This document shows, piece after piece, positions 1-64,000 of a stretch of DNA of 64,000 bases (the stretch's first letter is position 1; each line of letters starts with the position of its first letter). The position numbers and the translations under genes are program-made. Source of the DNA: Aerophototrophica crusticola (GTDB lineage: Bacteria; Pseudomonadota; Alphaproteobacteria; Azospirillales; Azospirillaceae). The stretch covers positions 1-64,000 of the forward strand of contig MOEB01000001.1 in assembly GCA_001939945.1 (NCBI GenBank), written 5' to 3'. A model generated the notes under the pieces. It made no database searches. It saw nothing but the letters and a program-made list of their open reading frames with translations, and was not told the origin of the DNA.

Positions 1-237
1 CGGCGGGGCCGCCTGCGGGCGCTGCTGTGGGTTGATGGTGCCCGCGGCGGTGGAGCCGCCGGGGCTGGTCTGCACCTGTCCGGGCAGGACGAGGCCCCCG
101 GCCGCGGGCGGTTGCTGCTGGGTCGGAAGGGTACCGGCGGCGGGGCCGGACTGCGCCACGGCGGCGCCGGCCAGGGGGATCGCGGCACTGGCGAGCAGCA
201 GGCAGGCGATCGTACGCGACACGGGACGGGAAACCAC
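1..237 (-). CDS. Secreted Gln/Pro-rich protein, N-terminal part only
   Basis: The reverse strand opens with GTG (235-237), the first in-frame start after a TAG stop, and stays open for 79 codons to the window edge. Residues 1-30 look like a Sec signal peptide: arginines, then IACLLLASAAIPLAGAAVA, then a likely cleavage after AVA. The following residues are low-complexity and rich in Gln, Pro, Gly and Ala. An AAGGA sits about 11 bases upstream of the GTG; a second GTG at codon 6 is an alternative start. The rest of the gene is outside the window, so no function can be assigned. Confidence 0.55.
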   Translation of the reverse strand, partial: MVSRPVSRTIACLLLASAAIPLAGAAVAQSGPAAGTLPTQQQPPAAGGLVLPGQVQTSPGGSTAAGTINPQQRPQAAPP

Positions 238-388
238 GGGACAGCTGATCCTTGCTAAAGACGGCGCGCGCGGACCCTAGGCCAGCCACGCCCTTCACGC
301 AAGGGCCAAGGCCTCGCGGAACCGTTAACGCCAAACCCCCGTTGCCCCTGCGCACGGAACCCGGACAGGTTGGGGGAACGCCACCAGG

Positions 389-949
389 ATGCGCGCCAAG
401 GAATTGCCCGGCCGGCTGCTGCCGCGCACGGCGGAGCGGGTGCCCGCCAACACGCCGGAACCCGTGCTCCGCCGCATCCACGCCCAGATCGTGGACAGCG
501 TCCATTACTATGCCCGCAACCGCCACCTCATCTCCGAACGGTTGGCCGAGCTGGACCGGGAATGGGACCTGGAACGGGCGCTGGAAGCCAACGCCGCCGG
601 GATCATCCTGGGCGGCCTGCTGATGGCCGACCGCGTGGACCCGCGGTTCCGGTTCCTGTCCCTGGGGGCCGCCGGCTTCCTGTTGCAGCACGCGCTCCAG
701 GGCTGGTGCCCGCCCATGGCGCTGCTGCGCCGGCTCGGCGTGCGGACGGCGGAGGAGATCGCGGCCGAGCGGATGGCCCTGCGGGCCTTGCGGGGTGACT
801 TCAACCGGATGGTCCGGGGCGGCCAGGACCCGGACGAACGGGCCCGGTCGGCCCTTGACGCGGTCGGCTTCCCCTCGGACGTGACCTGGCCGCTGCCTTC
901 GCCGCGCAGAAGGCCCTGGCGCCGGTGGGGACTTGGGTCGTCCGGATAG
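389..949 (+). CDS. DUF2892 (YgaP-like transmembrane) protein
   Basis: This 186-residue protein has a central part (about residues 65-135) that matches the YgaP-type DUF2892 pattern: an N-terminal amphipathic region, two short hydrophobic segments (AAGIILGGLLMA and LSLGAAGFLLQHAL), then GWCPPMALLRRLGVRT and a charged ALRGDF tail. Family members are small inner-membrane proteins, sometimes fused to rhodanese; no rhodanese domain is present here. The C-terminal 45 residues are Arg/Pro-rich and unassigned. A GGGGGAA lies shortly before the ATG. The role is unknown; the family call is from motif memory. Confidence 0.75.
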   Translation: MRAKELPGRLLPRTAERVPANTPEPVLRRIHAQIVDSVHYYARNRHLISERLAELDREWDLERALEANAAGIILGGLLMADRVDPRFRFLSLGAAGFLLQHALQGWCPPMALLRRLGVRTAEEIAAERMALRALRGDFNRMVRGGQDPDERARSALDAVGFPSDVTWPLPSPRRRPWRRWGLGSSG

Positions 950-1100
950 AATACTTAAAATGCTGCGGAAATTGTTCCAATTACGCTGCATATCACTTCA
1001 GGACGTACGCACTTTAAGTACTCCGTAAACCAATCCCGTTGTATAAGGGGGCATCCCCATTCGGATGGCCCTTTCGGGCACCCCCACACGGGCTTGGACC

Positions 1101-1568
1101 ATGCGCGCGGCAATCCTCCTGTCGTTGATGGTGATCCTTTCCGCCCCGGAACTCGCCCGGGCCCCGCTGGACCCGGCAGAGGCCGGCCGCTTCGTCGCCG
1201 CCGTGTCAGAGGCGTCGGGCGCCCCGGGGGCGCTTCCCATCGACGCGCCGGGGCGCATCGCCTTCCTGGCCGAGTCCTCGCCGGACCTGCTGGCCCGCCA
1301 CGGCTTCACGCCGGAGCGGTGGCGCGTCGTGGGACAGCGCATGCTGGCGGCTTACCAGGCCCAGCGATTCGTCGACCAGCCGGTTCCGGCCAAGCCCAAG
1401 GCGCAACCCGTCGCCCAGCCGACCCCCACCCATTGGGAACGGGCCGCCATGCTGGCCATGGCCCGGGAACAGCGCGCCGACCTGGCCCAACTGGCAGAGG
1501 AGACGGAGGCGGACCGCGCCGCCCTCGCCCCGCTGCTCCCCACCCTGCACGGCCTGATGAGCCGCTGA
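1101..1568 (+). CDS. Small secreted protein of unknown function
   Basis: This 155-residue protein starts with a clear signal peptide (MRAAILLSLMVILSAPELARA). I chose the ATG at 1101 because it places the signal peptide at the N terminus; an in-frame ATG at 1065 would add 12 residues. The mature part is helical, with a Lys/Pro linker near residue 110 and an Ala/Glu-rich C-terminal helix. I recognise no family. It ends 6 bases from the stop of the convergent metC gene. The AT-rich stretch 950-1060 upstream is a plausible promoter region. Confidence 0.6.
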   Translation: MRAAILLSLMVILSAPELARAPLDPAEAGRFVAAVSEASGAPGALPIDAPGRIAFLAESSPDLLARHGFTPERWRVVGQRMLAAYQAQRFVDQPVPAKPKAQPVAQPTPTHWERAAMLAMAREQRADLAQLAEETEADRAALAPLLPTLHGLMSR

Positions 1569-1574
1569 CCCGAC

Positions 1575-2723
1575 CTACACCCCCGCCAGCGCCTGCTCCA
1601 GGTCGGCGATCAGGTCGTCCGCCGATTCGATGCCGCAGGACAGGCGCAGCAGGTCGGGCGGGCAGGGGCTGTCCGGCCCCTCCACGCTCGCCCGGTGCTC
1701 CACCAGGCTTTCCACCCCGCCCAGGGACGTGGCCCGGGTCCACAGCCGCAGCCGCGCCGCCGCCTCCACCGAGGCCGGGCCGCCGCCCGCCACCCGGATG
1801 GACAGCATGCCGCCGAAGCCGCCCGTCATCTGGCGCGCCGCCACGGCGTGCCCGGGATGGCTCGGCAGGCCCGGGTACAGCACCTCCGCCACCCTGGCAT
1901 GGCCGTGGAAGTGGTTGGCCACCTTCATGGCCGTCCCGCACGCCCGCTCCACCCGCAAGGCCAGGGTCCGCATGCCGCGCAGCAGCAGCCAGGCCTCGAA
2001 CGGGCCCGGGATGCCGCCGATGTCCCGCCGCACCGCCTTCATGGCCTGCCAAGCCGGGTGGTCGGCGCGGGCACAGGACAGGGTACCCATGACCACGTCG
2101 CTGTGGCCGTTCAGATACTTGGTGGCGGCGTGCATGACGATGTCCGCCCCATGCTCGATGGGCCGGGTCAGCAGCGGGGTCGGCACCGTGTTGTCCACCG
2201 CCAGGACGGCCCCGGCCTTGTGGGCGATATCCGCCGCGGCGGACAGGTCGGTGATGCTCCAGGTCGGGTTCGCCGGCGTCTCCACCCAGACCACCTGGGT
2301 CTTGCCAGGCACCACGGCCGCGGCGATGGCGTCGGTGTCCGCCATGTCCACCAGGGTCAGGGCGATGCCGAACTGCTCGCAATAGCCCTTCAGCCAGCGG
2401 CGAAGGGCCCAGTACATCACGGTCGGCCCCACCACATGGTCGCCGGGGCGCAAGGTCTGGAACACCGCCGTGGCCGCCGCCATGCCGGACCCGAACAGGA
2501 TGCTTTCCTGCGCCCCCTCCAGCTGGGACAGCAACTGCTCCGCCGCCGTGAAGGTGGGGTTGTCCGGCCGGGCATAGACCAGGCCCGGATAGCTCAGGTC
2601 CCCCTCCCGCAGGAAGGTGGTCGCGGGGTGGATGCCGGGCACCACCCCGTGGGTGGCCTCGTCATGCCGCCCCAATGCCCGCGCCAGCCACGTCTCCGGC
2701 GACACGCCCTGATTTTCCGCCAT
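1575..2723 (-). CDS. metC: Cystathionine beta-lyase (Cys/Met metabolism PLP enzyme)
   Basis: The enzyme cleaves cystathionine to homocysteine, pyruvate and ammonia in methionine biosynthesis. The 382-residue protein has the Cys/Met-metabolism PLP fold: FGSGMAAATAVFQTL, VETPANPTWSITDL, AVDNTVPTPLL and the PLP lysine K202 in HAATKYLNGHSD, with SLGGVESLVEH near the C terminus. GAGGAGGG lies 7 bases before the ATG. It is monocistronic here, convergent with the small secreted protein. Cystathionine gamma-synthase or gamma-lyase share the fold; the beta-lyase call rests on overall resemblance and length. Confidence 0.88.
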   Translation of the reverse strand: MAENQGVSPETWLARALGRHDEATHGVVPGIHPATTFLREGDLSYPGLVYARPDNPTFTAAEQLLSQLEGAQESILFGSGMAAATAVFQTLRPGDHVVGPTVMYWALRRWLKGYCEQFGIALTLVDMADTDAIAAAVVPGKTQVVWVETPANPTWSITDLSAAADIAHKAGAVLAVDNTVPTPLLTRPIEHGADIVMHAATKYLNGHSDVVMGTLSCARADHPAWQAMKAVRRDIGGIPGPFEAWLLLRGMRTLALRVERACGTAMKVANHFHGHARVAEVLYPGLPSHPGHAVAARQMTGGFGGMLSIRVAGGGPASVEAAARLRLWTRATSLGGVESLVEHRASVEGPDSPCPPDLLRLSCGIESADDLIADLEQALAGV

Positions 2724-3031
2724 CTGGAACCCTCCTCACGACCGGGCCGGCAGGGGACACCCTCAAGCCCTTGTCCGGCAAGGGGCAAATGCGGCTGAGG
2801 GGCATGCGGCCCAGGCACCCCGCCCTTCATCATCATTGATGAACGTCTGGTGTCGGAACCATCCCGGAGTCGTGACGTTTACCCCAGGTACATACGTCGA
2901 AATCGAAAGAACCGGTCACTCTCCCAGACCAGAAGCAGCCGCCGTCCAGTGCCACCTGATCCCTGCCCAGACGAGCCGCGTCGTGGGTGCGGGTAAGGTG
3001 TGTCGGGCCGCGACGGACACTCGAGGAATAC
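2724..3031. other. Divergent intergenic region between metC and the sugar cassette
   Basis: These 308 bases separate the divergent starts of metC and the first epimerase, so promoters for both should lie here. Apart from the two ribosome binding sites (GAGGAGGG for metC, GAGGA for the epimerase) I see no convincing -35/-10 pair, riboswitch or operator. Confidence 0.4.
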
Positions 3032-4147
3032 ATGGCGAAGACCATCCTCATAACAGGCGGAGCGGGATTCATCGGCTCGCATCTTGCCGATGACCTGTTG
3101 CAGGCAGGTCACCACGTGCGTGTCCTGGATTGCCTGTCGCCCCAGGTCCACCCGGACGGGCGGCGCCCCGACTACCTGCACAAGGACGTGGAGCTGCAGA
3201 AGGGCGACGTGCGCGATGCGGAGGCCGTGGCCAAGGCGCTGCGCGGCGTGGACATGGTTTACCATTTCGCCGCCATGGTGGGCGTCGGCCAGAGCATGTA
3301 CCAGGTGGCCGACTATACCGGCGTGAATGACCTTGGCACCGCCGTGCTGCTGGAGGCGCTGATCAAGCGCCCCGTCCAGCGCCTGGTCGTGGCCAGCAGC
3401 ATGAGCATCTATGGGGAGGGGCTCTATCGCGGCCCCGACGGGCAGGCGGTGCTTGCCGGCGACCGTGGCCGCGCCCAGCTTGAGAAGGGCGATTGGGAGC
3501 TGCGCACGGCGGAGGGCCAGGCCCTGGCCCCCCTGCCCACGCCGGAATCGAAGCAGCCGGCCCTGGCCAGCATCTACGCCCTGGGCAAGTACGTGCAGGA
3601 ACGGCAGTGCCTGCTGATCGGCGCGGCCTATGGTATCCCCACCACGGCCCTGCGCTTCTTCAACGTCTATGGCACACGCCAGGCGCTGTCGAACCCCTAT
3701 ACCGGCGTGCTGGCGATCTTTGCGTCGCGCCTGCTGAACGGGAAGCGGCCCTTGGTCTTTGAGGACGGGCAGCAGATGCGCGACTTCGTCCATGTGAAGG
3801 ACGTGACCCGCGCCTGCACCCTGGCCCTGGAAAAGCCCGCCGCGGCGGGGGAGGCCATCAATGTGGGCAGCGGCAAGGCCATCTCCATCAAGGCCCTGGG
3901 CGACCGGGTGGCGGCCAGCGTCGGCCGCCCCGACCTGACGCCGGAGGTGACCGGCCGCTACCGGGTGGGCGACATCCGCCACTGCTTCGCCGACATCGGC
4001 AAGGCCCGCGCCCTGTTGGGCTATGAGCCCAAGGTTGCCCTGGAGACGGGGCTGGAGGAACTGGCCGACTGGCTGTCCGGCCAGATCGCCGTGGACCGGG
4101 TGGAGGAAGCCTCCCGCGAGTTGGCCAGCCGGGGGTTGACGGTATGA
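3032..4147 (+). CDS. NAD-dependent epimerase/dehydratase (dTDP-L-rhamnose 4-epimerase-like)
   Basis: An extended SDR enzyme of 371 residues acting on a nucleotide-linked sugar. Visible are the Rossmann motif TGGAGFIG (residues 8-15), the VASSMSIYGEG strand with the catalytic serine, and YALGK for the YxxxK pair. LRFFNVYGTRQ and DFVHVKDV are typical of the dTDP-sugar 4-epimerase subgroup. The ATG at 3032 puts the Rossmann strand at the N terminus and has GAGGA 7 bases upstream; an upstream in-frame start at 2987 is less likely. The stop overlaps the next epimerase start (ATGA), so the two are translationally coupled. Exact substrate unknown. Confidence 0.85.
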   Translation: MAKTILITGGAGFIGSHLADDLLQAGHHVRVLDCLSPQVHPDGRRPDYLHKDVELQKGDVRDAEAVAKALRGVDMVYHFAAMVGVGQSMYQVADYTGVNDLGTAVLLEALIKRPVQRLVVASSMSIYGEGLYRGPDGQAVLAGDRGRAQLEKGDWELRTAEGQALAPLPTPESKQPALASIYALGKYVQERQCLLIGAAYGIPTTALRFFNVYGTRQALSNPYTGVLAIFASRLLNGKRPLVFEDGQQMRDFVHVKDVTRACTLALEKPAAAGEAINVGSGKAISIKALGDRVAASVGRPDLTPEVTGRYRVGDIRHCFADIGKARALLGYEPKVALETGLEELADWLSGQIAVDRVEEASRELASRGLTV

Positions 4148-5247
4148 GCGGGGGCGTCTCGCAGGGCCCCGCCTGGGCCGATGGCAAGCCCGTGCTGGTG
4201 ACCGGCGGTGCCGGCTTCGTCGGCACCAACCTGGCCGACCGCATCGTCCGCCAGGGCGGCACGGTCATCATCTATGACAACCTCAGCCGCGCCGGGGTTG
4301 AGCGGAACCTGGCCTGGCTTCGGCGCACCCACGGCAGCAGGATCATCGCCGAGGTGGCGGACATCCGCGATGCCGACCGCCTGGCCGGCGCGGTTGCCCG
4401 CAGCGGCGCCGTCTTCCACCTGGCGGCCCAGGTGGCGGTGACCACCAGCCTGACCGACCCGCGCACCGACTTCGAGGTCAACGCGCTGGGCACGCTGAAC
4501 CTGCTGGAGGCAGTGCGGGCGCAGCCCCTGCCGCCGCCGGTCATCTTCAGCTCAACCAACAAGGTCTACGGCTCCCTGCCCGACCTGGCCCTGGCGGAGG
4601 AGGGGGAGCGGTACCAGCCCACCGACCACGCCCAGGCCGTGGGGGTGGGGGAGGGGCGGCCCCTGGACTTCCACAGCCCCTATGGCTGCTCCAAGGGCGC
4701 CGCCGACCAGTATGTGGTGGACTATGCCCGCAGCTACGGGCTGAAGGCCGCCGTCTTCCGGATGAGCTGCATCTACGGGCCGCACCAATTCGGGACGGAG
4801 GACCAGGGCTGGGTCGCCCACTTCCTGCTCGCGGCACTGGAACGCAAGACGGTCACCTTGTTCGGCACCGGCCGCCAGGTGCGCGACATCCTGCACGTGA
4901 ACGACCTGGTGGATGCCTTCGTCCTGGGCATGGCCAACATGGACAAGCTGGCCGGTCAGGCCTGCAACATCGGCGGCGGGGCGGACAATGCCGTCAGCCT
5001 GCGCCAGGTGCTGGACATCATCGGCCGCCTGGACAGCCGCCCGGTGGAGGTCAGCTACGGCCCCTGGCGGGTGGGCGACCAGCCCTGGTACGTGGCCGAC
5101 AGCGCCAAGTTCCGCGGCCTCACCGGCTGGGAACCCGCCATTTCCGCCACCGAGGGCATCGAGCAGCTCTACTGGTGGCTCAAGTCCAACCGGATCGACA
5201 CCGCCCCGGACCTGCCGGCGGCCTGGTCCATCCCGGCGGTGGGGTGA
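4144..5247 (+). CDS. NAD-dependent epimerase (CDP-paratose 2-epimerase-like)
   Basis: An extended SDR enzyme of 367 residues. TGGAGFVGTNLA (residues 20-31) binds NAD, SPYGCSKGAADQYV carries the YxxxK pair, and FRMSCIYGPHQFGTEDQGW is a hallmark of the CDP-paratose/tyvelose 2-epimerase group. Its ATG overlaps the stop of the preceding epimerase by 4 bases. Together they probably supply modified nucleotide sugars to the glycosyltransferases downstream. The substrate is inferred from motif resemblance only; UDP- or CDP-sugars are both possible. Confidence 0.85.
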   Translation: MSGGVSQGPAWADGKPVLVTGGAGFVGTNLADRIVRQGGTVIIYDNLSRAGVERNLAWLRRTHGSRIIAEVADIRDADRLAGAVARSGAVFHLAAQVAVTTSLTDPRTDFEVNALGTLNLLEAVRAQPLPPPVIFSSTNKVYGSLPDLALAEEGERYQPTDHAQAVGVGEGRPLDFHSPYGCSKGAADQYVVDYARSYGLKAAVFRMSCIYGPHQFGTEDQGWVAHFLLAALERKTVTLFGTGRQVRDILHVNDLVDAFVLGMANMDKLAGQACNIGGGADNAVSLRQVLDIIGRLDSRPVEVSYGPWRVGDQPWYVADSAKFRGLTGWEPAISATEGIEQLYWWLKSNRIDTAPDLPAAWSIPAVG

Positions 5248-5294
5248 GGGGGGCAGATGATCCGTCCTTACATTGCCTCCGCCCAAAGAGAATT

Positions 5295-5393
5295 GCCTCC
5301 CCTGCGAAAGCAGGGGTCCACTTTTCTTGACCCGCTCTCCGCTGCCCACCCCGTCAAAGAACTGTCGGCCCCTGCTTCCGCAGGGGAAGCAGG
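5295..5393. repeat. Dispersed palindromic repeat, family C, copy 1
   Basis: Two small hairpins face each other across about 40 bases: CCTGCGAAAGCAGG at the left and CCTGCTTCCGCAGG at the right, followed by GGAAGCAGG. The same layout (hairpin, CCAC or CCCACAG, spacer, GTGGACC or GGACC, hairpin, GGCAGG or GAAGCAGG) recurs at 15762-15860 and 38737-38832. It lies between the second epimerase and the radical SAM gene. Confidence 0.8.
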
Positions 5394-5440
5394 CTTTGAC
5401 CGGGCGTGCTTGGTCCCAGTGAGGCCGAACCTCGCCACCG

Positions 5441-5574
5441 CGTCCCCTCCCCCTGAGGGGGAGGGACAGGGAGAGGGGTTAGATGGTCTCCGGTCAGGGA
5501 ACCTGCGGCCAGGGTCCTGCTGTCCTGGTCGCACCACCCCTCTCCCTGTCCCTCTCCCCCTGGGAGAGGGGACG
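5441..5574. repeat. Long inverted repeat between epimerase and radical SAM genes
   Basis: The arm at 5441-5480 (rich in CCCTCCCC and GGGACAGGGAGAGGGG) is nearly the reverse complement of 5533-5574 (ACCCCTCTCCCTGTCCC...). Each arm also folds on itself (CCCTCCCCCTGAGGGGGAGGG). With family C just upstream, it fills the 395-base gap 5248-5642. Transcripts through this gap could form a strong structure between the epimerases and the transferases. Confidence 0.8.
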
Positions 5575-5642
5575 CGACGACGCCGTTCGGCCCTCCAAAC
5601 CCCCGATACGGCCGCCTTTCACCACCCCGACGGAGCCCCCTG

Positions 5643-6929
5643 ATGCGCGTCGCCCTGGTGAACCCGAGCTGGAGCTTCGGCGGCTCCATCTATTTCGGCT
5701 GCCGTGAGCCGCACCTGCCGCTGGAGTTTGGCTATGCCAAGGTCCTGCTGGAGCGGAAAGGCCATGTGGCGGAGATCTTCGATGCCCAGCTCCTGGACCT
5801 CTCGCCGGACGGGTTGAGGGACGCGGTGGCGGCCTTCGCCCCGGACATGACCGTGGTCACCACGGCCCCCAGCTACCTGTTCTGGCGCTGCTGTCCGCCG
5901 GAGCTGCGGGTGCCGCAGGAAACCGTCGCCCTGCTGCGGCCAGTGACCAGGGGTGCCATGGTCGGCGTGGGCCCCCACGCCTCCACCACCCCCCGCGCGG
6001 CCCTCGCCAAGATGGGCACGGACGTGGTGGTGATGGGGGAGTGCGAGGAGATCATCGCCCGCTTGGCCGACGAGCCGTGGGAGCAGATCCCCGCCCTCTG
6101 CTACGCCCGCGACGGCGAGGTGCGCGTGCAGGGCGGCCCCTACGCCAGCACCTTCACCGACCTGCCGGCCCTGGAATGGCCGGACGAATGGGTGGCCCGC
6201 CACCACCACCACCACCACCGCTTCGACGCCCCGCCCAAGGGCCCAGGGGCGGAGGTGGAGGCCAGCCGCGGCTGCCCCTACAAATGCACCTTCTGCGCCA
6301 AGGAAAACTTCCGCGACAAGTACCGTCGCCGCCCGGTGCCGGTGCTGATGCAGGAGATCGACCGCCTCATCGCCCAGGGGGTCGAGTACCTCTACTTCAT
6401 CGATGAGATCTTCCTGCCCAACAAGGAACTGCTGGAGGCGCTGGTCACGCGGCCCGTGACCTTTGGCGTGCAGACCCGCATCGACCTTTGGAAGCCCGAC
6501 ATGATCGAGCTGCTCGGCCGGGCCGGCTGTGTCTCCATCGAGGCGGGGGTGGAAAGCCTGACGGAGGAGGGGCGGCAACTCCTCGACAAGAACTGCCGCA
6601 TGTCCACGGATGAGCTTACCGAACGGCTGATCCTGGCCAAACGCCATGTGCCCTTCGTCCAGGCCAACCTGATCGAGGCCGGGACGGACGACCCCGAATA
6701 CGTCACCGCCTGGCGCGACAGGCTCCGCGCCCACGGCGTTTGGGCCAATGAGCCCGTGCCCCTGTTCCCCTACCCTGGCAGCCCTGACTACCGGAAGCTC
6801 TGGGGGCTGCCGGACGACAAGGCCTGGGAACGGGCGCTGGACTGGTACCTGGATCGGCATGGTCGGTTTTCCGACATCCAGGATGACCGGCCCCGGCGCC
6901 TGCACGAACTGGAGGCGGCGCATGGCTGA
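5643..6929 (+). CDS. B12-binding domain radical SAM protein
   Basis: A 428-residue protein with an N-terminal B12-binding-like fold (about residues 1-140; VNPSWSFGGSIYFG is typical) and a radical SAM core starting at C211-x3-C215-x2-C218 (RGCPYKCTFCAK), which should bind a 4Fe-4S cluster and S-adenosylmethionine. The DxHxxG cobalamin loop is not obvious. Six histidines in a row (187-192) precede the cluster. It overlaps the next glycosyltransferase gene by 8 bases, which ties it to glycan assembly; it may methylate or rearrange a sugar or lipid. I recall similar radical SAM proteins in conserved glycosyltransferase cassettes of Rhizobiales, but cannot confirm that this belongs to them. Confidence 0.85.
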   Translation: MRVALVNPSWSFGGSIYFGCREPHLPLEFGYAKVLLERKGHVAEIFDAQLLDLSPDGLRDAVAAFAPDMTVVTTAPSYLFWRCCPPELRVPQETVALLRPVTRGAMVGVGPHASTTPRAALAKMGTDVVVMGECEEIIARLADEPWEQIPALCYARDGEVRVQGGPYASTFTDLPALEWPDEWVARHHHHHHRFDAPPKGPGAEVEASRGCPYKCTFCAKENFRDKYRRRPVPVLMQEIDRLIAQGVEYLYFIDEIFLPNKELLEALVTRPVTFGVQTRIDLWKPDMIELLGRAGCVSIEAGVESLTEEGRQLLDKNCRMSTDELTERLILAKRHVPFVQANLIEAGTDDPEYVTAWRDRLRAHGVWANEPVPLFPYPGSPDYRKLWGLPDDKAWERALDWYLDRHGRFSDIQDDRPRRLHELEAAHG

Positions 6930-8037
6930 ATTCGCGGGGCGACCCCTGCGGCGCGTGTTGATGACGGCGGATTGCCTAGGCGGCATCTGGGACTATTCCC
7001 TGACCCTGGCAAAGGCCCTGTCGGAACGGGGGGTGAAGGTCTATTTGGCCGTGCTCGGCGGCCCCCTGGCCGACGACCAACGGTCGGCAGCCTCCAGCAT
7101 CTTCGGCCTGTCGCTGGTGGAGAGCGAGTGGAAGCTGGAATGGATGCCGGACTGCGGCGACCATGTGGTCCGCTCCGGCGAATGGCTGTTGGACCTGGAG
7201 CGGACCCTCGACCCCGACATCGTCCATGTGAACGGCTATGCCCACGCCGCCCTGCCGTTCAAGGCGCCGGTGGTCTGCGTCGCCCATTCCTGCGTCCCCT
7301 CCTGGTACGCCGCCGTCTGGGGTGAGGAGCCGCCGGAGGAGTATGACTCCTACCGCGCCCGCACCCGGGCCGGCTTGGCCGCGGCGCAGATGGTCATCGC
7401 CCCCAGCCGGGCCATGGCGGCCCAACTCGCCTTCCACCATGGCCTGGGCACCCCCGCCCATGTCATCCCCAACGGCCGCGACCCGCAAGATTTCGCGGCC
7501 GGGCCGAAGGACGACCTGATCCTCTCCGTCGGCCGGGTCTGGGACGAAGCGAAGAACATCGCGGCCCTCGATGCCATCGCCCCCACCCTGGGCAGCCCGG
7601 TGGCGGTGGCCGGCACTTGCGTCCACCCGGACGGGCAGGAGCGCCGGCCCCAGAACATCGCCGTCCTGGGCCGCCTGCCCACGGCGGAGCTGCGCGACTG
7701 GTACGCCCGTGCCGCCGTTTTCTGCCTGCCCGTGCGGTACGAGCCCTTCGGCCTCGCGGCGCTGGAGGCGGCCCTGTCCGGCTGCGCCCTGGTCCTGGGC
7801 GACATTCCCAGCCAGCGGGAGATCTGGGGTGAGGCGGCCGTCTATGTCAGGCCTGATGACCACGAGGGCCTGCGCCGCGCCCTCAACAGCCTGATGGCCG
7901 ACCCCGCCCGCCGGGCCGACCTGGCCCAGCGCGCCCGCATCCGCGCCCGCCGCTACACGGTGGCGGCTATGGCCGGGGCCTACCTGGACGCCTACGCCGC
8001 CCTGCTGGGCCAGACCCGCCGCTTGGCCGCCGAATAG
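6922..8037 (+). CDS. Glycosyltransferase, GT4 type (GT-B fold)
   Basis: A 371-residue transferase. The N-terminal half begins LMTADCLGGIWDYSLTLAKAL, the usual Gly-rich acceptor-side loop. The C-terminal half has LSVGRVWDEAKN, then YEPFGLAALEAALSGCALV with the conserved E-x7-E arrangement that binds the sugar nucleotide. The ATG at 6922 lies inside the last codons of the radical SAM gene (8-base overlap). Donor and acceptor are unknown. The context suggests a surface or capsular polysaccharide, or a glycosylated small molecule. Confidence 0.85.
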   Translation: MAEFAGRPLRRVLMTADCLGGIWDYSLTLAKALSERGVKVYLAVLGGPLADDQRSAASSIFGLSLVESEWKLEWMPDCGDHVVRSGEWLLDLERTLDPDIVHVNGYAHAALPFKAPVVCVAHSCVPSWYAAVWGEEPPEEYDSYRARTRAGLAAAQMVIAPSRAMAAQLAFHHGLGTPAHVIPNGRDPQDFAAGPKDDLILSVGRVWDEAKNIAALDAIAPTLGSPVAVAGTCVHPDGQERRPQNIAVLGRLPTAELRDWYARAAVFCLPVRYEPFGLAALEAALSGCALVLGDIPSQREIWGEAAVYVRPDDHEGLRRALNSLMADPARRADLAQRARIRARRYTVAAMAGAYLDAYAALLGQTRRLAAE

Positions 8038-8053
8038 GGACCTGACGGAAACC

Positions 8054-9178
8054 ATGCGCTTCGTCCTGTTCGTCCACTCGTTGCTGTCCGATTGGAATCA
8101 CGGCAACGCCCACTTCCTGCGCGGCATCACGGCGGAGCTGCTGGCCCGCGGCCACGACGTCCGCGCGTTCGAGCCCGCCGGCGGCTGGAGCAAGGCCAAC
8201 CTGCTGGACGGCCACGGCCAAGCCGCCTGGGACGACATCGCCAGTGCCTTCCCCGGCCTGTCGTCCACCGAATACGACCTGGACAGCCTGGACCTGGACG
8301 CCGCCCTGGACGGGGCGGACGTGGTCATCGTCCATGAATGGAACGACCCCGCCCTGGTGGCCCGCTTGGGGCAGCGACGGGCGGCGGGCGGCCGGTTCCG
8401 CCTGCTGTTCCACGACACCCACCACCGCAGCGTCACCGCCCCGGCGGAGATGTCCCGCTACGACCTCTCCGCCTATGACGGCGTGCTGGCCTTCGGGGAG
8501 GCGGTGCGCCAGCGCTACCTGCGCGAAGGCTGGGCGAACCGCGCCTGGACCTGGCATGAGGCCGCCGACACCCGTCATTTCAGGCCGATGCCGGAGATGG
8601 CAAAGACCGGCGACCTGGTCTGGGTCGGCAACTGGGGTGACGATGAGCGCACGGCGGAGCTGCACGAATACCTGCTCGGCCCCGTCAAGGCCCTGGGCCT
8701 GTCGGCAGACGTCCATGGCGTGCGCTACCCGGACGAGGGGCGCCTAGCGCTGGCCGCAAGCGGCATCAAGTACCGGGGCTGGCTGCCCAACCACCGGGCG
8801 CCGGAAGTCTTCGCCCGCTACCGGCTGACCGTCCACGTCCCCCGCCGCCCCTATGTGGAGGCGCTGCCCGGCATCCCCACCATCCGCGTGTTCGAGGCCC
8901 TGGCCTGCGGCATCCCCCTCGTCTCCGCCCCGTGGCAGGACGCCGAAGGCTTGTTCCGGGTCGGCAAGGACCTCCGCATGGTCCGTTCCGGCAAGGAAAT
9001 GACCGCCGCCCTCAAGGAACTGCTCAACGATCCCGCCGCCGCCGCGGAGCAGGCGCGGTGCGGCCTTGAGACCATCCGCAGCCGCCACACCTGCGCCCAC
9101 CGGGTGGATGAGCTGCTGGCCGTCTGTGCCGAGCTGGCGGCGCCCGGCTCCTTCCTCGCCCTGGCGGAGGTGCAGTGA
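8054..9178 (+). CDS. CgeB-like glycosyltransferase, first of three paralogues
   Basis: A 374-residue GT-B-fold protein. The N terminus (SLLSDWNHGNAHFLRG, then ITAELLARGHDVRAFEP) matches the start of the next two genes, and the C-terminal part has ALPGIPTIRVFEALACGIPLV, the conserved donor-binding segment of CgeB/Glyco_trans_1_2 proteins. Seventeen bases separate it from the GT4 gene, and it runs into the next paralogue with a 4-base overlap. The three copies probably arose by tandem duplication and then diverged. Substrate unknown. Confidence 0.8.
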   Translation: MRFVLFVHSLLSDWNHGNAHFLRGITAELLARGHDVRAFEPAGGWSKANLLDGHGQAAWDDIASAFPGLSSTEYDLDSLDLDAALDGADVVIVHEWNDPALVARLGQRRAAGGRFRLLFHDTHHRSVTAPAEMSRYDLSAYDGVLAFGEAVRQRYLREGWANRAWTWHEAADTRHFRPMPEMAKTGDLVWVGNWGDDERTAELHEYLLGPVKALGLSADVHGVRYPDEGRLALAASGIKYRGWLPNHRAPEVFARYRLTVHVPRRPYVEALPGIPTIRVFEALACGIPLVSAPWQDAEGLFRVGKDLRMVRSGKEMTAALKELLNDPAAAAEQARCGLETIRSRHTCAHRVDELLAVCAELAAPGSFLALAEVQ

Positions 9179-10284
9179 CCATGGGCCTCTCCATCTCCTT
9201 CTACGGCTCCAGCCTCGTCTCCGCCTATTGGAACGGGGCCGCCACCTATTATCGCGGGATCGTCAAGAACCTGGCCCGCCGCGGGCACAAGGTCACCTTC
9301 TTCGAGCCCGACGCCTATGACCGGCAGAAGCACCGGGACATGGCCGACCCCGACTGGGCCAAGGTGGTGGTGTATGAGGCGACGCCCGACGGCATGTCCC
9401 GCGCCGTGGAGCAGGGCCGCAACGCCGACGTGGTGGTGAAGGCCAGCGGCGTCGGTGTCTTCGACGCGGAGCTGGAAGCCGCCGTGCTCTCCAGCCGCCG
9501 CGCCGACGCCCTCGCCATCTTCTGGGACGTGGACGCGCCGGCGACGCTGGACCGGATGCGCAACGACCCGCTGGACAGCTTCCGCCCCCTGGTCCCCGCC
9601 TATGACGCGGTCTTCACCTATGGCGGGGGCCAGCCGGTGGTGGACGCCTACGCCGCCTTCGGCGCCCGGCTCTGCGTCCCCGTCTACAACGCCGTGGACC
9701 CGGACACCCACCACCCCGTGCCGCCCGACCCCCGCTTCCAGGCGGATTTGGGCTTCGTCGGCAACCGCCTTCCGGACCGGGAGAAGCGGGTGGAGGAGTT
9801 CTTCCTGAAGGCCGCCAGCCTCGCACCCGGCCGCCAGTTCCTGTTGGGCGGGGCCGGTTGGGGCGACAAGCCCATGCCCGGCAACGTGCGCTACCACGGC
9901 CACGTCTACACGGCCGACCACAACGCCTTCAACCGCTCCTGCCTGGCTGTCCTGAACGTCAACCGGGACAGTATGGCCAGCTACGGCTTCTCCCCGCCCA
10001 CCCGGGTGTTCGAGGCGGCGGGGGCCGGCGCCTGCCTGGTCACCGACCGGTGGGAGGGGATCGAGCTGTTCCTGGACCCCGGCGCGGAGGTGCTGGTGGC
10101 CGACGACGGCGCCGCCGTGGCCGCCCACCTCGAAGCCCTCACCCCCGACAAGGCACGCGGCATCGGGGAGGCAGCGCGCAAACGTGTCCTCTCCGCCCAC
10201 ACCTATGCCCACCGGGCCGCCCAGGTGGAAGCGCTGCTGGCCGGCGCCGACCTGCGGCCCTCCTCGCTGAGGCTGTCGGCATGA
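9175..10284 (+). CDS. CgeB-like glycosyltransferase, second of three paralogues
   Basis: A 369-residue protein with SLVSAYWNGAATYYRG and then a helix ending RRGHKVTFFEP at the N terminus, and YGFSPPTRVFEAAGAGACLV at the donor site, like CgeB-family transferases. The GTG at 9175 overlaps the previous stop (GTGA); an ATG two codons later (9181) is an equally good start. Its stop overlaps the start of the third paralogue (ATGA), so all three are probably translated together. Confidence 0.8.
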   Translation: MTMGLSISFYGSSLVSAYWNGAATYYRGIVKNLARRGHKVTFFEPDAYDRQKHRDMADPDWAKVVVYEATPDGMSRAVEQGRNADVVVKASGVGVFDAELEAAVLSSRRADALAIFWDVDAPATLDRMRNDPLDSFRPLVPAYDAVFTYGGGQPVVDAYAAFGARLCVPVYNAVDPDTHHPVPPDPRFQADLGFVGNRLPDREKRVEEFFLKAASLAPGRQFLLGGAGWGDKPMPGNVRYHGHVYTADHNAFNRSCLAVLNVNRDSMASYGFSPPTRVFEAAGAGACLVTDRWEGIELFLDPGAEVLVADDGAAVAAHLEALTPDKARGIGEAARKRVLSAHTYAHRAAQVEALLAGADLRPSSLRLSA

Positions 10285-11411
10285 CCAGCGGCATCCACAT
10301 CGTCATCCTCGGCCTGTCCATCACCTCAAGCTGGGGCAACGGCCACGCCACCACCTACCGCGGGCTGGTGCGGGAACTGGCGGCCCGCGGACACCGGGTC
10401 ACCTTCCTGGAGCGGGACGTGCCCTGGTACCGGGACAACCGGGATTGCAAGGCGCCGGAGGGCTGCGAGACCATCCTCTACGCCACGCTGGAGGAGCTGT
10501 ACGACAGCCACGCCGCCCTGGTGCGCGACGCGGACGCGGTGATCGTCGGTTCCTACGTCCCCGACGGCATCGCCGTGGGCGACTGGGTGCAGGCCACGGC
10601 CAAGGGCCTGCCCGCCTTCTACGACATCGACACGCCGGTGACCCTGGCGGCCCTGGCGGGGCAGGGGACCGGCTACCTGGCCGCCCGGCAGATTTCCGGC
10701 TACGGCCTCTACCTCTCCTTCACCGGCGGCCCGACCTTGCGGAAGCTGGAGCGGACCTACGGCTCCCCCATGGCCCGCGCCCTCTACTGCTCCGCCGACC
10801 CCACCGTGCACGGGCCGGAGCCGGCGGAGGCCGAATGGGCCCTCGGCTATTTGGGCACCTACAGCCCCGACCGCCAGCCGGTGCTGGACAGGCTGCTGGT
10901 CCAGGCCGCCCACGCCTTGCCGGACCAACGCTTCGTCGTGGCCGGCCCCCAATACCCCGCAGACATCGCCTGGCCCGACAACGTGGAGCGGATCGAACAC
11001 CTGCCGCCGGGGGAGCATCGCCGTTTCTACAACGCCCAATCCCTCACTCTGAACGTCACCCGGGCGGACATGGTGCGGGCCGGCTGGTCCCCCAGCGTGC
11101 GCCTGTTCGAGGCCGCGTGCTGCGGCACGCCCATCATCTCCGATCCCTGGGACGGGTTGGACAGCCTGTTCCGCCCGGGCCGGGAAATCCTGGTGGCCCG
11201 CGACACCGCGGACGTGGTCAACGCCCTGCGCGACATGACGCCGGAGGCCATCAAGGCCCTTGGCCACCGTGCCCGCACCCGCGTCCTGGCCGCCCACACC
11301 GCCGCCCACCGCGCCGCTGAGCTGGAGAGCTACCTGGCGGAGGCGATGGCCCGCCGCCGCGCCGCCCCGGCCCGCGCCCCCCGGCAGACGGTGGCGACGG
11401 CCCGCGCCTGA
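10281..11411 (+). CDS. CgeB-like glycosyltransferase, third of three paralogues
   Basis: A 376-residue protein. SITSSWGNGHATTYRG and RGHRVTFLERD at the N terminus and AGWSPSVRLFEAACCGTPII near residue 280 match the two preceding genes. An Arg/Ala/Pro-rich tail of about 25 residues follows the domain. The ATG overlaps the preceding stop. The next gene starts 81 bases downstream, so this may be the end of the cassette transcript; no terminator was seen. Confidence 0.8.
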   Translation: MTSGIHIVILGLSITSSWGNGHATTYRGLVRELAARGHRVTFLERDVPWYRDNRDCKAPEGCETILYATLEELYDSHAALVRDADAVIVGSYVPDGIAVGDWVQATAKGLPAFYDIDTPVTLAALAGQGTGYLAARQISGYGLYLSFTGGPTLRKLERTYGSPMARALYCSADPTVHGPEPAEAEWALGYLGTYSPDRQPVLDRLLVQAAHALPDQRFVVAGPQYPADIAWPDNVERIEHLPPGEHRRFYNAQSLTLNVTRADMVRAGWSPSVRLFEAACCGTPIISDPWDGLDSLFRPGREILVARDTADVVNALRDMTPEAIKALGHRARTRVLAAHTAAHRAAELESYLAEAMARRRAAPARAPRQTVATARA

Positions 11412-11492
11412 CAGCCATCCCCGCTTTCCCCCTCGCCCCCGGCGCGCCGCTCGCCTATATGGGCGGGGGATTTCGGGGTGTGCGGGACGACG

Positions 11493-12173
11493 ATGCACAA
11501 GGACGCGGCCAAGGCCCTGGTGGTGGAAACGAAGCGGGCCCTGTTCGGCCGCTACGTGAACAGCCTGTTCAAGGACCATGCCTTCATCCGCATGGCCTAT
11601 AAGAACATGTTCCAGATCTCGCCCAAGATGTGGCGCTCCAGCCAGCCGACGCCGGCCCACGTGGCCGCCGCGGCGAAGATGGGCATCAAGACCATCATCA
11701 ACCTGCGCGGCCGGCGGGACGATTGCGGCAGCTACTACCTGGAAAAGCGCGCGTGTGAGAAGTACGGCATCACCCTGGTGGACTTCCCGGTCAACAGCCG
11801 CGACGCGCCCAAGAAGGAAAAGATGCTGGAGGCGCGGGAGATCTGGTCCCGCATCGAATACCCGGCCCTGATGCACTGCAAGGCCGGCTCCGACCGTGTC
11901 GGCTTCATGTCCGCCCTCTACCTCTATGTCCATGAGGGCGTGCCGATTGAGCAGGCGGTGAAGCAGCTCCATTGGCGCTTCGGCCACCTGAAGCAGGCCA
12001 AGACCGGCATCCTGGACCATTTCTGGGAAACCTACCGGGCCCATGACAAGGCCACCCCCACCGAGTTCTTCGAGTGGGTGGAGAAGCATTACGACCCCGT
12101 CGCCTTCAAGGCCGGGTTCATGGCGCAATGGTGGGCCAATGTCCTGACCGACCGGATCATCCGTCGGGAATAG
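11493..12173 (+). CDS. Protein tyrosine/dual-specificity phosphatase-like protein
   Basis: A 226-residue protein with the cysteine phosphatase loop HCKAGSDRVG: C129 and R135 form the CX5R signature. Upstream, KTIINLRGRRDD and VDFPVNSRD fit the bacterial dual-specificity phosphatase fold, with an aspartate that could be the general acid. Hydrolysis of phosphotyrosine, phosphoinositide or another phosphoester is possible. The ATG at 11493 is chosen; a GTG at 11478 would add 5 residues. It follows the glycosyltransferase cassette, where phosphatases often control polysaccharide export, but that link is inference. Confidence 0.75.
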   Translation: MHKDAAKALVVETKRALFGRYVNSLFKDHAFIRMAYKNMFQISPKMWRSSQPTPAHVAAAAKMGIKTIINLRGRRDDCGSYYLEKRACEKYGITLVDFPVNSRDAPKKEKMLEAREIWSRIEYPALMHCKAGSDRVGFMSALYLYVHEGVPIEQAVKQLHWRFGHLKQAKTGILDHFWETYRAHDKATPTEFFEWVEKHYDPVAFKAGFMAQWWANVLTDRIIRRE

Positions 12174-12253
12174 CACTTTACCCATCTTCTTCGGCACATC
12201 GGGGCGGATGGTGCGTTAGTCCGGGTGACAACCAGAAGCCGGGACCCGCCGCC

Positions 12254-13714
12254 ATGCCCAATGCCGCCGACCAGCGCCTGAAGAACCTGCGTGTCCACCT
12301 GTCCGCGGAGAACCCGGACCTGGTACCGTTGGTCGATGCCTATTCCCGCATGGATGCCATCCTCCGCCGCATGCGCCTGATCGGGAAGGAGGAGACGCTG
12401 ACCAACCGCATCGGCTGGTGGCCGGTGGTCTCGGCGGTGGGCCTCTTCTCCTCCGGCAAGTCCACCCTGATCAACGATTTGCTGGGCCAGAACGTGCAAC
12501 GCACCGGCAACCAGGCGGTGGACGACAAGTTCACCGTGCTCTGCCACGGCACCGAGCTGCGGGAGCTGCCGGGCACGGCGCTGGACGCCGACGCCCGCTT
12601 CCCCTTCCACGCCATGGGCGACGAGATCGAGCGCGTCGCCCCGGGGGAAGGCAAGATGGTGGACCGTTACATGTCGCTGAAGACGGTGCCCAGCGACCGT
12701 CTGCGCGGCCTGATCATCGTGGACAGTCCCGGCTTCGACAGCGACAAGTACCGCGACGCGACCCTGCGCCTGATCGACCACATCCTGGACCTGTCGGACC
12801 TGACCCTGGTCCTGTTCGATGCCCGCAAGCCGGAACCGGGCGTCATGCGCGATACGCTGGACAAGCTGGTGGCCCGGGTGAAGGACCGGTCCGACGCCGA
12901 CAAGTTCATGTTCATCCTGAACCAGATCGACGCCACCAGCCGCGAGGACAACCTGGAAGAGGTGGTGGGCGCTTGGCAGCGGGCCATGGCCAGCGTCGGC
13001 ATCGCCGGTGGCCGCTTCTATGCCGTCTATAGCGAGAAGGCGGCGGACGGCATGGCCGTGCAGCCCCGCCTGCGGGAAATCCGCAACCGCGACATGCAGG
13101 ACATCACCCGCCGCATCCAGGAGGTGCCCAGCATCCGCGGCTACCGCGTCGCCAACGGGCTGGAGGCGGTGACCAAGGACATCCGCGAGGAAGCGGTGCC
13201 CATGCTGACCCGCGCCGTGAAGCGCTGGCGCTCCGTCGTCAACGGGGTGACCCTGGCGGCCCTGGTGGCGGCCGCGGCGCTCGCCATCGTGCTCTGGGCC
13301 TGGTCGGCCATACCGGTGGACCTGCTGTTCGAAAGCCCCTGGCCGTCCCTCGTCATCCTGCTGCTGTTGCTGGGCGTGCTGCTGGCCCGCCATTTCACTG
13401 GCCGCTTCATGGCCCGGCGCATCGCCCGCGACCTGCCGGTCAGCCTGGGCGGCTTCGGCCTCAGCGTCCGCAACGCCTTCCTGGCCGCCACCCGCTTCAG
13501 CCTGTTCCGCCGCGGCCCCATCGGCTGGTCCCGCCGCACGGACAAGAAGCTGGACCGCATCCACGACATCGTCGCCGCCGAGATCCGCAAGCTGAACGAC
13601 CGCTTCGCCCGCCCCGGCGCCGGCCCCGTCCGCCCCGGCGAGATCCCCCAACCCGGCATCTCCGTCATCCGCCCCGAGCCGGTCCCGCCGGAGGGCAAGC
13701 CGGCTGCGGTGTGA
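12254..13714 (+). CDS. Membrane-anchored dynamin-like GTPase
   Basis: A 486-residue protein with a complete G domain: P-loop GLFSSGKS (63-70), G3 DSPG (157-160) and G4 NQID (223-226). Two hydrophobic segments at about 325-350 and 358-378 form a membrane hairpin, followed by a basic tail. It resembles bacterial dynamin-like or YcjX-like GTPases acting at the inner membrane. The ATG at 12254 is the first that removes a shadow N terminus overlapping the previous gene. The last 39 bases are copied in degenerate form at 13990-14028. Confidence 0.8.
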   Translation: MPNAADQRLKNLRVHLSAENPDLVPLVDAYSRMDAILRRMRLIGKEETLTNRIGWWPVVSAVGLFSSGKSTLINDLLGQNVQRTGNQAVDDKFTVLCHGTELRELPGTALDADARFPFHAMGDEIERVAPGEGKMVDRYMSLKTVPSDRLRGLIIVDSPGFDSDKYRDATLRLIDHILDLSDLTLVLFDARKPEPGVMRDTLDKLVARVKDRSDADKFMFILNQIDATSREDNLEEVVGAWQRAMASVGIAGGRFYAVYSEKAADGMAVQPRLREIRNRDMQDITRRIQEVPSIRGYRVANGLEAVTKDIREEAVPMLTRAVKRWRSVVNGVTLAALVAAAALAIVLWAWSAIPVDLLFESPWPSLVILLLLLGVLLARHFTGRFMARRIARDLPVSLGGFGLSVRNAFLAATRFSLFRRGPIGWSRRTDKKLDRIHDIVAAEIRKLNDRFARPGAGPVRPGEIPQPGISVIRPEPVPPEGKPAAV

Positions 13715-13780
13715 TTAGCAGCCATCCCAGCTCGGCCAGATCGGCACGGCATCCAGTCAGGAAACCTGCAAGGCACTTGA

Positions 13781-13936
13781 CGTCATCCCGGGCCTGACCC
13801 GGGACCCTCGGGAAAGCCGTCATGCCAATGGCGCGGCAGCGGGCCAGCGGAGAGGCCATAGAGCTTCCGGTGCCCTGCATCGACCGAACCCGAGGGCCCT
13901 GGATCGGCGCGCCTGCGGCGCTTGTCCGGGGCGACA
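13781..13936. repeat. Dispersed inverted repeat, family A, copy 1
   Basis: The left arm starts GTCATCCCGGGCCTGACCCG and the right arm ends with CTTGTCCGGGGCGAC; CCCTCGGG and CCCGAGGG pair in between. The segment GGGAAAGCCG...ATGGCGCGGCAGCGGG inside the left half recurs at 44964-44994, so the family is defined by more than the palindrome. It fills most of the 331-base gap between the GTPase gene and hicB. Confidence 0.75.
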
Positions 13937-13960
13937 TCCAGTACCCCGCATAGCGGTGAC

Positions 13961-14028
13961 TCACCCCCCATACAACCACGTCATCCCACGAGCTGGTCCC
14001 GCCGGAGAGCAAGCTGGCGGCGGCCTGA
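13961..14028. repeat. Duplicated 3' ends of the two flanking genes
   Basis: 13961-13988 repeats 14731-14758 (stop codon end of the esterase gene) with one mismatch in 28 bases. Directly adjoining, 13990-14028 repeats 13676-13714 (stop codon end of the GTPase gene) with about 32 of 39 matches. Both copied pieces keep their genes' stop codons at the same edge. The arrangement, GTPase end, repeat, esterase-end copy, GTPase-end copy, hicBA, esterase end, is what a tandem duplication of the convergent junction would leave. Confidence 0.8.
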
Positions 14029-14045
14029 GCGACGAGGTTGGCCGG

Positions 14046-14396
14046 TCAGCCCGCGCGCTCCTCGCTGTCGAGGTACCGGCGCAGCGCGTCGCTGACGACG
14101 GTGTTCAGGTTCATGCCTTGGCGCTGGGCATAGAGCATGGCGCGCCGGTGCAGGTCGCGTCCGGGCCGGACGTTGAAACTGCCCTTCAGCGGCACGTCGG
14201 GCTTCCGTCCCTCCGCCGCGCAAAGCTCGAGGTAGTCGTCCACGGCCTCATGAAATGCCGCCTTCAGGCCCTTGGCGTCCGCCCCCTCATAGGTCACCAG
14301 GTCACGGATGAACTCCAGCCGGCCATGCAGGACCTCATCCTCGTCGCTGTACTCGACCGAGCCGAGATATCCCTTGTATTCCAGCAGCGTGCTCAT
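14046..14396 (-). CDS. hicB: HicB family antitoxin
   Basis: A 116-residue protein. The N-terminal partial RNase H-like fold (YKGYLGSVEYSDEDEVLHGR, then FEGxT-like VTYEGAD and a FHEAVDDYLELC helix) is the usual HicB fold. A C-terminal ribbon-helix-helix-like segment (SFNVRPGRDLHRRAMLYAQR) should bind DNA. It would neutralise HicA and repress the pair. The ATG overlaps the hicA stop by 4 bases. Confidence 0.88.
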   Translation of the reverse strand: MSTLLEYKGYLGSVEYSDEDEVLHGRLEFIRDLVTYEGADAKGLKAAFHEAVDDYLELCAAEGRKPDVPLKGSFNVRPGRDLHRRAMLYAQRQGMNLNTVVSDALRRYLDSEERAG

Positions 14397-14647
14397 ATCA
14401 GGCCTTCCTCGGTCAGCACCCGCACGACGTCCTCGATGACATAGGATTTGACGATGTTGCCGGGGTGCGGCTTGTGCAAGGCGATGGTCGGGGCGGTCGC
14501 GTGGATGAAACGTCGTCGGGACCCGCCCGTCTTGCCGGTGGCTGCCTCCCTGTAACCCAGCCCTTCGAGCAGCCTGACCAGCTCGTCCCAGGTGAAATCC
14601 TTCGGCTTGCCCTTGAGCCGGGCCACCAGCTTGTCCCGCCGAGTCAC
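14393..14647 (-). CDS. hicA: HicA family mRNA interferase toxin
   Basis: An 84-residue protein with the HicA fold: TWDELVRLLEGLGYREAATG, then GGSRRRFIH, then IALHKPHPGNIVKSYVIEDV. HicA toxins cleave mRNA. The common GSH motif reads GSR here, so the usual catalytic histidine is replaced; the subgroup with LHKPHPG keeps histidines elsewhere. The toxin gene comes first and overlaps hicB (ATGA), the standard hicAB order. The pair sits in a repeat-rich scar, consistent with recent acquisition. Confidence 0.88.
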   Translation of the reverse strand: MTRRDKLVARLKGKPKDFTWDELVRLLEGLGYREAATGKTGGSRRRFIHATAPTIALHKPHPGNIVKSYVIEDVVRVLTEEGLI

Positions 14648-14730
14648 GTCAGCCTACCGCTACGGTCACTGCACCAGTATGGGCTGCCCGCCCCCGGCTT
14701 GCAACCAGATACAGTCGCACAGATCTCGCC

Positions 14731-15630
14731 TCACCCCCCGTACAACCACGTCATCCCATGCACGAACCCCACCGGGAACGTGGTCTCATGGACGGTGCCC
14801 TCGATCACGTCGGCGCGGACCTTGAGGCCCGGGTACTTCCGGGAGCCCAGCCGCCGCGCCATCGCTCCTTGCGCACCCACCATGTCGTTGGTCTTGTTAT
14901 AGCGGGGGTCCTTGGCGCCGGGCTTCACCGTCTCGAACCCGCCGGTCGCCATATAGATACGGGCCTTCAGGTCCTTGTGTCTGGCGGCATGGGCGGCCTC
15001 CAGCGCGTGCAGCGCCTCGTCGGCGTACCAGAAGGACGGGCTGGTCAGGATGTAGCTCTCGAAATGCCCCGGCTCGGTGAATGCTACCCACAGGCCGAAC
15101 AGCCCGCCGAAGGACTGGCCCACCAGGGTGCGGCGCGCCGGGTCGGCCCGGTACTGGCGTTCCACCAGCGGGATCGCCTCCTTGGTGATGAAGTCCAGAT
15201 AGGCCCGCGCCCCGCCGGTGGGGGAGGGCAGGGAGGGGTTGGGCCAGGGCGTCAGGTCCCGCCGGCGGGACACCATGCCGTCCTCCCCTTGCGCATAGGA
15301 CAGGCCCACCAGGATCACGTGCTCCAGCTTGCCCGCGTTGTGCGGCAGCCGGGTGACACCGGACGCCACCTGGAACGTGTAGTCCCCGTCCGTCAGGTAC
15401 AGCACGGGATAGCGCCGCCCCGCATTGGCCGGGTCGCCATAGCCCGGCGGCAGCTTGACATACAGTTGGTACGTCCGGCCCACCGCCTTGGACACGACCG
15501 TATGGACGGCGCTGCGCTCAAGCTGGAAGGGCGGGGCGTCTTGCGCCGGGGTGGGGCGGGTCCCTAGGATCGCCAAGGCGAGGGCGGCGACGACCGCGGC
15601 CCGGCGGAGGAAGGTCGGCAAGGCTTGCAT
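14731..15630 (-). CDS. Secreted alpha/beta hydrolase, esterase D/IroE-like
   Basis: A 299-residue protein with a signal peptide (MQALPTFLRRAAVVAALALA) ending near residue 30. RRYPVLYLTDGDYTF and the nucleophile elbow GQSFGG (S173) match the Fes/IroE/esterase D-type fold, and HETTFPVGFVHG near the C terminus probably supplies the catalytic histidine. It may hydrolyse an ester in the periplasm, possibly a siderophore, but no iron genes are nearby. The ATG at 15630 was chosen because it starts the signal peptide. Its last 28 bases are duplicated at 13961-13988. Confidence 0.82.
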   Translation of the reverse strand: MQALPTFLRRAAVVAALALAILGTRPTPAQDAPPFQLERSAVHTVVSKAVGRTYQLYVKLPPGYGDPANAGRRYPVLYLTDGDYTFQVASGVTRLPHNAGKLEHVILVGLSYAQGEDGMVSRRRDLTPWPNPSLPSPTGGARAYLDFITKEAIPLVERQYRADPARRTLVGQSFGGLFGLWVAFTEPGHFESYILTSPSFWYADEALHALEAAHAARHKDLKARIYMATGGFETVKPGAKDPRYNKTNDMVGAQGAMARRLGSRKYPGLKVRADVIEGTVHETTFPVGFVHGMTWLYGG

Positions 15631-15761
15631 ACTCTCACGAAGGTTGTGCCCGGCGGTGGTACACGGCGCCCCAAGGCCGGTCAATTAAGGGACCACCGCG
15701 GGACCTGGATACTGGACGTTGCCGCCAACGGGGCAGCGATCCGCCCCCAGCCAGACCAACC

Positions 15762-15860
15762 GCCTCCCCTGCGAAAGCAGGGGCCCACAGTTCTTGTCCC
15801 CCCGCCCAACGTCCCCAAAGCTCAAGAACCCTGGACCCCTGCCTTCTCAGGGGAGGCAGG
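15762..15860. repeat. Dispersed palindromic repeat, family C, copy 2
   Basis: CCCCTGCGAAAGCAGGGGCC at the left and CCTGCCTTCTCAGGGGAGGCAGG at the right, in the same layout as 5295-5393. It ends 37 bases before the beta-lactamase start, so that gene's promoter would lie in or upstream of the repeat. Confidence 0.8.
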
Positions 15861-15897
15861 GAAGCTCAAGCGCGGACACTCGATTGCAGCCATCGGC

Positions 15898-16695
15898 ATG
15901 CTGCTCGCCCTGCTCCTGCCCTGGCCCGCAGCCGCGTCGGGCAGCCAGCTTGCCTGCTCCCTGCTGGTGGACGCGGCCGACGGCGCGGTGCTGGACCGAA
16001 GCGGCCCCGACTGCGACCGGCCCAACAGCCCGGCCTCCACCTTCAAGATCCCCCTGGCCCTGATGGGGTTAGAGTCCGGCCAGCTCCAGGACAGCCACGC
16101 CCCAGCCCTGCCCTACAAGCCCGAATACCCGGCTTGGCGCGACGCCTGGAAGACCACCACCGACCCGGCCTACTGGATGAAGGAGTCCGTCGTCTGGTAT
16201 TCCCAAGAGCTGACCAAACGCCTGGGCATGGACGCCTTCCAGGCCTGGGTGGACAGGCTGGACTATGGCAACCGCGACCTGTCCGGCGACCCCGGCCAGG
16301 GCAACGGCCTCACCCGCGCCTGGCTCAGCTCCTCCCTGAGGATCAGCCCCGCGGGGCAGGCCGCCTTCCTCCGCCGCTTGGTCCGCGGCGACCTCCCCGT
16401 CTCAGCGGAGACGGTGCGCAAGACGGAGGCCCTGCTGCGCCGCGACGATCTCCCCGGCGGCTGGACCAGCTTCGGCAAGACCGGCGCCGGTTCCCTGCCC
16501 GGCCCCGACGGCAAGCCAGATCCCAACCGGCCCTTCGGCTGGTATGTGGGCTGGGCCCGCAAGGGCGACCGCACCCTGGTCTTCGTCCGCCTGGTCAAGG
16601 ACGACGCGCGCTCCGACACCCCCGCCAGCTTCCGCGCCCGCGACGCCCTGCTGGCTGAACTGCCCGGGCTGTTGGGCAAGGCGGATGCACCCTGA
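15898..16695 (+). CDS. Class D (OXA-like) beta-lactamase
   Basis: A 265-residue serine beta-lactamase or close relative. All class D motifs are present and well spaced: S47-T-F-K50 (nucleophile), S97-V-V99, Y123-G-N125 and K194-T-G196. ESVVWYSQELTKRLG and SLRISPAGQAAFLRRLV are typical of the class. A short hydrophobic N terminus ending AAASGS suggests export. The ATG at 15898 is used; an open frame upstream runs through repeat family C and is not coding. No mobile element or integron site adjoins it, so it is probably an intrinsic chromosomal enzyme. Whether it confers resistance cannot be told. Confidence 0.88.
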   Translation: MLLALLLPWPAAASGSQLACSLLVDAADGAVLDRSGPDCDRPNSPASTFKIPLALMGLESGQLQDSHAPALPYKPEYPAWRDAWKTTTDPAYWMKESVVWYSQELTKRLGMDAFQAWVDRLDYGNRDLSGDPGQGNGLTRAWLSSSLRISPAGQAAFLRRLVRGDLPVSAETVRKTEALLRRDDLPGGWTSFGKTGAGSLPGPDGKPDPNRPFGWYVGWARKGDRTLVFVRLVKDDARSDTPASFRARDALLAELPGLLGKADAP

Positions 16696-16862
16696 CAGAA
16701 CTGGACAGTATTCCTATAATCTGCGAAGCTTCCATCACGCCCACGTCGGCGTCGGATCTTGGAAAACGTTCATCTCGTCCGCAAATTGGGCGCCCCCTCG
16801 ATGGCATCCATCGTCCGATGCCTAGCGGCGGAGCCCCCTTAAGGAGACATAAGTCCCAACCC

Positions 16863-16969
16863 GGTAAAGTTAGTCAACTTAAGGGCAAAAGCCCAACCAA
16901 ATCAGCCACATATAGCTTTACCGTGGTAAAGTTAAGCGTCACCTTAAGGTAAAGTTAGTCAAGTTAAGG
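16863..16969. repeat. AT-rich direct repeats (three units) in a convergent intergenic region
   Basis: Units of the form GGTAAAGTTA...TTAAGG occur at 16863-16884, 16925-16949 and 16948-16969; the first and third are identical except for one base. CTTTACC and GGTAAAG form a 7-base dyad around 16916-16931. The whole gap 16696-17087 (392 bases) lies between two converging genes, so it is not an ordinary promoter, and it is much poorer in GC than its surroundings. No ORF is visible. A separate hairpin CCGACAG...CTGTCGG lies at 17034-17066, next to the fliG stop. Confidence 0.75.
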
Positions 16970-17087
16970 TCGCCTTTGTCAAACACGGCCAAGGCACCGC
17001 CAGCCGTAGGTCAGGCTGGAGCGGAGCGGAAGCCCGACAGCAAGACTCTTCGGCAATCCCTGTCGGTCCGGCGCCGACCGACGCCGG

Positions 17088-18110
17088 TCAATACACCAGC
17101 TCGTCCTCGCCCTTGCCGCTGGCGATGACGATCTCGCCGCGGGCGGCCATATCCTTGGTCAGCTGCACCATGTACATCTGCGCCTCGTCCACGTCGCGCA
17201 GGCGCACAGGCCCCATGGCGGCCATGTCCTCGCGCATGATCTTGGCGGCGCGTTCGGACATGTTGGTGAAGAACATGTCTTTCAGCGTGTCGCTGGCGCC
17301 CTTCAGGGCCACGGACAGCTTCTGCTTGTCCACGTTGCGCAGCAGGGTCTGGATGCCGCTGGGGTCCAGCTTCGCCAGATCCTCGAAGGTGAACATCAGG
17401 GCGCGGATGCGCTCGGCGCTGTCGCGGTTGCGCTCCTCCAGGGCGGCGATGAAGCGGCTCTCGGTGTTGCGGTCCAGGCTGTTGAAGATCTCCGCCATCA
17501 TCTCGTGGGCGTCGCGGCGGTTGGTGCGGGCCAGGTTGGACATGAACTCGGTCCGCAGGGTCCGCTCGATGTCGTCGATGACCTCCTTCTGCACCGCTTC
17601 CATGCGCAGCATGCGCATGATGACCTCCATGGCGAAGCTCTCGGGCAGTAATTGCAGCACGCGGCCGGCATGGTCGCCCTTGATCTTGGACATGATCACG
17701 GCGACGGTCTGCGGGTATTCGTTCTTCAGATAGTTGGCCAGCACCTGCTCGTTCACGTTGGTCAGCTTGTCCCACATGGTTCGGCCGGCGGGACCACGGA
17801 TTTCCTCCATGATCTGGTCGACCTTGTCCTTGGGCAGGACCTTGGTCAGCAGCCGCTCCGTGCTGTCGAACGAACCGACCAGCGAGCCGGTGGAGCTGAT
17901 CTGCTCCGCGAACTCCACGAACAGCCGCTCCACCAGGTTGGAGCTGACCGAGCCCAGGTTCGCCATGGTCTGGGACAGTTCCTTGATCTCGTCGTCGCCC
18001 ATCAGGGCGAACAGCTTCGACGCGATCTCCTCACCCAGCGCCAGCATGAGGATGGCGGCCTTCTCCGGCCCGGTCAGGCCGCGATAATCCTCACGAACGC
18101 GCATCGCCAT
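17088..18110 (-). CDS. fliG: Flagellar motor switch protein FliG
   Basis: A 340-residue FliG of normal length that links the MS ring to the C ring and contacts the stator. The N-terminal domain begins [18 protein letters not shown]; the middle domain has [22 protein letters not shown] with a PE-containing FAMEVIMRM stretch; the C-terminal domain carries the charged torque helix ([20 protein letters not shown]). No other flagellar gene is in the window, so it is isolated from the usual fliF-fliH-fliN cluster. Confidence 0.95.
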
Positions 18111-18394
18111 GGCGGCAACTCCCGGGGTGCTCAGTCGGTCAAGACAGGGGCGATCAAGGCATGGGACAGGCGGACCCGTTCGGAGTCCGGAAGGAATCTA
18201 GCACGTCCGGTCGGATAGGTGAATCCCACCCGTGACACTTTCGCGCCCGCCCCATCACCCGTCAGGATGGACCGGACGTGGTTGCCGGCCGGTTAAGGAA
18301 GGGGTTCGAGCGGCCTTGCAAGCGGCAAGCCGTTGCGGCCATGATCCTGGCGGCGGCCCCCGCCTGCCCAAGACCTGCCCGGAGGAATTCCCCC

Positions 18395-18751
18395 ATGCGT
18401 GCAATGGTTTCCGTGAAGCTGCCGGCCCTCCTCGGGACGCTCGCCCTGCTGGCCGCCGGCCCCGCCCTGGCCCAGGCCGCCAAGCCAGCCGCCCCCGCCC
18501 CGGCCGCGGCCCCTGCGGCCCCGCCCAAGGATGTGGGCCCGGCGGACATCAAGAAGGCCGTCACCTGCCAGAGCCTGGTCACCCAGTTCGATGACCGCCT
18601 GACCGCCTCGAAGGCCGCCGACGACGTGAAGGCAAAGGCCCGCGACCTCCGCGCCGCCGGCAACAAGGCCTGCAACGCCAAGGACTATGACGCCGGCATG
18701 GAGCAGGTCCGCCAGGCCCTGAACACCATCGAGGTGAAGCCGATGCTGTGA
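18395..18751 (+). CDS. Small secreted Ala/Pro-rich protein
   Basis: A 118-residue protein with GGAGGAA 7 bases before the ATG at 18395 and a signal peptide ending GPALAQA. A Pro/Ala linker (about 25-45) leads to a compact helical part with two cysteines (SCxSL-like TCQSLV and NKACNAKDYD), which may form a disulphide. The C-terminal helix resembles a single TPR-like hairpin (CNAKDYDAGMEQVRQAL). Family unknown. It lies 25 bases before the MoeA-like gene but may be independent. Confidence 0.65.
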   Translation: MRAMVSVKLPALLGTLALLAAGPALAQAAKPAAPAPAAAPAAPPKDVGPADIKKAVTCQSLVTQFDDRLTASKAADDVKAKARDLRAAGNKACNAKDYDAGMEQVRQALNTIEVKPML

Positions 18752-18776
18752 GGGCCGTCGGCGGGCGGATGACGCC

Positions 18777-19934
18777 ATGATGCACCGCCCGTTGACCCTG
18801 GCGGAGGCGCAAGCCCGGCTCGACTCCCTGGCTCGGCCACCGGTGGCGGAGGCGGTGCCGCTGGCCGCCGCTGTGGGCCGGGTCCTGGCCGCGAACCTCC
18901 ACGCCCCCGGCCCGCTGCCCCCTGCCGACCGGGCCTTGGTGGACGGCTGGGCCCTGCGCGCCGACGACACGGTGGGCGCCAGCGCCTACAGCCCCCTTTT
19001 CGCGCAAGCTCTGGCAGTGGGGGCGGCGGTCCTCCCCGGCACCGCCGCCCCCCTCTCCGCCGGCGACCCCCTGCCGCCGGGTGCGGACGCGGTCCTGCCC
19101 CTGCATCTGGTGCAGGAAGCGGGCGGGATGCTGGAACTGCTGGGCCCCGTCGCCCCCGGCCAACATGTGGAACGGGCCGGCCAGGACTGCGCCGCCGGCT
19201 CGGTGCTCATCCCCGGCGGCCGCCGTCTCCGGTCCATGGATACGGCCTTGGCCGCCGCGATGGGCCTGGACAGGTTGCAAGCCACCCGGCAGCCCCGCAT
19301 CCGGCTGGTCCCCATCGGGCGTGGGGGCGGGGTGGACTTGGCTGGCCGCCTCTACCCCGACCTCATCACCCGGGACGGCGGGGTGGCGGACCCGGTGGCT
19401 GACCGCGCTGCCGACCCGCGCCAAGCCCTCACCGCGCCGGGCGCCGACCTGATCCTCCTGGTGGGCGGCACCAGCCCCGGCGCGCCCAGGGGGGCGGTGC
19501 TGCTGCGGGAACTGGGCCGCCTGGACTGGCACGGCCTGGCCCTCGACCCGGGGGAGGCCGCGGGGGCCGGTCTCGTCGGCGACACCCCGGCCATCCTGCT
19601 GCCCGGCGGCCCCGCGGCCGGTTGGTCGGCCTATGAGATGCTGGCCGGCCGGTTGATCCGCCGCCTTGCCGGCCTGCCCCCGGGCCTGCCGCACCCGGTC
19701 ATGCCGGTGCCCCTGGCGGTGAAGCTGGTGGGGGAAGTGGGGGCGACGCGGCTGGTCCCGGTCAGGCTGTCGCCGCAAGGGGCAGTACCCTTGCCGCCTT
19801 GCCCCGGGTTGGCGCAGCTTGTCCGGGCGGATGGGTTCGTGCTGGTCCCGCCTCACGTGGAGGGCTGGCCTGCCGGGACCGAAGTGGCCGTCCGCCTGTT
19901 CGATTGTTTTGGGACCCGTGATGCCGACCACTGA
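18777..19934 (+). CDS. MoeA-like protein with degenerate motifs
   Basis: A 385-residue MoeA homologue. MoeA inserts molybdenum into adenylylated molybdopterin. The fold is recognisable: PLAAAVGRVLAANL, VDGWALRADD in place of VDGYA, LPPGADAVLP and LLPGGPAAGWSAYEML. However, the STGDEL segment is replaced by VPIGRGGGVDL and SGGTSxGxxD by VGGTSPGAPRGA, so the acidic residues that handle metal and cofactor appear to be lost. It overlaps the next gene by 14 bases. It may be a catalytically dead partner of the fusion protein. Confidence 0.8.
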   Translation: MMHRPLTLAEAQARLDSLARPPVAEAVPLAAAVGRVLAANLHAPGPLPPADRALVDGWALRADDTVGASAYSPLFAQALAVGAAVLPGTAAPLSAGDPLPPGADAVLPLHLVQEAGGMLELLGPVAPGQHVERAGQDCAAGSVLIPGGRRLRSMDTALAAAMGLDRLQATRQPRIRLVPIGRGGGVDLAGRLYPDLITRDGGVADPVADRAADPRQALTAPGADLILLVGGTSPGAPRGAVLLRELGRLDWHGLALDPGEAAGAGLVGDTPAILLPGGPAAGWSAYEMLAGRLIRRLAGLPPGLPHPVMPVPLAVKLVGEVGATRLVPVRLSPQGAVPLPPCPGLAQLVRADGFVLVPPHVEGWPAGTEVAVRLFDCFGTRDADH

Positions 19935-21891
19935 CCCGCCCTTCCTGCGCCGCGTCGCCAGCCAGGACCAGTTCCTGGAAGTGGTCCCGCGGGAAGAGGC
20001 CAACCGCCGCTTCCACGCCCACCTGACCCTCGCCCCCTTGCCAGCGGAGCATGTCCCCCTGTCCGCCGACCTCCTGGGCCGGGTGCTGGCGGCGGACGTG
20101 GTGGCGCCCCTGGACGTGCCCCAGTTCGACCGCTCGGGCGTGGATGGTTTCGCGGTCCGCGCCACGGACACGTCAGGCGCCACCGACCACAGCCCTGTCA
20201 CCCTGCGCCTGAACGGGGAGGTGCTGGCCTGTGGCGTCGCCCCGGTTCAGGAGGTGCTGCCCGGCACCGCCACGGTCATCGCCACCGGCGGCATGGTCCC
20301 CCGCGGCGCCGACGCGGTGGTGATGGTGGAGCACACGGACTATCGGGAGGGGCCGGACGGCACCCCCCTGGTGGACATCCGCAAACCCGCTTCCCCCGGC
20401 AGCTTCGTCGCTTTCGCCGGCAGCGACATCGGGCGGGGTGAGGTGGTGCTCCGCCGCGGCACGGTGCTGACCAGCCGGGAGCTGGGCGTCCTCGCCGCCC
20501 TGGGCCTGACCCGGGTGGGCGTCGTCCGCCGGCCCCGGGTCGCCATCCTGTCCACCGGGGATGAGCTGCTGGCACCGGGGGAGCCCATGCGCCCCGGCGC
20601 CGTCTATGACAGCAACGCCGCCATCCTGGCCGCCGCGGTGGCGGAGGCGGGCGGGGAGCCGGTCCCCCTCGGCATCGCCCGCGACCGGGAAACCGAGATC
20701 GCGGCGAAGGTGGAACAGGGCCTGGAAGCCGACATGCTGGTCCTGTCCGGCGGCACGTCGAAGGGCGCCGGCGACATCAGCTACCGTATCATCGGCGGGC
20801 TGGGGGAACCGGGGATCGTCGTCCATGGCGTGGCGATCAAGCCGGGCAAGCCGGTGGCCCTGGGCGTCGTCCGGGGCAAGCCGGTGGTCCTGCTGCCGGG
20901 CTTCCCCACCTCCGCCATCTTCACCTTCCATGAGTTCGTGGCCCCCGTCATCCGCGCCCTCGCCGGGCTGAAGCCAGCCGCTGCCGACACGGTCCAGGCC
21001 ACCCTGCCGGTGCGCGCCCTGTCGGAGCGGGGGCGGGCCGAGTATGTGATGGTGTCGCTGGTGGACACCCCCGCCGGCCTCGCCGCCTACCCCACGGCCA
21101 AGGGCTCCGGCGCCGTCACCAGCTTCGCCCAGGCGGACGGCTTCTTCTGCGTGCCCCAGGGGGTGGAGGCGGTGGAGGCGGGTACGCGGGTTACCGTCCA
21201 GCGCATCGGCCGCGACCTGGAACCGGCGTCCCTGTCCATCATCGGCAGCCACTGCGTCGGGCTGGACCTGCTGGTGGGGGAACTGGCGGGGCAGGGGATC
21301 GGGGTGAAGCTGCTGAACGTGGGCAGCATGGGCGGCCTCGCCGCCGCCCGGCGGGGGGAGTGCGACATCGCCCCCATCCACCTGATGGACCCCAGGACCG
21401 GCACCTACAATACCCCCTTCCTGGCCGAAGGCCTTACCCTGGCCCGCGGCTATGGCCGGCGGCAGGGGATCGTCTTCCGCAAAGGCGACGGGCGGTTCGA
21501 GGGTAGGGCGGCGGCGGAGGCGCTGGCCGCCGCCCTGGCGGACCCGGACTGCCGCATGGTCAACCGCAACGCCGGCGCCGGCACCCGCATCCTGCTGGAT
21601 CGGCTGCTGGCCGGGGCGAAGCCGCCGGGCTATTGGGCGCAGGCCAAGTCCCACAATGCCGTGGCCGCCGCGGTGGCGCAGGGGCGGGCGGACTGGGGCA
21701 TGGCCATTGACACGGTGGCGGAACCTTACGGGCTGGGCTTCCTTCCCGTGCAGCCGGAACGATATGATTTCGCGATCCCCGCCGACCGGCTGGACCGGCC
21801 GTCGGTGCGGCGCTTCCTTGACCTGTTGGCGAACGCGTCCGTGCGCCGACGCCTGACGGAACTCGGCTTCGACCTGACGGAGGATGCATGA
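19921..21891 (+). CDS. MoeA fused to a periplasmic-binding-protein-like domain
   Basis: A 656-residue fusion. Residues 1 to about 415 form a full MoeA, with QFDRSGVDGFAVR, STGDELLAPGE, LSGGTSKGAGD and LLPGFPTSAIF intact. Residues from about 420 (SLSIIGSHCVGLDLLVGELA) to the end resemble a type 2 periplasmic-binding-protein domain like those fused to ModE- or MoeA-type regulators (NRNAGAGTRILLDRLL, KSHNAVAAAVAQGRADWG). This domain could bind molybdate or a cofactor intermediate. There is no signal peptide, so it works in the cytoplasm. The ATG at 19921 is preferred to an upstream start in the overlapping gene. Confidence 0.88.
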   Translation: MPTTDPPFLRRVASQDQFLEVVPREEANRRFHAHLTLAPLPAEHVPLSADLLGRVLAADVVAPLDVPQFDRSGVDGFAVRATDTSGATDHSPVTLRLNGEVLACGVAPVQEVLPGTATVIATGGMVPRGADAVVMVEHTDYREGPDGTPLVDIRKPASPGSFVAFAGSDIGRGEVVLRRGTVLTSRELGVLAALGLTRVGVVRRPRVAILSTGDELLAPGEPMRPGAVYDSNAAILAAAVAEAGGEPVPLGIARDRETEIAAKVEQGLEADMLVLSGGTSKGAGDISYRIIGGLGEPGIVVHGVAIKPGKPVALGVVRGKPVVLLPGFPTSAIFTFHEFVAPVIRALAGLKPAAADTVQATLPVRALSERGRAEYVMVSLVDTPAGLAAYPTAKGSGAVTSFAQADGFFCVPQGVEAVEAGTRVTVQRIGRDLEPASLSIIGSHCVGLDLLVGELAGQGIGVKLLNVGSMGGLAAARRGECDIAPIHLMDPRTGTYNTPFLAEGLTLARGYGRRQGIVFRKGDGRFEGRAAAEALAAALADPDCRMVNRNAGAGTRILLDRLLAGAKPPGYWAQAKSHNAVAAAVAQGRADWGMAIDTVAEPYGLGFLPVQPERYDFAIPADRLDRPSVRRFLDLLANASVRRRLTELGFDLTEDA

Positions 21892-22094
21892 ACGACGATG
21901 TCTTCAACATGGAGCTGCGCAAGTTCCTGAAGCAGGTGGGCGTCACCAGCCAGCGTGCCATCGAGCAGGCGGTGCAGAAGGCCCTCGCCGATGGCAAGCT
22001 GACGGGCACGGAGGTGCTCCAGGCCAAGGTGGTGCTGACCTTGGAGCCCCTCGGCGCCATCCATGAGGTCACCGACAGCATCGCCCTGGAGTAG
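21888..22094 (+). CDS. Small conserved protein, DUF6494-like
   Basis: A 68-residue protein (VFNMELRKFLKQVGVTSQR, then a helical tail) whose ATG overlaps the stop of the MoeA fusion (ATGA). It matches my memory of DUF6494, a family with no assigned function that is found by formate dehydrogenase and molybdenum genes. Helical, with no cysteines and no membrane segment. Probably soluble and co-translated with the MoeA fusion. Confidence 0.75.
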   Translation: MNDDVFNMELRKFLKQVGVTSQRAIEQAVQKALADGKLTGTEVLQAKVVLTLEPLGAIHEVTDSIALE

Positions 22095-22100
22095 TCGCCC

Positions 22101-23405
22101 GTGCGGTCCCTGATGGTCGGCCTGCTCGCCGCCGCGCTGGGTGCCGGCGCGGCGTGGGGGGAGTTCGTGGGCCATGGCGGCCCTGTGAAAGGCCTCGCCG
22201 TCTCCGCCGACGGGGCGGAGATGGTGAGCACCAGCTTCGACTATTCCACCATCCGCTGGAGCCTGCGGGACGGCTCGGCCCTGTCGGTCCTCTACGGCCA
22301 TGATGCGGCGGTGAACGCGGTGGCCTGGCTGCCGGGAGGCAAGGGCTTCGTCACCGGCAGCGATGACGGCAGCCTGGCCATCTGGACCGCCGGGGCGGAG
22401 AAACCTTCCGCCCGCCTCAACGGCCATGCCGGGCGGGTCTCCGCGGTGGCCGTGTCGCCTGACGGAAAGCTGGCGGCCTCCGCGGCCTGGGACCGCACGG
22501 TGCGGCTCTGGGATCTCACGACAGGCAAGCCCCTGCGCACGCTGGAAGGGCACAAGGACAACGTCAACGCCGTGGCATTCACGCCCGATGGCGCCACGCT
22601 GGCCAGCGCCGGCTATGACGGGGCCCTGAAGCTCTGGCGGGTAGCCGACGGCACGCCCTTGCGGGACGTGGTGCCCGGCGGCGCCCCCATCAACGGCCTC
22701 GCCCTCTCCCCCGACGGGACCCGGGCCGCCACCGCCGGGGCGGACGGCAAGGTGCGGGTCTGGGAACTGGGGGCGGAAAAGCCGGCGCTTCCCCTGGCGA
22801 CCCTGGCCCCGGTGCCCCTGCTGTCCGTGGCTTGGGGCGCGGACGGAAGGACCATCGCCGCCGCCGGGATCGACGGGGCCGCCACCGTCTGGCGCCTGCC
22901 GGACGCGGCGGTGCTGTACCGGCTGGGCGGCGACCGCGGCCCGATCTGGAGCCTGGCCTTCACCCCCGACAGCCGCACCCTGCTGGCCGGGGGTAATGAC
23001 CGGATGATCCGGCAATGGTCACTGGAGACGGGCCGCGAACTGGATGCCCCCACCCCCGTCCGCACTGTCGCCGCTGACGTGCAGCCGGGCGGCGACCCGG
23101 TGGGGGAGCGGCTGTGGAAGCGGTGTTCCGCCTGCCACACCCTCACCCCGGATGGCGGCCACCGGGCCGGGCCCACCCTTTATGGCGTCATGGGCCGCAA
23201 GATCGGCACGGCCCCCGGCTATCCCTATTCGGACGCCCTGAAGAACGGCAGCATCGTCTGGGATGAGGCGACCATCTCCGACCTGTTCGACCGCGGCCCC
23301 GACAAGGTCACCCCCGGCACCAAGATGCCCGTCCAGACCATCCCCAATGCGCAAGAACGCGCCGCCCTGGTCGCCTACATCCGGCGGGCGACTTCAGCGC
23401 CGTAG
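22101..23405 (+). CDS. WD40 beta-propeller fused to a c-type cytochrome
   Basis: A 434-residue exported protein: a signal peptide ends at about residue 20 (GAGAAWGEF), about seven WD40 blades follow (residues 20-310, for example AVSPDGKLAASAAWDRTVRLW), then a class I cytochrome c domain with CSACH, GPTLYGVMGRKIG and the distal methionine in GTKMPVQ. The heme would sit in the periplasm, so the protein may take electrons from formate oxidation or dock partner proteins. The start is GTG, 6 bases after the preceding stop. The stop TAG lies at the edge of a family B repeat. Confidence 0.88.
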   Translation: MRSLMVGLLAAALGAGAAWGEFVGHGGPVKGLAVSADGAEMVSTSFDYSTIRWSLRDGSALSVLYGHDAAVNAVAWLPGGKGFVTGSDDGSLAIWTAGAEKPSARLNGHAGRVSAVAVSPDGKLAASAAWDRTVRLWDLTTGKPLRTLEGHKDNVNAVAFTPDGATLASAGYDGALKLWRVADGTPLRDVVPGGAPINGLALSPDGTRAATAGADGKVRVWELGAEKPALPLATLAPVPLLSVAWGADGRTIAAAGIDGAATVWRLPDAAVLYRLGGDRGPIWSLAFTPDSRTLLAGGNDRMIRQWSLETGRELDAPTPVRTVAADVQPGGDPVGERLWKRCSACHTLTPDGGHRAGPTLYGVMGRKIGTAPGYPYSDALKNGSIVWDEATISDLFDRGPDKVTPGTKMPVQTIPNAQERAALVAYIRRATSAP

Positions 23406-23483
23406 GTCGGATTGGCGAAGCGTAATCCGACGCGGGCGGCACAGGCCGTCGGATTACGCGGCTCCGCCGCTAATCCGACCTAC
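23402..23483. repeat. Dispersed palindromic repeat, family B, copy 1
   Basis: Begins GTAGGTCGGATTGGCGAAGC and ends TAATCCGACCTAC, with CGTAATCCGAC and GTCGGATTACG inside. Copies at 36040-36133 and 51868-51968 share this layout. The TAG in each GTAGG end is the stop codon of a flanking gene here: the WD40-cytochrome gene (23403-23405) and the polyferredoxin gene on the other strand (23480-23482). Confidence 0.9.
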
Positions 23484-25495
23484 TCGTAATCCTCCGCCGT
23501 CCGCGGCCGCGGGCGTGCCGGTCCCGCATAGGGGTCCAGGGTGTGGCTGGCCTGGGCGACGACGCGGCAGTCGGCGCACATGCGGATGCGGTCGATGGGG
23601 TTGGCGCCCAGGGCCGCCGCGCCGCCGGCGTACATCCAGTGCTGGCCCTGGAGCTTGGCGACGATGCGCTCCACCGTGCTCTTGGTGCCGAAGGCCTTGC
23701 CGCAGGTGATGCAGTGGGCGGGTTCCTCCTCCTTCACCACGCGGGGGGTGCGGGCGGCATCGGTGAAGTCCAGGCGGGGGACGAGGCTGATCACCTTTTC
23801 CGGGCAGGTGTTCTTGCACAGGCCGCACTGGACGCAGGCATCCTCCGTAAAGGAAAGCTGCGGCTTCTCCGGGTTGTCCGACAGGGCGCCGGTGGGGCAG
23901 ACCTGCACGCAGGCAAGGCACAGGGTGCAGCCATCGACATTGATGTCCAGCCCGCCGAACACGGCCCCTGGCGTCAGCGGCAGCACGGGCACGGGGGCCG
24001 GGGCGGCCGCGTGCATCTGGCGGAGCGACAGCTTCATCAGGGCGCGCTTGTCGCCCATGGGCAAGAAGCTCTTGGCGGCCACGCCCGGCCGGCGGGTAAG
24101 CCCGGCCAGCAGGAAGGCCAGTTCGTCCGGGTCGTCGGCCTCCAGCAGGCCGCAGCGGCCGGAACCGTAGCCCAGGCCGCTGGCCACCGTCTCCGCCAGC
24201 CCCAACACATGGGCCAGGGCCGCCCGGTCGGACCGGCTGCGCTTGGCCGTCACCACCCGGACCTCCGCGGCACCATAGGCCAGGGCGCTGGCGAAGAACT
24301 CGATACCCAACTGGGTGACCTCATTCACCGCCACGGGCAGCACCCGGGCCGGAAGCCCATCGCCCACCCTGGCCAGCAGGTCCAGCAGGGGCAGGCCATG
24401 TTCCCCCTCATGCACCAGCAGCACGGCATCCTTGCCACCGGCCTGGTGGTAGGTGGACAGCAGCACCCGCAGCCGCTCCAGGATGGCGTCCGCCGGGGGC
24501 AGGGCATAGCTGGCCGCCCCGGTGGGGCAGACGGCGTGGCAGGAACCGCAGCCGGCGCAGACGAAGGGATCCAGGGCCACATGGTCGCCGTTCGGCGTGA
24601 TGGCGCCGGTGGGGCAGACCTCCAGGCAACGGGTGCAACCGGTGCGCCGGTTGCGGCTGTGGGCGCACAGGTCGGCGCGGTAGTCCACGTAGCGGGGCTT
24701 GTCGAACTCCCCCACCAGGTCCGCCGCCTTGAACAGCAGGGCCTGCACGGCCGCTGGGCTGTTCGGGTCGGCGCGCAAATAGCCGTCGCGCTTGTGGTCT
24801 GCCGGGAACAGGGGCGTGCCGCCGGTCAGGTCGATGATCACGTCGCAGCGGCTGCTGGCGCCGTTGCGGGGAGGGCCGAAGTCAAGATGGCGGCGGCTGG
24901 ACGGGGCGGGGACGGCATAATCGTCCACCACTAGCTCGAACGCGCCCAGGTAGCCCTTGGCCGCGCGGATGGTGCCCCGCAGGATGGGGAAGTCGGTGGC
25001 GCGGGGGGGAACCACCTCCCCCGGGCGGGACAGCAGCACGGTGACATCCAGCTTGTCCGCCAACTGCCGGGCGGCTTCCACCGCCGTCTCATCCCTGCCA
25101 TAGACCAGGGCCACGCCCTCAGACTTCAGCCCCACCAGGGGGGTGCCGGGCAGGGGCAGGGTGGCTTCGGCCAGCAGGGCGGCGATCTTGGGTGTGGCGG
25201 ACCCGACCTCCGCCGACCAGCCGGCCCGTTCGCGGATGTTGACCAGCTGGATCAGGTCGGGGTCGCCGCCGGCTTCCTCCACCGTCTCCTCGAACACCGC
25301 CCGCTCCTGGGTGCAGGCGACGAGGATGGGGCCGCCGCCGCTGGCCGCCGCGGCCAGCCGGTCACGCTCCGCCCGGCAGAGTTGGTGGTGGATGCGGGGA
25401 GGGGCCGTGCCCAGCGCCTTGCCCAGCGCTGCCGCGTCCAGCGGCATGGTGCCCTCGCAGGAGCAGAGGACCACCGTCCGGCCGTTGACTTCCAT
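23480..25495 (-). CDS. Multi-cluster 4Fe-4S protein (polyferredoxin-like)
   Basis: A 671-residue cytoplasmic protein. After CSCEGTM at residues 11-17 come four ferredoxin-type motifs: CTRCLEVCPTGA, CAGCGSCHAVCPTGA, CTLCLACVQVCPTGA and CVQCGLCKNTCPEKV. A CITCGKAFG...CADC pair near the C terminus may bind zinc or iron. It should carry electrons between formate oxidation and a soluble partner, or serve in cofactor assembly. The ATG at 25495 is used; an in-frame GTG at 25522 would add 9 residues. It is divergent from the next gene and ends in repeat family B. Confidence 0.85.
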   Translation of the reverse strand: MEVNGRTVVLCSCEGTMPLDAAALGKALGTAPPRIHHQLCRAERDRLAAAASGGGPILVACTQERAVFEETVEEAGGDPDLIQLVNIRERAGWSAEVGSATPKIAALLAEATLPLPGTPLVGLKSEGVALVYGRDETAVEAARQLADKLDVTVLLSRPGEVVPPRATDFPILRGTIRAAKGYLGAFELVVDDYAVPAPSSRRHLDFGPPRNGASSRCDVIIDLTGGTPLFPADHKRDGYLRADPNSPAAVQALLFKAADLVGEFDKPRYVDYRADLCAHSRNRRTGCTRCLEVCPTGAITPNGDHVALDPFVCAGCGSCHAVCPTGAASYALPPADAILERLRVLLSTYHQAGGKDAVLLVHEGEHGLPLLDLLARVGDGLPARVLPVAVNEVTQLGIEFFASALAYGAAEVRVVTAKRSRSDRAALAHVLGLAETVASGLGYGSGRCGLLEADDPDELAFLLAGLTRRPGVAAKSFLPMGDKRALMKLSLRQMHAAAPAPVPVLPLTPGAVFGGLDINVDGCTLCLACVQVCPTGALSDNPEKPQLSFTEDACVQCGLCKNTCPEKVISLVPRLDFTDAARTPRVVKEEEPAHCITCGKAFGTKSTVERIVAKLQGQHWMYAGGAAALGANPIDRIRMCADCRVVAQASHTLDPYAGPARPRPRTAEDYE

Positions 25496-25626
25496 GTTCC
25501 TGGCGTTCCCTGTCGCGTTCACCTGCGCCGGACTGGTGGGCCGGCCGTTCTTGTCAGGTTTGATTAGAAAACAGATATTCCGCCGACCGGCAATCTAAAG
25601 GCCGGGGGCTCAGAGAAGAGGGACCC

Positions 25627-26355
25627 ATGTCCGACGGTCTGGAAGATATGGCAACGCTCAGCGTGCCGCCCCCGTTCCACGCCGTCTGCTCCGGCCCGTC
25701 CGACGCCTTCCTGCGCGCCGTGGTGGAAGCGGAGGCGGAGGCCGGCGCCGCCACCCTGGTCTGGTCCAGCCGCCCGGACCTGGTGGACCTGGCTGTGGTG
25801 TTCGAGCCGGAGATGCCCCTGCGCCAAGCGCGGCTGGTGGGGCCGGTGCTGATGCTGGCCATGGCAGACGCGCTGGCTGCCCTGGGCCCGCCGCAGAAGG
25901 ATTGCCGCTTCGCCTGGCCCGGCACCCTGGAGGTGGACGGCGCGGAGGTGGGGTCTGTCTCCGTCACCGCCCCGGCCTTCGCGGAGGAAGAGTCGGTGCC
26001 GGAATGGCTTGTCGCCGGCGTGAAGCTGCGCCTGTCCTTCCCGCCCGATGTTTCCGATCCAGGGAAGACCCCGGAGCGCACGGCCCTGTATGAGGAAGGG
26101 TTCGGCGACGTCACCGGGGTGGAGATCGTGGAGAGCTTCAGCCGCCACCTGCTGCACTGGACCAACCGCTGGCTGGAAGAGGGCGGGGAGCCGGTGGCCC
26201 AGGAATGGCTGGACCACCTTGCGCCCCGGCTGCTGGGTGGGGCGGTGAAGCACGGGCTGGACCCCAGGACAGGCGACCTGCTGCTGTTGGACCCGGGCTC
26301 CACCAAACCGCGGCGCATGGACCTGGCGGCGGCGCAGGCCGACCCCCAGGCCTAA
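25627..26355 (+). CDS. Lipoate/biotin protein ligase-like protein (BPL/LplA/LipB fold)
   Basis: A 242-residue protein. The first 150 residues (DLAVVFEPEMPLRQARLVGP, DCRFAWPGTLEVDGAEVGSV) resemble the BPL_LplA_LipB_2 fold, and the C-terminal 70 residues resemble DUF4444. The family occurs beside formate dehydrogenase accessory genes. The lysine of the usual ligase site is not obvious, so a ligase reaction should not be assumed. It shares a divergent promoter region (25496-25626) with the polyferredoxin. Confidence 0.7.
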   Translation: MSDGLEDMATLSVPPPFHAVCSGPSDAFLRAVVEAEAEAGAATLVWSSRPDLVDLAVVFEPEMPLRQARLVGPVLMLAMADALAALGPPQKDCRFAWPGTLEVDGAEVGSVSVTAPAFAEEESVPEWLVAGVKLRLSFPPDVSDPGKTPERTALYEEGFGDVTGVEIVESFSRHLLHWTNRWLEEGGEPVAQEWLDHLAPRLLGGAVKHGLDPRTGDLLLLDPGSTKPRRMDLAAAQADPQA

Positions 26356-26413
26356 TGGTCACTACCAGCCCTTCGAATTTTAGGTAATCCTTCCGGTGTA
26401 ACGACCCGGGAGG

Positions 26414-27379
26414 ATGTGGATGCGTGCCGCTGCCCTTGCGCTGACCCTGTGCTTGGCCCTGGCAGGGGGAGCCGTGGCGACCTCGCCCCCGCCCGGTGGC
26501 GGTACATCCCTGTCCTATCCCAAGGCCGGGCTGACCCTGCCGCGGAGCATCGGCGGGCTGCCCATGGTCAGCCAGAAGGACTCCAACGGTGACGGGCTGG
26601 ACAACGTCATCCGGTACGAGGCGTCCGGCATCTGGGCCACGATCTATCTCTACCGCCCGCCCCTGGCCGACCCCAACCTGCTCGCCCTGGTGCTGGAGAA
26701 GATCCTGCGGGAAAAGCATGGCGCCGCCCTGACGGTGCAGGACGACCGGCTGGTGGCCGTGGCCGGCTCCCGCCCGAACGCGCGGCGGGTGGTCTATGCC
26801 GGTGTGGATGGCGGCAAGCTCGCCTCTGCCCTGGTGGTGGCGCGGACCGGGGAATGGCTGGTGAAGGTGCGCGTCAGCGGCCCGGCGACCCGGCAGGCGG
26901 AGGTGCTGTCCGTCGCCGACGCGGTGCTGCCCGCCATCGGCTGGGGCAAGGCCGGCGGGCCGGACCCGCTGGCCCCGTGGAAGCCGGTCCCCTGCCTGAC
27001 GGAGCCGACCGGCGCCGCCCCGGCGGAGCTGGAGGTGAAGGGCAAGCTGGCCGACATGGCGAACGGCCTGAATGCCAAGCCCTTCCGCGGCATCGCCTGG
27101 CCGGCGGACGGCAAGGGGGTCTGCGTCGACAAGCCGGTCCGGATCGGCGAGGACACCCGCATGGTCCTGCGCGGGCCGGTGGGCGAGGGAGCCTACCACA
27201 CAAGGTTCCTGATCCTGATGGATGATGCCGGCACCCTGGTCGAGGTCGGGCAGGCCAAGGGGGAAGGCCGCACCCTTGGCGTGGTGCGCCAGCACAACAC
27301 CACGGGCAGTGCCCTGGTGGGCTGGCTGGAGATGGTGCCCACCCGCCCGCAACTGGAGCCGGTCTTCGGCCTGCAGTGA
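26414..27379 (+). CDS. Secreted protein of unknown function in the formate dehydrogenase island
   Basis: A 321-residue protein with a signal peptide ending GGAVATS. The rest alternates beta-rich stretches (IWATIYLYRPPLAD, ARRVVYAGVDGGKLASALVV) with a Cys pair (PCLTEP and GVCVDKP). I do not recognise a family. It lies 58 bases after the ligase-like gene and 71 before the DUF6505-like gene. A periplasmic role alongside the enzyme is plausible but not shown. Confidence 0.6.
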   Translation: MWMRAAALALTLCLALAGGAVATSPPPGGGTSLSYPKAGLTLPRSIGGLPMVSQKDSNGDGLDNVIRYEASGIWATIYLYRPPLADPNLLALVLEKILREKHGAALTVQDDRLVAVAGSRPNARRVVYAGVDGGKLASALVVARTGEWLVKVRVSGPATRQAEVLSVADAVLPAIGWGKAGGPDPLAPWKPVPCLTEPTGAAPAELEVKGKLADMANGLNAKPFRGIAWPADGKGVCVDKPVRIGEDTRMVLRGPVGEGAYHTRFLILMDDAGTLVEVGQAKGEGRTLGVVRQHNTTGSALVGWLEMVPTRPQLEPVFGLQ

Positions 27380-27450
27380 GCGGCCGTTCGCCGGCGACGC
27401 CTTTCCCAGTTCTGTTGCGGGGGAAGCGGAAAATGCCGTAACAATCGGGC

Positions 27451-27969
27451 ATGCCAAAGCTGCCCCGCACCATCCGCCTGGACCCGTCCGACCTGCACGT
27501 GTTCGAGCGTGCGGCGGAGCCGGGGGAATGGGCCGTCTCCGGCGCCTTCGTCTTCCTGGCCGGGGACCCGGCCGTCCTGTCCGGCAAGCGGAAACAGGCA
27601 TTTGCCAGCGGCTTCCTGGGCCTGGGCAGCCTGGGCTGGTCCACCTTCGTCAGCGTCGCCAGCGCCACGGAGGCGGAGGTGGAGGCAGTGGTGCAGCAAC
27701 TGGCCACCCACCTGGAACAGAGCTTCGGCGCCCCCACCCGGCAGCAGGCCGTGGACGCGGCGCGGACAGAGGTGGACTTCGCCCGGGAACTCTGCGCCGA
27801 GCATCCGGTCAACACCCTGCTGGCCATCCGGCGCGAGCTGTCGGAGGACGGCGGCATCCGCGAGGGCTACCGGGTGGTGGAGCCGCCCGGCGGCAAGAGC
27901 CACGCCCGCATCTGGGACTTGGTGGCGGACGATATCGGGCCGGATGATGTTGGGGAGACAAGGCATTGA
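27451..27969 (+). CDS. Conserved protein, DUF6505-like
   Basis: A 172-residue soluble protein (IRLDPSDLHVFERAAEPGEW, SGAFVFLAGDP, GSLGWSTFVSV) that matches my memory of DUF6505, a family of formate dehydrogenase neighbourhoods with no assigned function. No cysteines in metal-binding patterns apart from one near the C terminus. Its stop overlaps the next gene's TTG start (TTGA), so translation is coupled. Confidence 0.7.
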   Translation: MPKLPRTIRLDPSDLHVFERAAEPGEWAVSGAFVFLAGDPAVLSGKRKQAFASGFLGLGSLGWSTFVSVASATEAEVEAVVQQLATHLEQSFGAPTRQQAVDAARTEVDFARELCAEHPVNTLLAIRRELSEDGGIREGYRVVEPPGGKSHARIWDLVADDIGPDDVGETRH

Positions 27970-28988
27970 GCCGTGACTTCTGGGTTTCCTCCGGCCACCA
28001 TCTGCTGGACCGGGCGGACAATGGCGGGCTGTTGGTGACGCCGGACTTCCTGCGCGCCTTCCTGGCCCGGCCGGAAATGGCGCCCATCCCGGAGTCGGGC
28101 CCGCGGGAACGGGCGCTGCACCAGGCCCTGCTGGCCGACCCCACCCTGGCCGTGACCCCCGTGGGCATCATCGGGATTGAGGACCGCGACGCGCGGGAGA
28201 ACTACGAGGTCTGGCTGGGCTTCCGCGACCGGCTGCTGGCCCAGCCGACGCTGGAGGCGGCGTACCTCTCCCTGATGCGCAACGGCGCCCAGCGGGTGCC
28301 CCACCTGTTCGTGGACCAGCTCGTCCACCTCATCCTGCGCAACATGCTGGACGGGGAGACGGACCCCCTGCGGCTGCGGGCGGCGGAGCTGCTGTTCCGG
28401 CCGCAGCGGGTGACAATCCAGGAAGGCGGCATCCTGCTGGCCGATGAGGAGACGGTGGAGCAGCGCGCCACCACGGGCGGCTTCGGCAGCCTGGGCAATC
28501 TGCTGGCGGAGGCTGGGACGGCCCCACGGGTGGTGGATTTGGACGTCATGTCCGCCGACAATGCCGAGCTGTATTGGGACCGTAGCGATCGGTTCGACAT
28601 GGTGCTGGACATCGCCTTCACCCGCCCGGGCCTGGACGCCCTGGCCCGGGTGCTGGAGCGGTGGGTGGCCCACTTCACCCGGGTCAAGGTCTCCATCCAG
28701 CCGGTGCAGACCATCAGCGACCAGCGCTGGGTCTGGCATGTGGGGTTGGACGCGGAGGCGACCCGCATCCTGAACGCCCTATGGAACGGGGAGGAACCGG
28801 GGGAGGAGGCGCTGGCCCAGGTGCTGTCCCTGTTCCGCCTGGAGTTCGCCGACCCCGGCGACATGCTGGAGCGGGTGGCGGGGCGGCCGGTCTACCTGGC
28901 CCTGGCGATGGGCAAGGACAAGAAGCTGCGCCTCAAGCCACAGAACCTCCTGCTGAACCTGCCGTTCCGCGAGGGAGGGGTGAATTGA
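27966..28988 (+). CDS. Conserved protein, DUF6352-like
   Basis: A 340-residue soluble protein beginning with TTG at 27966 (RDFWVSSGHHLLDRADNGGL). Other recognisable stretches are TPDFLRAFLARPEM, ISDQRWVWHVGLDAEATRIL and ILNALWNGEEPGEE. It matches my memory of DUF6352, again of unknown function and often next to formate dehydrogenases. The start overlaps the previous stop by 4 bases, and the stop overlaps the next TTG start in the same way. Confidence 0.72.
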   Translation: MSRDFWVSSGHHLLDRADNGGLLVTPDFLRAFLARPEMAPIPESGPRERALHQALLADPTLAVTPVGIIGIEDRDARENYEVWLGFRDRLLAQPTLEAAYLSLMRNGAQRVPHLFVDQLVHLILRNMLDGETDPLRLRAAELLFRPQRVTIQEGGILLADEETVEQRATTGGFGSLGNLLAEAGTAPRVVDLDVMSADNAELYWDRSDRFDMVLDIAFTRPGLDALARVLERWVAHFTRVKVSIQPVQTISDQRWVWHVGLDAEATRILNALWNGEEPGEEALAQVLSLFRLEFADPGDMLERVAGRPVYLALAMGKDKKLRLKPQNLLLNLPFREGGVN

Positions 28989-29512
28989 TCGTCGAACGTC
29001 GGCCCGTGGGGGTCGTGGTGGAGCGGCGGCCCTCCAACAACCGGTGGGAGCCGTGGGTCTGGCGGGCCGTCGGGGTGCTGCCCGGCGCGCCGGAGACGCC
29101 GCCCTGGACCGTGCTGGGGGAGGCGGGCGGGATTACCACCTATTACGCCGGCACGGCGGAACTGGTGCTCTATGAGAAGGAGACGGAGACCTACAAGCCC
29201 AACGTGGAGAGCGAGATGCCGTCGGTCTACATCGTCCTCCGCCGGGCGGAGACGGTGAGCGGGTACGAGCTGCTGCTTGCTACTGTGGATGTGGGCGAGG
29301 CGCAGGCCCATGCCGATAGCGGCGATGACCTGTTGGAAGCCGTGCCCATGCCGGACCCGGTCCGGTCCTGGGTGGCCGGCTTCGTGGCGACGCACCATGT
29401 GGAGCGGGCTTTCTACAAGCGCAAGCGCGACCGCGCCGACCCGGAGGCGCTGGCCACCGGCCCGCGGCGGGAGCGCCGGGGCCCCCGTGGGCCGGAGGAG
29501 CTGGATGACTGA
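28985..29512 (+). CDS. DUF3305 domain protein
   Basis: A 175-residue protein starting with TTG at 28985 (IVERRPVGVVVERRPSNNRW), followed by a beta-rich domain (YYAGTAELVLYEKETETYKP, YIVLRRAE) and a basic Arg-rich tail. This is the DUF3305 pattern. DUF3305 and DUF3306 genes usually come as a pair next to formate dehydrogenase. The TTG start overlaps the previous stop; the stop overlaps the next ATG by 8 bases. Function unknown. Confidence 0.75.
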   Translation: MIVERRPVGVVVERRPSNNRWEPWVWRAVGVLPGAPETPPWTVLGEAGGITTYYAGTAELVLYEKETETYKPNVESEMPSVYIVLRRAETVSGYELLLATVDVGEAQAHADSGDDLLEAVPMPDPVRSWVAGFVATHHVERAFYKRKRDRADPEALATGPRRERRGPRGPEELDD

Positions 29513-30143
29513 CGACGGCAATTTCCTGTCCCGCTGGTCCCGCCTGAAGCGCCGGGTGCGGGAGGAGGAAGCCAAGGCGGTGGAGCCGACGGCCCCGGCT
29601 GAGGGAGTCGCGCCAGAGACCGCCGCCGGTACGGAGGAGGCGGAGGGGTTCGACCTGTCCCAACTGCCGTCGCTGGACAGCCTGGGCCCGGGCAGCGACT
29701 ACGCGGCCTTCCTGCAGAAGGGCGTGCCGTCGGCCCTGCGCGTGGCGGCGCTGCGCAAGCTCTGGGTCACGGACCCGGATATCCTGAACTACAAGACCCT
29801 GGCCGACTATGACTGGGACTTCAACGCCCCCGGTTATGGCAAGCTGCTGCCCACCGACCAGGTGAAACAGGCGGTGGACCGCATCCTGGGACACCTGGAA
29901 GAACATCTGCCGAAGAAGGCATCCGACGCCCCACAGGCGTCCGCTGAGTCGGCAACCGACAGCGTGGAACCGGCGGAGGTGCAGGGGGAACCCGGCCTTC
30001 CCGCGCTTGCTGCCCCCGTGCCGGAGGCCTCCCCCATAATCGCAGCCTCTGATGTTCCCGAGGCGGCAACCCCCACAAGTGACGCGGGCAAAGCGGAAAT
30101 GCCGATACGTCGCCGGCGCCATGGTGGGGCCATGCCGGTTTGA
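29505..30143 (+). CDS. DUF3306 domain protein
   Basis: A 212-residue protein. NFLSRWSRLKRRVREEE at the N terminus, then DLSQLPSLDSLGPGSDY, FLQKGVPSALRVAALRKLW and DWDFNAPGYG are the DUF3306 signature. The C-terminal 80 residues are low-complexity (Ala/Glu/Pro) with a basic end (PIRRRRHGG). It pairs with the DUF3305 gene, which it overlaps by 8 bases. It has no cysteines or membrane segments; a chaperone or adaptor role is possible. Confidence 0.75.
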   Translation: MTDDGNFLSRWSRLKRRVREEEAKAVEPTAPAEGVAPETAAGTEEAEGFDLSQLPSLDSLGPGSDYAAFLQKGVPSALRVAALRKLWVTDPDILNYKTLADYDWDFNAPGYGKLLPTDQVKQAVDRILGHLEEHLPKKASDAPQASAESATDSVEPAEVQGEPGLPALAAPVPEASPIIAASDVPEAATPTSDAGKAEMPIRRRRHGGAMPV

Positions 30144-30212
30144 GACGCGGAACTGCGGGACCGCAGAGTTTCTGAAGTTCACGGCCAATTGCGAATCATT
30201 TGCATTTAGTGA

Positions 30213-30247
30213 GGACTTGCCAAGTCCCATTTGCAGGAATTCCTGCA
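30213..30247. promoter_or_regulatory. Two perfect dyads upstream of the formate dehydrogenase operon
   Basis: GGACTTGCCAAGTCC (30213-30227) is a 7-base dyad around one base, and TGCAGGAATTCCTGCA (30232-30247) is a perfect 16-base palindrome. Four bases separate them. They lie in a 256-base AT-rich gap after the DUF3306 gene and before torD. Their size and symmetry fit binding sites for dimeric regulators, with the start region for torD-fdhABC downstream. No regulator gene lies nearby. Confidence 0.65.
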
Positions 30248-30399
30248 TAGCTATATCATTGCAATGCAATATGTTGATTTCTCAGCGGGACTTGACCGAT
30301 TGCGCTTGCCGCCAAGTTTTTTCTCCGCATAACATGCCCGCCAGGTGGTCAAGGACCTCATCAGGGCCTGCCGCCTTCCGCAAGAAGGGATTGGGGAGC

Positions 30400-31023
30400 G
30401 TGTCAGGCGTACCGAACGATCGCGCCGGGAGCGGCAGCCAGGGCATCGCCCTGGATGAGGCCGACCTGTTGCGCGCGCGTCTCTGGTCCCTGCTGGGCAC
30501 CCTGCTGGCCCGCCCGCCGTCGGCGGAGCTGCTTTCCCAACTGTCCGGCCTGTCCGGCGACGCATCGCCCCTGGGCCAAGCCCTGTCCGCCCTGGCCGCC
30601 GCGGCCGCGGCGACGGAGGAGAGGCGGGCGGAACGTGAATACCACAACCTGTTCATCGGTGTGGCCCGGGGGGAGCTGGTGCCCTACGCCAGCTTCTACC
30701 TGACGGGCTTCCTGAACGAAAAGCCGCTGGCGCGGCTGCGCGGCGACATGGCGGATCTGGGCATCGCCCGCGCCGAGGGCGCCTCCGACCCGGAGGACCA
30801 TATCGCCAGCATTTCCGAGATGATGGCCGGGCTGATCGCAGGGGACTTCGCGGTCCCGCTCGCCCGGCAGAACCAGTTCTTCACCCGGCATATCGCCCCC
30901 TGGGCGGGCCGGTTCTTCTCAGACCTGGAACAGGCGGGGGAGGCAGCCTTCTACCGGCCCTTGGGCACGGTGGGGCGGCTGTTCGTGGAGATCGAGGCGG
31001 AGGCCTACCGGCTCGCCGCCTGA
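30400..31023 (+). CDS. TorD/DmsD family chaperone for the formate dehydrogenase
   Basis: A 207-residue all-helical protein. TorD-family proteins bind molybdoenzyme signal peptides and help insert the cofactor before export. ERRAEREYHNLFIGVARGEL with PYASFYLTGF is the family core motif, and EDHIASISEMMAGLIAGDF is the second conserved helix. I prefer the GTG at 30400 (AAGGGA 9 bases upstream); an ATG at 30334 would add 22 residues of low quality. It is the first gene of the structural block and has the dyads in front of it. Confidence 0.85.
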   Translation: MSGVPNDRAGSGSQGIALDEADLLRARLWSLLGTLLARPPSAELLSQLSGLSGDASPLGQALSALAAAAAATEERRAEREYHNLFIGVARGELVPYASFYLTGFLNEKPLARLRGDMADLGIARAEGASDPEDHIASISEMMAGLIAGDFAVPLARQNQFFTRHIAPWAGRFFSDLEQAGEAAFYRPLGTVGRLFVEIEAEAYRLAA

Positions 31024-31032
31024 CAAACGACA

Positions 31033-31075
31033 CCGGGCCGGCTTGCCCCTGCCAAGGGGGTGGGCACCGGCCCGG
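31033..31075. other. Strong hairpin between torD and the Tat-target gene
   Basis: CCGGGCCGG (31033-31041) pairs perfectly with CCGGCCCGG (31067-31075), and TGCCCCT/AGGGGG pair inside. There is no run of T after it, so it is not a plain terminator. It may act as an mRNA processing or attenuation site that separates chaperone and enzyme levels. Confidence 0.5.
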
Positions 31076-31153
31076 GGGCGGTTCAGGGAACTTCTTACCC
31101 TCCCGCGGGCCATGGGGCCTGCGGGCGGCATGGCATTGGGGAGGGTACGCACC

Positions 31154-31366
31154 ATGGCGTCGGAAAAGTCTGGAAAGGACGCGGTCGGCACCGGCCGCCG
31201 CGGGTTCCTGCGCGTGCTGGGCACCACCGCCGCGGGCGCGGCCGTGGCCGTGCCCCTGGTCGCGGCCGGTCCGGCCGAGGCCAAGGAGTCGGAAGCCGAC
31301 CGGGTCAAGGCCCGGTACAAGGAAACCGACCACGTCAAGACCTACTACCGGACCAACCGGTACTGA
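31154..31366 (+). CDS. Small Tat-targeted protein of the formate dehydrogenase region
   Basis: A 70-residue protein whose first half is a twin-arginine signal: TGRRGFLRVLGTTAAGAA, then VAVPLVAAGPAEA. The remaining 27 residues (KESEADRVKARYKETDHV, then KTYYRTNRY) are typical of the small formate dehydrogenase region Tat-target family. It may be exported with FdhA. It sits 19 bases before fdhA. ATG at 31154 is used; another in-frame ATG at 31130 would add 8 residues. Confidence 0.82.
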   Translation: MASEKSGKDAVGTGRRGFLRVLGTTAAGAAVAVPLVAAGPAEAKESEADRVKARYKETDHVKTYYRTNRY

Positions 31367-31385
31367 TCCCCAGGGGAGGCCTGCC

Positions 31386-34310
31386 ATGCTGACCAAGCGC
31401 GCATCCGCGTCGCCCAACCGTGCCCGCCTGACCGAGGCGTTGGCATCCGTCGCCTCCGGCGCCCTCGACCGCCGGACCTTCCTGCGCCGCTCCGGCCTTG
31501 CGGCCGGTGGCCTGGCCGCGGTGTCCGGCCTGTCGCTCACCACGGTGCGCAAGGCAGAGGCCGGGCCCCACACGCCCGGCGTACCGATTGAGCTGAAACG
31601 CAACATCTGCACCCATTGTTCCGTCGGCTGCACCGTGCATGCCGAGGTGCAGAACGGCGTCTGGGTGGGGCAGGAGCCCGCCTATGACAGCCCGATCAAC
31701 GTGGGCACCCACTGCGCCAAGGGCGCCTCGGTGCGTGAGCTGGTCCATGGCGACCGCCGGCTGAAGTACCCGATGAAGCTGGAGAACGGGGAGTGGAAGC
31801 GCATCTCCTGGGACCAGGCCATCGACGAGGTCGGCGCCAAGCTGCTGGACATCCGGGAGAAGTCGGGCCCGGACAGCGTGTTCTGGCTGGGTAGCGCCAA
31901 GTTCAGCAATGAGGGCGCCTACCTGTTCCGCAAGATGGCGGCGCTGTGGGGCACCAACTCGGTCGACCACCAGGCCCGCATCTGCCACAGCACCACGGTC
32001 GCCGGCGTGGCGAACACGTGGGGCTACGGCGCCATGACCAACAGCTACAACGACATCAACAACGCCAAGGCCATCCTGATCATCGGCGGCAACCCCGCGG
32101 AGGCGCACCCCGTCTCGCTGCAGCATGTGCTGCGCGGCAAGGAGGTGAACCGGGCCCAGATGATCGTGGTGGACCCGCGCTTCACCCGCACCGCCGCCCA
32201 TGCCACCGAGTATGTGCGCCTGCGCCCCGGCACGGACATCCCGCTGGTCTGGGGCATGCTCTGGCACATCTTCGAGAATGGCTGGGAGGACAAGGAGTAC
32301 ATCGCCCAGCGCGTCCACGGCATGGACCAGATCCGCAAGGAGGTGGCCAAGTGGACGCCGGAGAAGGTGGCGGAGGTCACCGGCGTCCCGGGCGAGCAGG
32401 TCAAGCGCGTCGCCGAGATCATGGCGAAGAACCGCCCCAGCACCCTGATCTGGTGCATGGGCGTGACCCAGCACACGGTGGGCACGGCCAACGTGCGGGC
32501 GCTGTCCATCCTGCAGCTCGCCCTGGGCAACATCGGGGTCGAGGGCGGCGGGGCCAACATCTTCCGCGGCCACTGCAACGTGCAGGGCGCCACGGACCTG
32601 GGCCTCGACGTCACCACCCTGCCGGCCTATTACGGCCTGACGGAGGGTGCCTGGAAGCACTGGGCCCGCGTCTGGGACGTGGATTATGAGTGGCTGCTGA
32701 ACCGCTTCGGCACCGCCACTATGGACCGGGCGGCCAAGAAGAAGCTGATGGAGACCAAGGGCATCCCCACCACGCGCTGGTTCGACGCCACGCTGGCCGA
32801 TGCCAAGGATGTGGACCAGCCGGCCCCGCTGAAGGGCATGGTGGTGTTCGGCCACGGCGGCAACACCGTCACCCGCATGGGCGAGAGCCGCAAGGGCCTG
32901 GAGGCGCTGGAGCTTCTGGTCGTCGCCGACCCGCACCCCACCACCTTCGCCAGCCTGTCGGGCCGCAAGAACGGCACCTACCTGCTGCCCATCTGCACCC
33001 AGTTCGAGTGCGCGGGCTCCCGCACCGCCTCCAACCGCTCCATCCAGTGGGGTGAGCAGGTGGTGAAGCCGATCTTCGAGTCCAAGAACGACTACGAGGT
33101 CATGTACCGCCTGGCCGGCAAGCTCGGCTTCCAGAACGAGATGTTCAAGAAGATCGAGGTCAACGGCGTGGAGCCGACGGCCGAGAGCATCCTGCGGGAG
33201 ATCAACTACGGCACTTGGTCCATCGGCTACACCGGCCAGTCGCCGGAGCGGCTGAAGCTGCACATGGCCAACCAGGAGCATTTCGACAAGATCACGCTGA
33301 AGGGCGCCCCGGGCTCCCCTGTGGCGGGCGAGTATTACGGCCTGCCCTGGCCCTGCTGGGGCACGGCGGAGCTGAAGCACCCCGGCACCCACGTGCTCTA
33401 TGACACCACCAAGCACGTGATGGAGGGTGGCGGCACCTTCCGCGCCCGCTTCGGCGTGGAGCGGGACGGCCAGACCCTGCTGGCGGAGGGCAGCTTCTCC
33501 AAGGGCTCGGAGATCGAGGACGGGTATCCCGAGTTCACCATGGGCCTGCTGAAGAAGCTGGGCTGGGACAAGGACCTGACCGAGGCGGAGCTGGCGGTCA
33601 TCAACAAGATCGGCGGGGCCAACAACGACGGCGTGTCCTGGACCACCGACCTGTCCGGCGGCATCATCCGGGTGGCGTTGCAGCATGGCTGCTCGCCCTT
33701 CGGCAACGCCAAGGCCCGCGCCGTGGCCTGGAACCTGCCCGACCCGGTGCCCGTGCACCGGGAGCCCATCTACAGCCCGAACCCGAAGCTGGTGGCCGAG
33801 TATCCCACCCGCGACGACAACCGCGACTTCCGCGTCGCCAACGTCGGCAAGTCCGTGCAGACCAAGGCCGTGGAGGCCAAGCTGCATGAGAAGTTTCCGG
33901 TCATCCTCACCTCGGGCCGCCTGGTGGAGTATGAGGGCGGCGGCGAGGAGACCCGGTCCAACAAGTGGCTGGCCGAGCTGCAGCAGGACATGTTCGTCGA
34001 GGTCAATACCGAGGATGCCGGCAAGCTGGGCGTCAAGGATGGCGGCATGGTCTGGGTCTATGGGCCGGAGGGGGACTCCAAGGTCAAGGTCAAGGCCTTG
34101 GTGACCAACCGGGTGGGCAAGGGCGTGGCCTTCATGCCCTTCCACTTCGCCGGTTTCTGGGAAGGGGAAAGCCAGCGCGACGCCTATCCCAAGGGCACCG
34201 ACCCCATCGTGCTGGGCCACAGCGTCAACGCGGTGACCACCTACGGCTACGACCCGGTGACCTTCATGCAGGAAACCAAGGTCACGCTGTGCCGCATCGA
34301 GGCCGCGTAA
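31386..34310 (+). CDS. fdhA: Formate dehydrogenase alpha (catalytic) subunit, Tat-exported
   Basis: A 974-residue molybdopterin enzyme that oxidises formate to carbon dioxide. The Tat signal (LDRRTFLRRSGLAAGG, residues 28-42) sends it to the periplasm. C75, C78, C82 and C110 hold a 4Fe-4S cluster; C200-H201 in QARICHSTTVA is the metal ligand and base, so this is a cysteine, not selenocysteine, form. QHVLRGKEVN and VNTEDAGKLGVKDGGM mark later cofactor-binding parts. RBS GGGGAGG lies before the ATG. It heads fdhA-fdhB-fdhC. Confidence 0.95.
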   Translation: MLTKRASASPNRARLTEALASVASGALDRRTFLRRSGLAAGGLAAVSGLSLTTVRKAEAGPHTPGVPIELKRNICTHCSVGCTVHAEVQNGVWVGQEPAYDSPINVGTHCAKGASVRELVHGDRRLKYPMKLENGEWKRISWDQAIDEVGAKLLDIREKSGPDSVFWLGSAKFSNEGAYLFRKMAALWGTNSVDHQARICHSTTVAGVANTWGYGAMTNSYNDINNAKAILIIGGNPAEAHPVSLQHVLRGKEVNRAQMIVVDPRFTRTAAHATEYVRLRPGTDIPLVWGMLWHIFENGWEDKEYIAQRVHGMDQIRKEVAKWTPEKVAEVTGVPGEQVKRVAEIMAKNRPSTLIWCMGVTQHTVGTANVRALSILQLALGNIGVEGGGANIFRGHCNVQGATDLGLDVTTLPAYYGLTEGAWKHWARVWDVDYEWLLNRFGTATMDRAAKKKLMETKGIPTTRWFDATLADAKDVDQPAPLKGMVVFGHGGNTVTRMGESRKGLEALELLVVADPHPTTFASLSGRKNGTYLLPICTQFECAGSRTASNRSIQWGEQVVKPIFESKNDYEVMYRLAGKLGFQNEMFKKIEVNGVEPTAESILREINYGTWSIGYTGQSPERLKLHMANQEHFDKITLKGAPGSPVAGEYYGLPWPCWGTAELKHPGTHVLYDTTKHVMEGGGTFRARFGVERDGQTLLAEGSFSKGSEIEDGYPEFTMGLLKKLGWDKDLTEAELAVINKIGGANNDGVSWTTDLSGGIIRVALQHGCSPFGNAKARAVAWNLPDPVPVHREPIYSPNPKLVAEYPTRDDNRDFRVANVGKSVQTKAVEAKLHEKFPVILTSGRLVEYEGGGEETRSNKWLAELQQDMFVEVNTEDAGKLGVKDGGMVWVYGPEGDSKVKVKALVTNRVGKGVAFMPFHFAGFWEGESQRDAYPKGTDPIVLGHSVNAVTTYGYDPVTFMQETKVTLCRIEAA

Positions 34311-34340
34311 CGAGAAGCGCCGGGAAGGGAGGGTAATTCT

Positions 34341-34937
34341 ATGGCACGCATGAAGTTCCTCTGCGACGCCGAGCGCTGCATCGAGTGCAACGCCTGCGTC
34401 ACCGCCTGCAAGAACGAGCACGAGGTCCCCTGGGGCATCAACCGCCGCCGCGTCGTCACCATCAAGGACGGCGAGCCGGGGGAGCGCTCCATCTCCATGG
34501 CCTGCATGCACTGCACCGACGCGCCCTGCGCGGCCGTGTGCCCGGTGGACTGCTTCTACACCACCGCCGACGGCGTGGTGCTGCACAGCAAGGACCTTTG
34601 CATCGGCTGCGGCTACTGCTTCTACGCCTGCCCGTTCGGGGCGCCGCAGTACCCGCAGACCAGCAACTTCGGCAGCCGCGGCAAGATGGACAAGTGCACC
34701 TTCTGCGCCGGCGGGCCGGAGGATGACATCACCCCGGTGGAGTACCAGAAGTACGGCTCCAACCGCCTGGCGGAGGGCAAGCTGCCGCTCTGCGCGGAGA
34801 TGTGCTCCACCAAGGCGCTGCTGGCGGGCGACGGCGACATCATCGCCGCCATCTACAAGGAGCGTGTGGTGAAGCGTGGCTATGGCACCGGCGCCTGGGG
34901 CTGGTCCGTGGCCTACAAGGACAGCTCCGCGGCCTGA
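34341..34937 (+). CDS. fdhB: Formate dehydrogenase beta (iron-sulphur) subunit
   Basis: A 198-residue electron-transfer subunit. Sixteen cysteines in four groups (C13/16/19/23, C55/58/63/67, C87/90/93/97, C119/122/151/155) fit four 4Fe-4S clusters. It lacks the C-terminal membrane helix of FdnH-type beta subunits, so it should be held by FdhA and FdhC. It passes electrons from FdhA to the cytochrome b. GGAGGG lies before the ATG. Confidence 0.94.
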   Translation: MARMKFLCDAERCIECNACVTACKNEHEVPWGINRRRVVTIKDGEPGERSISMACMHCTDAPCAAVCPVDCFYTTADGVVLHSKDLCIGCGYCFYACPFGAPQYPQTSNFGSRGKMDKCTFCAGGPEDDITPVEYQKYGSNRLAEGKLPLCAEMCSTKALLAGDGDIIAAIYKERVVKRGYGTGAWGWSVAYKDSSAA

Positions 34938-34954
34938 GGCCCGGGGGAGGAGGG

Positions 34955-35977
34955 ATGACCATGACCAACCGCCTTACCCGTCTCGCCGCCGCCGGGCTGC
35001 TCGCCCTGCCGCTGCTCGCCGGCGGTCCCGCCTTCGCGCAAGGTGCCGGCCCGGTGGGCCAGACCCCGTCCGGCCAGCAGCCGCAGAACATCTCCGAGCA
35101 GGAGGTGCAGCTCTTCCAGCAGCTCCAGGGCAACGTGGCCGGCCGCGTGTCGATCCCCGACGCCAAGGCCAGCCTGCTGATCCAGCCGGAAGGCAAGTCC
35201 TGGCGCGACTTCCAGCGCGAGGAGCTGAAGCTGATCGGCGGTATCGCCATCTTCGGCATCCTGGCCGTGCTGGCGATCTTCTTCGCCACCCGCGGCCGGA
35301 TCAAGATCGAGGGCGGCCCGGCGGGGCGCACCATTACCCGCTTCAACGGGCTGGAGCGTTTCGCCCATTGGCTGACGGCCAGCTGCTTCATCGTGCTGGG
35401 CCTCAGCGGGCTGAACATCGCCTTCGGCCGGGCGCTGCTGCTGCCGGTCATCGGGCCGGAAGCCTTCACCGCCGTCTCCCAGGCGGGCAAATATGCCCAC
35501 AACTACCTGTCCTTCCCCTTCACCCTGGGCGTGGTGCTGATGTTCCTGCTCTGGGCGAAGGACAACATCCCGAACAAGCTGGACATCGACTGGCTGAAGG
35601 CCGGCGGCGGCCTGGTCGGCAAGGGCCACGCCCATGCCCACCGCTTCAACGGCGGCCAGAAGATGATCTTCTGGAGCACCGTGCTGGGCGGCGGCGCCAT
35701 CGCGGCCACCGGCTATTTCCTGATGTTCCCCTTCACGGTCACCGACATGGCCGGGATGCAGCTGGCCCACATCGTCCACGCGGTGCTGGGCGTCCTGCTG
35801 ATCGCCATGATCCTGGCCCACATCTACATCGGCTCCGTCGGCATGGAGGGCGCCTTCGCCGCCATGGGCTCCGGTGAGGTGGACCTGAACTGGGCCCGCG
35901 CCCACCACGACCTCTGGGTCCAGGACATGATGGGCACCCGCCATGAGGGCCGCGGCCACCCGGTGGCGGCGGAATAA
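34955..35977 (+). CDS. fdhC: Formate dehydrogenase gamma subunit (cytochrome b556)
   Basis: A 340-residue membrane protein. A cleavable-looking signal (LLALPLLAGGPAFAQ) is followed by a Gln-rich stretch, one helix near 95-115, then the four-helix cytochrome b core (LERFAHWLTASCFIVLGLSG, KYAHNYLSFPFTLGVVLMFL, TVLGGGAIAATGYFLMF, LAHIVHAVLGVLLIAMILAH) with histidines for heme b. It delivers electrons to quinone. RBS GGAGGAGGG. A strong terminator follows 26 bases after the stop. Confidence 0.93.
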   Translation: MTMTNRLTRLAAAGLLALPLLAGGPAFAQGAGPVGQTPSGQQPQNISEQEVQLFQQLQGNVAGRVSIPDAKASLLIQPEGKSWRDFQREELKLIGGIAIFGILAVLAIFFATRGRIKIEGGPAGRTITRFNGLERFAHWLTASCFIVLGLSGLNIAFGRALLLPVIGPEAFTAVSQAGKYAHNYLSFPFTLGVVLMFLLWAKDNIPNKLDIDWLKAGGGLVGKGHAHAHRFNGGQKMIFWSTVLGGGAIAATGYFLMFPFTVTDMAGMQLAHIVHAVLGVLLIAMILAHIYIGSVGMEGAFAAMGSGEVDLNWARAHHDLWVQDMMGTRHEGRGHPVAAE

Positions 35978-36002
35978 GCTTCGGTTCAAGGAAGAGCGAG
36001 AA

Positions 36003-36035
36003 GGGCGCCGGGGGACAACCCCGGCGCCCTTTTCG
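36003..36035 (+). terminator. Rho-independent terminator after fdhC
   Basis: GGGCGCCGGGG, loop GACAA, CCCCGGCGCCC, then TTTTCGTTTCG. A perfect stem of about 11 pairs with a T-rich tail. It ends the fdhABC transcript, so mobB-moeA downstream need their own promoter or read-through. Confidence 0.9.
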
Positions 36036-36039
36036 TTTC

Positions 36040-36133
36040 GTAGGTCGGATTAGCGATGCGTAATCCGACATCCATCCATCGGCGACGGGAGTCCGTCGGA
36101 TTACGCGGGCTGGCGCCCGCTAATCCGACCTAC
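36040..36133. repeat. Dispersed palindromic repeat, family B, copy 2
   Basis: GTAGGTCGGATTAGCGATGC at the left, TAATCCGACCTAC at the right, with internal CGTAATCCGAC and GTCGGATTACG. It sits directly behind the fdhC terminator and 12 bases before the mobB start. It supplies no stop codon here, unlike the other two copies. Confidence 0.9.
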
Positions 36134-36145
36134 TAAACTCGCTGG

Positions 36146-36673
36146 ATGACAAACAGGCACAAAACCTTCGGCCTTGCCGGGTGGAGCGGCAGCGGGAAGA
36201 CGACGCTGATGGCGAAGTTGATCCCGGCGGTCATCGCCCGGGGCTTCACCGTCTCCACCCTGAAGCACGCCCACCACGCCTTCGACGTGGACCAGCCGGG
36301 CAAGGACAGCTATGTCCACCGCATGTCCGGCGCGACGGAGGTGCTGGTGTCCTCCGCCAACCGCTGGGCCCTGATGCATGAGAACCGCGGCGCGCCGGAG
36401 CCGACTTTGGCGGAGTTGCTGGGCAAGCTCTCCCCCGTGGACCTGGTGCTGGTGGAGGGGTTCAAGCGCGACAGCCATCCGAAACTGGAGGTCTGGCGCG
36501 CCGCCAACGGCAAGCCCCTGCTGCACCCGGACGACCCGCACATCGTGGCGGTGGCCAGCGATGAACGCATCCCCGGCTGCCCCCTGCCGGTGCTGGACCT
36601 GAACGACGTGGACGCCATCGCCGGCTTCATCCTGGGCCATGTCGGTCTGGTCCGTGGGGGAGGGCGGGGCTGA
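36146..36673 (+). CDS. mobB: Molybdopterin-guanine dinucleotide biosynthesis protein B
   Basis: A 175-residue P-loop GTPase. GWSGSGKTTLMAKLIP is the Walker A region, STLKHAHHAFDVDQPGKDS is the conserved His/Asp loop and LVEGFKRDSHPKLEVWR is the family signature. MobB helps MobA form the guanine dinucleotide cofactor for formate dehydrogenase-type enzymes. Its stop overlaps the ATG of moeA by one base. Family B repeat lies just upstream. Confidence 0.92.
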   Translation: MTNRHKTFGLAGWSGSGKTTLMAKLIPAVIARGFTVSTLKHAHHAFDVDQPGKDSYVHRMSGATEVLVSSANRWALMHENRGAPEPTLAELLGKLSPVDLVLVEGFKRDSHPKLEVWRAANGKPLLHPDDPHIVAVASDERIPGCPLPVLDLNDVDAIAGFILGHVGLVRGGGRG

Positions 36674-37926
36674 TGGCCCAGCTCAGCGACGACTGCTTCG
36701 CCTTCGGCGGGCCGCTGCTGCGGGTGGACGACGCGGTCGCCCTGGTGCGGGAACGGCTGGCCCCGGTGGCCGGGGTGGGGGAGCTGCCGCTGCTGGCCGG
36801 GCTGGGCAAGGTGCTGGCGGCAGATGTCGTCGCGCCCATCGACGTGCCCGCCTTCGACAATTCCGCCGTGGACGGCTATGCGGTCCGCTTCGACGACCTG
36901 CACCCGGAAGCGGACACCACCCTGCCGGTCCAGGGCCGGGTGGCCGCGGGGCAGCGGCTGGGGGTGCCGGTAGCCCCGGGCGTTGCCGTGCGCATCTTCA
37001 CCGGCGCGCCGATGCCGCCGGGCTTGGACACGGTGATGATGCAGGAGGATGCGGTGCTGGGCGACGGCACCGTCACCCTGCGCCCCGGCCTGAAGCGCGG
37101 CGCCAACGCGCGGGCGGCGGGGGAGGATGTGGCGAGGGGCAGCGTGGCCTTGCCCGCCGGCCGGGTGCTGCGGCCCCAGGACATCGGCCTGGCCGCCAGC
37201 CTGGGCCTGACCAGCCTGCCCCTCAGGCAGGCCCTGCGGGTGGCCGTCTTCTCCACCGGGGATGAGCTGGCGGAGCCGGGCGGGGAGCGGGCGCCCCAGG
37301 CCATCTATGACAGCAACCGCTTCACCCTCCAGGGCCTGTTGGCCAAGCTGGGCTGCGCCGTCACCGACCTCGGCATCCTGCGCGACAGCCGTGACGCCAT
37401 CGGCGCGGCGCTGGCCGCCGCCGCCCCGTCCCATGACCTGATCCTCACCTCGGGCGGCGTCTCCACGGGGGAGGAGGACCATGTGAAGGCGGCCGTGGAG
37501 GCGCACGGATCGCTGCATTTCTGGCGCCTCGCCATCAAGCCGGGCCGGCCTGTGGCCCTGGGCCAGGTGGGCAACACACCCTTCGTCGGGCTGCCCGGCA
37601 ACCCGGTGGCGGTGATGGTCACCTTCCTGCGACTCGTCCGGCCGCTGGTCCGGCGGCTGCAGGGGGCTGAGCCGGAGGCGGTCCCGGCCTTCCCCGTCCG
37701 CGCCGCCTTCGCCTATAGAAAGAAGAAGGACCGCCGTGAGTATGTGCGCGCCCGCCTCGTCCGCGCCACCGACGGGACCTGGGAAGCCCACAAGTCCGGG
37801 CGGGAGGGGGCAGGCATCCTCTCCAGCCTGGTGGAGGCCGATGGCCTGGTTGAGTTGGGTGAGGAGGTAACCCGGGTTGCCCCGGGCGATACCATTGATT
37901 ATCTGTCCCTGGGTCTGTTGATCTAA
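36673..37926 (+). CDS. moeA: Molybdopterin molybdenumtransferase MoeA
   Basis: A 417-residue MoeA with all motifs intact: DNSAVDGYAVRFDD, FTGAPMPPGLDTVM, FSTGDELAEPG, TSGGVSTGEEDHVKAA and GLPGNPVAVMVTFL. It inserts molybdate into adenylylated molybdopterin. This is the canonical copy among the three MoeA homologues in the window and overlaps mobB by one base. Confidence 0.93.
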   Translation: MAQLSDDCFAFGGPLLRVDDAVALVRERLAPVAGVGELPLLAGLGKVLAADVVAPIDVPAFDNSAVDGYAVRFDDLHPEADTTLPVQGRVAAGQRLGVPVAPGVAVRIFTGAPMPPGLDTVMMQEDAVLGDGTVTLRPGLKRGANARAAGEDVARGSVALPAGRVLRPQDIGLAASLGLTSLPLRQALRVAVFSTGDELAEPGGERAPQAIYDSNRFTLQGLLAKLGCAVTDLGILRDSRDAIGAALAAAAPSHDLILTSGGVSTGEEDHVKAAVEAHGSLHFWRLAIKPGRPVALGQVGNTPFVGLPGNPVAVMVTFLRLVRPLVRRLQGAEPEAVPAFPVRAAFAYRKKKDRREYVRARLVRATDGTWEAHKSGREGAGILSSLVEADGLVELGEEVTRVAPGDTIDYLSLGLLI

Positions 37927-37970
37927 GGGCTGGCGCGGCAGAAGCCCGCCCCGTCTCCCAGGGTTCCCAC

Positions 37971-38468
37971 ATGGTCGCGTTCCAGGACTCCGACGATTGC
38001 TTCCGCTACCTGATGCGTGTCCGGTACGGGGAGTGCGATGCCCAAGGCATCGTCTTCAACGCCCGTTATGGTGACTACATCGACATCGCCGCAACGGAGT
38101 TCGTCCGCGCCGTCTGGGGCGGGCCGAAGCAGCTGCTGGCGGTGGGCTATGACTACCAGGTGGTGAAGCAGACCAAGGAATGGCTGTCGCCCGCCCGGTT
38201 CGACGACGTGCTGGAGGCGCGGGTGAAGGCCGGCCGGATCGGCACCACGTCGTTCACCCTGGCCATGGAGTTCAGCGACAACGGCACCGGCCGCCCCGTG
38301 CTGTTGGCCGAGACGGTCTATGTGCTGGTCTCGGTACCGGACTATGCCAAGGTGCGCGTGCCCGAGGACATGCGCGCCAAGCTGCTGGACGGGGCGCCGG
38401 GCCGGGTGGTGGACCACGCCGGCGCCGGGCCCATGCCCGCCTTCCGAAAGATGCTGTCCGGGGTGTGA
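37971..38468 (+). CDS. Acyl-CoA thioesterase, 4-hydroxybenzoyl-CoA thioesterase type
   Basis: A 165-residue hotdog-fold protein. RVRYGECDAQGIVFNARYGD contains the catalytic aspartate (YxECDxQG) of the 4HBT class. It would release free acids from acyl-CoA. The start lies 44 bases after moeA and is probably unrelated to cofactor synthesis. Substrate unknown. Confidence 0.85.
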   Translation: MVAFQDSDDCFRYLMRVRYGECDAQGIVFNARYGDYIDIAATEFVRAVWGGPKQLLAVGYDYQVVKQTKEWLSPARFDDVLEARVKAGRIGTTSFTLAMEFSDNGTGRPVLLAETVYVLVSVPDYAKVRVPEDMRAKLLDGAPGRVVDHAGAGPMPAFRKMLSGV

Positions 38469-38487
38469 AGCTTCCCGGCAGGAAGGG

Positions 38488-38610
38488 TCAGAGCCGCACG
38501 CCCTGGGTGGTGAAGGCCTGCTCGGCGGGGGTCTGCACCTCACCCAGGATCACGGCCGCGCCCAGCGCCATCCCCAGCGCGACGATCACGGCGGACAGGA
38601 ACGCCTTCAT
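38488..38610 (-). CDS. Single-helix 40-residue membrane or secreted peptide
   Basis: MKAFLSAVIVALGMALGAAV is a hydrophobic segment, followed by a short polar tail ending FTTQGVRL. GGGAGG lies 7 bases before the ATG at 38610; an ATG two codons upstream (38616) would be too close to it. A real small gene seems likely from the strong ribosome binding site. Family unknown. Confidence 0.6.
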   Translation of the reverse strand: MKAFLSAVIVALGMALGAAVILGEVQTPAEQAFTTQGVRL

Positions 38611-38736
38611 CTCCATACCTCCCGGCAAGCGGTTGTTCTTGATGCCGATTTTAGGGGGTAGGGAGGCCGTCCGCAAGGCGCTCGCCATGCTTGCCAATGC
38701 CATTGCGGTGGGGACGGGTGGCTCGCACTCCATTGT

Positions 38737-38832
38737 TTCCCCCGCGAAGGCGGGAGCCCACAGTTTTATGCCACGATGCCATGGGGTGGCGGGTCAAGAA
38801 CCGTGGACCCCCGCCTGCGCGGGGGAAGCAGG
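38737..38832. repeat. Dispersed palindromic repeat, family C, copy 3
   Basis: CCCCCGCGAAGGCGGG with CCCACAG at the left, and CCGTGGACC with CCCGCCTGCGCGGGGGAAGC at the right. Same layout as 5295-5393 and 15762-15860, but the hairpin bases have changed together to preserve pairing. Confidence 0.8.
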
Positions 38833-38909
38833 AAAGCAGCGATAACCTTGGTGACAAACGCCGCCGTGCCGACCGACGGCCATCACCGTACAAAGGGCAG
38901 AAGCGGCGG

Positions 38910-39533
38910 TCAGGCCGCCTTGGCCTCGGCATTGTCCTCCGCCACCATGCCCTGCAGGCGCTCGCCGATGCGGGACAGGGTCTCGGTGCGGCGGCGGCGC
39001 TCCGCCTCCACGGTGCGCAGCAGGGCGGACAGCAGGTCGCGCATCTGCTGGTTCTCCTCCACCAGCCGGGCCTTCTCCGCCTGCATGCGGGCCACGCTCT
39101 CGCGGGCGGCGGCCACTTCCTTTTCCTGCTCGGCGTGGCGGGTGGACAACTCGTTGATGGTCCGCATGACCTTGTCCAGGGCGCGGGCCTCATCCTCGCC
39201 CGGGGGCTGGGTCAGCACGGCGCGGGCCTGGGCGATGATCGGCTGCATGGGGCGGGGCTCCTGGGTGGCCGTGGGGGCGTGGGTGTCCGGGGTGTCGGTG
39301 GCGGCCGGCTCGGCCTTGGCGGCATCGGCCGCGGGGGCCAAGTCGGTCAGGGTCAGGGGCTCGCCCTCCCCGTCGGCGGGGCCGGTGGGGGCGGGGGTCA
39401 GGCGCAAGGGCGGAGGCACCGGGGCCGGGCCGCGGCCAGCGGCGGTCAAGGCCGCGCGCAGGGGGGACTGTTCCGGGTCGGGCTGGGCCTCGCGGCCGAA
39501 CCGGAACCCAAGCTTGTTGTCGGACATGAACAT
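38910..39533 (-). CDS. Coiled-coil protein of unknown function
   Basis: A 207-residue protein. Residues 1-95 are low-complexity (Pro, Ala, Gly, Thr); residues 95-200 form a long coiled coil (MRTINELSTRHAEQEKEVAA, ARLVEENQQMRDLLSALL). No signal peptide. An ATG two codons later (39527) is an alternative start; neither has a clear ribosome binding site. Possibly a scaffold, but no family is recognised. Confidence 0.6.
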   Translation of the reverse strand: MFMSDNKLGFRFGREAQPDPEQSPLRAALTAAGRGPAPVPPPLRLTPAPTGPADGEGEPLTLTDLAPAADAAKAEPAATDTPDTHAPTATQEPRPMQPIIAQARAVLTQPPGEDEARALDKVMRTINELSTRHAEQEKEVAAARESVARMQAEKARLVEENQQMRDLLSALLRTVEAERRRRTETLSRIGERLQGMVAEDNAEAKAA

Positions 39534-39627
39534 GGGGGGAGCCTCCGGCGGACAAGGATGCGCGTGCGCAACCGTTGGCCGGGGCTGGTGAAGGCAGGGT
39601 TAAGGCAGGGCCGCGGCCCCCGTGACC

Positions 39628-40131
39628 TTATTGGGCCGGCCGGCGGGCACAGTGCTCCAACACCCGGGAAATCACCTGGTCCGCCCCCTTGGCGGCCAAG
39701 GCCTGGGTGGGGCCGTCACCCACCCGCAGTTCCAGCCGCCGCAGCCGTGCGGCACCCAGGGCGGCGAAGGCGCCTTCGTTCCCCGCCAGCGGGATGGCGA
39801 CGGTGGGCACGTCGGACATCTCGTTCACGTCGCCGGTGCCCTTGAAGGACAGCGGCCTGCCGTCGGCCAGCAGGGTGACGGCGCAGGCCTGCCCCTCGGG
39901 GCAGGGGGCCTCCAGATATAGCACCGTCGGCCGGCCCCCCTCGCAGGTCAGGAAGGCCACCTCGAAGAAGTCCACGTCGGGGCAGAGCATGCCGCCCTTG
40001 TCCGGCGGCCCCTCCGTCGGCAGGGACCAGGGGCAGGTGTCGTCCGGCGAGCCCGGCGCCAGCAGGTGGTAGGCCTTCACCGCGCCCAGCAGGAGCAGCA
40101 GCAACAGGAACAGGGGCAGGGCGCGGTTCAT
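39628..40131 (-). CDS. Exported or membrane-anchored cysteine-containing protein
   Basis: A 167-residue protein. An N-terminal hydrophobic run (ALPLFLLLLLLLGAVKAY) may be a signal anchor. Cysteines in DTCPWSL, MLCPDVDFFEVAFLTCEGG, APCPEGQACAV and LEHCARR suggest periplasmic disulphides. ATG at 40131 is used, dropping 12 residues of a longer frame. Unknown function. Confidence 0.6.
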   Translation of the reverse strand: MNRALPLFLLLLLLLGAVKAYHLLAPGSPDDTCPWSLPTEGPPDKGGMLCPDVDFFEVAFLTCEGGRPTVLYLEAPCPEGQACAVTLLADGRPLSFKGTGDVNEMSDVPTVAIPLAGNEGAFAALGAARLRRLELRVGDGPTQALAAKGADQVISRVLEHCARRPAQ

Positions 40132-40207
40132 CCGGGCGGCGCGGTGGTGGACGCTCCCCCCACTCAACCCGATCCCTCCGGCCGCGTAAATGCCAGTGTT
40201 TGTGGGG

Positions 40208-40627
40208 TTACCGGCTCGGGTCGCTCTTCATCAGCCGGGCGGCGGCCTGGTCGTCCTGGCGGTCCAGGTGGCGGCGCAGCAGGTCCATGTTCTTCTTGTT
40301 GGCCTTGAAGGCCACGTCGAAGATGGTGCCCAGCACGGGGATGCTGCCCACGGCCCAGTCCAGCCCGGTATTGCCCACCATCCGCACCAAGGTGCTGGTG
40401 GGCACGCCCACACGTCGCGCCTCCATGATCAGGTAGGCGGAGACAAGGGCGGTCAGCGTGTCACCCGCCACCGGCACGATGCTGGCGATGCCGTCCAGGC
40501 CGAAGCGGATGCCCGTGCCAGGGATGCGCCAGCGGCTGTCCAGCAGGTCCGACAGGTCGCGCAGCCGGGCGATGGTGGCCGGGTCAATGGGCTTGGGCGT
40601 GTGCCGGGACAAGGCCGCCCCCGTCAC
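40208..40627 (-). CDS. DUF4112 domain protein
   Basis: A 139-residue protein. IPGTGIRFGLDGIASIVPVA, GDTLTALVSAYLIMEARRVG and SIPVLGTIFDVAFKANKKN are the DUF4112 signature, with two hydrophobic segments. The start is GTG at 40627, overlapping the stop of the Pmp3-like gene (GTGA), so the two are translated as a pair. Function unknown. Confidence 0.8.
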   Translation of the reverse strand: MTGAALSRHTPKPIDPATIARLRDLSDLLDSRWRIPGTGIRFGLDGIASIVPVAGDTLTALVSAYLIMEARRVGVPTSTLVRMVGNTGLDWAVGSIPVLGTIFDVAFKANKKNMDLLRRHLDRQDDQAAARLMKSDPSR

Positions 40628-40785
40628 TTGTATTTGATGATGACGTACAGGGCGTGGATGATGCCGGGGATGTAGCCCAGGATGGTCAGCAGCACGTTCA
40701 GCCAGAACTGCCCCCCGAATCCCACCTGCAGGAACACCCCCAGCGGCGGCAGCAGGATGGCGAGCAGGATGCGGACGATGTCCAT
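40624..40785 (-). CDS. Pmp3/YqaE family small membrane protein
   Basis: A 53-residue protein with two membrane helices: MDIVRILLAILLPPLGVFLQ and the stretch after GGQFWLNVLLTILGYIPG. The PPLGVFL and LGYIPGIIHALYV patterns are diagnostic of Pmp3/YqaE. Such proteins respond to salt or membrane stress. The ATG at 40785 has GAGGCCC nearby; the stop overlaps the GTG start of the DUF4112 gene. It is too short for many gene callers. Confidence 0.9.
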   Translation of the reverse strand: MDIVRILLAILLPPLGVFLQVGFGGQFWLNVLLTILGYIPGIIHALYVIIKYK

Positions 40786-41114
40786 GGGACCGGGCCTCCT
40801 TGGTCTTGGATGTGTTGGGGGAATAACCCTGGGGGAAGGTGTTCGTTCCCAAGCCGGCTATGCTGCGGGCAGGTGTTGGGGGGAACGCGGATTTAAAGGA
40901 TTGAAAGGATTATGCGGGCCCCTTTGTCCTGGCCTGTCGAGTTTGGCGTTCCGGCAGTTTTTAACTGGAGACGCCGCGGGCGCGTTCTATGAAGTTATTT
41001 ATCGGGAGCTTGCTATGGTTTGTCTGTGCAGGCGTCTGTTCATGTAATTCTGTTGAGTTCTGGAAATCCGTGTTCCCAACACACCGTTCCCCAAGCCGCA
41101 TGGCCCACGGCCCC

Positions 41115-41154
41115 TTGACACCCCGCCGCCCCCAAACTAGAACATAACAGGAAC
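41115..41154 (+). promoter_or_regulatory. LexA box and promoter of imuA
   Basis: GAAC-ATAACAG-GAAC (41140-41154) is the alphaproteobacterial LexA site GAAC-N7-GAAC. TTGACA at 41115-41120 and TAGAAC at 41138-41143, 17 bases apart, form a good promoter, and the box overlaps the -10. LexA binding would block transcription until DNA damage. The rest of the 408-base gap 40786-41193 holds nothing else clear besides a GGATT-rich stretch near 40890. Confidence 0.88.
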
Positions 41155-41193
41155 AAATACCCTGTTGAGACCAACCCCTGAAAGGCGCCCGCC

Positions 41194-42021
41194 ATGGACG
41201 GATTCGCGTCACGCCCGCCCTTTGCCCCGGACAAGGCCCGCCTGCTGGACGAGCTGCGGGAGCGGGTGCGGAGGATCGAGGGGGTGGGGGGCAAGGATGG
41301 CACCGCCGTGGTGCCGTTAGGCTTGCCGGAACTGGACGCGGCCCTGCCGGGCGGTGGCCTGCCCCTGGGCGCGGTGCATGAGGTGATCGGCCCCGACGCG
41401 GTGCTGGACAGCGGTATCGCCACCGCCTTCAGCGCCGTGCTGCTGGGCAAGCTGGCGGCGGGCCGGGGACCGGTGCTGTGGGTGGCCCGCACCGACGACC
41501 TCTACGCCCCCGCCTTGGGCCAGTACGGGCTGCTGCCCCAGGATGTGCTGCTGGTCCAGGCCGCCCCCGGCCGCAAGGGGGAGACGGACGTGCTCTGGGT
41601 GCTGGAGGAGGCCTTGCGCCACCCCGGCGTGGGCGCCGTGCTGGGGGAGGTGGGGGAGCTGGACCTGGCCGCCAGCCGCCGCCTGCAACTGGCGGCGGAG
41701 GCGGGGGGCGTTCCGGGGGTGCTACTGCGGCTGGGGCCGCGCCGGTTGGAGGCCAGCGCCGCCGTCACCCGCTGGCGGCTAGCGCCCCTTCCCACCCTGG
41801 CCCTGGAGGTCACCCGTGACCCCATCCTGCCGGACCTGCCCCGGCTGGGTGCCGTTGCTTGGCGGGTTGAGCTGCTGCGGTGCCGTGGTGGCCGGCCCGG
41901 CCTTTGGGACCTGGCTTGGCTTGGCCCGGGTTCCGGGCCGTTCACCGGGCTTCAGGGTCGCCCCGCCCTCACCGAGGCGGGGGAGCCGCTCCAGCGTGCC
42001 GGGCAGGGGCTCGGGCCGTAG
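41194..42021 (+). CDS. imuA: ImuA, SOS translesion mutagenesis protein
   Basis: A 275-residue RecA-like protein that, with ImuB and DnaE2, allows error-prone repair. LPELDAALPGGGLPLGAVHE, GPVLWVARTDDLYAPAL, and GAVAWRVELLRCRGGRPG near the C terminus are family features. ImuA normally ends soon after the CRGGRPG stretch; here about 45 residues of unusual sequence follow that overlap the convergent gene by 243 bases, so the original stop may have been lost. No imuB or dnaE2 follows. Confidence 0.85.
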   Translation: MDGFASRPPFAPDKARLLDELRERVRRIEGVGGKDGTAVVPLGLPELDAALPGGGLPLGAVHEVIGPDAVLDSGIATAFSAVLLGKLAAGRGPVLWVARTDDLYAPALGQYGLLPQDVLLVQAAPGRKGETDVLWVLEEALRHPGVGAVLGEVGELDLAASRRLQLAAEAGGVPGVLLRLGPRRLEASAAVTRWRLAPLPTLALEVTRDPILPDLPRLGAVAWRVELLRCRGGRPGLWDLAWLGPGSGPFTGLQGRPALTEAGEPLQRAGQGLGP

Positions 42022-42369
42022 CGTGTCGTCCAGCTTGCGGTCGTTCAGCGCCGGCTCCAGCGGCCGGGTCGGCGTCCGCACCACCTGATCCAGCCGGTTG
42101 GCCTCCCCGCGTAGCTCCCGCGTCTCCCGTTCCGCAAAGGGGTCGAGGCGACCCTGCGCGTCCAGCACCTCCCGCTCCCGCAGGGGGTCGCTCAGGCTGT
42201 CGCGGGTGGCCCGCGCCTTTTCCTGCTCCAGCGGCGTCAATGACCGCGGCGCCGGGGAAAAGCGCGTGGAGGTGGACGGCGCCGGTGACAGCAGCGGGTT
42301 GTTCTGCGCCGAGGCCGGGACGCTTCCCGCGACCAGCAGGGCGGCGATCAGGGGGATTACCTTGCTCAT
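41779..42369 (-). CDS. Secreted protein of unknown function, convergent with imuA
   Basis: A 196-residue protein with a signal peptide (MSKVIPLIAALLVAGSVPAS) and a charged, Pro/Arg-rich mature part (RSLTPLEQEKARATRDSL, RELRGEANRLDQVVRTP). ATG at 42369. Its last 81 codons lie over the end of imuA; the low-complexity C terminus there may be only partly real. Family unknown. Confidence 0.6.
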   Translation of the reverse strand: MSKVIPLIAALLVAGSVPASAQNNPLLSPAPSTSTRFSPAPRSLTPLEQEKARATRDSLSDPLREREVLDAQGRLDPFAERETRELRGEANRLDQVVRTPTRPLEPALNDRKLDDTLRPEPLPGTLERLPRLGEGGATLKPGERPGTRAKPSQVPKAGPATTAPQQLNPPSNGTQPGQVRQDGVTGDLQGQGGKGR

Positions 42370-42413
42370 GACAGGGATATGGGGCTGGGGTTGGGCGATT
42401 CGAAGGGCTGATG

Positions 42414-42549
42414 CCAAGCGCATGAGCCGTTCACTCATGCGCTTGGAGGCCGGCGACCGCCGGCCCGCGGGCTCATGCCCGCGTGAGCCAAGCCCGCGGA
42501 TGCGGGCGCCCGGCGCCTGAGGGGCCGTTGATCGTTCACGATCAACGGC
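42414..42549. repeat. Cluster of hairpins before the GGDEF/EAL gene
   Basis: CCAAGCGCATGAG (42414-42426) pairs perfectly with CTCATGCGCTTGG (42434-42446). GCCGTTGATCGT pairs with ACGATCAACGGC near 42524-42549. GGCCGGCG/CGCCGGCC and GGCTCATGC/GCGTGAGCC lie between them. Four inverted repeats in about 140 bases with no coding potential. Confidence 0.8.
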
Positions 42550-42656
42550 GCGTGCTATGAGTCATAAACCCGTTCACCTGGTCCCATCCGCCGCAGGCGA
42601 CAGCCGCCCGTGCCTCTGCTAGAAGGAGAAAGGGGATATCGCCGCTGGGGGTAGGG

Positions 42657-44918
42657 GTGGTGGAGGGGGTATCGGACGAGGACATCGTCTTCGCCGACGA
42701 GGATGGGGAAGCGTCGCCGGCCGCCAGCCTGCCATCCTGGCTGGTACTGGTGGTGGACGACGACCCGGAAGTCCACCATGTCACCCGTTATGCCCTGCGC
42801 GGCCTGTCGCTGCTGGGCCGCCGCTTGAGCTTCCTGGAGGCCCGCTCCGCCGCCGAGGGCCTCGCCCTGCTGCGGGCCAACCCGGATGCCGCCCTGGTCC
42901 TGCTGGATGTGGTGATGGAAACGGACGACGCCGGCCTGCGCATGGCCCGCGCCATCCGGGAGGAGATGGGCAACCACCTGGTCCGCATCATCCTGCGCAC
43001 CGGCCAGCCCGGCCAGGCGCCGGAGCGGGACGTGGTGGTGCAGTACGACATCAACGATTACCGCTCCAAGGATGAGCTGACGGCCCAGCGGCTCTGGACG
43101 TCCGTCGCCACCGCCTTGCGTGCCTATGACCAGCTCCGCGCGCTGGAGGACAACCGGCACGGTCTGGAACAGATCCTGGACGCCTCCACCCGCCTGTTCG
43201 GGGAGCGGTCCCTGGACCGGTTCACGGAAGGGGTGGTGCTCAGCCTCCGGTCCCTGGTCGGGGGCGCGCACGGGGTCTTGCTGGCCCGCTGCCCCCTGGT
43301 GGCGGGGGAACCGACGGGGGAGCCGCGGGTGCTGGCGGGCTATGGCCCTTTCGGCCCGTCCGGGGCCATGGTCACCTCCCTGCTGCCCGGACCCCTGTCC
43401 CATGCGGTGCCGGCGGAGGTCTGCCAGCGCGTGGCCCGGGCCATGGCGCAGGGCGCCAGCGTCAGCGGGCCGGACTGGCACGCGGTCCACGTCGCCGTCT
43501 CGCCCACCCTGGCGGTGGTGGTCTATGTGGCCGGGCTGGACCGGCCCTTCGGCCTGGACCCGCGACTGGTCCAGCTCTTCACCCGCACCGTGGCCATCGG
43601 CCTGGACAATGTCCTGCTGTTCGAGCAGTTGGCGGAGGACCGCACCCACGACCGGGCCACGGGCCTGCTGAACCGCACCGGCCTCGTGGCGGCGGTGGAG
43701 GACCGGCTGGTGGTGGGCAAGGCCGCCTTGCGCCCCCTGGCCGTGGCCAGCATCGACCTGCGCCGCTTCCGCGACATCAACCAGGAGCTGGGCGTGGTCT
43801 GGGGTGACCGGCTGCTGGCGGAGACGGCGGTGCGCCTGTCCGCCGCGGCGGGGCAGGGGGCCTGCTGCGGCCGCATCGGCGGCGACCAGTTCGCCATCCT
43901 GCTGCCCGACCTGACCCTGGACGACGCCAAGGCCCGGGTGCGAGACATCGTCACCGCCGTCGCCGCCCCCATCCTGCTGGCCGGGCGGGAGGTGCAGCCC
44001 CTCGCCACCCCCGGCCTCGCCTGGTGCGACACGGGCCTGGTGGACGCGGAGGAGCTGCTGGCCCGGGCTGAGGAAAGCCTGCAACGCTCCAAGCGCGCCC
44101 ATGGCCGCCTGCAGGAGGTGGTGGTGGGCGATGAGCCGACGACCCCCGGTCGCCTGAACCTGTCCATCGAGCTGAACGCCGCCCTCAGCCAGAAGCAGTT
44201 CGAGCTGTACTACCAACCCATCGTCGCCGCGGACACGCGGGAGGTGGTGGCCTTCGAGGCGCTGGTGCGCTGGCGCCACCCCACCCGCGGCATCGTCACC
44301 CCCATCGCCTTCATCCCCACGGCGGAGGAGACGGGCCTGATCGTCCCCATCGGCGCCTGGGCCATGCGGGAGGCGGCCTTGCAGACGGCGGCCTGGACCC
44401 GGGCCGCCGGAAAGCCGGTGTGGGTCAGCGTCAACATCTCCGCCGCGCAACTGTCGGAGCCGGGCTTCCTGGAGCATGTGGCCCAGGTCATCGCCGAGAC
44501 GGGCGTGGACCCCACCCTGCTGAAGCTGGAGGTGACAGAGGGCACCATCATCGGCGACCCGGAGCTGGCGGCGGAGATCCTGACCGGCCTGCGCGACCTG
44601 GGCATCCGGCTGTGCATGGACGATTTCGGCACCGGCTATTCCAACCTGTCCTACCTGCAGACCCTGCCCTTCGATTTCCTGAAGGTGGACCGCGCCTTCG
44701 TGAAGAGCATGATCGACCGGTTCGAGAGCCGCACCATCCTCCGTACCATGATGGCCCTGGCCCAGCAGTTGGAGCTTGAGGTGGTGGCCGAAGGCGTGGA
44801 AAGCCCCGAACAGGCCGACGAACTGGCCCGCCTTGGCTGCCATTTCCTGCAAGGCTTCCTCTACGGCAAGCCCATGCCCGCGGATTTGGCGGGCGCGCTG
44901 GTGATGGGCACCCCCTGA
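42657..44918 (+). CDS. Response regulator with DUF3369, degenerate GGDEF and EAL domains
   Basis: A 753-residue cyclic-di-GMP protein. Order: REC (about 28-150, phosphoacceptor D84 in VLLDVVM), a DUF3369-like sensor region (160-320), GGDEF (330-490) and EAL (500-745). The GGDEF motif reads GGDQF (408-412), so cyclase activity is doubtful. The EAL domain keeps EALVRW (534-539), LEVTEG and DDFGTGYSNLSYL, so it is probably an active phosphodiesterase. The GTG start is uncertain: the best ribosome binding site (AGAAGGAGA, 42621-42629) is 27 bases upstream. Confidence 0.85.
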   Translation: MVEGVSDEDIVFADEDGEASPAASLPSWLVLVVDDDPEVHHVTRYALRGLSLLGRRLSFLEARSAAEGLALLRANPDAALVLLDVVMETDDAGLRMARAIREEMGNHLVRIILRTGQPGQAPERDVVVQYDINDYRSKDELTAQRLWTSVATALRAYDQLRALEDNRHGLEQILDASTRLFGERSLDRFTEGVVLSLRSLVGGAHGVLLARCPLVAGEPTGEPRVLAGYGPFGPSGAMVTSLLPGPLSHAVPAEVCQRVARAMAQGASVSGPDWHAVHVAVSPTLAVVVYVAGLDRPFGLDPRLVQLFTRTVAIGLDNVLLFEQLAEDRTHDRATGLLNRTGLVAAVEDRLVVGKAALRPLAVASIDLRRFRDINQELGVVWGDRLLAETAVRLSAAAGQGACCGRIGGDQFAILLPDLTLDDAKARVRDIVTAVAAPILLAGREVQPLATPGLAWCDTGLVDAEELLARAEESLQRSKRAHGRLQEVVVGDEPTTPGRLNLSIELNAALSQKQFELYYQPIVAADTREVVAFEALVRWRHPTRGIVTPIAFIPTAEETGLIVPIGAWAMREAALQTAAWTRAAGKPVWVSVNISAAQLSEPGFLEHVAQVIAETGVDPTLLKLEVTEGTIIGDPELAAEILTGLRDLGIRLCMDDFGTGYSNLSYLQTLPFDFLKVDRAFVKSMIDRFESRTILRTMMALAQQLELEVVAEGVESPEQADELARLGCHFLQGFLYGKPMPADLAGALVMGTP

Positions 44919-44930
44919 CTGCCAATAAAT

Positions 44931-45266
44931 GAGGCACCCCGGGCTTGACCCGGGGCCCTTGGGAAAGCCGACGTGCAGATGGCGCGGCAGCGGGGCCGAG
45001 TTGTGTGAAAGACGAGCGGCAGCAGGTGTGAATTTTATGAAACACGAAGGGCACGAAGAACACGAGAATTAAGAAGACAACAGCCTTATACTCTCAGACA
45101 CCGGACTGTTACTTTTTTCTAATGTCCTTCGTGCCCTTCGTGTTTCCAAATTTCCTTCTCCAAAGATCCATCCCTCGATATCCGCAAAAGAAACAGGGGC
45201 TTTCGGTGATCTGCACGAAGGGTCCCCGAGGGCCCCGGCTCTCCGCTGCGCTGCGGCCGGGGTGAC
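44931..45266. repeat. Dispersed inverted repeat, family A, copy 2, interrupted
   Basis: The left arm (GCACCCCGGGCTTGACCCGG) and right arm (GCGGCCGGGGTGAC) flank 336 bases, against 156 in copy 1. GGGAAAGCCGA...ATGGCGCGGCAGCGGG follows the left arm as in copy 1. The extra length is the inner 20-base inverted repeat. Together they fill most of the 443-base gap 44919-45361. Confidence 0.75.
45039..45146. repeat. CACGAAG inverted repeat nested inside family A
   Basis: GAAACACGAAGGGCACGAAG (45039-45058) is the exact reverse complement of CTTCGTGCCCTTCGTGTTTC (45127-45146). The 68 bases between are AT-rich (TTATACTCTC, TTTTTT). It looks like a separate element lodged within the family A copy. Confidence 0.85.
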
Positions 45267-45361
45267 ATCATTTCTTGGCATACACGAAGGCCTTGGAACC
45301 TCTCCACCCCCGCCGACGTTCTTCCGCCCGTCTCTTCGGAACCCTTGGCGGAGTGTCGGGC

Positions 45362-45898
45362 ATGTGGGCGCGGGTCCTTGGGCTTGTCTTCATGGTGATG
45401 TTGTCCGCCTGCGCCTCCCGCCCGCCGCCGGCCCCGCCGCCCGTGGCCGCCCCGGCCCCGCCGCCGGGCCCCAGCCCGCAGGAGCTGGCCTTCCGCGCGC
45501 AGGAGATCGAATGCCTGGCCCAAGCGGTCTATTTCGAGGCGCGGGGCGAGTCGGAGAAGGGTCGCCAGGGCGTGGCGGCGGTGGTGATGAACCGTGTCGG
45601 CCATGGCAGCTTCCCCGACACGGTCTGCGGCGTCGTCCGCCAGGGCGGGGAGACGCCGCCCTGCCAGTTCTCATGGTACTGCGACGGCAAGCCGGAACAG
45701 GCGAAGGAACCGGAGGCCTGGGCGGAAGCGAAGCGCATCGCCGAGCTGGCCTTCGACAAGAAGCTGCCGGACCCCACCAACGGCGCCCTCTATTTCCACC
45801 ATCTGGACGCCAAGCCGGACTGGAAGGAGGTCTTCGACCAGACCGCCCGCATCGACGGCCACCTCTATTACAAGCCCCGCAGCCTGGCGCAGATTTAA
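45362..45898 (+). CDS. SleB/CwlJ-type cell wall hydrolase, lipoprotein
   Basis: A 178-residue protein. A lipoprotein signal (MWARVLGLVFMVMLSACASR, lipobox LSAC) leads to a Pro-rich linker, then the Hydrolase_2 domain: CLAQAVYFEARGESEKGRQG, with the catalytic glutamate, VVMNRVGHGSFPDTVCGVV and FSWYCDG. It should cut peptidoglycan from the periplasmic face. ATG at 45362; an earlier frame start at 45275 overlaps repeat family A. Confidence 0.87.
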   Translation: MWARVLGLVFMVMLSACASRPPPAPPPVAAPAPPPGPSPQELAFRAQEIECLAQAVYFEARGESEKGRQGVAAVVMNRVGHGSFPDTVCGVVRQGGETPPCQFSWYCDGKPEQAKEPEAWAEAKRIAELAFDKKLPDPTNGALYFHHLDAKPDWKEVFDQTARIDGHLYYKPRSLAQI

Positions 45899-45985
45899 CC
45901 TGATCCCCAGCCGCCCCTGGCTCGGGGGCCTGGGCAGGCTCCGCCACATCCGCGGCCGTGGTGGTTCCGGCTAGCTGGCGCCACC

Positions 45986-46444
45986 CTATAGCTCCAGCCG
46001 CATCTCGCTGCCGGGCACGAAGCCCAGCCGCTCATACACCCCGCGTCCCGCCTGGGACGCGTGGAGCAGGACGCGGGAGCAGCCGATCCCCCGCAGGTGT
46101 TCCACGGCGCGGGTCACCAACAGGCGGGCAAGGCCCCGCCCGCGCCAGTTTGGCTCCACATACACGCTCCAGACATAGCCGGGGTTGCGCCGGGTCGGCT
46201 GGATGACGTCGGGGTAGGGGGTCTGGAAGCGTTGGCAGCAGGCGGACCCCACCGCCTGCCCGTCCTCCTCCGCCAGGAACACGCCCAGGCCTTGCTGCGC
46301 CCGCGCCTCCGCCAGCCAGGCCAGCACCAGGGCCCCGGCATCGGCGCGGTAATGGTCCGCCGGGGTGCCATAGCTGTCCCACACCGCCAAGTAATGCCGG
46401 ACCACCAGCGGATCGTCTTCCGGGATGGCGGCACGGATCGGCAT
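45986..46444 (-). CDS. GNAT family N-acetyltransferase
   Basis: A 152-residue protein with the acetyl-CoA loop PNWRGRGLARLLVTRAVEHL and the C-terminal YERLGFVPGSEMRLEL typical of the fold. The substrate is unknown. It precedes the PHA synthase-like gene's 3' end by 60 bases on the same strand. Confidence 0.88.
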   Translation of the reverse strand: MPIRAAIPEDDPLVVRHYLAVWDSYGTPADHYRADAGALVLAWLAEARAQQGLGVFLAEEDGQAVGSACCQRFQTPYPDVIQPTRRNPGYVWSVYVEPNWRGRGLARLLVTRAVEHLRGIGCSRVLLHASQAGRGVYERLGFVPGSEMRLEL

Positions 46445-46504
46445 GGTTTGGGGCTCCGGGAGGGAGGCGGGGGCAGATCCCCAACAGCTCCCGGCGCCGT
46501 CCCC

Positions 46505-47746
46505 TCACGCGTGGGCCACCAGCCAGTCCCGCAGGGGTGTCCAGACCCGTTGCTCCGCCCCGCCGCTGACGATCATGCCGATATGACCCAGGGAAGGTGT
46601 CCAGCGCTCCGCCCGCGGCACGGCGTCGGCCAAGGCGTTGGCGCTGGCGGGGGGCACGATCCTGTCCTTGGCCGGGACCACCACCAGCGTGGGCAGCTCC
46701 ACCTCCCGCGGCTCCACCGGCCGGCCGGCGACCAGCCAGCAGCCCCGCCCCGTCTCATTCTGCCCGTACCAGGCGCCCAGGCATTCCCGGGCGATGGCCG
46801 AAGGCAGGGTGATCCCGTCATTCAGCCAGTCCTCCAGCGCCACGAAGTCCTCCACCTCCGGCGACCCTTCCGGCAGCAGGGCGAAGCGGCTGAACTTCTT
46901 CAGGGCGAGTTGCGGGTCCAGCTGGGCGAACAGGGTCTGGATGGCGTCCACCGGCAGTTCGCCCAACAGCCGCATGGTGGGCTCGAACGGGCCCAGGAAG
47001 GCGGCGGTGCGCAGGGCGCCCGGCTTGTCGTCGGCGTGGAAGTCCCACGGCGTGGCCAGCGCCACCAGGTTGGCGAAACACTCCGGCTGCCGCTGCGCCG
47101 CACCCAGTGCCAGCAGCCCGCCCATGCAGTACCCGACCAGGCCCAGCTTTCGGCCCCCCGCCGCCTTGCTGGCCGCCACCGTAGCGCGGCAAAGCCGGCC
47201 GGCGACGATGTCGGTCAGGGTGAAGCCCCGCTCCAGCGGCCCCGGCGCGCCCCAATCCAGCAGGAAGGGCCGCACCCCGTTGCCCGCCAGCCAGCGCACC
47301 AGGCTTTTGCGGGCGGACAGGTCCAGGATATAGCCCCGGTTCACCAGCGACGGCACGAACAGCACCGGCGGGGCGTCCGCCGGGGTTTCCGCCGTGCCAT
47401 AGTCCAGCAGCCGGGCCGACCCTTCCTGCCACAAGGGCTCGGGGTCCGCCACGTCGCGCCGGTAGGGGTGGTGGCGATAGCGCTCCAGCCCGGTCAGGAA
47501 CCGGTCCAGCCGCCGCCGCATCTCCCGGTCCACCTCCCGGGCCAGGGCATCAGCCGGGACGCTTGCCGCGTCGCGGGCGAGGGCCGCCGCCCGTTCCGCC
47601 AGTTCCGGCCGCCAGCGCGGTGAGGCGCTCCTCAAGCTCTGCAACCCGGCGGGCGAGCTCAGCAACACCGTCAGGCTGGCCGCCAGGTGCAGGCCCAGCG
47701 GCCGCGGGCCCTGGCGTCGGGGATGGGGTGGGCTTCGGCGGCTCAT
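46505..47746 (-). CDS. phaC: PHA synthase-like alpha/beta hydrolase (PhaC family)
   Basis: A 413-residue protein. The lipase-like box GYCMGG has C207 as nucleophile, as in PHA synthases; LLDWGAPGPLERGFTLTDIV, VVPAKDRIVPP (Asp) and SLGHIGMIV (His) complete the triad. It would polymerise hydroxyacyl-CoA, or act as a related esterase. RRQGPRPLGLHLAASL at the N terminus resembles relatives, which supports a start near 47746 even though that overlaps the upstream gene by 197 bases. Confidence 0.85.
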   Translation of the reverse strand: MSRRSPPHPRRQGPRPLGLHLAASLTVLLSSPAGLQSLRSASPRWRPELAERAAALARDAASVPADALAREVDREMRRRLDRFLTGLERYRHHPYRRDVADPEPLWQEGSARLLDYGTAETPADAPPVLFVPSLVNRGYILDLSARKSLVRWLAGNGVRPFLLDWGAPGPLERGFTLTDIVAGRLCRATVAASKAAGGRKLGLVGYCMGGLLALGAAQRQPECFANLVALATPWDFHADDKPGALRTAAFLGPFEPTMRLLGELPVDAIQTLFAQLDPQLALKKFSRFALLPEGSPEVEDFVALEDWLNDGITLPSAIARECLGAWYGQNETGRGCWLVAGRPVEPREVELPTLVVVPAKDRIVPPASANALADAVPRAERWTPSLGHIGMIVSGGAEQRVWTPLRDWLVAHA

Positions 47747-47960
47747 GGGGTGCCCCCGTCGTGGTCCACGGAGTCGGCCAGGTCCCGGCCGCTGCCATGA
47801 AGGGATTGAGCATCAGGGCCGACTGGCCCAGCATCCCCAACGAGCGCGTGATCGCGTCCGCCACGCCCGGGTCGGCGCTGACCGCAGCCCATTGGTCCTG
47901 CCATAAGTCCAGGTAACGCCTTGCCAACTCTTCGGGGGAGGGGGGCTCCCGCTTCTCCAT
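47550..47960 (-). CDS. Coiled-coil protein overlapping phaC, possible PHA granule/synthase partner
   Basis: A 136-residue protein. ARRYLDLWQDQWAAVSADPG, VADAITRSLGMLGQSALMLN and a C-terminal coiled coil (VAELARRVAELEERLTALAA) resemble PhaE- or PhaM-type PHA-associated proteins, but I cannot name the family. GGAAGG lies before the ATG at 47960. Its final 197 bases lie inside the phaC frame, read one base out of step. Either this is a long real overlap or one of the termini is misread. Confidence 0.6.
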   Translation of the reverse strand: MEKREPPSPEELARRYLDLWQDQWAAVSADPGVADAITRSLGMLGQSALMLNPFMAAAGTWPTPWTTTGAPHEPPKPTPSPTPGPAAAGPAPGGQPDGVAELARRVAELEERLTALAAGTGGTGGGPRPRRGKRPG

Positions 47961-48108
47961 GGGGGCACCTTCCATTCGGGGATGCTGATTTTGCGGCGCC
48001 ATACCCTTTGCGAGCGAAGATTTCGGCGCCGCGGGATACTTGCGTTGCGGGTGCGTGATGACGTACTTCTACCAAATACGAAACCGACATCGCCGGGAAA
48101 CGTCCTCG

Positions 48109-48729
48109 ATGGCTGAAAAAGATGAGACCAGACCCGCGCCGGTGACCATCAAGAAGTACGCCAACCGGCGTCTCTATAACACCGCGACCAGTAGCTACGT
48201 GACCCTCGACCATCTCTGCCAGATGGTCAAGGACGGAACCGACTTTGTCGTTTACGACGCGAAGACCGGTGACGACATCACCCGCTCCGTCCTTACCCAG
48301 ATCATCGTGGAGGAGGAGTCGAAGGGCCAGAACCTCCTGCCCATCCCCTTCCTGCGCCAGTTGATCAGCTTCTACGGCGACAACATGCAGTGGATGGTGC
48401 CGCGGTACCTGGAACACAGCATGCAGTCCTTCACCCGCAACCAGGAAAAGATGCGGGACTACTTCACGAACACGCTGGGCGGCGTCTTCCCGTTCGGCAC
48501 GTTCGAGGAGATGAGCAAGCAGAACATCGCCATGTTCGAGCGGGCGATGCGCATGTTCAGCCCCTTCGGCGGGCCTGAGGGCAAGGACAACCTCCCCACC
48601 GCCCCGACCGCGACCCCCGCCCCGGCGGAGCCGCGCAAGGCCCAGGACGACAAGTTCGGTGAGCTGCAGAAGCGCCTAGACGAGCTGCAGAACCAGCTCG
48701 AAACCCTGACCAAGCGCAAGCCGGACTGA
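48109..48729 (+). CDS. phaR: PHA synthesis repressor PhaR
   Basis: A 206-residue regulator. The N-terminal DNA-binding domain has TIKKYANRRLYNTATSSYVT, and two PHB accumulation repeats follow (IVEEESKGQNLLPIPFLRQL, and QSFTRNQEKMRDYF). A basic coiled-coil tail ends the protein. PhaR senses PHA granules and represses phasin genes and itself. ATG at 48109. A short dyad GCGGCGCC/GGCGCCGC (47993-48032) in its leader could be an operator, but that is weak. Confidence 0.93.
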   Translation: MAEKDETRPAPVTIKKYANRRLYNTATSSYVTLDHLCQMVKDGTDFVVYDAKTGDDITRSVLTQIIVEEESKGQNLLPIPFLRQLISFYGDNMQWMVPRYLEHSMQSFTRNQEKMRDYFTNTLGGVFPFGTFEEMSKQNIAMFERAMRMFSPFGGPEGKDNLPTAPTATPAPAEPRKAQDDKFGELQKRLDELQNQLETLTKRKPD

Positions 48730-48757
48730 GCGGTTCCTACCTCGATATTTCAGTGAG

Positions 48758-48788
48758 ACGGGCGGCCTTCCACGGCCGCCCGTTTTGC
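48758..48788 (+). terminator. Rho-independent terminator after phaR
   Basis: ACGGGCGGCC pairs with GGCCGCCCGT around a TTCCAC loop, followed by TTTGCTT. It lies 28 bases after the phaR stop. Confidence 0.85.
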
Positions 48789-48858
48789 TTCCAACGCCCG
48801 TCGCCGTTCCCCGTCCGCTTCCGCGCCGCGGTGCCCGCGTGCCCTTAGCCTCGGGGGT

Positions 48859-49038
48859 ATGACCCGCGCCCTGATCCCCTACCGCGCCCCCGACCCGCCG
48901 GCCGTCCCGGAGCCGCCGGAACCCCGGGCCCTCGCCTTGCTGCCCACTCCGCCCGACCGCGCCGCCCACGCCCGCGCCTGCGCTGCCTACCGCCTGCGGA
49001 TGCTGAATGAGGATCTGCGACGGGGGGAGGTGGCCTGA
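48859..49038 (+). CDS. Possible 59-residue basic protein
   Basis: An uninterrupted frame from ATG 48859 to TGA 49038. The protein starts MTRALIPYRAPDPP and ends RLRMLNEDLRRGEVA, with a Pro-rich first half and a helical C terminus. It lies between the phaR terminator and an SDR gene. CTCGGGGGT just before the ATG is a weak ribosome binding site. It could be a chance frame in GC-rich DNA. Confidence 0.4.
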   Translation: MTRALIPYRAPDPPAVPEPPEPRALALLPTPPDRAAHARACAAYRLRMLNEDLRRGEVA

Positions 49039-49161
49039 CATCCCCCTCTCCCCAGGGAGATGGCTAAGCCACCTCAAACGCCCGTTTGAATTTCCCTTCC
49101 CACGCCTGTCCCCCTCCGCTATCCTCCCCGGCAACCAACAACGTCACCAGGGAGGATGCCC

Positions 49162-49920
49162 ATGGCCGGGCGCATGCAGGACAAGGTCGTGATCGTCACG
49201 GGTGCCGCCTCGGGCATCGGCCTCGCCACGGCGAAGCGCCTTGCGGAGGAAGGGGCGCGGGTGGTCATGACCGACCGCAACCCGGCGGGGGAACAGGCTG
49301 CGGCCGGCATCCCGGGGGCTGAGTTCCTGATCCAGGACGTGACCAAGGAGGACCGCTGGGTCGAGGTGATCGGCCACACGGTCTCCACCTATGGAAAGCT
49401 GGACGGGCTGGCGAACAATGCCGGCGTCGGCTCCATGAACAACATCGAGGAAGAGACGCTGGAGCAGTGGCGCTTCGTCCACGCCGTGAACACGGAGGGC
49501 GTGTTCCTGGGCTGCAAGCATGCCGTCCGGGCCATGAAGCAGACCGGCGGCGGCTCCATCGTCAACGTCTCCTCCGTGGCCGGCCTGATCGGCGCGGCCA
49601 CCCTGCCGGCCTATTGCTCCTCCAAGGGCGCCGTGCGGCTGCTCAGCAAGTCCGTGGCCGTGTGGTGCGCGGAGCGGGGCTACAACATCCGCTGCAACAG
49701 CCTGCACCCCAGCTTCCTGGAGACGGCCATGGTCCAGTCCATGATCGACCTGGCCAAGGACGGGGACAAGATGCGCAAGGGGCTGGAGCGCGCCTCCCCC
49801 ATGGGCCGCATGGGCAAGGCGGAGGACGCGGCCAACATGATGCTGTTCCTCCTGTCGGATGAGAGCGTCTTCGTCACCGGCGCGGAGTTCGTCGTGGACG
49901 GCGGCACCACCGCCCGCTGA
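49162..49920 (+). CDS. SDR family oxidoreductase
   Basis: A 252-residue short-chain dehydrogenase. TGAASGIG binds NAD(P), NNAGVGS follows, SIVNVSSVAGLIG and PAYCSSKGAVRLLSK carry the Ser and YxxxK. VTGAEFVVDGG is the usual C-terminal motif. ATG at 49162 is 7 bases after GGGAGG; the ATG at 49156 touches that site. Probably 3-hydroxyacyl or alcohol substrate, by analogy only. The next SDR lies 56 bases downstream. Confidence 0.9.
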   Translation: MAGRMQDKVVIVTGAASGIGLATAKRLAEEGARVVMTDRNPAGEQAAAGIPGAEFLIQDVTKEDRWVEVIGHTVSTYGKLDGLANNAGVGSMNNIEEETLEQWRFVHAVNTEGVFLGCKHAVRAMKQTGGGSIVNVSSVAGLIGAATLPAYCSSKGAVRLLSKSVAVWCAERGYNIRCNSLHPSFLETAMVQSMIDLAKDGDKMRKGLERASPMGRMGKAEDAANMMLFLLSDESVFVTGAEFVVDGGTTAR

Positions 49921-49976
49921 CACTGGCCCTTTCCCCAGGCACGCCCAGAAGCAACGATAACCAGGGACGGACACCC

Positions 49977-50768
49977 ATGGCGCAGAACCCGCTTTTCGAC
50001 CTGACCGGCAAGGTCGCCCTCATCACCGGCTCCTCCCGCGGCATCGGCCGCTCCATCGCGGAGGAATATGCCCGCGCCGGGGCCAAGGTGGTCATCTCCT
50101 CCCGCAAGCAGGATGCCTGTGACGCGGTGGCGGCGGCCATCAACGCCGAGGTGGGGGAGGGCACGGCCATCGCCGTCCCCTGCAACATCGGCCGCAAGGA
50201 AGACCTGGAGCGGCTGGTGCAGGCGGTCATGGGCCAGTGGGACCGGATCGACATCCTGGTGGCCAACGCCGCCATCAACCCGGTCTATGGTCCCCTCGCC
50301 ACCGTGACGGACGACGCCTGGGACAAGATCATGGGCACCAACCTGCGGAGCACCTGGCAGCTCTGCAACATGGTGATGCCACAGATGGCAGAGCGGAAGG
50401 ACGGGTCGGTCATCGTCCTGTCCAGCATCGCCGGCCTGCGCGGCAATCCGGTGATCGGCGCCTATGGCGTGTCCAAGGCGGCGGAGGCGGCGCTGGTCCG
50501 CAATCTTGCCGTCGAGTATGGCCGCGCCAACGTGCGGGTGAACGCCATCGCCCCCGGCATCATCGAGACGGACTTCGCCAAGGCCCTGACCGACAACCCG
50601 GATATCGCCAAGGCCGTGATGCGCCGGGCCCCGCTGGGCCGCTTCGGCAAGCCGGTGGAGATCGCCGGCGTGGCGCTGATGCTGGCCAGTGCCGCCGGCC
50701 GCTTCATGACCGGACAGTTGCTGGTGGTGGATGGCGGCGCCACAGTCGGCGACCCGACCATGGCCTAG
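49977..50768 (+). CDS. SDR family oxidoreductase
   Basis: A 263-residue short-chain dehydrogenase with TGSSRGIG, NAAINP, VIVLSSIAGLRG and YGVSK (YxxxK), ending TGQLLVVDGGATVG. It resembles FabG-like and glucose dehydrogenase-like members. The gene lies between the first SDR and the phosphotransferase gene, on the same strand, with GGGACGGA before the ATG; the three may work on the same acyl-CoA or alcohol pathway. Confidence 0.9.
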   Translation: MAQNPLFDLTGKVALITGSSRGIGRSIAEEYARAGAKVVISSRKQDACDAVAAAINAEVGEGTAIAVPCNIGRKEDLERLVQAVMGQWDRIDILVANAAINPVYGPLATVTDDAWDKIMGTNLRSTWQLCNMVMPQMAERKDGSVIVLSSIAGLRGNPVIGAYGVSKAAEAALVRNLAVEYGRANVRVNAIAPGIIETDFAKALTDNPDIAKAVMRRAPLGRFGKPVEIAGVALMLASAAGRFMTGQLLVVDGGATVGDPTMA

Positions 50769-50824
50769 GGCGTGCCTGCGGGCACGGGCAATTGACGAAA
50801 ACAAACAAGGGGGAGGAAAGCGCC

Positions 50825-51871
50825 ATGACCGGGGCCGTCCTGATCGACGTCCTGCCGCAGCACCGCTTCGACGAGGCGGCCCTGTGGCGCTACCTGGCCG
50901 ACCATTTGGACGGGTTCGCCGAACCGGCGACCCTGCAACAGTTCCAGGGCGGCCAGTCCAACCCCACCTTCCTGGTGACATCAGGCGACGGCCGCCGCTA
51001 TGTGCTGCGCAAGAAGCCGCCTGGCAAGCTGCTGCCCTCCGCCCACATGGTGGAGCGGGAGTTCAAGGCCATGAAGGCCCTGGCGGGCACCGCCGCGCCC
51101 GTGCCCACCGCCCGGCTGCTGTGTGAGGACGCGACCGTCATCGGCACGCCCTTCTATGTCATGGACCATGTGGAGGGCCGGGTAATCTCCGACGTGGCCC
51201 TGGCCGGCATGGACCCGGCGGAACGGGCGGCCACCTATGACGCCATGAACGCCACCCTGGCCGCCCTGCACCAGGTGGATTGGAAAGCCGCCGGCCTCGG
51301 CGACTTCGGCAAGCCGGAACAGTACGTGGCCCGGCAGGTGGAGCGCTGGTCCAAGCAGTACGTGGCCGCCAAGACCGACGACATCCCCGCCATGGACAAG
51401 CTGATGGAGTGGCTGCCCCGCCACGTCCCGGCGGGGGACGAGACGACCATCGCCCACGGCGACTACCGCCTGGGCAATTTGATGCTCCACCCCACGGAGC
51501 CGCGGGTGGTCGCCATTCTGGATTGGGAGCTGGCAACCCTGGGCCACCCCCTGTCGGACCTGGCCTACAACTGCATGGCCTACCACCTGCCCGCCGGGAT
51601 CAAGGAGTTCCCCGGCCTGAAGGGCCTGGACCTGCCCGCCCTTGGCATCCCGACGGAGGAGGAATACGTCGCCGCCTATTGCCGCCGCACGGGCCGCGAC
51701 GGCATCCCCGACTGGCCCTTCTTCCTGGCCTTCAGCTTCTTCCGCATCGCCAGCATCTGCCAGGGCGTCTACGCCCGCGCCCTGGCCGGCAACGCCGCCG
51801 ACCGCCGCGCCAAGATGTACGGCCAGGTGGCCCAGGCGACGGCGGAGGTGGGATGGGGCTTCGTGAAGTAG
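50825..51871 (+). CDS. Phosphotransferase family protein (ACAD10/11-like kinase fold)
   Basis: A 348-residue protein with the aminoglycoside phosphotransferase fold: FQGGQSNPTFLV (nucleotide loop), YVLRKKPPGKLL, IAHGDYRLGNLMLHP (catalytic HGDxxxxN) and ILDWELATLGHPLSDLAY. Family members phosphorylate hydroxyacids or acyl-CoAs before acyl-CoA dehydrogenase. GGGGGAGGA lies 7 bases before the ATG. The TAG stop is the first TAG of the following family B repeat. Confidence 0.9.
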   Translation: MTGAVLIDVLPQHRFDEAALWRYLADHLDGFAEPATLQQFQGGQSNPTFLVTSGDGRRYVLRKKPPGKLLPSAHMVEREFKAMKALAGTAAPVPTARLLCEDATVIGTPFYVMDHVEGRVISDVALAGMDPAERAATYDAMNATLAALHQVDWKAAGLGDFGKPEQYVARQVERWSKQYVAAKTDDIPAMDKLMEWLPRHVPAGDETTIAHGDYRLGNLMLHPTEPRVVAILDWELATLGHPLSDLAYNCMAYHLPAGIKEFPGLKGLDLPALGIPTEEEYVAAYCRRTGRDGIPDWPFFLAFSFFRIASICQGVYARALAGNAADRRAKMYGQVAQATAEVGWGFVK

Positions 51872-51968
51872 GTCGGATTAGGAGCCGCAAGGCTCCGTAA
51901 TCCGACGTCACGTCGGCCGACCGTTGGGCCGTCGGATTACGCGGGCGATCGCCCGTTAATCCGACCTA
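51868..51968. repeat. Dispersed palindromic repeat, family B, copy 3
   Basis: GTAGGTCGGATTAGGAGCCG at the left, TAATCCGACCTA at the right, with CGTAATCCGAC and GTCGGATTACG inside. Its two TAG ends are the stop codons of the phosphotransferase gene (51869-51871) and of lrp on the other strand (51966-51968). Confidence 0.9.
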
Positions 51969-52451
51969 AGCCAACTCCTCCTCGAAGATCGGCACGCTGC
52001 CGAAGTCCCGCACCGGGCGCAGCACGATGTTGCTGGTCACCCGGCTGACGCCCAATTGGGGGTCGTCGATCCAGCCCTGGGTCAGTTCCTGGTAGGCGGC
52101 GATGTCGCGGCAGACCAGCTTGGCGATGTAGTCGTGCTCCCCCGACACCTCGAAGCACTCGATCACCTCGGGCGTGTCGCGCAGGGTGCGCTCGAACAGC
52201 TGGCGGGACTCGCGGCCCTGGCGCTCCAGCGATATCTGGGCCAGCACCTGCACGCAGGATTGCAGCCGCCGCACGTCCAGCAGCGCCTGGTACCGGACGA
52301 TGTAGCCGTCCTTCTCCAGCTTGCGGACCCGCTCCAGGCAGGGGCGGGCGGACAGGCCCACCTTCTCCGACAGGGCCTGGTTGGTGATGCGCCCGTCGGC
52401 CTGCAGCTCGCGCAGGATCTTCAGGTCGATATGGTCGAGTTTGCGACGCAT
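51966..52451 (-). CDS. Lrp/AsnC family transcriptional regulator
   Basis: A 161-residue regulator. The N-terminal winged helix (LDHIDLKILRELQADGRI, then NQALSEKVGLSARPCLERV) binds DNA; the C-terminal RAM domain (VIECFEVSGEHDYIAKLVCR) senses an amino acid. It lies 57 bases after the arginase gene on the same strand, so it probably controls arginine and ornithine use. Its TAG stop is part of repeat family B. Confidence 0.93.
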   Translation of the reverse strand: MRRKLDHIDLKILRELQADGRITNQALSEKVGLSARPCLERVRKLEKDGYIVRYQALLDVRRLQSCVQVLAQISLERQGRESRQLFERTLRDTPEVIECFEVSGEHDYIAKLVCRDIAAYQELTQGWIDDPQLGVSRVTSNIVLRPVRDFGSVPIFEEELA

Positions 52452-52508
52452 GGGTCGGCTCTATCGGGGACGGCGGCCTGGGTCAAGCACCGTCCCCGAC
52501 AAACATCG

Positions 52509-53471
52509 TCAAGCCACCCGCACCGCCAAGGGCTCCACGAACAGCCGCCGGTCGGCTCGCAGGAAGGCTTGCAGCAGCTCCAGGGCGGACTGCACGGTGC
52601 GGGAACCGCCCGCCTCCCGCACGGCGGCCAGCTCCACCAGGTCGAAGGAGCCGGTCAGGCCGGACTCGCCGACCAGCCGCAGGGCCGCGACGGACTCGTC
52701 CAGGGTCAGGCCACCCGGCACCGGGGTGCCCACGCCGGGGGCGTGTTCGGGGTCCAGGGCGTCCATGTCGAAACTGACATGCAGGTGGGCACCGGCCCGC
52801 TCCGCCCGCTCCAGCGCCTCCGCCACCAGGGACACCAGCCCGGCGCGTCGCACCTCCGGCATCTCATGGAAGCGCACGCCATGGCGCAGCAGGTGGGCAC
52901 GCTCCCCATGGTCCACGTCGCGGATGCCGAACTGGGTCAGGTCGTGGGGGTGGAGCAGGGGGGTGAAGGCCCCCACATCAAGCATCTCCGGGTGGCCCAT
53001 GCCGCAGGCGGCGGCCATGGGCATGCCGTGGGTGTTGCCGGACGGGCTGGTGTCCGGCGTGTTGAAGTCCGGGTGGGCGTCGAACCAGAAGACGTGCAGC
53101 GGCTTGCCCAACTTGCGGGCATGGGCCGACGCGGCGGCGACGGAGCCCAGCGCCAAACTGTGGTCGCCGCCCACCATCAGGGGCGTGCCCCCATCGGCCA
53201 GCACCTGCCCGCAGCCATCGCGCACCGCCCGGCACCAGGCGGCAGTGGCCTCCACATGGCGGATGCCGTGCTCCCCGATGCCGGTGCCCTCCGCCGGGCC
53301 CTCCGCGTCGCCCATGTCGCGCACGACGATGCCCTGGTGCCGCATCCGGTCCAGGAAGCCACCGGCCCGCAGCGCGGCCGGGCCGCTGGCGGCGCCGCAA
53401 CCGAAATTGCCGATGTCCGTCGGCGCGCCCACCAGGCCGTACCAGTGGCGGGCGTTCATGAAGGCGGTCAT
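52509..53471 (-). CDS. rocF: Arginase
   Basis: A 320-residue arginase that hydrolyses arginine to ornithine and urea. The manganese ligands are all visible: VGGDHSLALG, FDAHPDFNTP and VSFDMDALDP. GIRDVDHG and CGAASGPAALRAGG fit the family. Its ATG overlaps the stop of rocD (ATGA). Confidence 0.93.
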   Translation of the reverse strand: MTAFMNARHWYGLVGAPTDIGNFGCGAASGPAALRAGGFLDRMRHQGIVVRDMGDAEGPAEGTGIGEHGIRHVEATAAWCRAVRDGCGQVLADGGTPLMVGGDHSLALGSVAAASAHARKLGKPLHVFWFDAHPDFNTPDTSPSGNTHGMPMAAACGMGHPEMLDVGAFTPLLHPHDLTQFGIRDVDHGERAHLLRHGVRFHEMPEVRRAGLVSLVAEALERAERAGAHLHVSFDMDALDPEHAPGVGTPVPGGLTLDESVAALRLVGESGLTGSFDLVELAAVREAGGSRTVQSALELLQAFLRADRRLFVEPLAVRVA

Positions 53472-54736
53472 GCCTGCTCCTGGGTCAGGGCGCTGCGGTC
53501 ATGGTCACGTCGGCCGGGGTGCATGGCGGCCAGGGTGTCTTCCAGCCGGTCGATGGCCCAGTCCAGCTCCTCCCGGCTGATCACCAGCGGGGGGGCCAGG
53601 CGGATCACCGTCTCGTGCGTCTCCTTGCTCAGCACGCCCCGGCGCATCAGCTCCTCGCAGACGGCGCGGGCGGTCGCAAGGCCCGGGTCGATGTCCACCC
53701 CCACCCACAGGCCCTTGCCCCTGACTTGTCTCACCAGCGGGCTGCCGATGGCGCGCAGCCGATCCATCAGGTGCCCCCCCAACTCGGCGGAGCGTTGGAC
53801 CAACCCTTCCTCCTCGATCACCCGGATGGCTTCCAGCCCCACGGCGGCGGCCAGCGGGTTGCCGCCGAAGGTGCTGCCATGGTTGCCCGGCTTGAAGCTG
53901 GCGATCAGCTCATGGGTGCCGACGAAGGCGGACACCGGCATCACCCCGCCGCCCAACGCCTTGCCCAGGCAAAGCCCGTCGGGGCGGATGCCCTCATGCT
54001 GGAAGGCGAACCACTTGCCGGTGCGGCCCATGCCGGCCTGGATCTCGTCCAGGATCAGCTTCACATTGTGCTTGTCGCAGATCTCCCGCACCGCCTGCAG
54101 GTAACCGGCCGGCGGCACGACGATGCCCGCCTCCCCCTGGATGGGCTCCAGCAGCACGGCGGCGGTATTCGGGGTGATCGCCTTCTCGATGGCGGCGGCG
54201 TCGCCATAGGGCACCAGGGTGAAGCCCGGGGCGAAGGGGCCGAAGCCGTCCCGGTACTCCGGCTCGCTGCTGAAGCCGACGATGGTGGTGGTGCGGCCGT
54301 GGAAGTTGCCTTCCGCCACGATGATCTCCGCCCGGTCGGCGGGCACGCCCTTCACCGTATAGGCCCAGCGTCGGGCGGCCTTGATGGCCGTCTCGACAGC
54401 CTCGGCGCCCGTGTTCATGGGGCAGGCGCCGTCAAGCCCGGTGACCTGGCACAGCTTGGCCAGGAACGGCCCCAGCCGGTCCGTGTGGAAGGCGCGGGAG
54501 ACGACGGCCACCCGCTCCGCCTGCTCGGTCAGGGCCTTCAGGATGCGGGGGTGGCCATGGCCGGTGTTGACCGCCGAATAGGCGCTCATCATGTCCAGGT
54601 ACTTGTGCCCGTCCGCGTCCCATAGCCACACGCCCTTGGCGCGGGATATCACCACGGGCAGCGGCTTGTAGTTCCGGGCGCACCAGCGCTCCTCGACGGC
54701 GATGGCGTCCGCTGCCAGCGTCGCGCGCATGTCCAT
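53468..54736 (-). CDS. rocD: Ornithine aminotransferase
   Basis: A 422-residue class III PLP aminotransferase that converts ornithine and 2-oxoglutarate to glutamate semialdehyde and glutamate. MNTGAEAVETAIKAARRW, EPIQGEAGIVVPPAGYL, LDEIQAGMGRTG and K259 in LGKALGGGVMPVSA are diagnostic. ATG at 54736 is used, removing a 70-residue shadow extension. It heads rocD-rocF-lrp; the product feeds proline synthesis or glutamate. Confidence 0.92.
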   Translation of the reverse strand: MDMRATLAADAIAVEERWCARNYKPLPVVISRAKGVWLWDADGHKYLDMMSAYSAVNTGHGHPRILKALTEQAERVAVVSRAFHTDRLGPFLAKLCQVTGLDGACPMNTGAEAVETAIKAARRWAYTVKGVPADRAEIIVAEGNFHGRTTTIVGFSSEPEYRDGFGPFAPGFTLVPYGDAAAIEKAITPNTAAVLLEPIQGEAGIVVPPAGYLQAVREICDKHNVKLILDEIQAGMGRTGKWFAFQHEGIRPDGLCLGKALGGGVMPVSAFVGTHELIASFKPGNHGSTFGGNPLAAAVGLEAIRVIEEEGLVQRSAELGGHLMDRLRAIGSPLVRQVRGKGLWVGVDIDPGLATARAVCEELMRRGVLSKETHETVIRLAPPLVISREELDWAIDRLEDTLAAMHPGRRDHDRSALTQEQA

Positions 54737-55123
54737 GGTTGTCTCCCCGACGCAAGTTCGTTGTTCCCAGCATGCCAGGAGCGCGCAGCCGAAATGGCTG
54801 AAGTGGGCGGCGCGGGCGACAGCTTCGGTTGTGGCCGTGGCGATCCGCAGCCGGGCCCGGCACAGGGGCGGCCACGCGCGGTCGGGGGAGGGGCACCCCG
54901 CTTGCGCAAGGGTCGGCGGGGCGGCGGGAAAGCTCCCGTTAACCAAACCGGTCGCTTGATGGGGGTGCCAAACAGGTCACGGACAAGCGGACCCGCGGCC
55001 GGGTCCCGGAGCGGCATCGACGGACGGCTTGCCGCGCCCTAGTATCACCCCTGGGATGTGCGGGCGCCCGTGCCCACATGGCCCGCGATTTCGTGACGTA
55101 GCCGGAGGAAGACCGCCCCGCCC
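54737..55123. other. Divergent intergenic region between rocD and envC
   Basis: These 387 bases separate the divergent rocD and envC starts and should hold both promoters. I see no clear -35/-10 pair or Lrp-like dyad by eye, and the long open frames here are GC-driven. A GGAGGAAG lies just before the envC start. Confidence 0.4.
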
Positions 55124-56401
55124 ATGCCGCCCGCCCCCCGCGCCATAACCGCCGCCACGGCGGTGGCGGCCGCCCTGATCGGGTCGCTGCTGGCGCTCGC
55201 CCCGGCCCTCCCGGCCGCGGCGCAGGGCACTGCCCCGTCCGACCCCGCCGCGGCCGGCCAGAAGTTGCGGGAGGTGGAGCGGAACCTGGAGCAGGGCACC
55301 GCCCGCCAGAAGGAGCTGGATGCCCAGGCGGAGGCGCTGGAGCGGGAGCTGGTGGAGCTGCGCGCCCGCCTGATCCAGTCCGCGGAGCAGGCCCGCGCGC
55401 AGGAGCAGGAACTGGCCCGGCTGGAGCAGGCCCTGGCCGACCTGTCCCGGCAGGAGGGCGAGCGGGTGGCCCGGATCGACGCCGACCGAGCCGCCCTGGC
55501 GGAGCTGCTGGGCGCCCTGCAACGGCTGTCGCGCCTGCCGCCGGAGGTGCTGCTGGCCCGGCCCCAGCCGCCGGCGGACACGGTGAAGAGCGCCTTGCTG
55601 CTGCGCGCCGCCGTGCCGGAGCTGCGCGACCGCGCCGACGCCCTGGCCAAGGAGCTGGAGGGGCTGGCCGCCCTGCGGCAGGATCTCGCCCGCCAGCGCG
55701 GCGTGGTGGAGGCCTCCGCCGCCACCCTGGCCAAGCGGCAGGACGATATCCGCGGCCTGGTGTCCCGGCGGGAGGAACTGTCCCGCGCCACCGACGCGGA
55801 GCGGGACAAGGTGACGAGGCAGGTGGCCCAGCTCGCGACGCGGGCCTCGGACCTGAAGGACCTGCTGGAGAAGCTGGAGACCCAGCGCAAGGAGGCCGAG
55901 GCCCGCCAGAAGGCGGCTGAGGCGGCGCGGCGGGCGGCGGCCGAGGCGGAGCGGGAGCGCAAGGCCAAGGACCGGGTCGCGGCCCTGGGCACCGGCAAGG
56001 GCCTGCCCCGGCTGGGCGGCATGGAATTCCCGGTGGGCGGCGATGTCGTCACCCGCTATGGGGAGCAGGACGAGCTGGGCACCACCAGCCGCGGCCTGAC
56101 GCTGAAGGGGCGGGCCGGCGGGCCGGTCGTCGCCCCCTATGACGGGTCGGTGATGTTCGCGGGGCCCTTCAAGGGCTACGGGCTGATCTTGATCCTGGAA
56201 CACGCGCATGGATATCATTCCCTGCTGGCAGGCTTGGGAAAGATCGATGCGCAGGTGGGTCAGCGCGTGCTGACCGGTGAACCCGTGGGTAGCCTGGCCA
56301 AGGAGGGGACGCCCACGATGTATTTCGAGCTGCGACGGGCGGGTCAGCCGATCAACCCCCTGCGTGGCCTCGCGGCCCCCGACGGCAAAGGACAAGGTTG
56401 A
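55124..56401 (+). CDS. Murein hydrolase activator EnvC-like (LytM/M23 domain)
   Basis: A 425-residue exported protein: signal peptide (ending LPAAAQG), a long coiled coil (about 45-290, for example QKELDAQAEALERELVELRA), then an M23/LytM-type domain. The metal ligands are missing (TSRGLTLKG where HxxxD should be, and YFELRR for HxH), so it probably activates amidases, like EnvC, instead of cutting peptidoglycan itself. It runs into ctpA with a 4-base overlap if the TTG at 56398 is used. Confidence 0.88.
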   Translation: MPPAPRAITAATAVAAALIGSLLALAPALPAAAQGTAPSDPAAAGQKLREVERNLEQGTARQKELDAQAEALERELVELRARLIQSAEQARAQEQELARLEQALADLSRQEGERVARIDADRAALAELLGALQRLSRLPPEVLLARPQPPADTVKSALLLRAAVPELRDRADALAKELEGLAALRQDLARQRGVVEASAATLAKRQDDIRGLVSRREELSRATDAERDKVTRQVAQLATRASDLKDLLEKLETQRKEAEARQKAAEAARRAAAEAERERKAKDRVAALGTGKGLPRLGGMEFPVGGDVVTRYGEQDELGTTSRGLTLKGRAGGPVVAPYDGSVMFAGPFKGYGLILILEHAHGYHSLLAGLGKIDAQVGQRVLTGEPVGSLAKEGTPTMYFELRRAGQPINPLRGLAAPDGKGQG

Positions 56402-56403
56402 AC

Positions 56404-57807
56404 ATGACGAAGCTTTTCTCCACGGTCGCCACCGCCGCCCTGCTGGTCCTGGCCCCCGCCGCGTCCTTCGCCCAGGCGAAGCAGCCGGTGAAGTCGGACA
56501 CCTACAAGCAGCTCGACCTGTTCGCCGACGTGTTCGAGCGGGTGCGGTCCGAATATGTGGAGCAGGTCTCCGACCAGCAGCTGATCGAGGCGGCCATCAA
56601 CGGCATGCTGACCTCGCTCGACCCGCACTCCAGCTTCATGGACAAGAAGCACTTCGCCGACATGCGGGTGCAGACCCGGGGTGAGTTCGGCGGCCTGGGC
56701 ATAGAGGTCACGCAGGAGAACGGCGTCGTCAAGGTCGTCTCCCCCATCGACGACACGCCCGCCTTCCGTGCCGGCGTGCAGCCCGGCGACTTCATCACCC
56801 ACCTGAACGACGAGCAGATCGTCGGCCTCACCCTGAACGAGGCGGTGGAGAAGATGCGCGGCCCCGTGGGCAGCGAGATCAAGGTCACCATCCGCCGCCA
56901 GGGCGTGCAGGAACCCATCGAGATCAAGCTGGCCCGCGCCGTGGTGAAGGTGCAGTCCGTCCGCTACCGGGTGGAGGACAATGTCGGCTACATCCGCATC
57001 AGCGGCTTCAACGAGCAGACCCAGCCGGGCCTGGACAAGGCCATCAAGGCTATCCAGGAAAAGCTGGGCGGCAAGCTGATCGGCTATGTGCTGGACATGC
57101 GCAACAACCCCGGCGGCCTGCTGGACCAGGCGATCAGCGTCTCCGACACCTTCCTGGAGCGGGGGGAGATCGTCTCCACCCGCGGCCGCGACCCCAAGGA
57201 CGGGGAGCGCTACAACGCCAAGGCGGGCGACGCCGCGGGCGGCCTGCCCATCGTGGTGCTGATCAACGGCGGCTCGGCATCGGCGTCGGAAATCGTGGCC
57301 GGCGCCCTGCAGGACCACAAGCGCGCCATCGTCCTGGGCACCCAGAGCTTCGGCAAGGGCTCGGTCCAGACCATCATCCCGCTGTCCGGCGACGCCGGGG
57401 CCATGCGGCTGACCACGGCCCGCTATTACACCCCGGCCGGCCGCTCCATCCAGCAGCTCGGCATCACCCCGGACATCGAGGTGCAGCCCGCCAAGGTGGA
57501 GCAGATCGCCCAGGCCCAGCGCCGGCGGGAGGCGGACCTGCCGCATGCCCTGCGCAACACCGACGCCAACGCGCAGCGCAACGCGACCCAGCCGAACGTC
57601 TCCGGCACCCCCACCACCCCGGCCGCCCCACCCGCCGGCACCGGCACGCCGGGTGCGGGTGAGGTCTCGGCCCCCCAGGCGCCGCAGCAGCCCACCGCCA
57701 CCGCCCCCGGTGCCAACGGGGAGCAGCCCTTCGACTACCAGCTCGCCCGGGCGCTGGACCTGCTGCGCGGCGTGTCGCTGTTCGCCGGCGCCAAGCACAC
57801 GAACTGA
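56404..57807 (+). CDS. ctpA: Carboxy-terminal processing protease (S41)
   Basis: A 467-residue periplasmic serine protease. Signal peptide, PDZ domain (about 75-165, EFGGLGIEVTQENGVVKVVS) and S41 domain with the catalytic serine in GGSASASEIVAGAL and lysine in TQSFGKGSVQ. A Pro/Ala linker of about 60 residues precedes the C terminus. It trims exported proteins. ATG at 56404; the TTG at 56398 is an alternative. Confidence 0.92.
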   Translation: MTKLFSTVATAALLVLAPAASFAQAKQPVKSDTYKQLDLFADVFERVRSEYVEQVSDQQLIEAAINGMLTSLDPHSSFMDKKHFADMRVQTRGEFGGLGIEVTQENGVVKVVSPIDDTPAFRAGVQPGDFITHLNDEQIVGLTLNEAVEKMRGPVGSEIKVTIRRQGVQEPIEIKLARAVVKVQSVRYRVEDNVGYIRISGFNEQTQPGLDKAIKAIQEKLGGKLIGYVLDMRNNPGGLLDQAISVSDTFLERGEIVSTRGRDPKDGERYNAKAGDAAGGLPIVVLINGGSASASEIVAGALQDHKRAIVLGTQSFGKGSVQTIIPLSGDAGAMRLTTARYYTPAGRSIQQLGITPDIEVQPAKVEQIAQAQRRREADLPHALRNTDANAQRNATQPNVSGTPTTPAAPPAGTGTPGAGEVSAPQAPQQPTATAPGANGEQPFDYQLARALDLLRGVSLFAGAKHTN

Positions 57808-57829
57808 CGGGAAGGCGGCGTAGGCGATC

Positions 57830-59131
57830 GTGGCGCGTTTCCAGTTCCGGTCCAAGAAGGCCGCCGCCCCTGACGGGGAACTGCCGGAGGGGGCAACCCC
57901 CGCCGGCAGCGCCGCCGTGCTGGCCGCCCGCTTCGGCGTGGCGGGCGGCGCGGGTGGGGAGGGCGCGCCCGGCGGCAAGGCCGGGTGGCTGCGCGGCCTG
58001 AAACTCCCCCTGCCGTTCAAGCGCAAGCCCAAGGGGGCGGACGGCTTCACCGTGGCCGACCCGTTCGCCGACCCGCCGCGGCGGACGGTGGACAGGAAGG
58101 CGCTGGCCTTTCCCGTGGCCGCCGCTGCCGTCGCGCTGACGGTGGCGGGCACGGCCGGGTGGCTTGCCATCCGGGCGCCGCATACCGCGGCCACCCTTGC
58201 GCGGGTGGGGGAGCCGTCGGGCCAGGTGCCCGTTCTGCTGCCCGACGGCAGCAAGCGTTTTCCCGACGCGGTGCCGCCGGAGGCCGCCCCCGTGGACCCG
58301 GTGGACCTGCCGGTGGAGCTGGCGCCCTCCCGCCAGGACGCGTTGCTGGAGCGGGGCCGTCCGGGCCTTCTGCCCAAGGTGGGGGCGGACGGGACCAAGC
58401 CCTGGCAGGCCTATGCCCGGCCCTTCCCGCAGGACGATCCCCGCCCGCGCATCGCCATCGTGGTGACGGAGCTGGGCCTGTCCGACGCGGCGACGGAGAA
58501 CGCGGTGGCCCGCCTGCCCGGCGCCGTGACCTTCGCCTTCATCCCGGGCCTGCCCGGGTTGCAGGAACGGGTGGACGCCGCCCGGAAGGACGGGCACGAG
58601 GTGCTGCTGTCCGTGCCCATGGAGCCCCTGGGCTATCCCCGCAACGACCCCGGCCGAGGCACCCTGCTGACCCGCCTGTCGGATGAGGAGAACCTGCGCC
58701 GGCTGGAAGACGTGATGGCCTCCGCCACCGGCTATGTCGGCCTGACCAGCCGCACCGACACCGGCACCCGCTTCCTGACCCAATCCGCCAGCCTGACCCC
58801 GGTCCTGTCCCAACTCCAGCGCCGCGGCGTGTTGTACCTGGACCTCTGGCAGGTGGCGGAAAGCCAGGCCACCCGCATCGCCACGCGCCTGGGCCTGCCC
58901 CGCGCGGTCAGCGACCTGCAGGTGGACCGGGTCGCCAGCCCCAACGGCATCGATGCCCAGCTCGCCGAACTGGAGCGCCTGGCCAAGGCCAACGGCGTGG
59001 CCGTGGGCTTCGCCGAAGCCGCCAACCCCGTCAGCATCGACCGCTTGGCCGCCTGGAGCGCCACCCTGAGGGACCGCGGCATCGTCCTGGCCCCGGTGAC
59101 CGCCGTGGTGAACCGTCAGGCGGACCGGTGA
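57830..59131 (+). CDS. Divergent polysaccharide deacetylase family protein
   Basis: A 433-residue protein with an N-terminal cytoplasmic part, a membrane segment (LAFPVAAAAVALTVAGTAG, about 90-110) and a C-terminal domain: RIAIVVTELGLSDAATENAV, LPGAVTFAFIPGLPGL and LMEPLGYP-like PMEPLGYPRNDPG are typical of the divergent deacetylase family. It follows ctpA in many alphaproteobacteria. GTG start. Confidence 0.88.
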   Translation: MARFQFRSKKAAAPDGELPEGATPAGSAAVLAARFGVAGGAGGEGAPGGKAGWLRGLKLPLPFKRKPKGADGFTVADPFADPPRRTVDRKALAFPVAAAAVALTVAGTAGWLAIRAPHTAATLARVGEPSGQVPVLLPDGSKRFPDAVPPEAAPVDPVDLPVELAPSRQDALLERGRPGLLPKVGADGTKPWQAYARPFPQDDPRPRIAIVVTELGLSDAATENAVARLPGAVTFAFIPGLPGLQERVDAARKDGHEVLLSVPMEPLGYPRNDPGRGTLLTRLSDEENLRRLEDVMASATGYVGLTSRTDTGTRFLTQSASLTPVLSQLQRRGVLYLDLWQVAESQATRIATRLGLPRAVSDLQVDRVASPNGIDAQLAELERLAKANGVAVGFAEAANPVSIDRLAAWSATLRDRGIVLAPVTAVVNRQADR

Positions 59132-59178
59132 GGGGCATGGGCTTTCCTGATGGGGAAGGAAGATATATCTTGCCACCC

Positions 59179-59400
59179 ATGAACCCGCTCCTCGACCGCG
59201 CCATCTCTGAAGTGTCCCGCCTCCCCGACGATGTTCAGGAGGCGATCGCCGCCTCCATGCTCGAGCAGGTGGAGGCTGAGAAGGGCTGGGCCGAGCGCTT
59301 TGCCAAGTCGCCGGGCGTGCTGGCCGGATTGGCGGCTAAGGCACGTGACCGGATTGCCAGGAGTGAGGTCCGGCCCTTGGCGGCACCTGCCCGGCGTTGA
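59179..59400 (+). CDS. Small antitoxin-like protein, no partner toxin
   Basis: A 73-residue protein (MNPLLDRAISEVSRLPDD, then VQEAIAASMLEQVEAEKGW). The LPDDVQEAIA pattern occurs in small proteins annotated as putative addiction module antitoxins. ATG at 59179 is used; a longer frame starts at 59128. No toxin gene follows, so it may be an orphan or a remnant. Confidence 0.5.
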   Translation: MNPLLDRAISEVSRLPDDVQEAIAASMLEQVEAEKGWAERFAKSPGVLAGLAAKARDRIARSEVRPLAAPARR

Positions 59401-59423
59401 TGCGGTTGCTGACTTGTCTTCTG

Positions 59424-59743
59424 AACGCAGAGGACACAGATGGCCGCAGAGAACCCAGAGGTACTTACTGTAACAGTGATGACAGGGATGGCCGGTGATG
59501 ACAGTGATGGGTTCGGTTTGGCAATGAAGCCGGTTCTTTTATAAGGCATGGTGCCTGCGGCGCTTGATCTGTAGGTCCGCCGACGTCCGGGCCCGACAGA
59601 ACCGAGGCCTCAAACCCTCTGTGTCCTCTGCGGCCATCTGCGTCCTCTGCGTTCCAAGATCAAACTGGCCATGGGCGCTACGGCCTGACGGGCAGCGACC
59701 CATCACTGTCATCACTGGTTATCCCGTCATCACTGCTCCTGTT
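59424..59743. repeat. Two interleaved inverted repeats (A B A' B')
   Basis: A (59424-59461, CGCAGAGGACACAGATGGCC) is complementary to A' (59614-59653); B (59471-59513, GTGATGACAG repeats) is complementary to B' (59698-59743). The order is A, B, A', B', so the two stems cannot form at once without a pseudoknot-like fold. It fills most of the 489-base gap 59401-59889, and no gene is seen there. Confidence 0.85.
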
Positions 59744-59799
59744 TATCGACCCCATTGCCGCCTTGCTGGCGATTGGGCTATCGGCGCCCCGCGTCCTCC

Positions 59800-59843
59800 C
59801 AGAAAAGCTGACGCCCGGCGGCTCGGGCGGGGCCGCCGGGCGT
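59800..59843 (-). terminator. Terminator of the TPR gene
   Basis: ACGCCCGGCGGC (59811-59822) pairs with GCCGCCGGGCGT (59832-59843), a perfect 12-base stem. On the minus strand it is followed by CAGCTTTTCT. It lies about 45 bases after the stop of the TPR gene. Confidence 0.8.
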
Positions 59844-59889
59844 CTGGCCCGCGTCCGGGGCGGGGACTTTGCCCCCGGGCGGGGTTCCG

Positions 59890-60459
59890 TCAGGGTCTCT
59901 TGCCCAAACGTGCCACCAGGGGGCTGTCTTCCGGCATCAGGGCCATGGCCTGCTGCATGTCGGTCTTGGCGAGGTCGCCCTTGCCCAGCCTTTCATAGGC
60001 CTTGCCGCGGTTGTAGTGGGCCAGGTCGGGGGTGGTAGGATTGTTCGCCAGGGCTTGGCCGTAGCAGTCCACCGCGTCCTGGTAGCGGCCAAGGGCGAAC
60101 AGGGCGTTGGCCTTGTTGAAATGGGCGTCGCCATAGTGCGGCGTCAGCTCGATGGACTTGTCCAGGTCCTTGATGGCGGCCTGGATGTCATGGGTCTTCA
60201 GGTGGACAACCCCCCGGTGCATGTAGGCGACAGAGCGCTCGTCGATGCTGCTCTCGGCCCGGCGGATGGCCCGGTCGCACCAGTAATAGGCTTCGGAGAT
60301 GTTGTCCCGCTGGGTCTCCATCACGCACAGGGCCGTGTCCGACAAGCCGATCACGACGCTGGGCCCGACGCTGTCCAGGGAACGGGTGCCGCCGGCGGCC
60401 ATGGCAGCCAGGGGGACGGTGGCGGCAATGCCGGCCAGCAGCAGGGTCCGAAGGATCAT
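59890..60459 (-). CDS. Secreted TPR-repeat protein
   Basis: A 189-residue protein. A signal peptide (LRTLLLAGIAATVPLAAMAAG) precedes about three TPR units (ISEAYYWCDRAIRRAESSID, IQAAIKDLDKSIELTPHYGD, YQDAVDCYGQALANNPTTPD). TPR proteins act as scaffolds. GGGAGA lies before the ATG at 60459; a TTG two codons upstream is also in frame. The partner is unknown. Confidence 0.8.
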   Translation of the reverse strand: MILRTLLLAGIAATVPLAAMAAGGTRSLDSVGPSVVIGLSDTALCVMETQRDNISEAYYWCDRAIRRAESSIDERSVAYMHRGVVHLKTHDIQAAIKDLDKSIELTPHYGDAHFNKANALFALGRYQDAVDCYGQALANNPTTPDLAHYNRGKAYERLGKGDLAKTDMQQAMALMPEDSPLVARLGKRP

Positions 60460-60591
60460 GGTCAATCTCCCGCGACGAGAGGGCGTCTGTCACAGGGAGA
60501 TTAGCGCCAGCCCGGCCCGCGCCGGTACCGGTTTCGATTGCGGCCGTGAAACGAAGGCCGCAAGCTTCCCACGCCAGGGCAAGTATTGATG

Positions 60592-61050
60592 TCAGGCCCG
60601 GTGGTAAGGGTGCCCGGCGAGGATTTGCTGGGCCCGGTACAGTTGTTCCGCCAGCATGCCGCGGACCAGCATGTGCGGCCAGGTCATGGGGCCGAAGGCG
60701 AGGACCAAGGCGGCCCGCCGCCGCACCTCCTCCGCCAGCCCGTCGGCCCCGCCGATGACGAAGGCCAGGTCCTGCACCCCGCCGTCGCGCCAGGTGCCGA
60801 CCTTGCGGGCGAACTCCTCCGACGGGAAGACCTTGCCCCGCTCATCCAGGGCCACCAGGGTGGCCCCGTCGGGGATGGCGGACAGGAGAAGCTCGGCCTC
60901 AAGCCGCTTCAACTCCTCCCCTTCCACCCGCTTCTTCGTCTCGACCTCCTTCAGGGTCAGGGGCCAGGACATGCGGCCCCTGTACTCCTCGAACAGGTCG
61001 CGCGCGGGACCCGGCCGGGCCCGGCCGACGGCGGCCAGCCAGAGGCGCAT
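60592..61050 (-). CDS. rlmH: 23S rRNA (pseudouridine1915-N3)-methyltransferase RlmH
   Basis: A 152-residue SPOUT methyltransferase. LVALDERGKVFPSEEFA, LAFVIGGADGL and YHRA at the C terminus are the family signature. It methylates pseudouridine 1915 in helix 69. It follows rsfS by 18 bases and is probably co-transcribed with nadD and proA. Confidence 0.95.
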   Translation of the reverse strand: MRLWLAAVGRARPGPARDLFEEYRGRMSWPLTLKEVETKKRVEGEELKRLEAELLLSAIPDGATLVALDERGKVFPSEEFARKVGTWRDGGVQDLAFVIGGADGLAEEVRRRAALVLAFGPMTWPHMLVRGMLAEQLYRAQQILAGHPYHRA

Positions 61051-61068
61051 GGTCCCGCAGGCCCCCGG

Positions 61069-61536
61069 TCAGGAGGGCTCGTAGGGCGAGGCGTCGGCCA
61101 TGCTGGCAGCGAGCGCCACCGATGGCGGCGGCTCCACGCCCCACATCTTCTCGATGTTGTAGAAGGCGCGCACCTCCGGCCGGAACAGGTGGACGATCAC
61201 GTCGCCGGCATCCACCAGCACCCAGTCGGCCTGTGGCAGGCCTTCCGCGTCCAGGCCGGACAGGCCGAGGTCCTTCAGCTTGCGCAGCAGGTGGTCGGCC
61301 ATGGCGCCCACCTGGCGGGCGGAGCGGCCTGACGTCACCACCATGTAATCGGCGAAGCTGGTCTTCCCCTGCAGGTCGATCAGGACCGTGTCCTCGGCCT
61401 TGTCCTCGTCCAGGCTCTGCAGGATCAGGTCCCGGATGCGCGCGGGCATGTCGGGATCATTGGCGGTGGGCGCCGGGATGGGCGCGGCCTGCGGCCCGGT
61501 GGCGCCGTTGGGGGCGGCGGTAGTGATGGTGGTCAC
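61069..61536 (-). CDS. rsfS: Ribosomal silencing factor RsfS
   Basis: A 155-residue protein. SLDEDKAEDTVLIDLQGKTS, FADYMVVTSGRSARQVGAMA and DWVLVDAGDVIVHLF are diagnostic; it binds L14 and blocks subunit joining in starvation. GTG at 61536 with AAGGA upstream is preferred, giving a short Pro/Ala extension; an internal ATG would give a protein of common length. Confidence 0.93.
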   Translation of the reverse strand: MTTITTAAPNGATGPQAAPIPAPTANDPDMPARIRDLILQSLDEDKAEDTVLIDLQGKTSFADYMVVTSGRSARQVGAMADHLLRKLKDLGLSGLDAEGLPQADWVLVDAGDVIVHLFRPEVRAFYNIEKMWGVEPPPSVALAASMADASPYEPS

Positions 61537-61585
61537 CTCTGGTCCTTGTCTCGTGTACGCCTGGGTTCTTGGCACTGGGATACAA

Positions 61586-62242
61586 TCAAACTCTGTCCGC
61601 CGCATCACGATCGCCCGCAACCCAGGCAAGCGAATCGCCCCGCGCACGGATATCCGTGGCAGAGGCGGGATGCAGCGGTCCACCGATGAAGGTCCAGGCC
61701 GGCGGTTCCATCGTCGGCAGGGCCTGCGCCTTGGCCGCCCCCACCCGTGCCCGGGCGAAGCGTCGGGCAGCCTTGCCGCCCAGCGCCCCGATAGAATAGG
61801 GACGGCGGGGGAAGACTGCAACGGGCACCATCCCGAATATTCCGGTCCAGTCTTTCCAGCGGGGGATCTGGGACAGGTTGTCAGCCCCCATCAGCCAGAC
61901 GAACCGGGTGCGCGGGAACCGCCGCGTCAGTTCCCCCAACGTCTCGGCGGTGAAACGGGTTCCCAACTCCCGCTCGATGTCCGTCACGACGATACGCGGG
62001 TGGGATGCCCGGGCGCGGGCCGTACGCAGGCGCGTGGACAGGTCGGCCATGCCGGTGGCCGCCTTCAACGGGTTCTGCGGGCTGACCAGCCACCAGACCT
62101 GGTCCAGGCCAAGATGGCGCAGGGCCTGCAGACTCATGAACCGGTGGCCCCCATGGGCCGGGTTGAAGGACCCGCCCAGCAGGCCCACCACCATCCCGTC
62201 CCACAGCTTTCCGGCCAGGGGGCGGGGGAGCGACCGGGTCAT
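61586..62242 (-). CDS. nadD: Nicotinate-nucleotide adenylyltransferase
   Basis: A 218-residue adenylyltransferase for NAD synthesis. GGSFNPAHGGHRF is the nucleotidyltransferase HxGH motif, with VWLMGADNLSQIPRWKDW and SATDIRARG following. It begins 7 bases after the proA stop, so the two are co-transcribed. Confidence 0.94.
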   Translation of the reverse strand: MTRSLPRPLAGKLWDGMVVGLLGGSFNPAHGGHRFMSLQALRHLGLDQVWWLVSPQNPLKAATGMADLSTRLRTARARASHPRIVVTDIERELGTRFTAETLGELTRRFPRTRFVWLMGADNLSQIPRWKDWTGIFGMVPVAVFPRRPYSIGALGGKAARRFARARVGAAKAQALPTMEPPAWTFIGGPLHPASATDIRARGDSLAWVAGDRDAADRV

Positions 62243-62249
62243 GCGGCCC

Positions 62250-63521
62250 TCACGGCCGTACCTGCCCGTCGCCGCGGACCACGTACTTGTAGCTGGTCAG
62301 CTGGTCGGCGCCCACGGGCCCTCGGGCATGCAGCTTGCCTGTGCTGATGCCGATCTCCGCCCCGAAGCCGAACTCGCCCCCGTCGGCGAACTGGGTGCTG
62401 GCGTTCCACAGCACGATGCCGCTGTCCACCCGGGACAGGAACCGCTCCGCCGTGGCGGGGTCCTCGGTGATGATGCTGTCGGTGTGGTGGCTGGAATGGC
62501 GGGCGATGTGATCGATGGCGCCGTCCACCCCGTCCACCACCTTCACGGACAGGATGGCGTCCAGGTACTCCGTGTCCCAGTCCTCGTCGCTCGCCGCCTT
62601 GACCCGGTTATCCAGCGCTTGCACCTCTGTGTCGCCGCGGACCTCGCAGCCGGCGGCGATCAGCTTGTCCAGGATGGCGGGCAGGTGGGTGGACAGGACA
62701 GGCCGGTCCACCAGCAGCGTCTCCGTCGCCCCGCAGATGCCGGTCCGGCGCATCTTGGCGTTGAAGGTCACCGCCAACGCCTTCGCCGGGTCCGCCGCCC
62801 GGTCCACATAGGTGTGGCAGATGCCGTCCAGGTGATAGATCACCGGCACCCGGCTCTCCGCCGCCACGCGGGACGTCAGGGACTTGCCGCCACGGGGGAT
62901 CACCACGTCCACATGGGCCGTCATGCCCAGAAGGTGGCCCACGGCGGCCCGGTCGGTGGTGGGCACGGACTGGACGGCATCCTCCGGCAGGCCGGCGGCA
63001 CGAAGGCCCTGGTGCAGGCAGGCCAGGATGGCGCGGCTGCTGTGGAAGCTCTCCGACCCGCCGCGCAGGATGGCGGCGTTGCCCGATTTCAGGCACAGGC
63101 CCCCTGCATCCGCCGTGACGTTGGGCCGGCTCTCATAGATGATGGCGATGACGCCCAGGGGCACCCGCACCTTCTGGATGCGCAGGCCGTTGGGCCGGGT
63201 CCAATCCTCCAGCACGGCGCCCACCGGGTCCGCCCGCTCGGCGATGTCCTCCAGCCCCCTGGCCATGGACTCGACCCGCTTCGGGTCCAGCAGCAGACGG
63301 TCCAGCAGGGCAGGGGACAGGCCCTTGTCCCGGGCTGCCACCATGTCCTTCTCGTTGGCCGCCAGGATGTCCGACAGGTTCGCCCGGATGGCCGCGGCCG
63401 CCGCGCGCAGGGCCGCGTCCTTCACTTCGGTCGGCGTCACCGCCAACACGCTTGCCGCGGCGCGGGCCCGCCGACCCATCGCCTCCATCTCTTCCGCCAG
63501 CCCGGCCACCATGTCACCCAT
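62250..63521 (-). CDS. proA: Gamma-glutamyl phosphate reductase
   Basis: A 423-residue aldehyde dehydrogenase-fold enzyme of proline synthesis. The catalytic cysteine lies in [12 protein letters not shown], with [33 protein letters not shown] and [20 protein letters not shown]. It ends 7 bases before nadD. Its usual partner proB is not the next gene upstream; a CpeT-like gene lies there instead. Confidence 0.95.
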
Positions 63522-63592
63522 CTGTCACCTCCGCGATGGACGATAGCCGACAGGCCCAGGCCCCGCACCCCGCAATCGCCGCACCCCACACC

Positions 63593-64000
63593 CTAGCCGC
63601 CGGAAAGCCGCGCCAGCCGGTAGGGGGTGCCGGTGGGCGTCTGCTCGAACACTGTCCCGTCCGCCTTGGTGGTCCGGTCCAGGTGGGTCAGGTTGCTGGG
63701 GTCCACGGTCCAACGCTCATGCCGGGTCAGCGTCGTGCCCAGCCAAGTTGCCTCCACCCGGCAGGTCCCCGGCGCCATCTCCCCCACCCAGGCCGCGCCC
63801 GTCCGCCGCCAGGCCAGATCACAGCCGGGCTCCGCGGGCAACAGGTCCCGCTCCCCCAGCGTCGCCAGCGTGGCGGCATCCGCGTCCAGCCAGCGGTCCG
63901 GTTCCCTCAGCCGCAACTGCTCCATCAGCACCGACCCGCCCGCTTGCCTCAACACCAGCACCGCCTGCCGGTACACATGGGGGGCGAAGTTGTCCTGGAT
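63593..64000 (-). CDS. CpcT/CpeT-like protein, C-terminal part only
   Basis: The frame is open from the window edge (IQDNFAPHVYRQAVLVLRQA) to the stop at 63593, 135 codons. CDLAWRRTGAAWVGEMAPGT, CRVEATW and THLDRTTKADGT fit the CpcT/CpeT family, known in cyanobacteria as chromophore lyases. Similar proteins occur in non-phototrophic proteobacteria with unknown roles. The start is outside the window. Confidence 0.7.
   Translation of the reverse strand: MQDNFAPHVYRQAVLVLRQAGGSVLMEQLRLREPDRWLDADAATLATLGERDLLPAEPGCDLAWRRTGAAWVGEMAPGTCRVEATWLGTTLTRHERWTVDPSNLTHLDRTTKADGTVFEQTPTGTPYRLARLSGG

Follow-up and report, generated by a model that had tools for sequence, protein, structure and literature searches.

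The region at positions 18777–37926 of the window (the whole analysed stretch of 64,000 nucleotides from Aerophototrophica crusticola) is a genuine block of 18 genes, encoding an exported formate-oxidising enzyme together with its assembly helpers. We believe, with a probability of roughly 0.75, that this island represents a dedicated late-stage assembly line of one membrane-bound, periplasm-facing formate dehydrogenase, FDH3. Synteny revealed a comparable gene set in Oleisolibacter, Sinorhizobium and Methylobacterium bullatum; since other genera have the same genes, the island is not a chance grouping. Family names given in a preliminary description of this DNA were borne out by HMM searches, which recovered three MoeA homologues, DUF6494, WD40, the Fer4 polyferredoxin and BPL_LplA_LipB_2, as well as DUF6505, DUF6352, DUF3305, DUF3306, TorD/NarJ, fdhA, fdhB, fdhC and MobB. 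The gene overlaps described there are present too, spanning 14 bases at 19921–19934 and 4 bases at both 21888–21891 and 27966–27969; further overlaps comprise 4 bases (28985–28988), 8 bases (29505–29512) and 1 base (36673). However, co-translation of the entire block is not supported, because the polyferredoxin gene (23480–25522) lies on the minus strand (all other island genes are on the plus strand), being convergent with the WD40-cytochrome c gene and divergent from the ligase-like gene. Such an arrangement implies at least three transcription units instead of one. Nested inverted repeats with arms of 16 and 13 nt are situated between the convergent genes (23402–23483). Scans for tRNAs and Rfam families were little informative; promoter-like sites numbered 3 against 0.9 expected, and terminator-like sites 9 against 7.6.

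The enzyme encoded by fdhABC is, as predicted from its sequence, a Tat-exported, Cys-type, membrane-bound FDH3 formate dehydrogenase that would face the periplasm. The product of fdhA (31386–34310; PF04879, PF00384, PF01568) carries a twin-arginine leader by eye and, on inspection, the active-site motif ARICHS with Cys200-His201. It scored below the curated cut-offs of the FDH-N alpha equivalog TIGR01553 (338 versus 814.2) and of TIGR01591 (472.8 versus 666.25), and is related to the proteins of these two families rather than filed among them. Next come the genes for the FDH3 iron-sulfur subunit, fdhB (34341–34937; NF038355, 340.1 bits with a cut-off of 240), and the cytochrome b subunit, fdhC (34955–35977; PF01292; TIGR01583, 152.2 bits with a cut-off of 115.85), as well as mobB (36146–36673; PF03205, TIGR00176). 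fdhA is preceded by genes for a TorD/NarJ-family chaperone (30334–31023, start approximate; PF02613) and a small Tat-signal protein (31112–31366, starting at 31112 or 31154), which matched TIGR02811, ‘formate dehydrogenase region TAT target’, with 51.1 bits versus a cut-off of 48.45. FdhD is encoded outside the island, on host contig C13.

The suggestion that the accessory genes go with FDH3 was sustained for DUF3305, DUF6352, DUF6505, the ligase-like protein and the polyferredoxin in a class-wide sample of 181 alphaproteobacteria, 24 FDH3-positive (the window's genome included) and 157 FDH3-negative. DUF3305 was found in 24/24 versus 3/157 genomes, two of these three (G071 and G127) having fdhA at contig ends. 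The polyferredoxin (over 200 bits) likewise occurred in 24/24 versus 3/157 (G053, G071, G125), DUF6352 in 20/24 versus 3/157 (G007, G071, G127), the ligase-like type in 16/24 versus 2/157 and DUF6505 in 14/24 versus 2/157. The link of DUF3306 to FDH3 comes only from gene neighbourhoods. One genome, G125, kept DUF3305, DUF3306, mobA, fdhD and the polyferredoxin, yet had no FDH3 beta subunit over the cut-off. As side observations, the polyferredoxin copy of G064, counted among the 24, contains two internal stops, and DUF6352 without FDH3 in G007 may be due to an assembly gap (the genome is 93% complete, in 810 contigs, with 7% contamination).

Fisher tests gave p values from 6e-27 to 8e-13 for these associations (3e-15 for the ligase-like type at 16/24), all of which ignore shared descent, and the genome sample is uneven. 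One could therefore suppose that large-genome Rhodospirillales and their relatives simply carry both sets, hitch-hiking along the phylogeny with no functional tie. We regard this as very improbable, as DUF6352 and FDH3 states shift jointly inside three genera of the window's family. Among 82 genomes of this family, all at least 90% complete, 51 had both, none had DUF6352 alone, two had FDH3 alone and 29 had neither, so that the two states agreed in 80. In the window's own genus, both were found in 2 of 11 genomes and neither in the other 9; a second genus (g2, n = 45) had both in 40, only FDH3 in 2 and neither in 3, while a third (g164, n = 2) had one genome of each kind, with both or with neither. 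FDH3 lacked DUF6352 in G022, G075, G096 and G154 of the class sample and in G183 and G194 of the family sample. Of the 51 carriers, 11 had DUF6352 within 20 kb of FDH3, 26 at least 31 kb away on the same contig and 14 on a different contig. Thus, DUF6352 is inherited with FDH3 even when unlinked, as in the 40 carriers more than 20 kb apart or on separate contigs.

The biotin/lipoate-ligase-like protein (25627–26355; PF16917, 195.8 bits) has no catalytic motifs, and its FDH-linked group is predicted to consist of pseudo-enzymes. The KWPND lysine was present in none of 30 FDH-linked alignment rows and absent from 18 of 19 further profile matches, whereas all 7 general PF16917 controls kept it. 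Similarly, the GRGRRGR loop was missing from all 30 rows and, among the 19 other matches, was found within the domain only in the copy from G087, while GRGR was present in 6/7 general PF16917 members. The G087 copy, also the exception for the lysine, exceeded the 100-bit threshold (114.7 bits) but is a normal ligase with both motifs kept, and its removal lowered the count of FDH3-positive carriers from 17 to 16. The closest solved chain is the orphan structure 3bfm (profile E 5.7e-56); it and the BirA-type biotin protein ligases belong to the same sequence family, PF16917, although BirA-type ligases differ by the catalytic Lys and GRGRRGR loop that the FDH-linked group lacks.

DUF6352 (27966–28988; PF19879, 275.8 bits; 340 aa; no export signal on visual inspection) and DUF6505 (27451–27969; PF20115, 188.5 bits) gave AF2 models with pLDDT values of 93, which is confident, and 86, respectively. 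We found no convincing structural relative of either; for DUF6352, the best Foldseek E against solved structures was 0.43 and the best VIA-align Z was 3.9, with an rmsd of 5.4 over 85 residues. No sequence relatives of them were found in the PDB (best E 0.28 for DUF6352 and 0.18 for DUF6505). These structural and sequence results do not establish a new fold. In 41 of 80 named DUF6352 loci, no island partner was seen in the available flanks (up to 10 kb). Of 44 solitary loci, 17 have a class II ribonucleotide reductase no more than 5 kb from DUF6352. Hence, a different role for DUF6352 is conceivable. The genes found next to solitary DUF6352 and DUF6505, this reductase and a peptidyl-arginine-deiminase-like gene, offered no clear functional lead.

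DUF3305 (28985–29512; PF11749) and DUF3306 (29505–30143; PF11748) are termed putative membrane proteins in the accessible part of PMC4464133; here, a hydropathy scan alone detected no membrane-like stretch in them (19-residue maxima of 0.84 and 1.04). In the curated family NF011058, the DUF3305 domain is fused to MobA, and DUF3305-mobA-fdhD gene runs occur in four genomes (G051, G128, G159 and G125). The polyferredoxin, a Fer4 family member with 4Fe-4S domains, shows neither a Tat nor a Sec signal by eye. The WD40 protein (22101–23405; PF00400) has a signal-like N-terminus and a C-terminal cytochrome c-like stretch resembling cytochrome c-550; matches of at least 150 bits were found within 10 kb in 24/80 DUF6352 loci. 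The preliminary description had treated all genes as equal members, which is not supported for two of them. DUF6494 (21888–22094; PF20104; 68 aa) is a facultative member, and we rejected it as an FDH-specific factor: it occurs in 18/24 FDH3-positive but also in 13/157 FDH3-negative genomes, and sdhAB adjoins it in 7/16 solitary loci. The orphan ORF at 26414–27379, with a signal-like N-terminus, matched no Pfam or NCBIfam family, had no relative in the 142 loci scanned (phmmer, E 1e-6) and is probably outside the system.

Regarding how such an assembly line might work, DUF3305, the polyferredoxin, DUF6352, DUF6505 and the ligase-like protein show no export signal, from which we infer a cytoplasmic action on apo-FdhA, ahead of its export. 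MoeA1 and MobB would load tungstate (or molybdate) onto the pterin, while MobA and FdhD, encoded outside the island, would make and sulfurate bis-MGD. DUF3305 could help pass bis-MGD to apo-FdhA, since it adjoins mobA-fdhD in some relatives and is MobA-fused in its curated family. TorD would guard the Tat leader; DUF6352, DUF6505 and the ligase-like protein might hold or check apo-FdhA/FdhB; and Fe-S or metal-sulfido loading might draw low-potential electrons from the polyferredoxin. These individual roles are guesses, ranging from unlikely to barely plausible. Of the joint functions proposed earlier, cofactor delivery and assembly emerged as the best supported; electron transfer may be the role of the WD40-cytochrome c protein and the polyferredoxin. 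As the island encodes these two proteins, one might also take DUF6352, DUF6505 and the ligase-like protein for electron-transfer or regulatory partners rather than assembly factors. This is unlikely, given that they show no export signal by eye, that the DUF6352 and ligase-like alignments contain no invariant Cys and that Pfam/NCBIfam scans revealed no DNA-binding or sensor domain.

The tungsten-linked signs at the island are new in this analysis. A degenerate, MoeA5-like homologue (18777–19934; MoeA_N, MoeA_C) with the insertase loop DPGE adjoins a gene for MoeA fused to a PBP-like domain (19921–21891; NF011068, 769.8 bits with a cut-off of 534; PF12727), as it also does in L124, L142 and L215. 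Such fusions co-occur with TupA, according to the available portion of PMC11733289. In the moeA1-type insertase (36673–37926), there is an Arg in KPGR and, 21 residues on, an Ala in GNPVA. Arg and Ala at positions 291/312 of Methylorubrum extorquens MoeA1 favour tungsten, as stated in the part of PMC13197769 consulted, and the island MoeA1 has both, the correspondence being assigned by motif and spacing. The pair is present in 8/9 full-length island-linked MoeA1 proteins; the sole exception, with K/S, is in G122, where the search for TupA found none, unlike in every other FDH3-positive genome. TupA-like tungstate transporters occur in 23/24 FDH3-positive versus 34/157 FDH3-negative genomes. 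Host contig C13 carries a tupBCA-fdhD-mobA run, whose TupA scored 230.5 bits versus a cut-off of 400 (NF041772) and is 60.8% identical to the Sinorhizobium query. The Ala position does not tell Mo- from W-type MoeA, because MoeA beside narGHJI and arsenite oxidase has Ala too. Among 12 MoeA loci hand-picked from 60 listed of 136 records, six had Arg and all of these adjoin mobB, fdhD or FDH genes (the M. bullatum island itself is among them), and six had Lys (nar, two arsenite oxidase loci, AM1 moeA2 and two others). In this comparison, Arg appears to separate Mo- from W-type MoeA better than Ala does. Against the tungsten reading, Arg also occurs in an FDH/hydrogenase cluster of Rhodovastum whose available stretch contains no tup genes.

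We rejected tungsten as a certainty, because the Ala position does not discriminate and because the host FDH1-like enzyme, encoded on contig C35, could be the client. This enzyme is 66% identical to a Methylobacterium homologue whose neighbours are MoeA-PBP, MobB and MoeA1 genes. Accordingly, the MoeA/MobB/Tup genes may serve FDH1, with FDH3 being an ordinary molybdenum enzyme that shares the neighbourhood, a scenario to which we give about one chance in three. W-MeFDH1 of M. extorquens requires MoeA1, MobB and FdhD (PMC13197769, as far as consulted), and in M. radiotolerans this gene set stands next to FDH1-like genes, as it does in Mesorhizobium INR15, although mobB is missing from the available stretch of the latter. 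Yet mobB-moeA1 come after fdhC here and in L125, L130, L142 and G035, a quartet of MoeA/MobB genes stands beside the FDH3 genes in M. bullatum, and tup genes within the fetched FDH3/DUF stretches (up to 20 kb) of 11/24 FDH3-positive genomes speak against this scenario. Overall, we put tungsten rather than molybdenum as the metal of FDH3 at even odds.

The tungsten-specific branch MoeA1-MobB-FdhD plus tupBCA of M. extorquens, as presented in the consulted part of PMC13197769, shares with the island the MobB-MoeA1 pair and the Arg/Ala residues, and homologues of FdhD and TupABC are encoded in the host genome. Two further M. extorquens moeA genes have adjacent locus tags, a likeness by gene position only; there, moeA3 and moeA5 are dispensable for FDH1. 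Unlike that branch, which matures FDH1, the genes here adjoin an exported FDH3 and many more accessory genes. The dmsD/torD-fdhGHI loci also contain DUF3305, DUF3306, a Tat protein, a NarJ-family chaperone and fdh subunits, the DUF3305/DUF3306 pair being present in 60% of DmsD-fdh operons; the accessible text of that account (PMC4464133) does not mention DUF6352, DUF6505, the ligase-like protein, DUF6494, MoeA modules or tungsten. Campylobacter FdhM (Cj1514) resembles the island in that a gene of the TorD family precedes the fdh operon, and it is specifically required for FDH, but no DUF6352, DUF6505 or ligase-like partner is mentioned in the portion of PMC4148689 consulted. In the open literature, any of the five DUF names occurs in two papers, one of them unrelated as judged by title and abstract, and among the papers listed we saw none tying DUF6352, DUF6505 or the ligase-like protein to FDH.

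A bolder reading, less likely than not, is an aerobic pathway for a Tat-exported tungsten FDH that has an assembly line to itself. In it, DUF6352 (perhaps with a fold absent from the PDB) and a biotin-ligase-like protein that is catalytically dead would be novel molybdo/tungstoenzyme maturation factors, linked to FDH3 throughout the Alphaproteobacteria. There is demand for tungsten FDHs in CO2 reduction, and cofactor synthesis and insertion are described as a central barrier to their production (PMC13197769, in the part available). If FDH3 needs DUF6352, DUF6505, DUF3305/DUF3306, the polyferredoxin and the ligase-like protein, these would make up a named, testable parts list. Several DUF families and the orphan crystal structure 3bfm would then gain a function, and a second system would stand beside FDH1 for how aerobes route tungsten versus molybdenum to different FDHs.

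Re-annotation of the island (18777-37926) with Pfam and NCBIfam gave 18 genes and matched every family name in the preliminary description. The gene overlaps claimed there are likewise real (14, 4, 4, 4, 8 and 1 bases). The proposed co-translation is not supported for the block as a whole: the polyferredoxin gene lies on the minus strand, which splits the block into a minimum of three transcription units. Weak promoter-like matches occur upstream of the gene for the biotin/lipoate-ligase-like protein (PF16917; 25627-26355), at 25551-25579, and within the DUF3306-TorD gap, at 30230-30259. REP-like nested inverted repeats of the GTAGGTCGGATT... type (23402-23483) lie where the WD40-cytochrome c and polyferredoxin genes converge and may act as a terminator in both directions or represent a mobile repeat. 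An orphan ORF of 321 aa with a signal-like N-terminus (26414-27379) follows the ligase-like gene and precedes DUF6505; no relative of it was found in the 142 loci scanned, the closest island (L124) among them.

The DUF genes had been proposed to belong to a formate dehydrogenase maturation system, and their co-occurrence with the Tat-exported enzyme FDH3 was checked in 181 alphaproteobacterial genomes. FDH3 beta exceeded the cut-off in 24 of these, the window's own included; two genomes scored as negative, G071 and G127, have fdhA at contig ends. The association held: DUF3305 was present in 24/24 FDH3-positive vs 3/157 FDH3-negative genomes, DUF6352 in 20/24 vs 3/157, and DUF6505 (over cut-off) in 14/24 vs 2/157, with an internal stop in one of the latter two. 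At thresholds chosen post hoc, with scores already known, polyferredoxin (>200 bits; the G064 copy has two internal stops) was found in 24/24 vs 3/157 and the ligase-like protein (>100 bits, G087 excluded) in 16/24 vs 2/157. DUF6494 occurred in 18/24 vs 13/157. Fisher p-values on this sample take no account of descent. Locus L225 (G125:C3), from a genome without FDH3 beta over the cut-off, unites fdhD, mobA, DUF3305, DUF3306 and polyferredoxin. DUF6494 (68 aa) is located near sdhAB, encoding succinate dehydrogenase, in 7 of 16 solitary loci (L105, L107, L108, L113, L115, L116 and L119), being a small protein common to two respiratory dehydrogenases.

A sharper test than the class-wide sample is the comparison of 82 genomes from the window's family. 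DUF6352 and FDH3 agree in 80 of them (both in 51, neither in 29); two genomes (G183 and G194) have FDH3 without DUF6352, and none shows the reverse. In the window's genus (n=11), two genomes carry both and nine neither; in another genus, g2 (n=45), 40 carry both, three neither and two FDH3 only. Among the 51 carriers, the two genes lie within 20 kb in 11, at least 31 kb apart on one contig in 26 and on separate contigs in 14, although the last may yet be neighbors, the assemblies being drafts. None of the 40 g2 carriers has them within 20 kb on one contig. That the two are inherited together without being linked is the best evidence for a dependence of DUF6352 on FDH3. In 17/44 solitary DUF6352 loci (e.g., L095, L129 and L193), the gene is found upstream (<5 kb) of a class II ribonucleotide reductase.

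Gene neighborhoods were sampled at 80 named DUF6352 loci, the best 80 of at least 569 relatives, with flanks of up to 10 kb and some short contigs. At least one of fdhA, fdhB, DUF3305, DUF6505, the ligase-like gene and polyferredoxin was present in 39 of them and none in 41. The individual counts were ligase-like 35, DUF3305 and DUF3306 30 each, fdhB 29, DUF6505 and fdhC 28 each, fdhA, TorD and the Tat protein 27 each, polyferredoxin and DUF6494 25 each, WD40-cytochrome c 24, tupB 8 (one weak), tupA 7, and mobB and moeA1 4 each. Among the matches listed, Oleisolibacter albus is the named relative with the top DUF6352 match and full synteny. A single region of Sinorhizobium sp. C101 contains a moeA pair, tupABC, DUF6494, a WD40-cytochrome c match, polyferredoxin, the ligase-like gene, DUF6505, DUF6352, DUF3305, DUF3306, TorD, the Tat protein, fdhAB(C), moeA, mobA and fdhD. 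The Methylobacterium bullatum island holds moeA1, mobB, moeA-PBP (MoeA fused to a PBP-like domain), a moeA5-like gene, WD40-cytochrome c, polyferredoxin, the ligase-like gene, DUF6505, DUF6352, DUF3305, DUF3306, TorD and fdhABC. In Azospirillum lipoferum, just torD, the Tat protein and fdhABC are clustered within the stretch seen.

All 30 aligned FDH-side sequences of the ligase-like protein lack both the GRGR loop and the lysine before WP, where G (10), R (4), A, L, Q and V (3 each), D (2), E and I (1 each) are found. Of 19 further profile matches, 18 have neither KWPND nor GRGR inside the domain; the sole exception, from G087, is an ordinary ligase, encoded far from any FDH3 genes in the stretch examined. 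General PF16917 controls keep KWPND in 7/7 and GRGR in 6/7 cases, the one without GRGR being the host's own second copy. The profile found one close solved chain, 3bfm (E 5.7e-56), named as a biotin protein ligase-like protein of unknown function; aligned with the ligase-like group, it lacks the lysine motif too, and our literature search found no paper naming it. AF2 models of DUF6352 (pLDDT 93, pTM 0.90; 81 sequences) and DUF6505 (pLDDT 86, pTM 0.77; 28 sequences) had no convincing match among solved structures.

The island's FdhA carries a twin-arginine leader (by eye) and an active-site Cys200-His201 without selenocysteine, and FdhB is an FDH3 beta by the curated cut-off. A second FDH3 of the host (fdhABC plus Tat protein on contig C258, L087; FdhA 71% identical) has no accessory DUFs in the stretch examined. 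Two FDH3 beta score classes are seen in many genomes of the family. The host's fdhD is located outside the island, on contig C13, in the run tupBCA, HTH-PBP protein, fdhD, mobA; the HTH_17 and PBP-like protein adjoining tupBCA and fdhD (L123, G000:C13, 8765-9757) is probably an oxyanion-sensing regulator.

As to the metal, the chances of tungsten are roughly even. According to Phan and Kim (PMC13197769), tungsten insertion into FDH1 requires MoeA1, MobB and FdhD, moeA3 and moeA5 being dispensable, and Arg291 and Ala312 bias MoeA1 to tungsten; its Table 1 gives consecutive locus tags for moeA5, moeA3, mobB and moeA1. Beside the M. bullatum FDH3 island, the moeA5-like, moeA-PBP, mobB and moeA1 genes stand in this order, on which their match to AM1 is based. 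The window's MoeA1 (36673-37926) has KPGR and, 21 residues further, Ala. Arg and Ala occur in 8/9 full-length island-linked MoeA1 proteins: the window's and those of L009, L088, L125 (with a short insertion), L130, L142, L213 and L227, where mobB-moeA1 adjoin polyferredoxin-DUF3305-TorD; the L124 MoeA1 is cut by the locus end. The ninth (L084, genome G122) carries Lys and Ser, as does E. coli MoeA, and G122 is the only FDH3-positive genome in which the TupA search found none (23/24; one 24.6-bit match is left out of the TupA counts). PMC11733289 reports that the MoeA-PBP fusion and TupA co-occur. Against tungsten, TupA is also present in 34/157 FDH3-negative genomes, the host TupA scores under the curated cut-off, and the Arg mark also appears in one FDH cluster with tup genes absent from the stretch in view. 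Moreover, the host has an FDH1-like enzyme (contig C35), which may be the real client of the tungsten-linked genes.

Part of this association is already in print: DUF3305 and DUF3306 have been described beside FDH chaperone genes and termed putative membrane proteins in PMC4464133, a label that our hydropathy scan of the island's proteins did not bear out. The literature searches made gave no paper linking DUF6352, DUF6505 or the dead ligase with FDH3. Overall, comparative genomics and the known families point to an assembly line dedicated to FDH3 as the most likely nature of the island, the exact step of each DUF protein being inferred.
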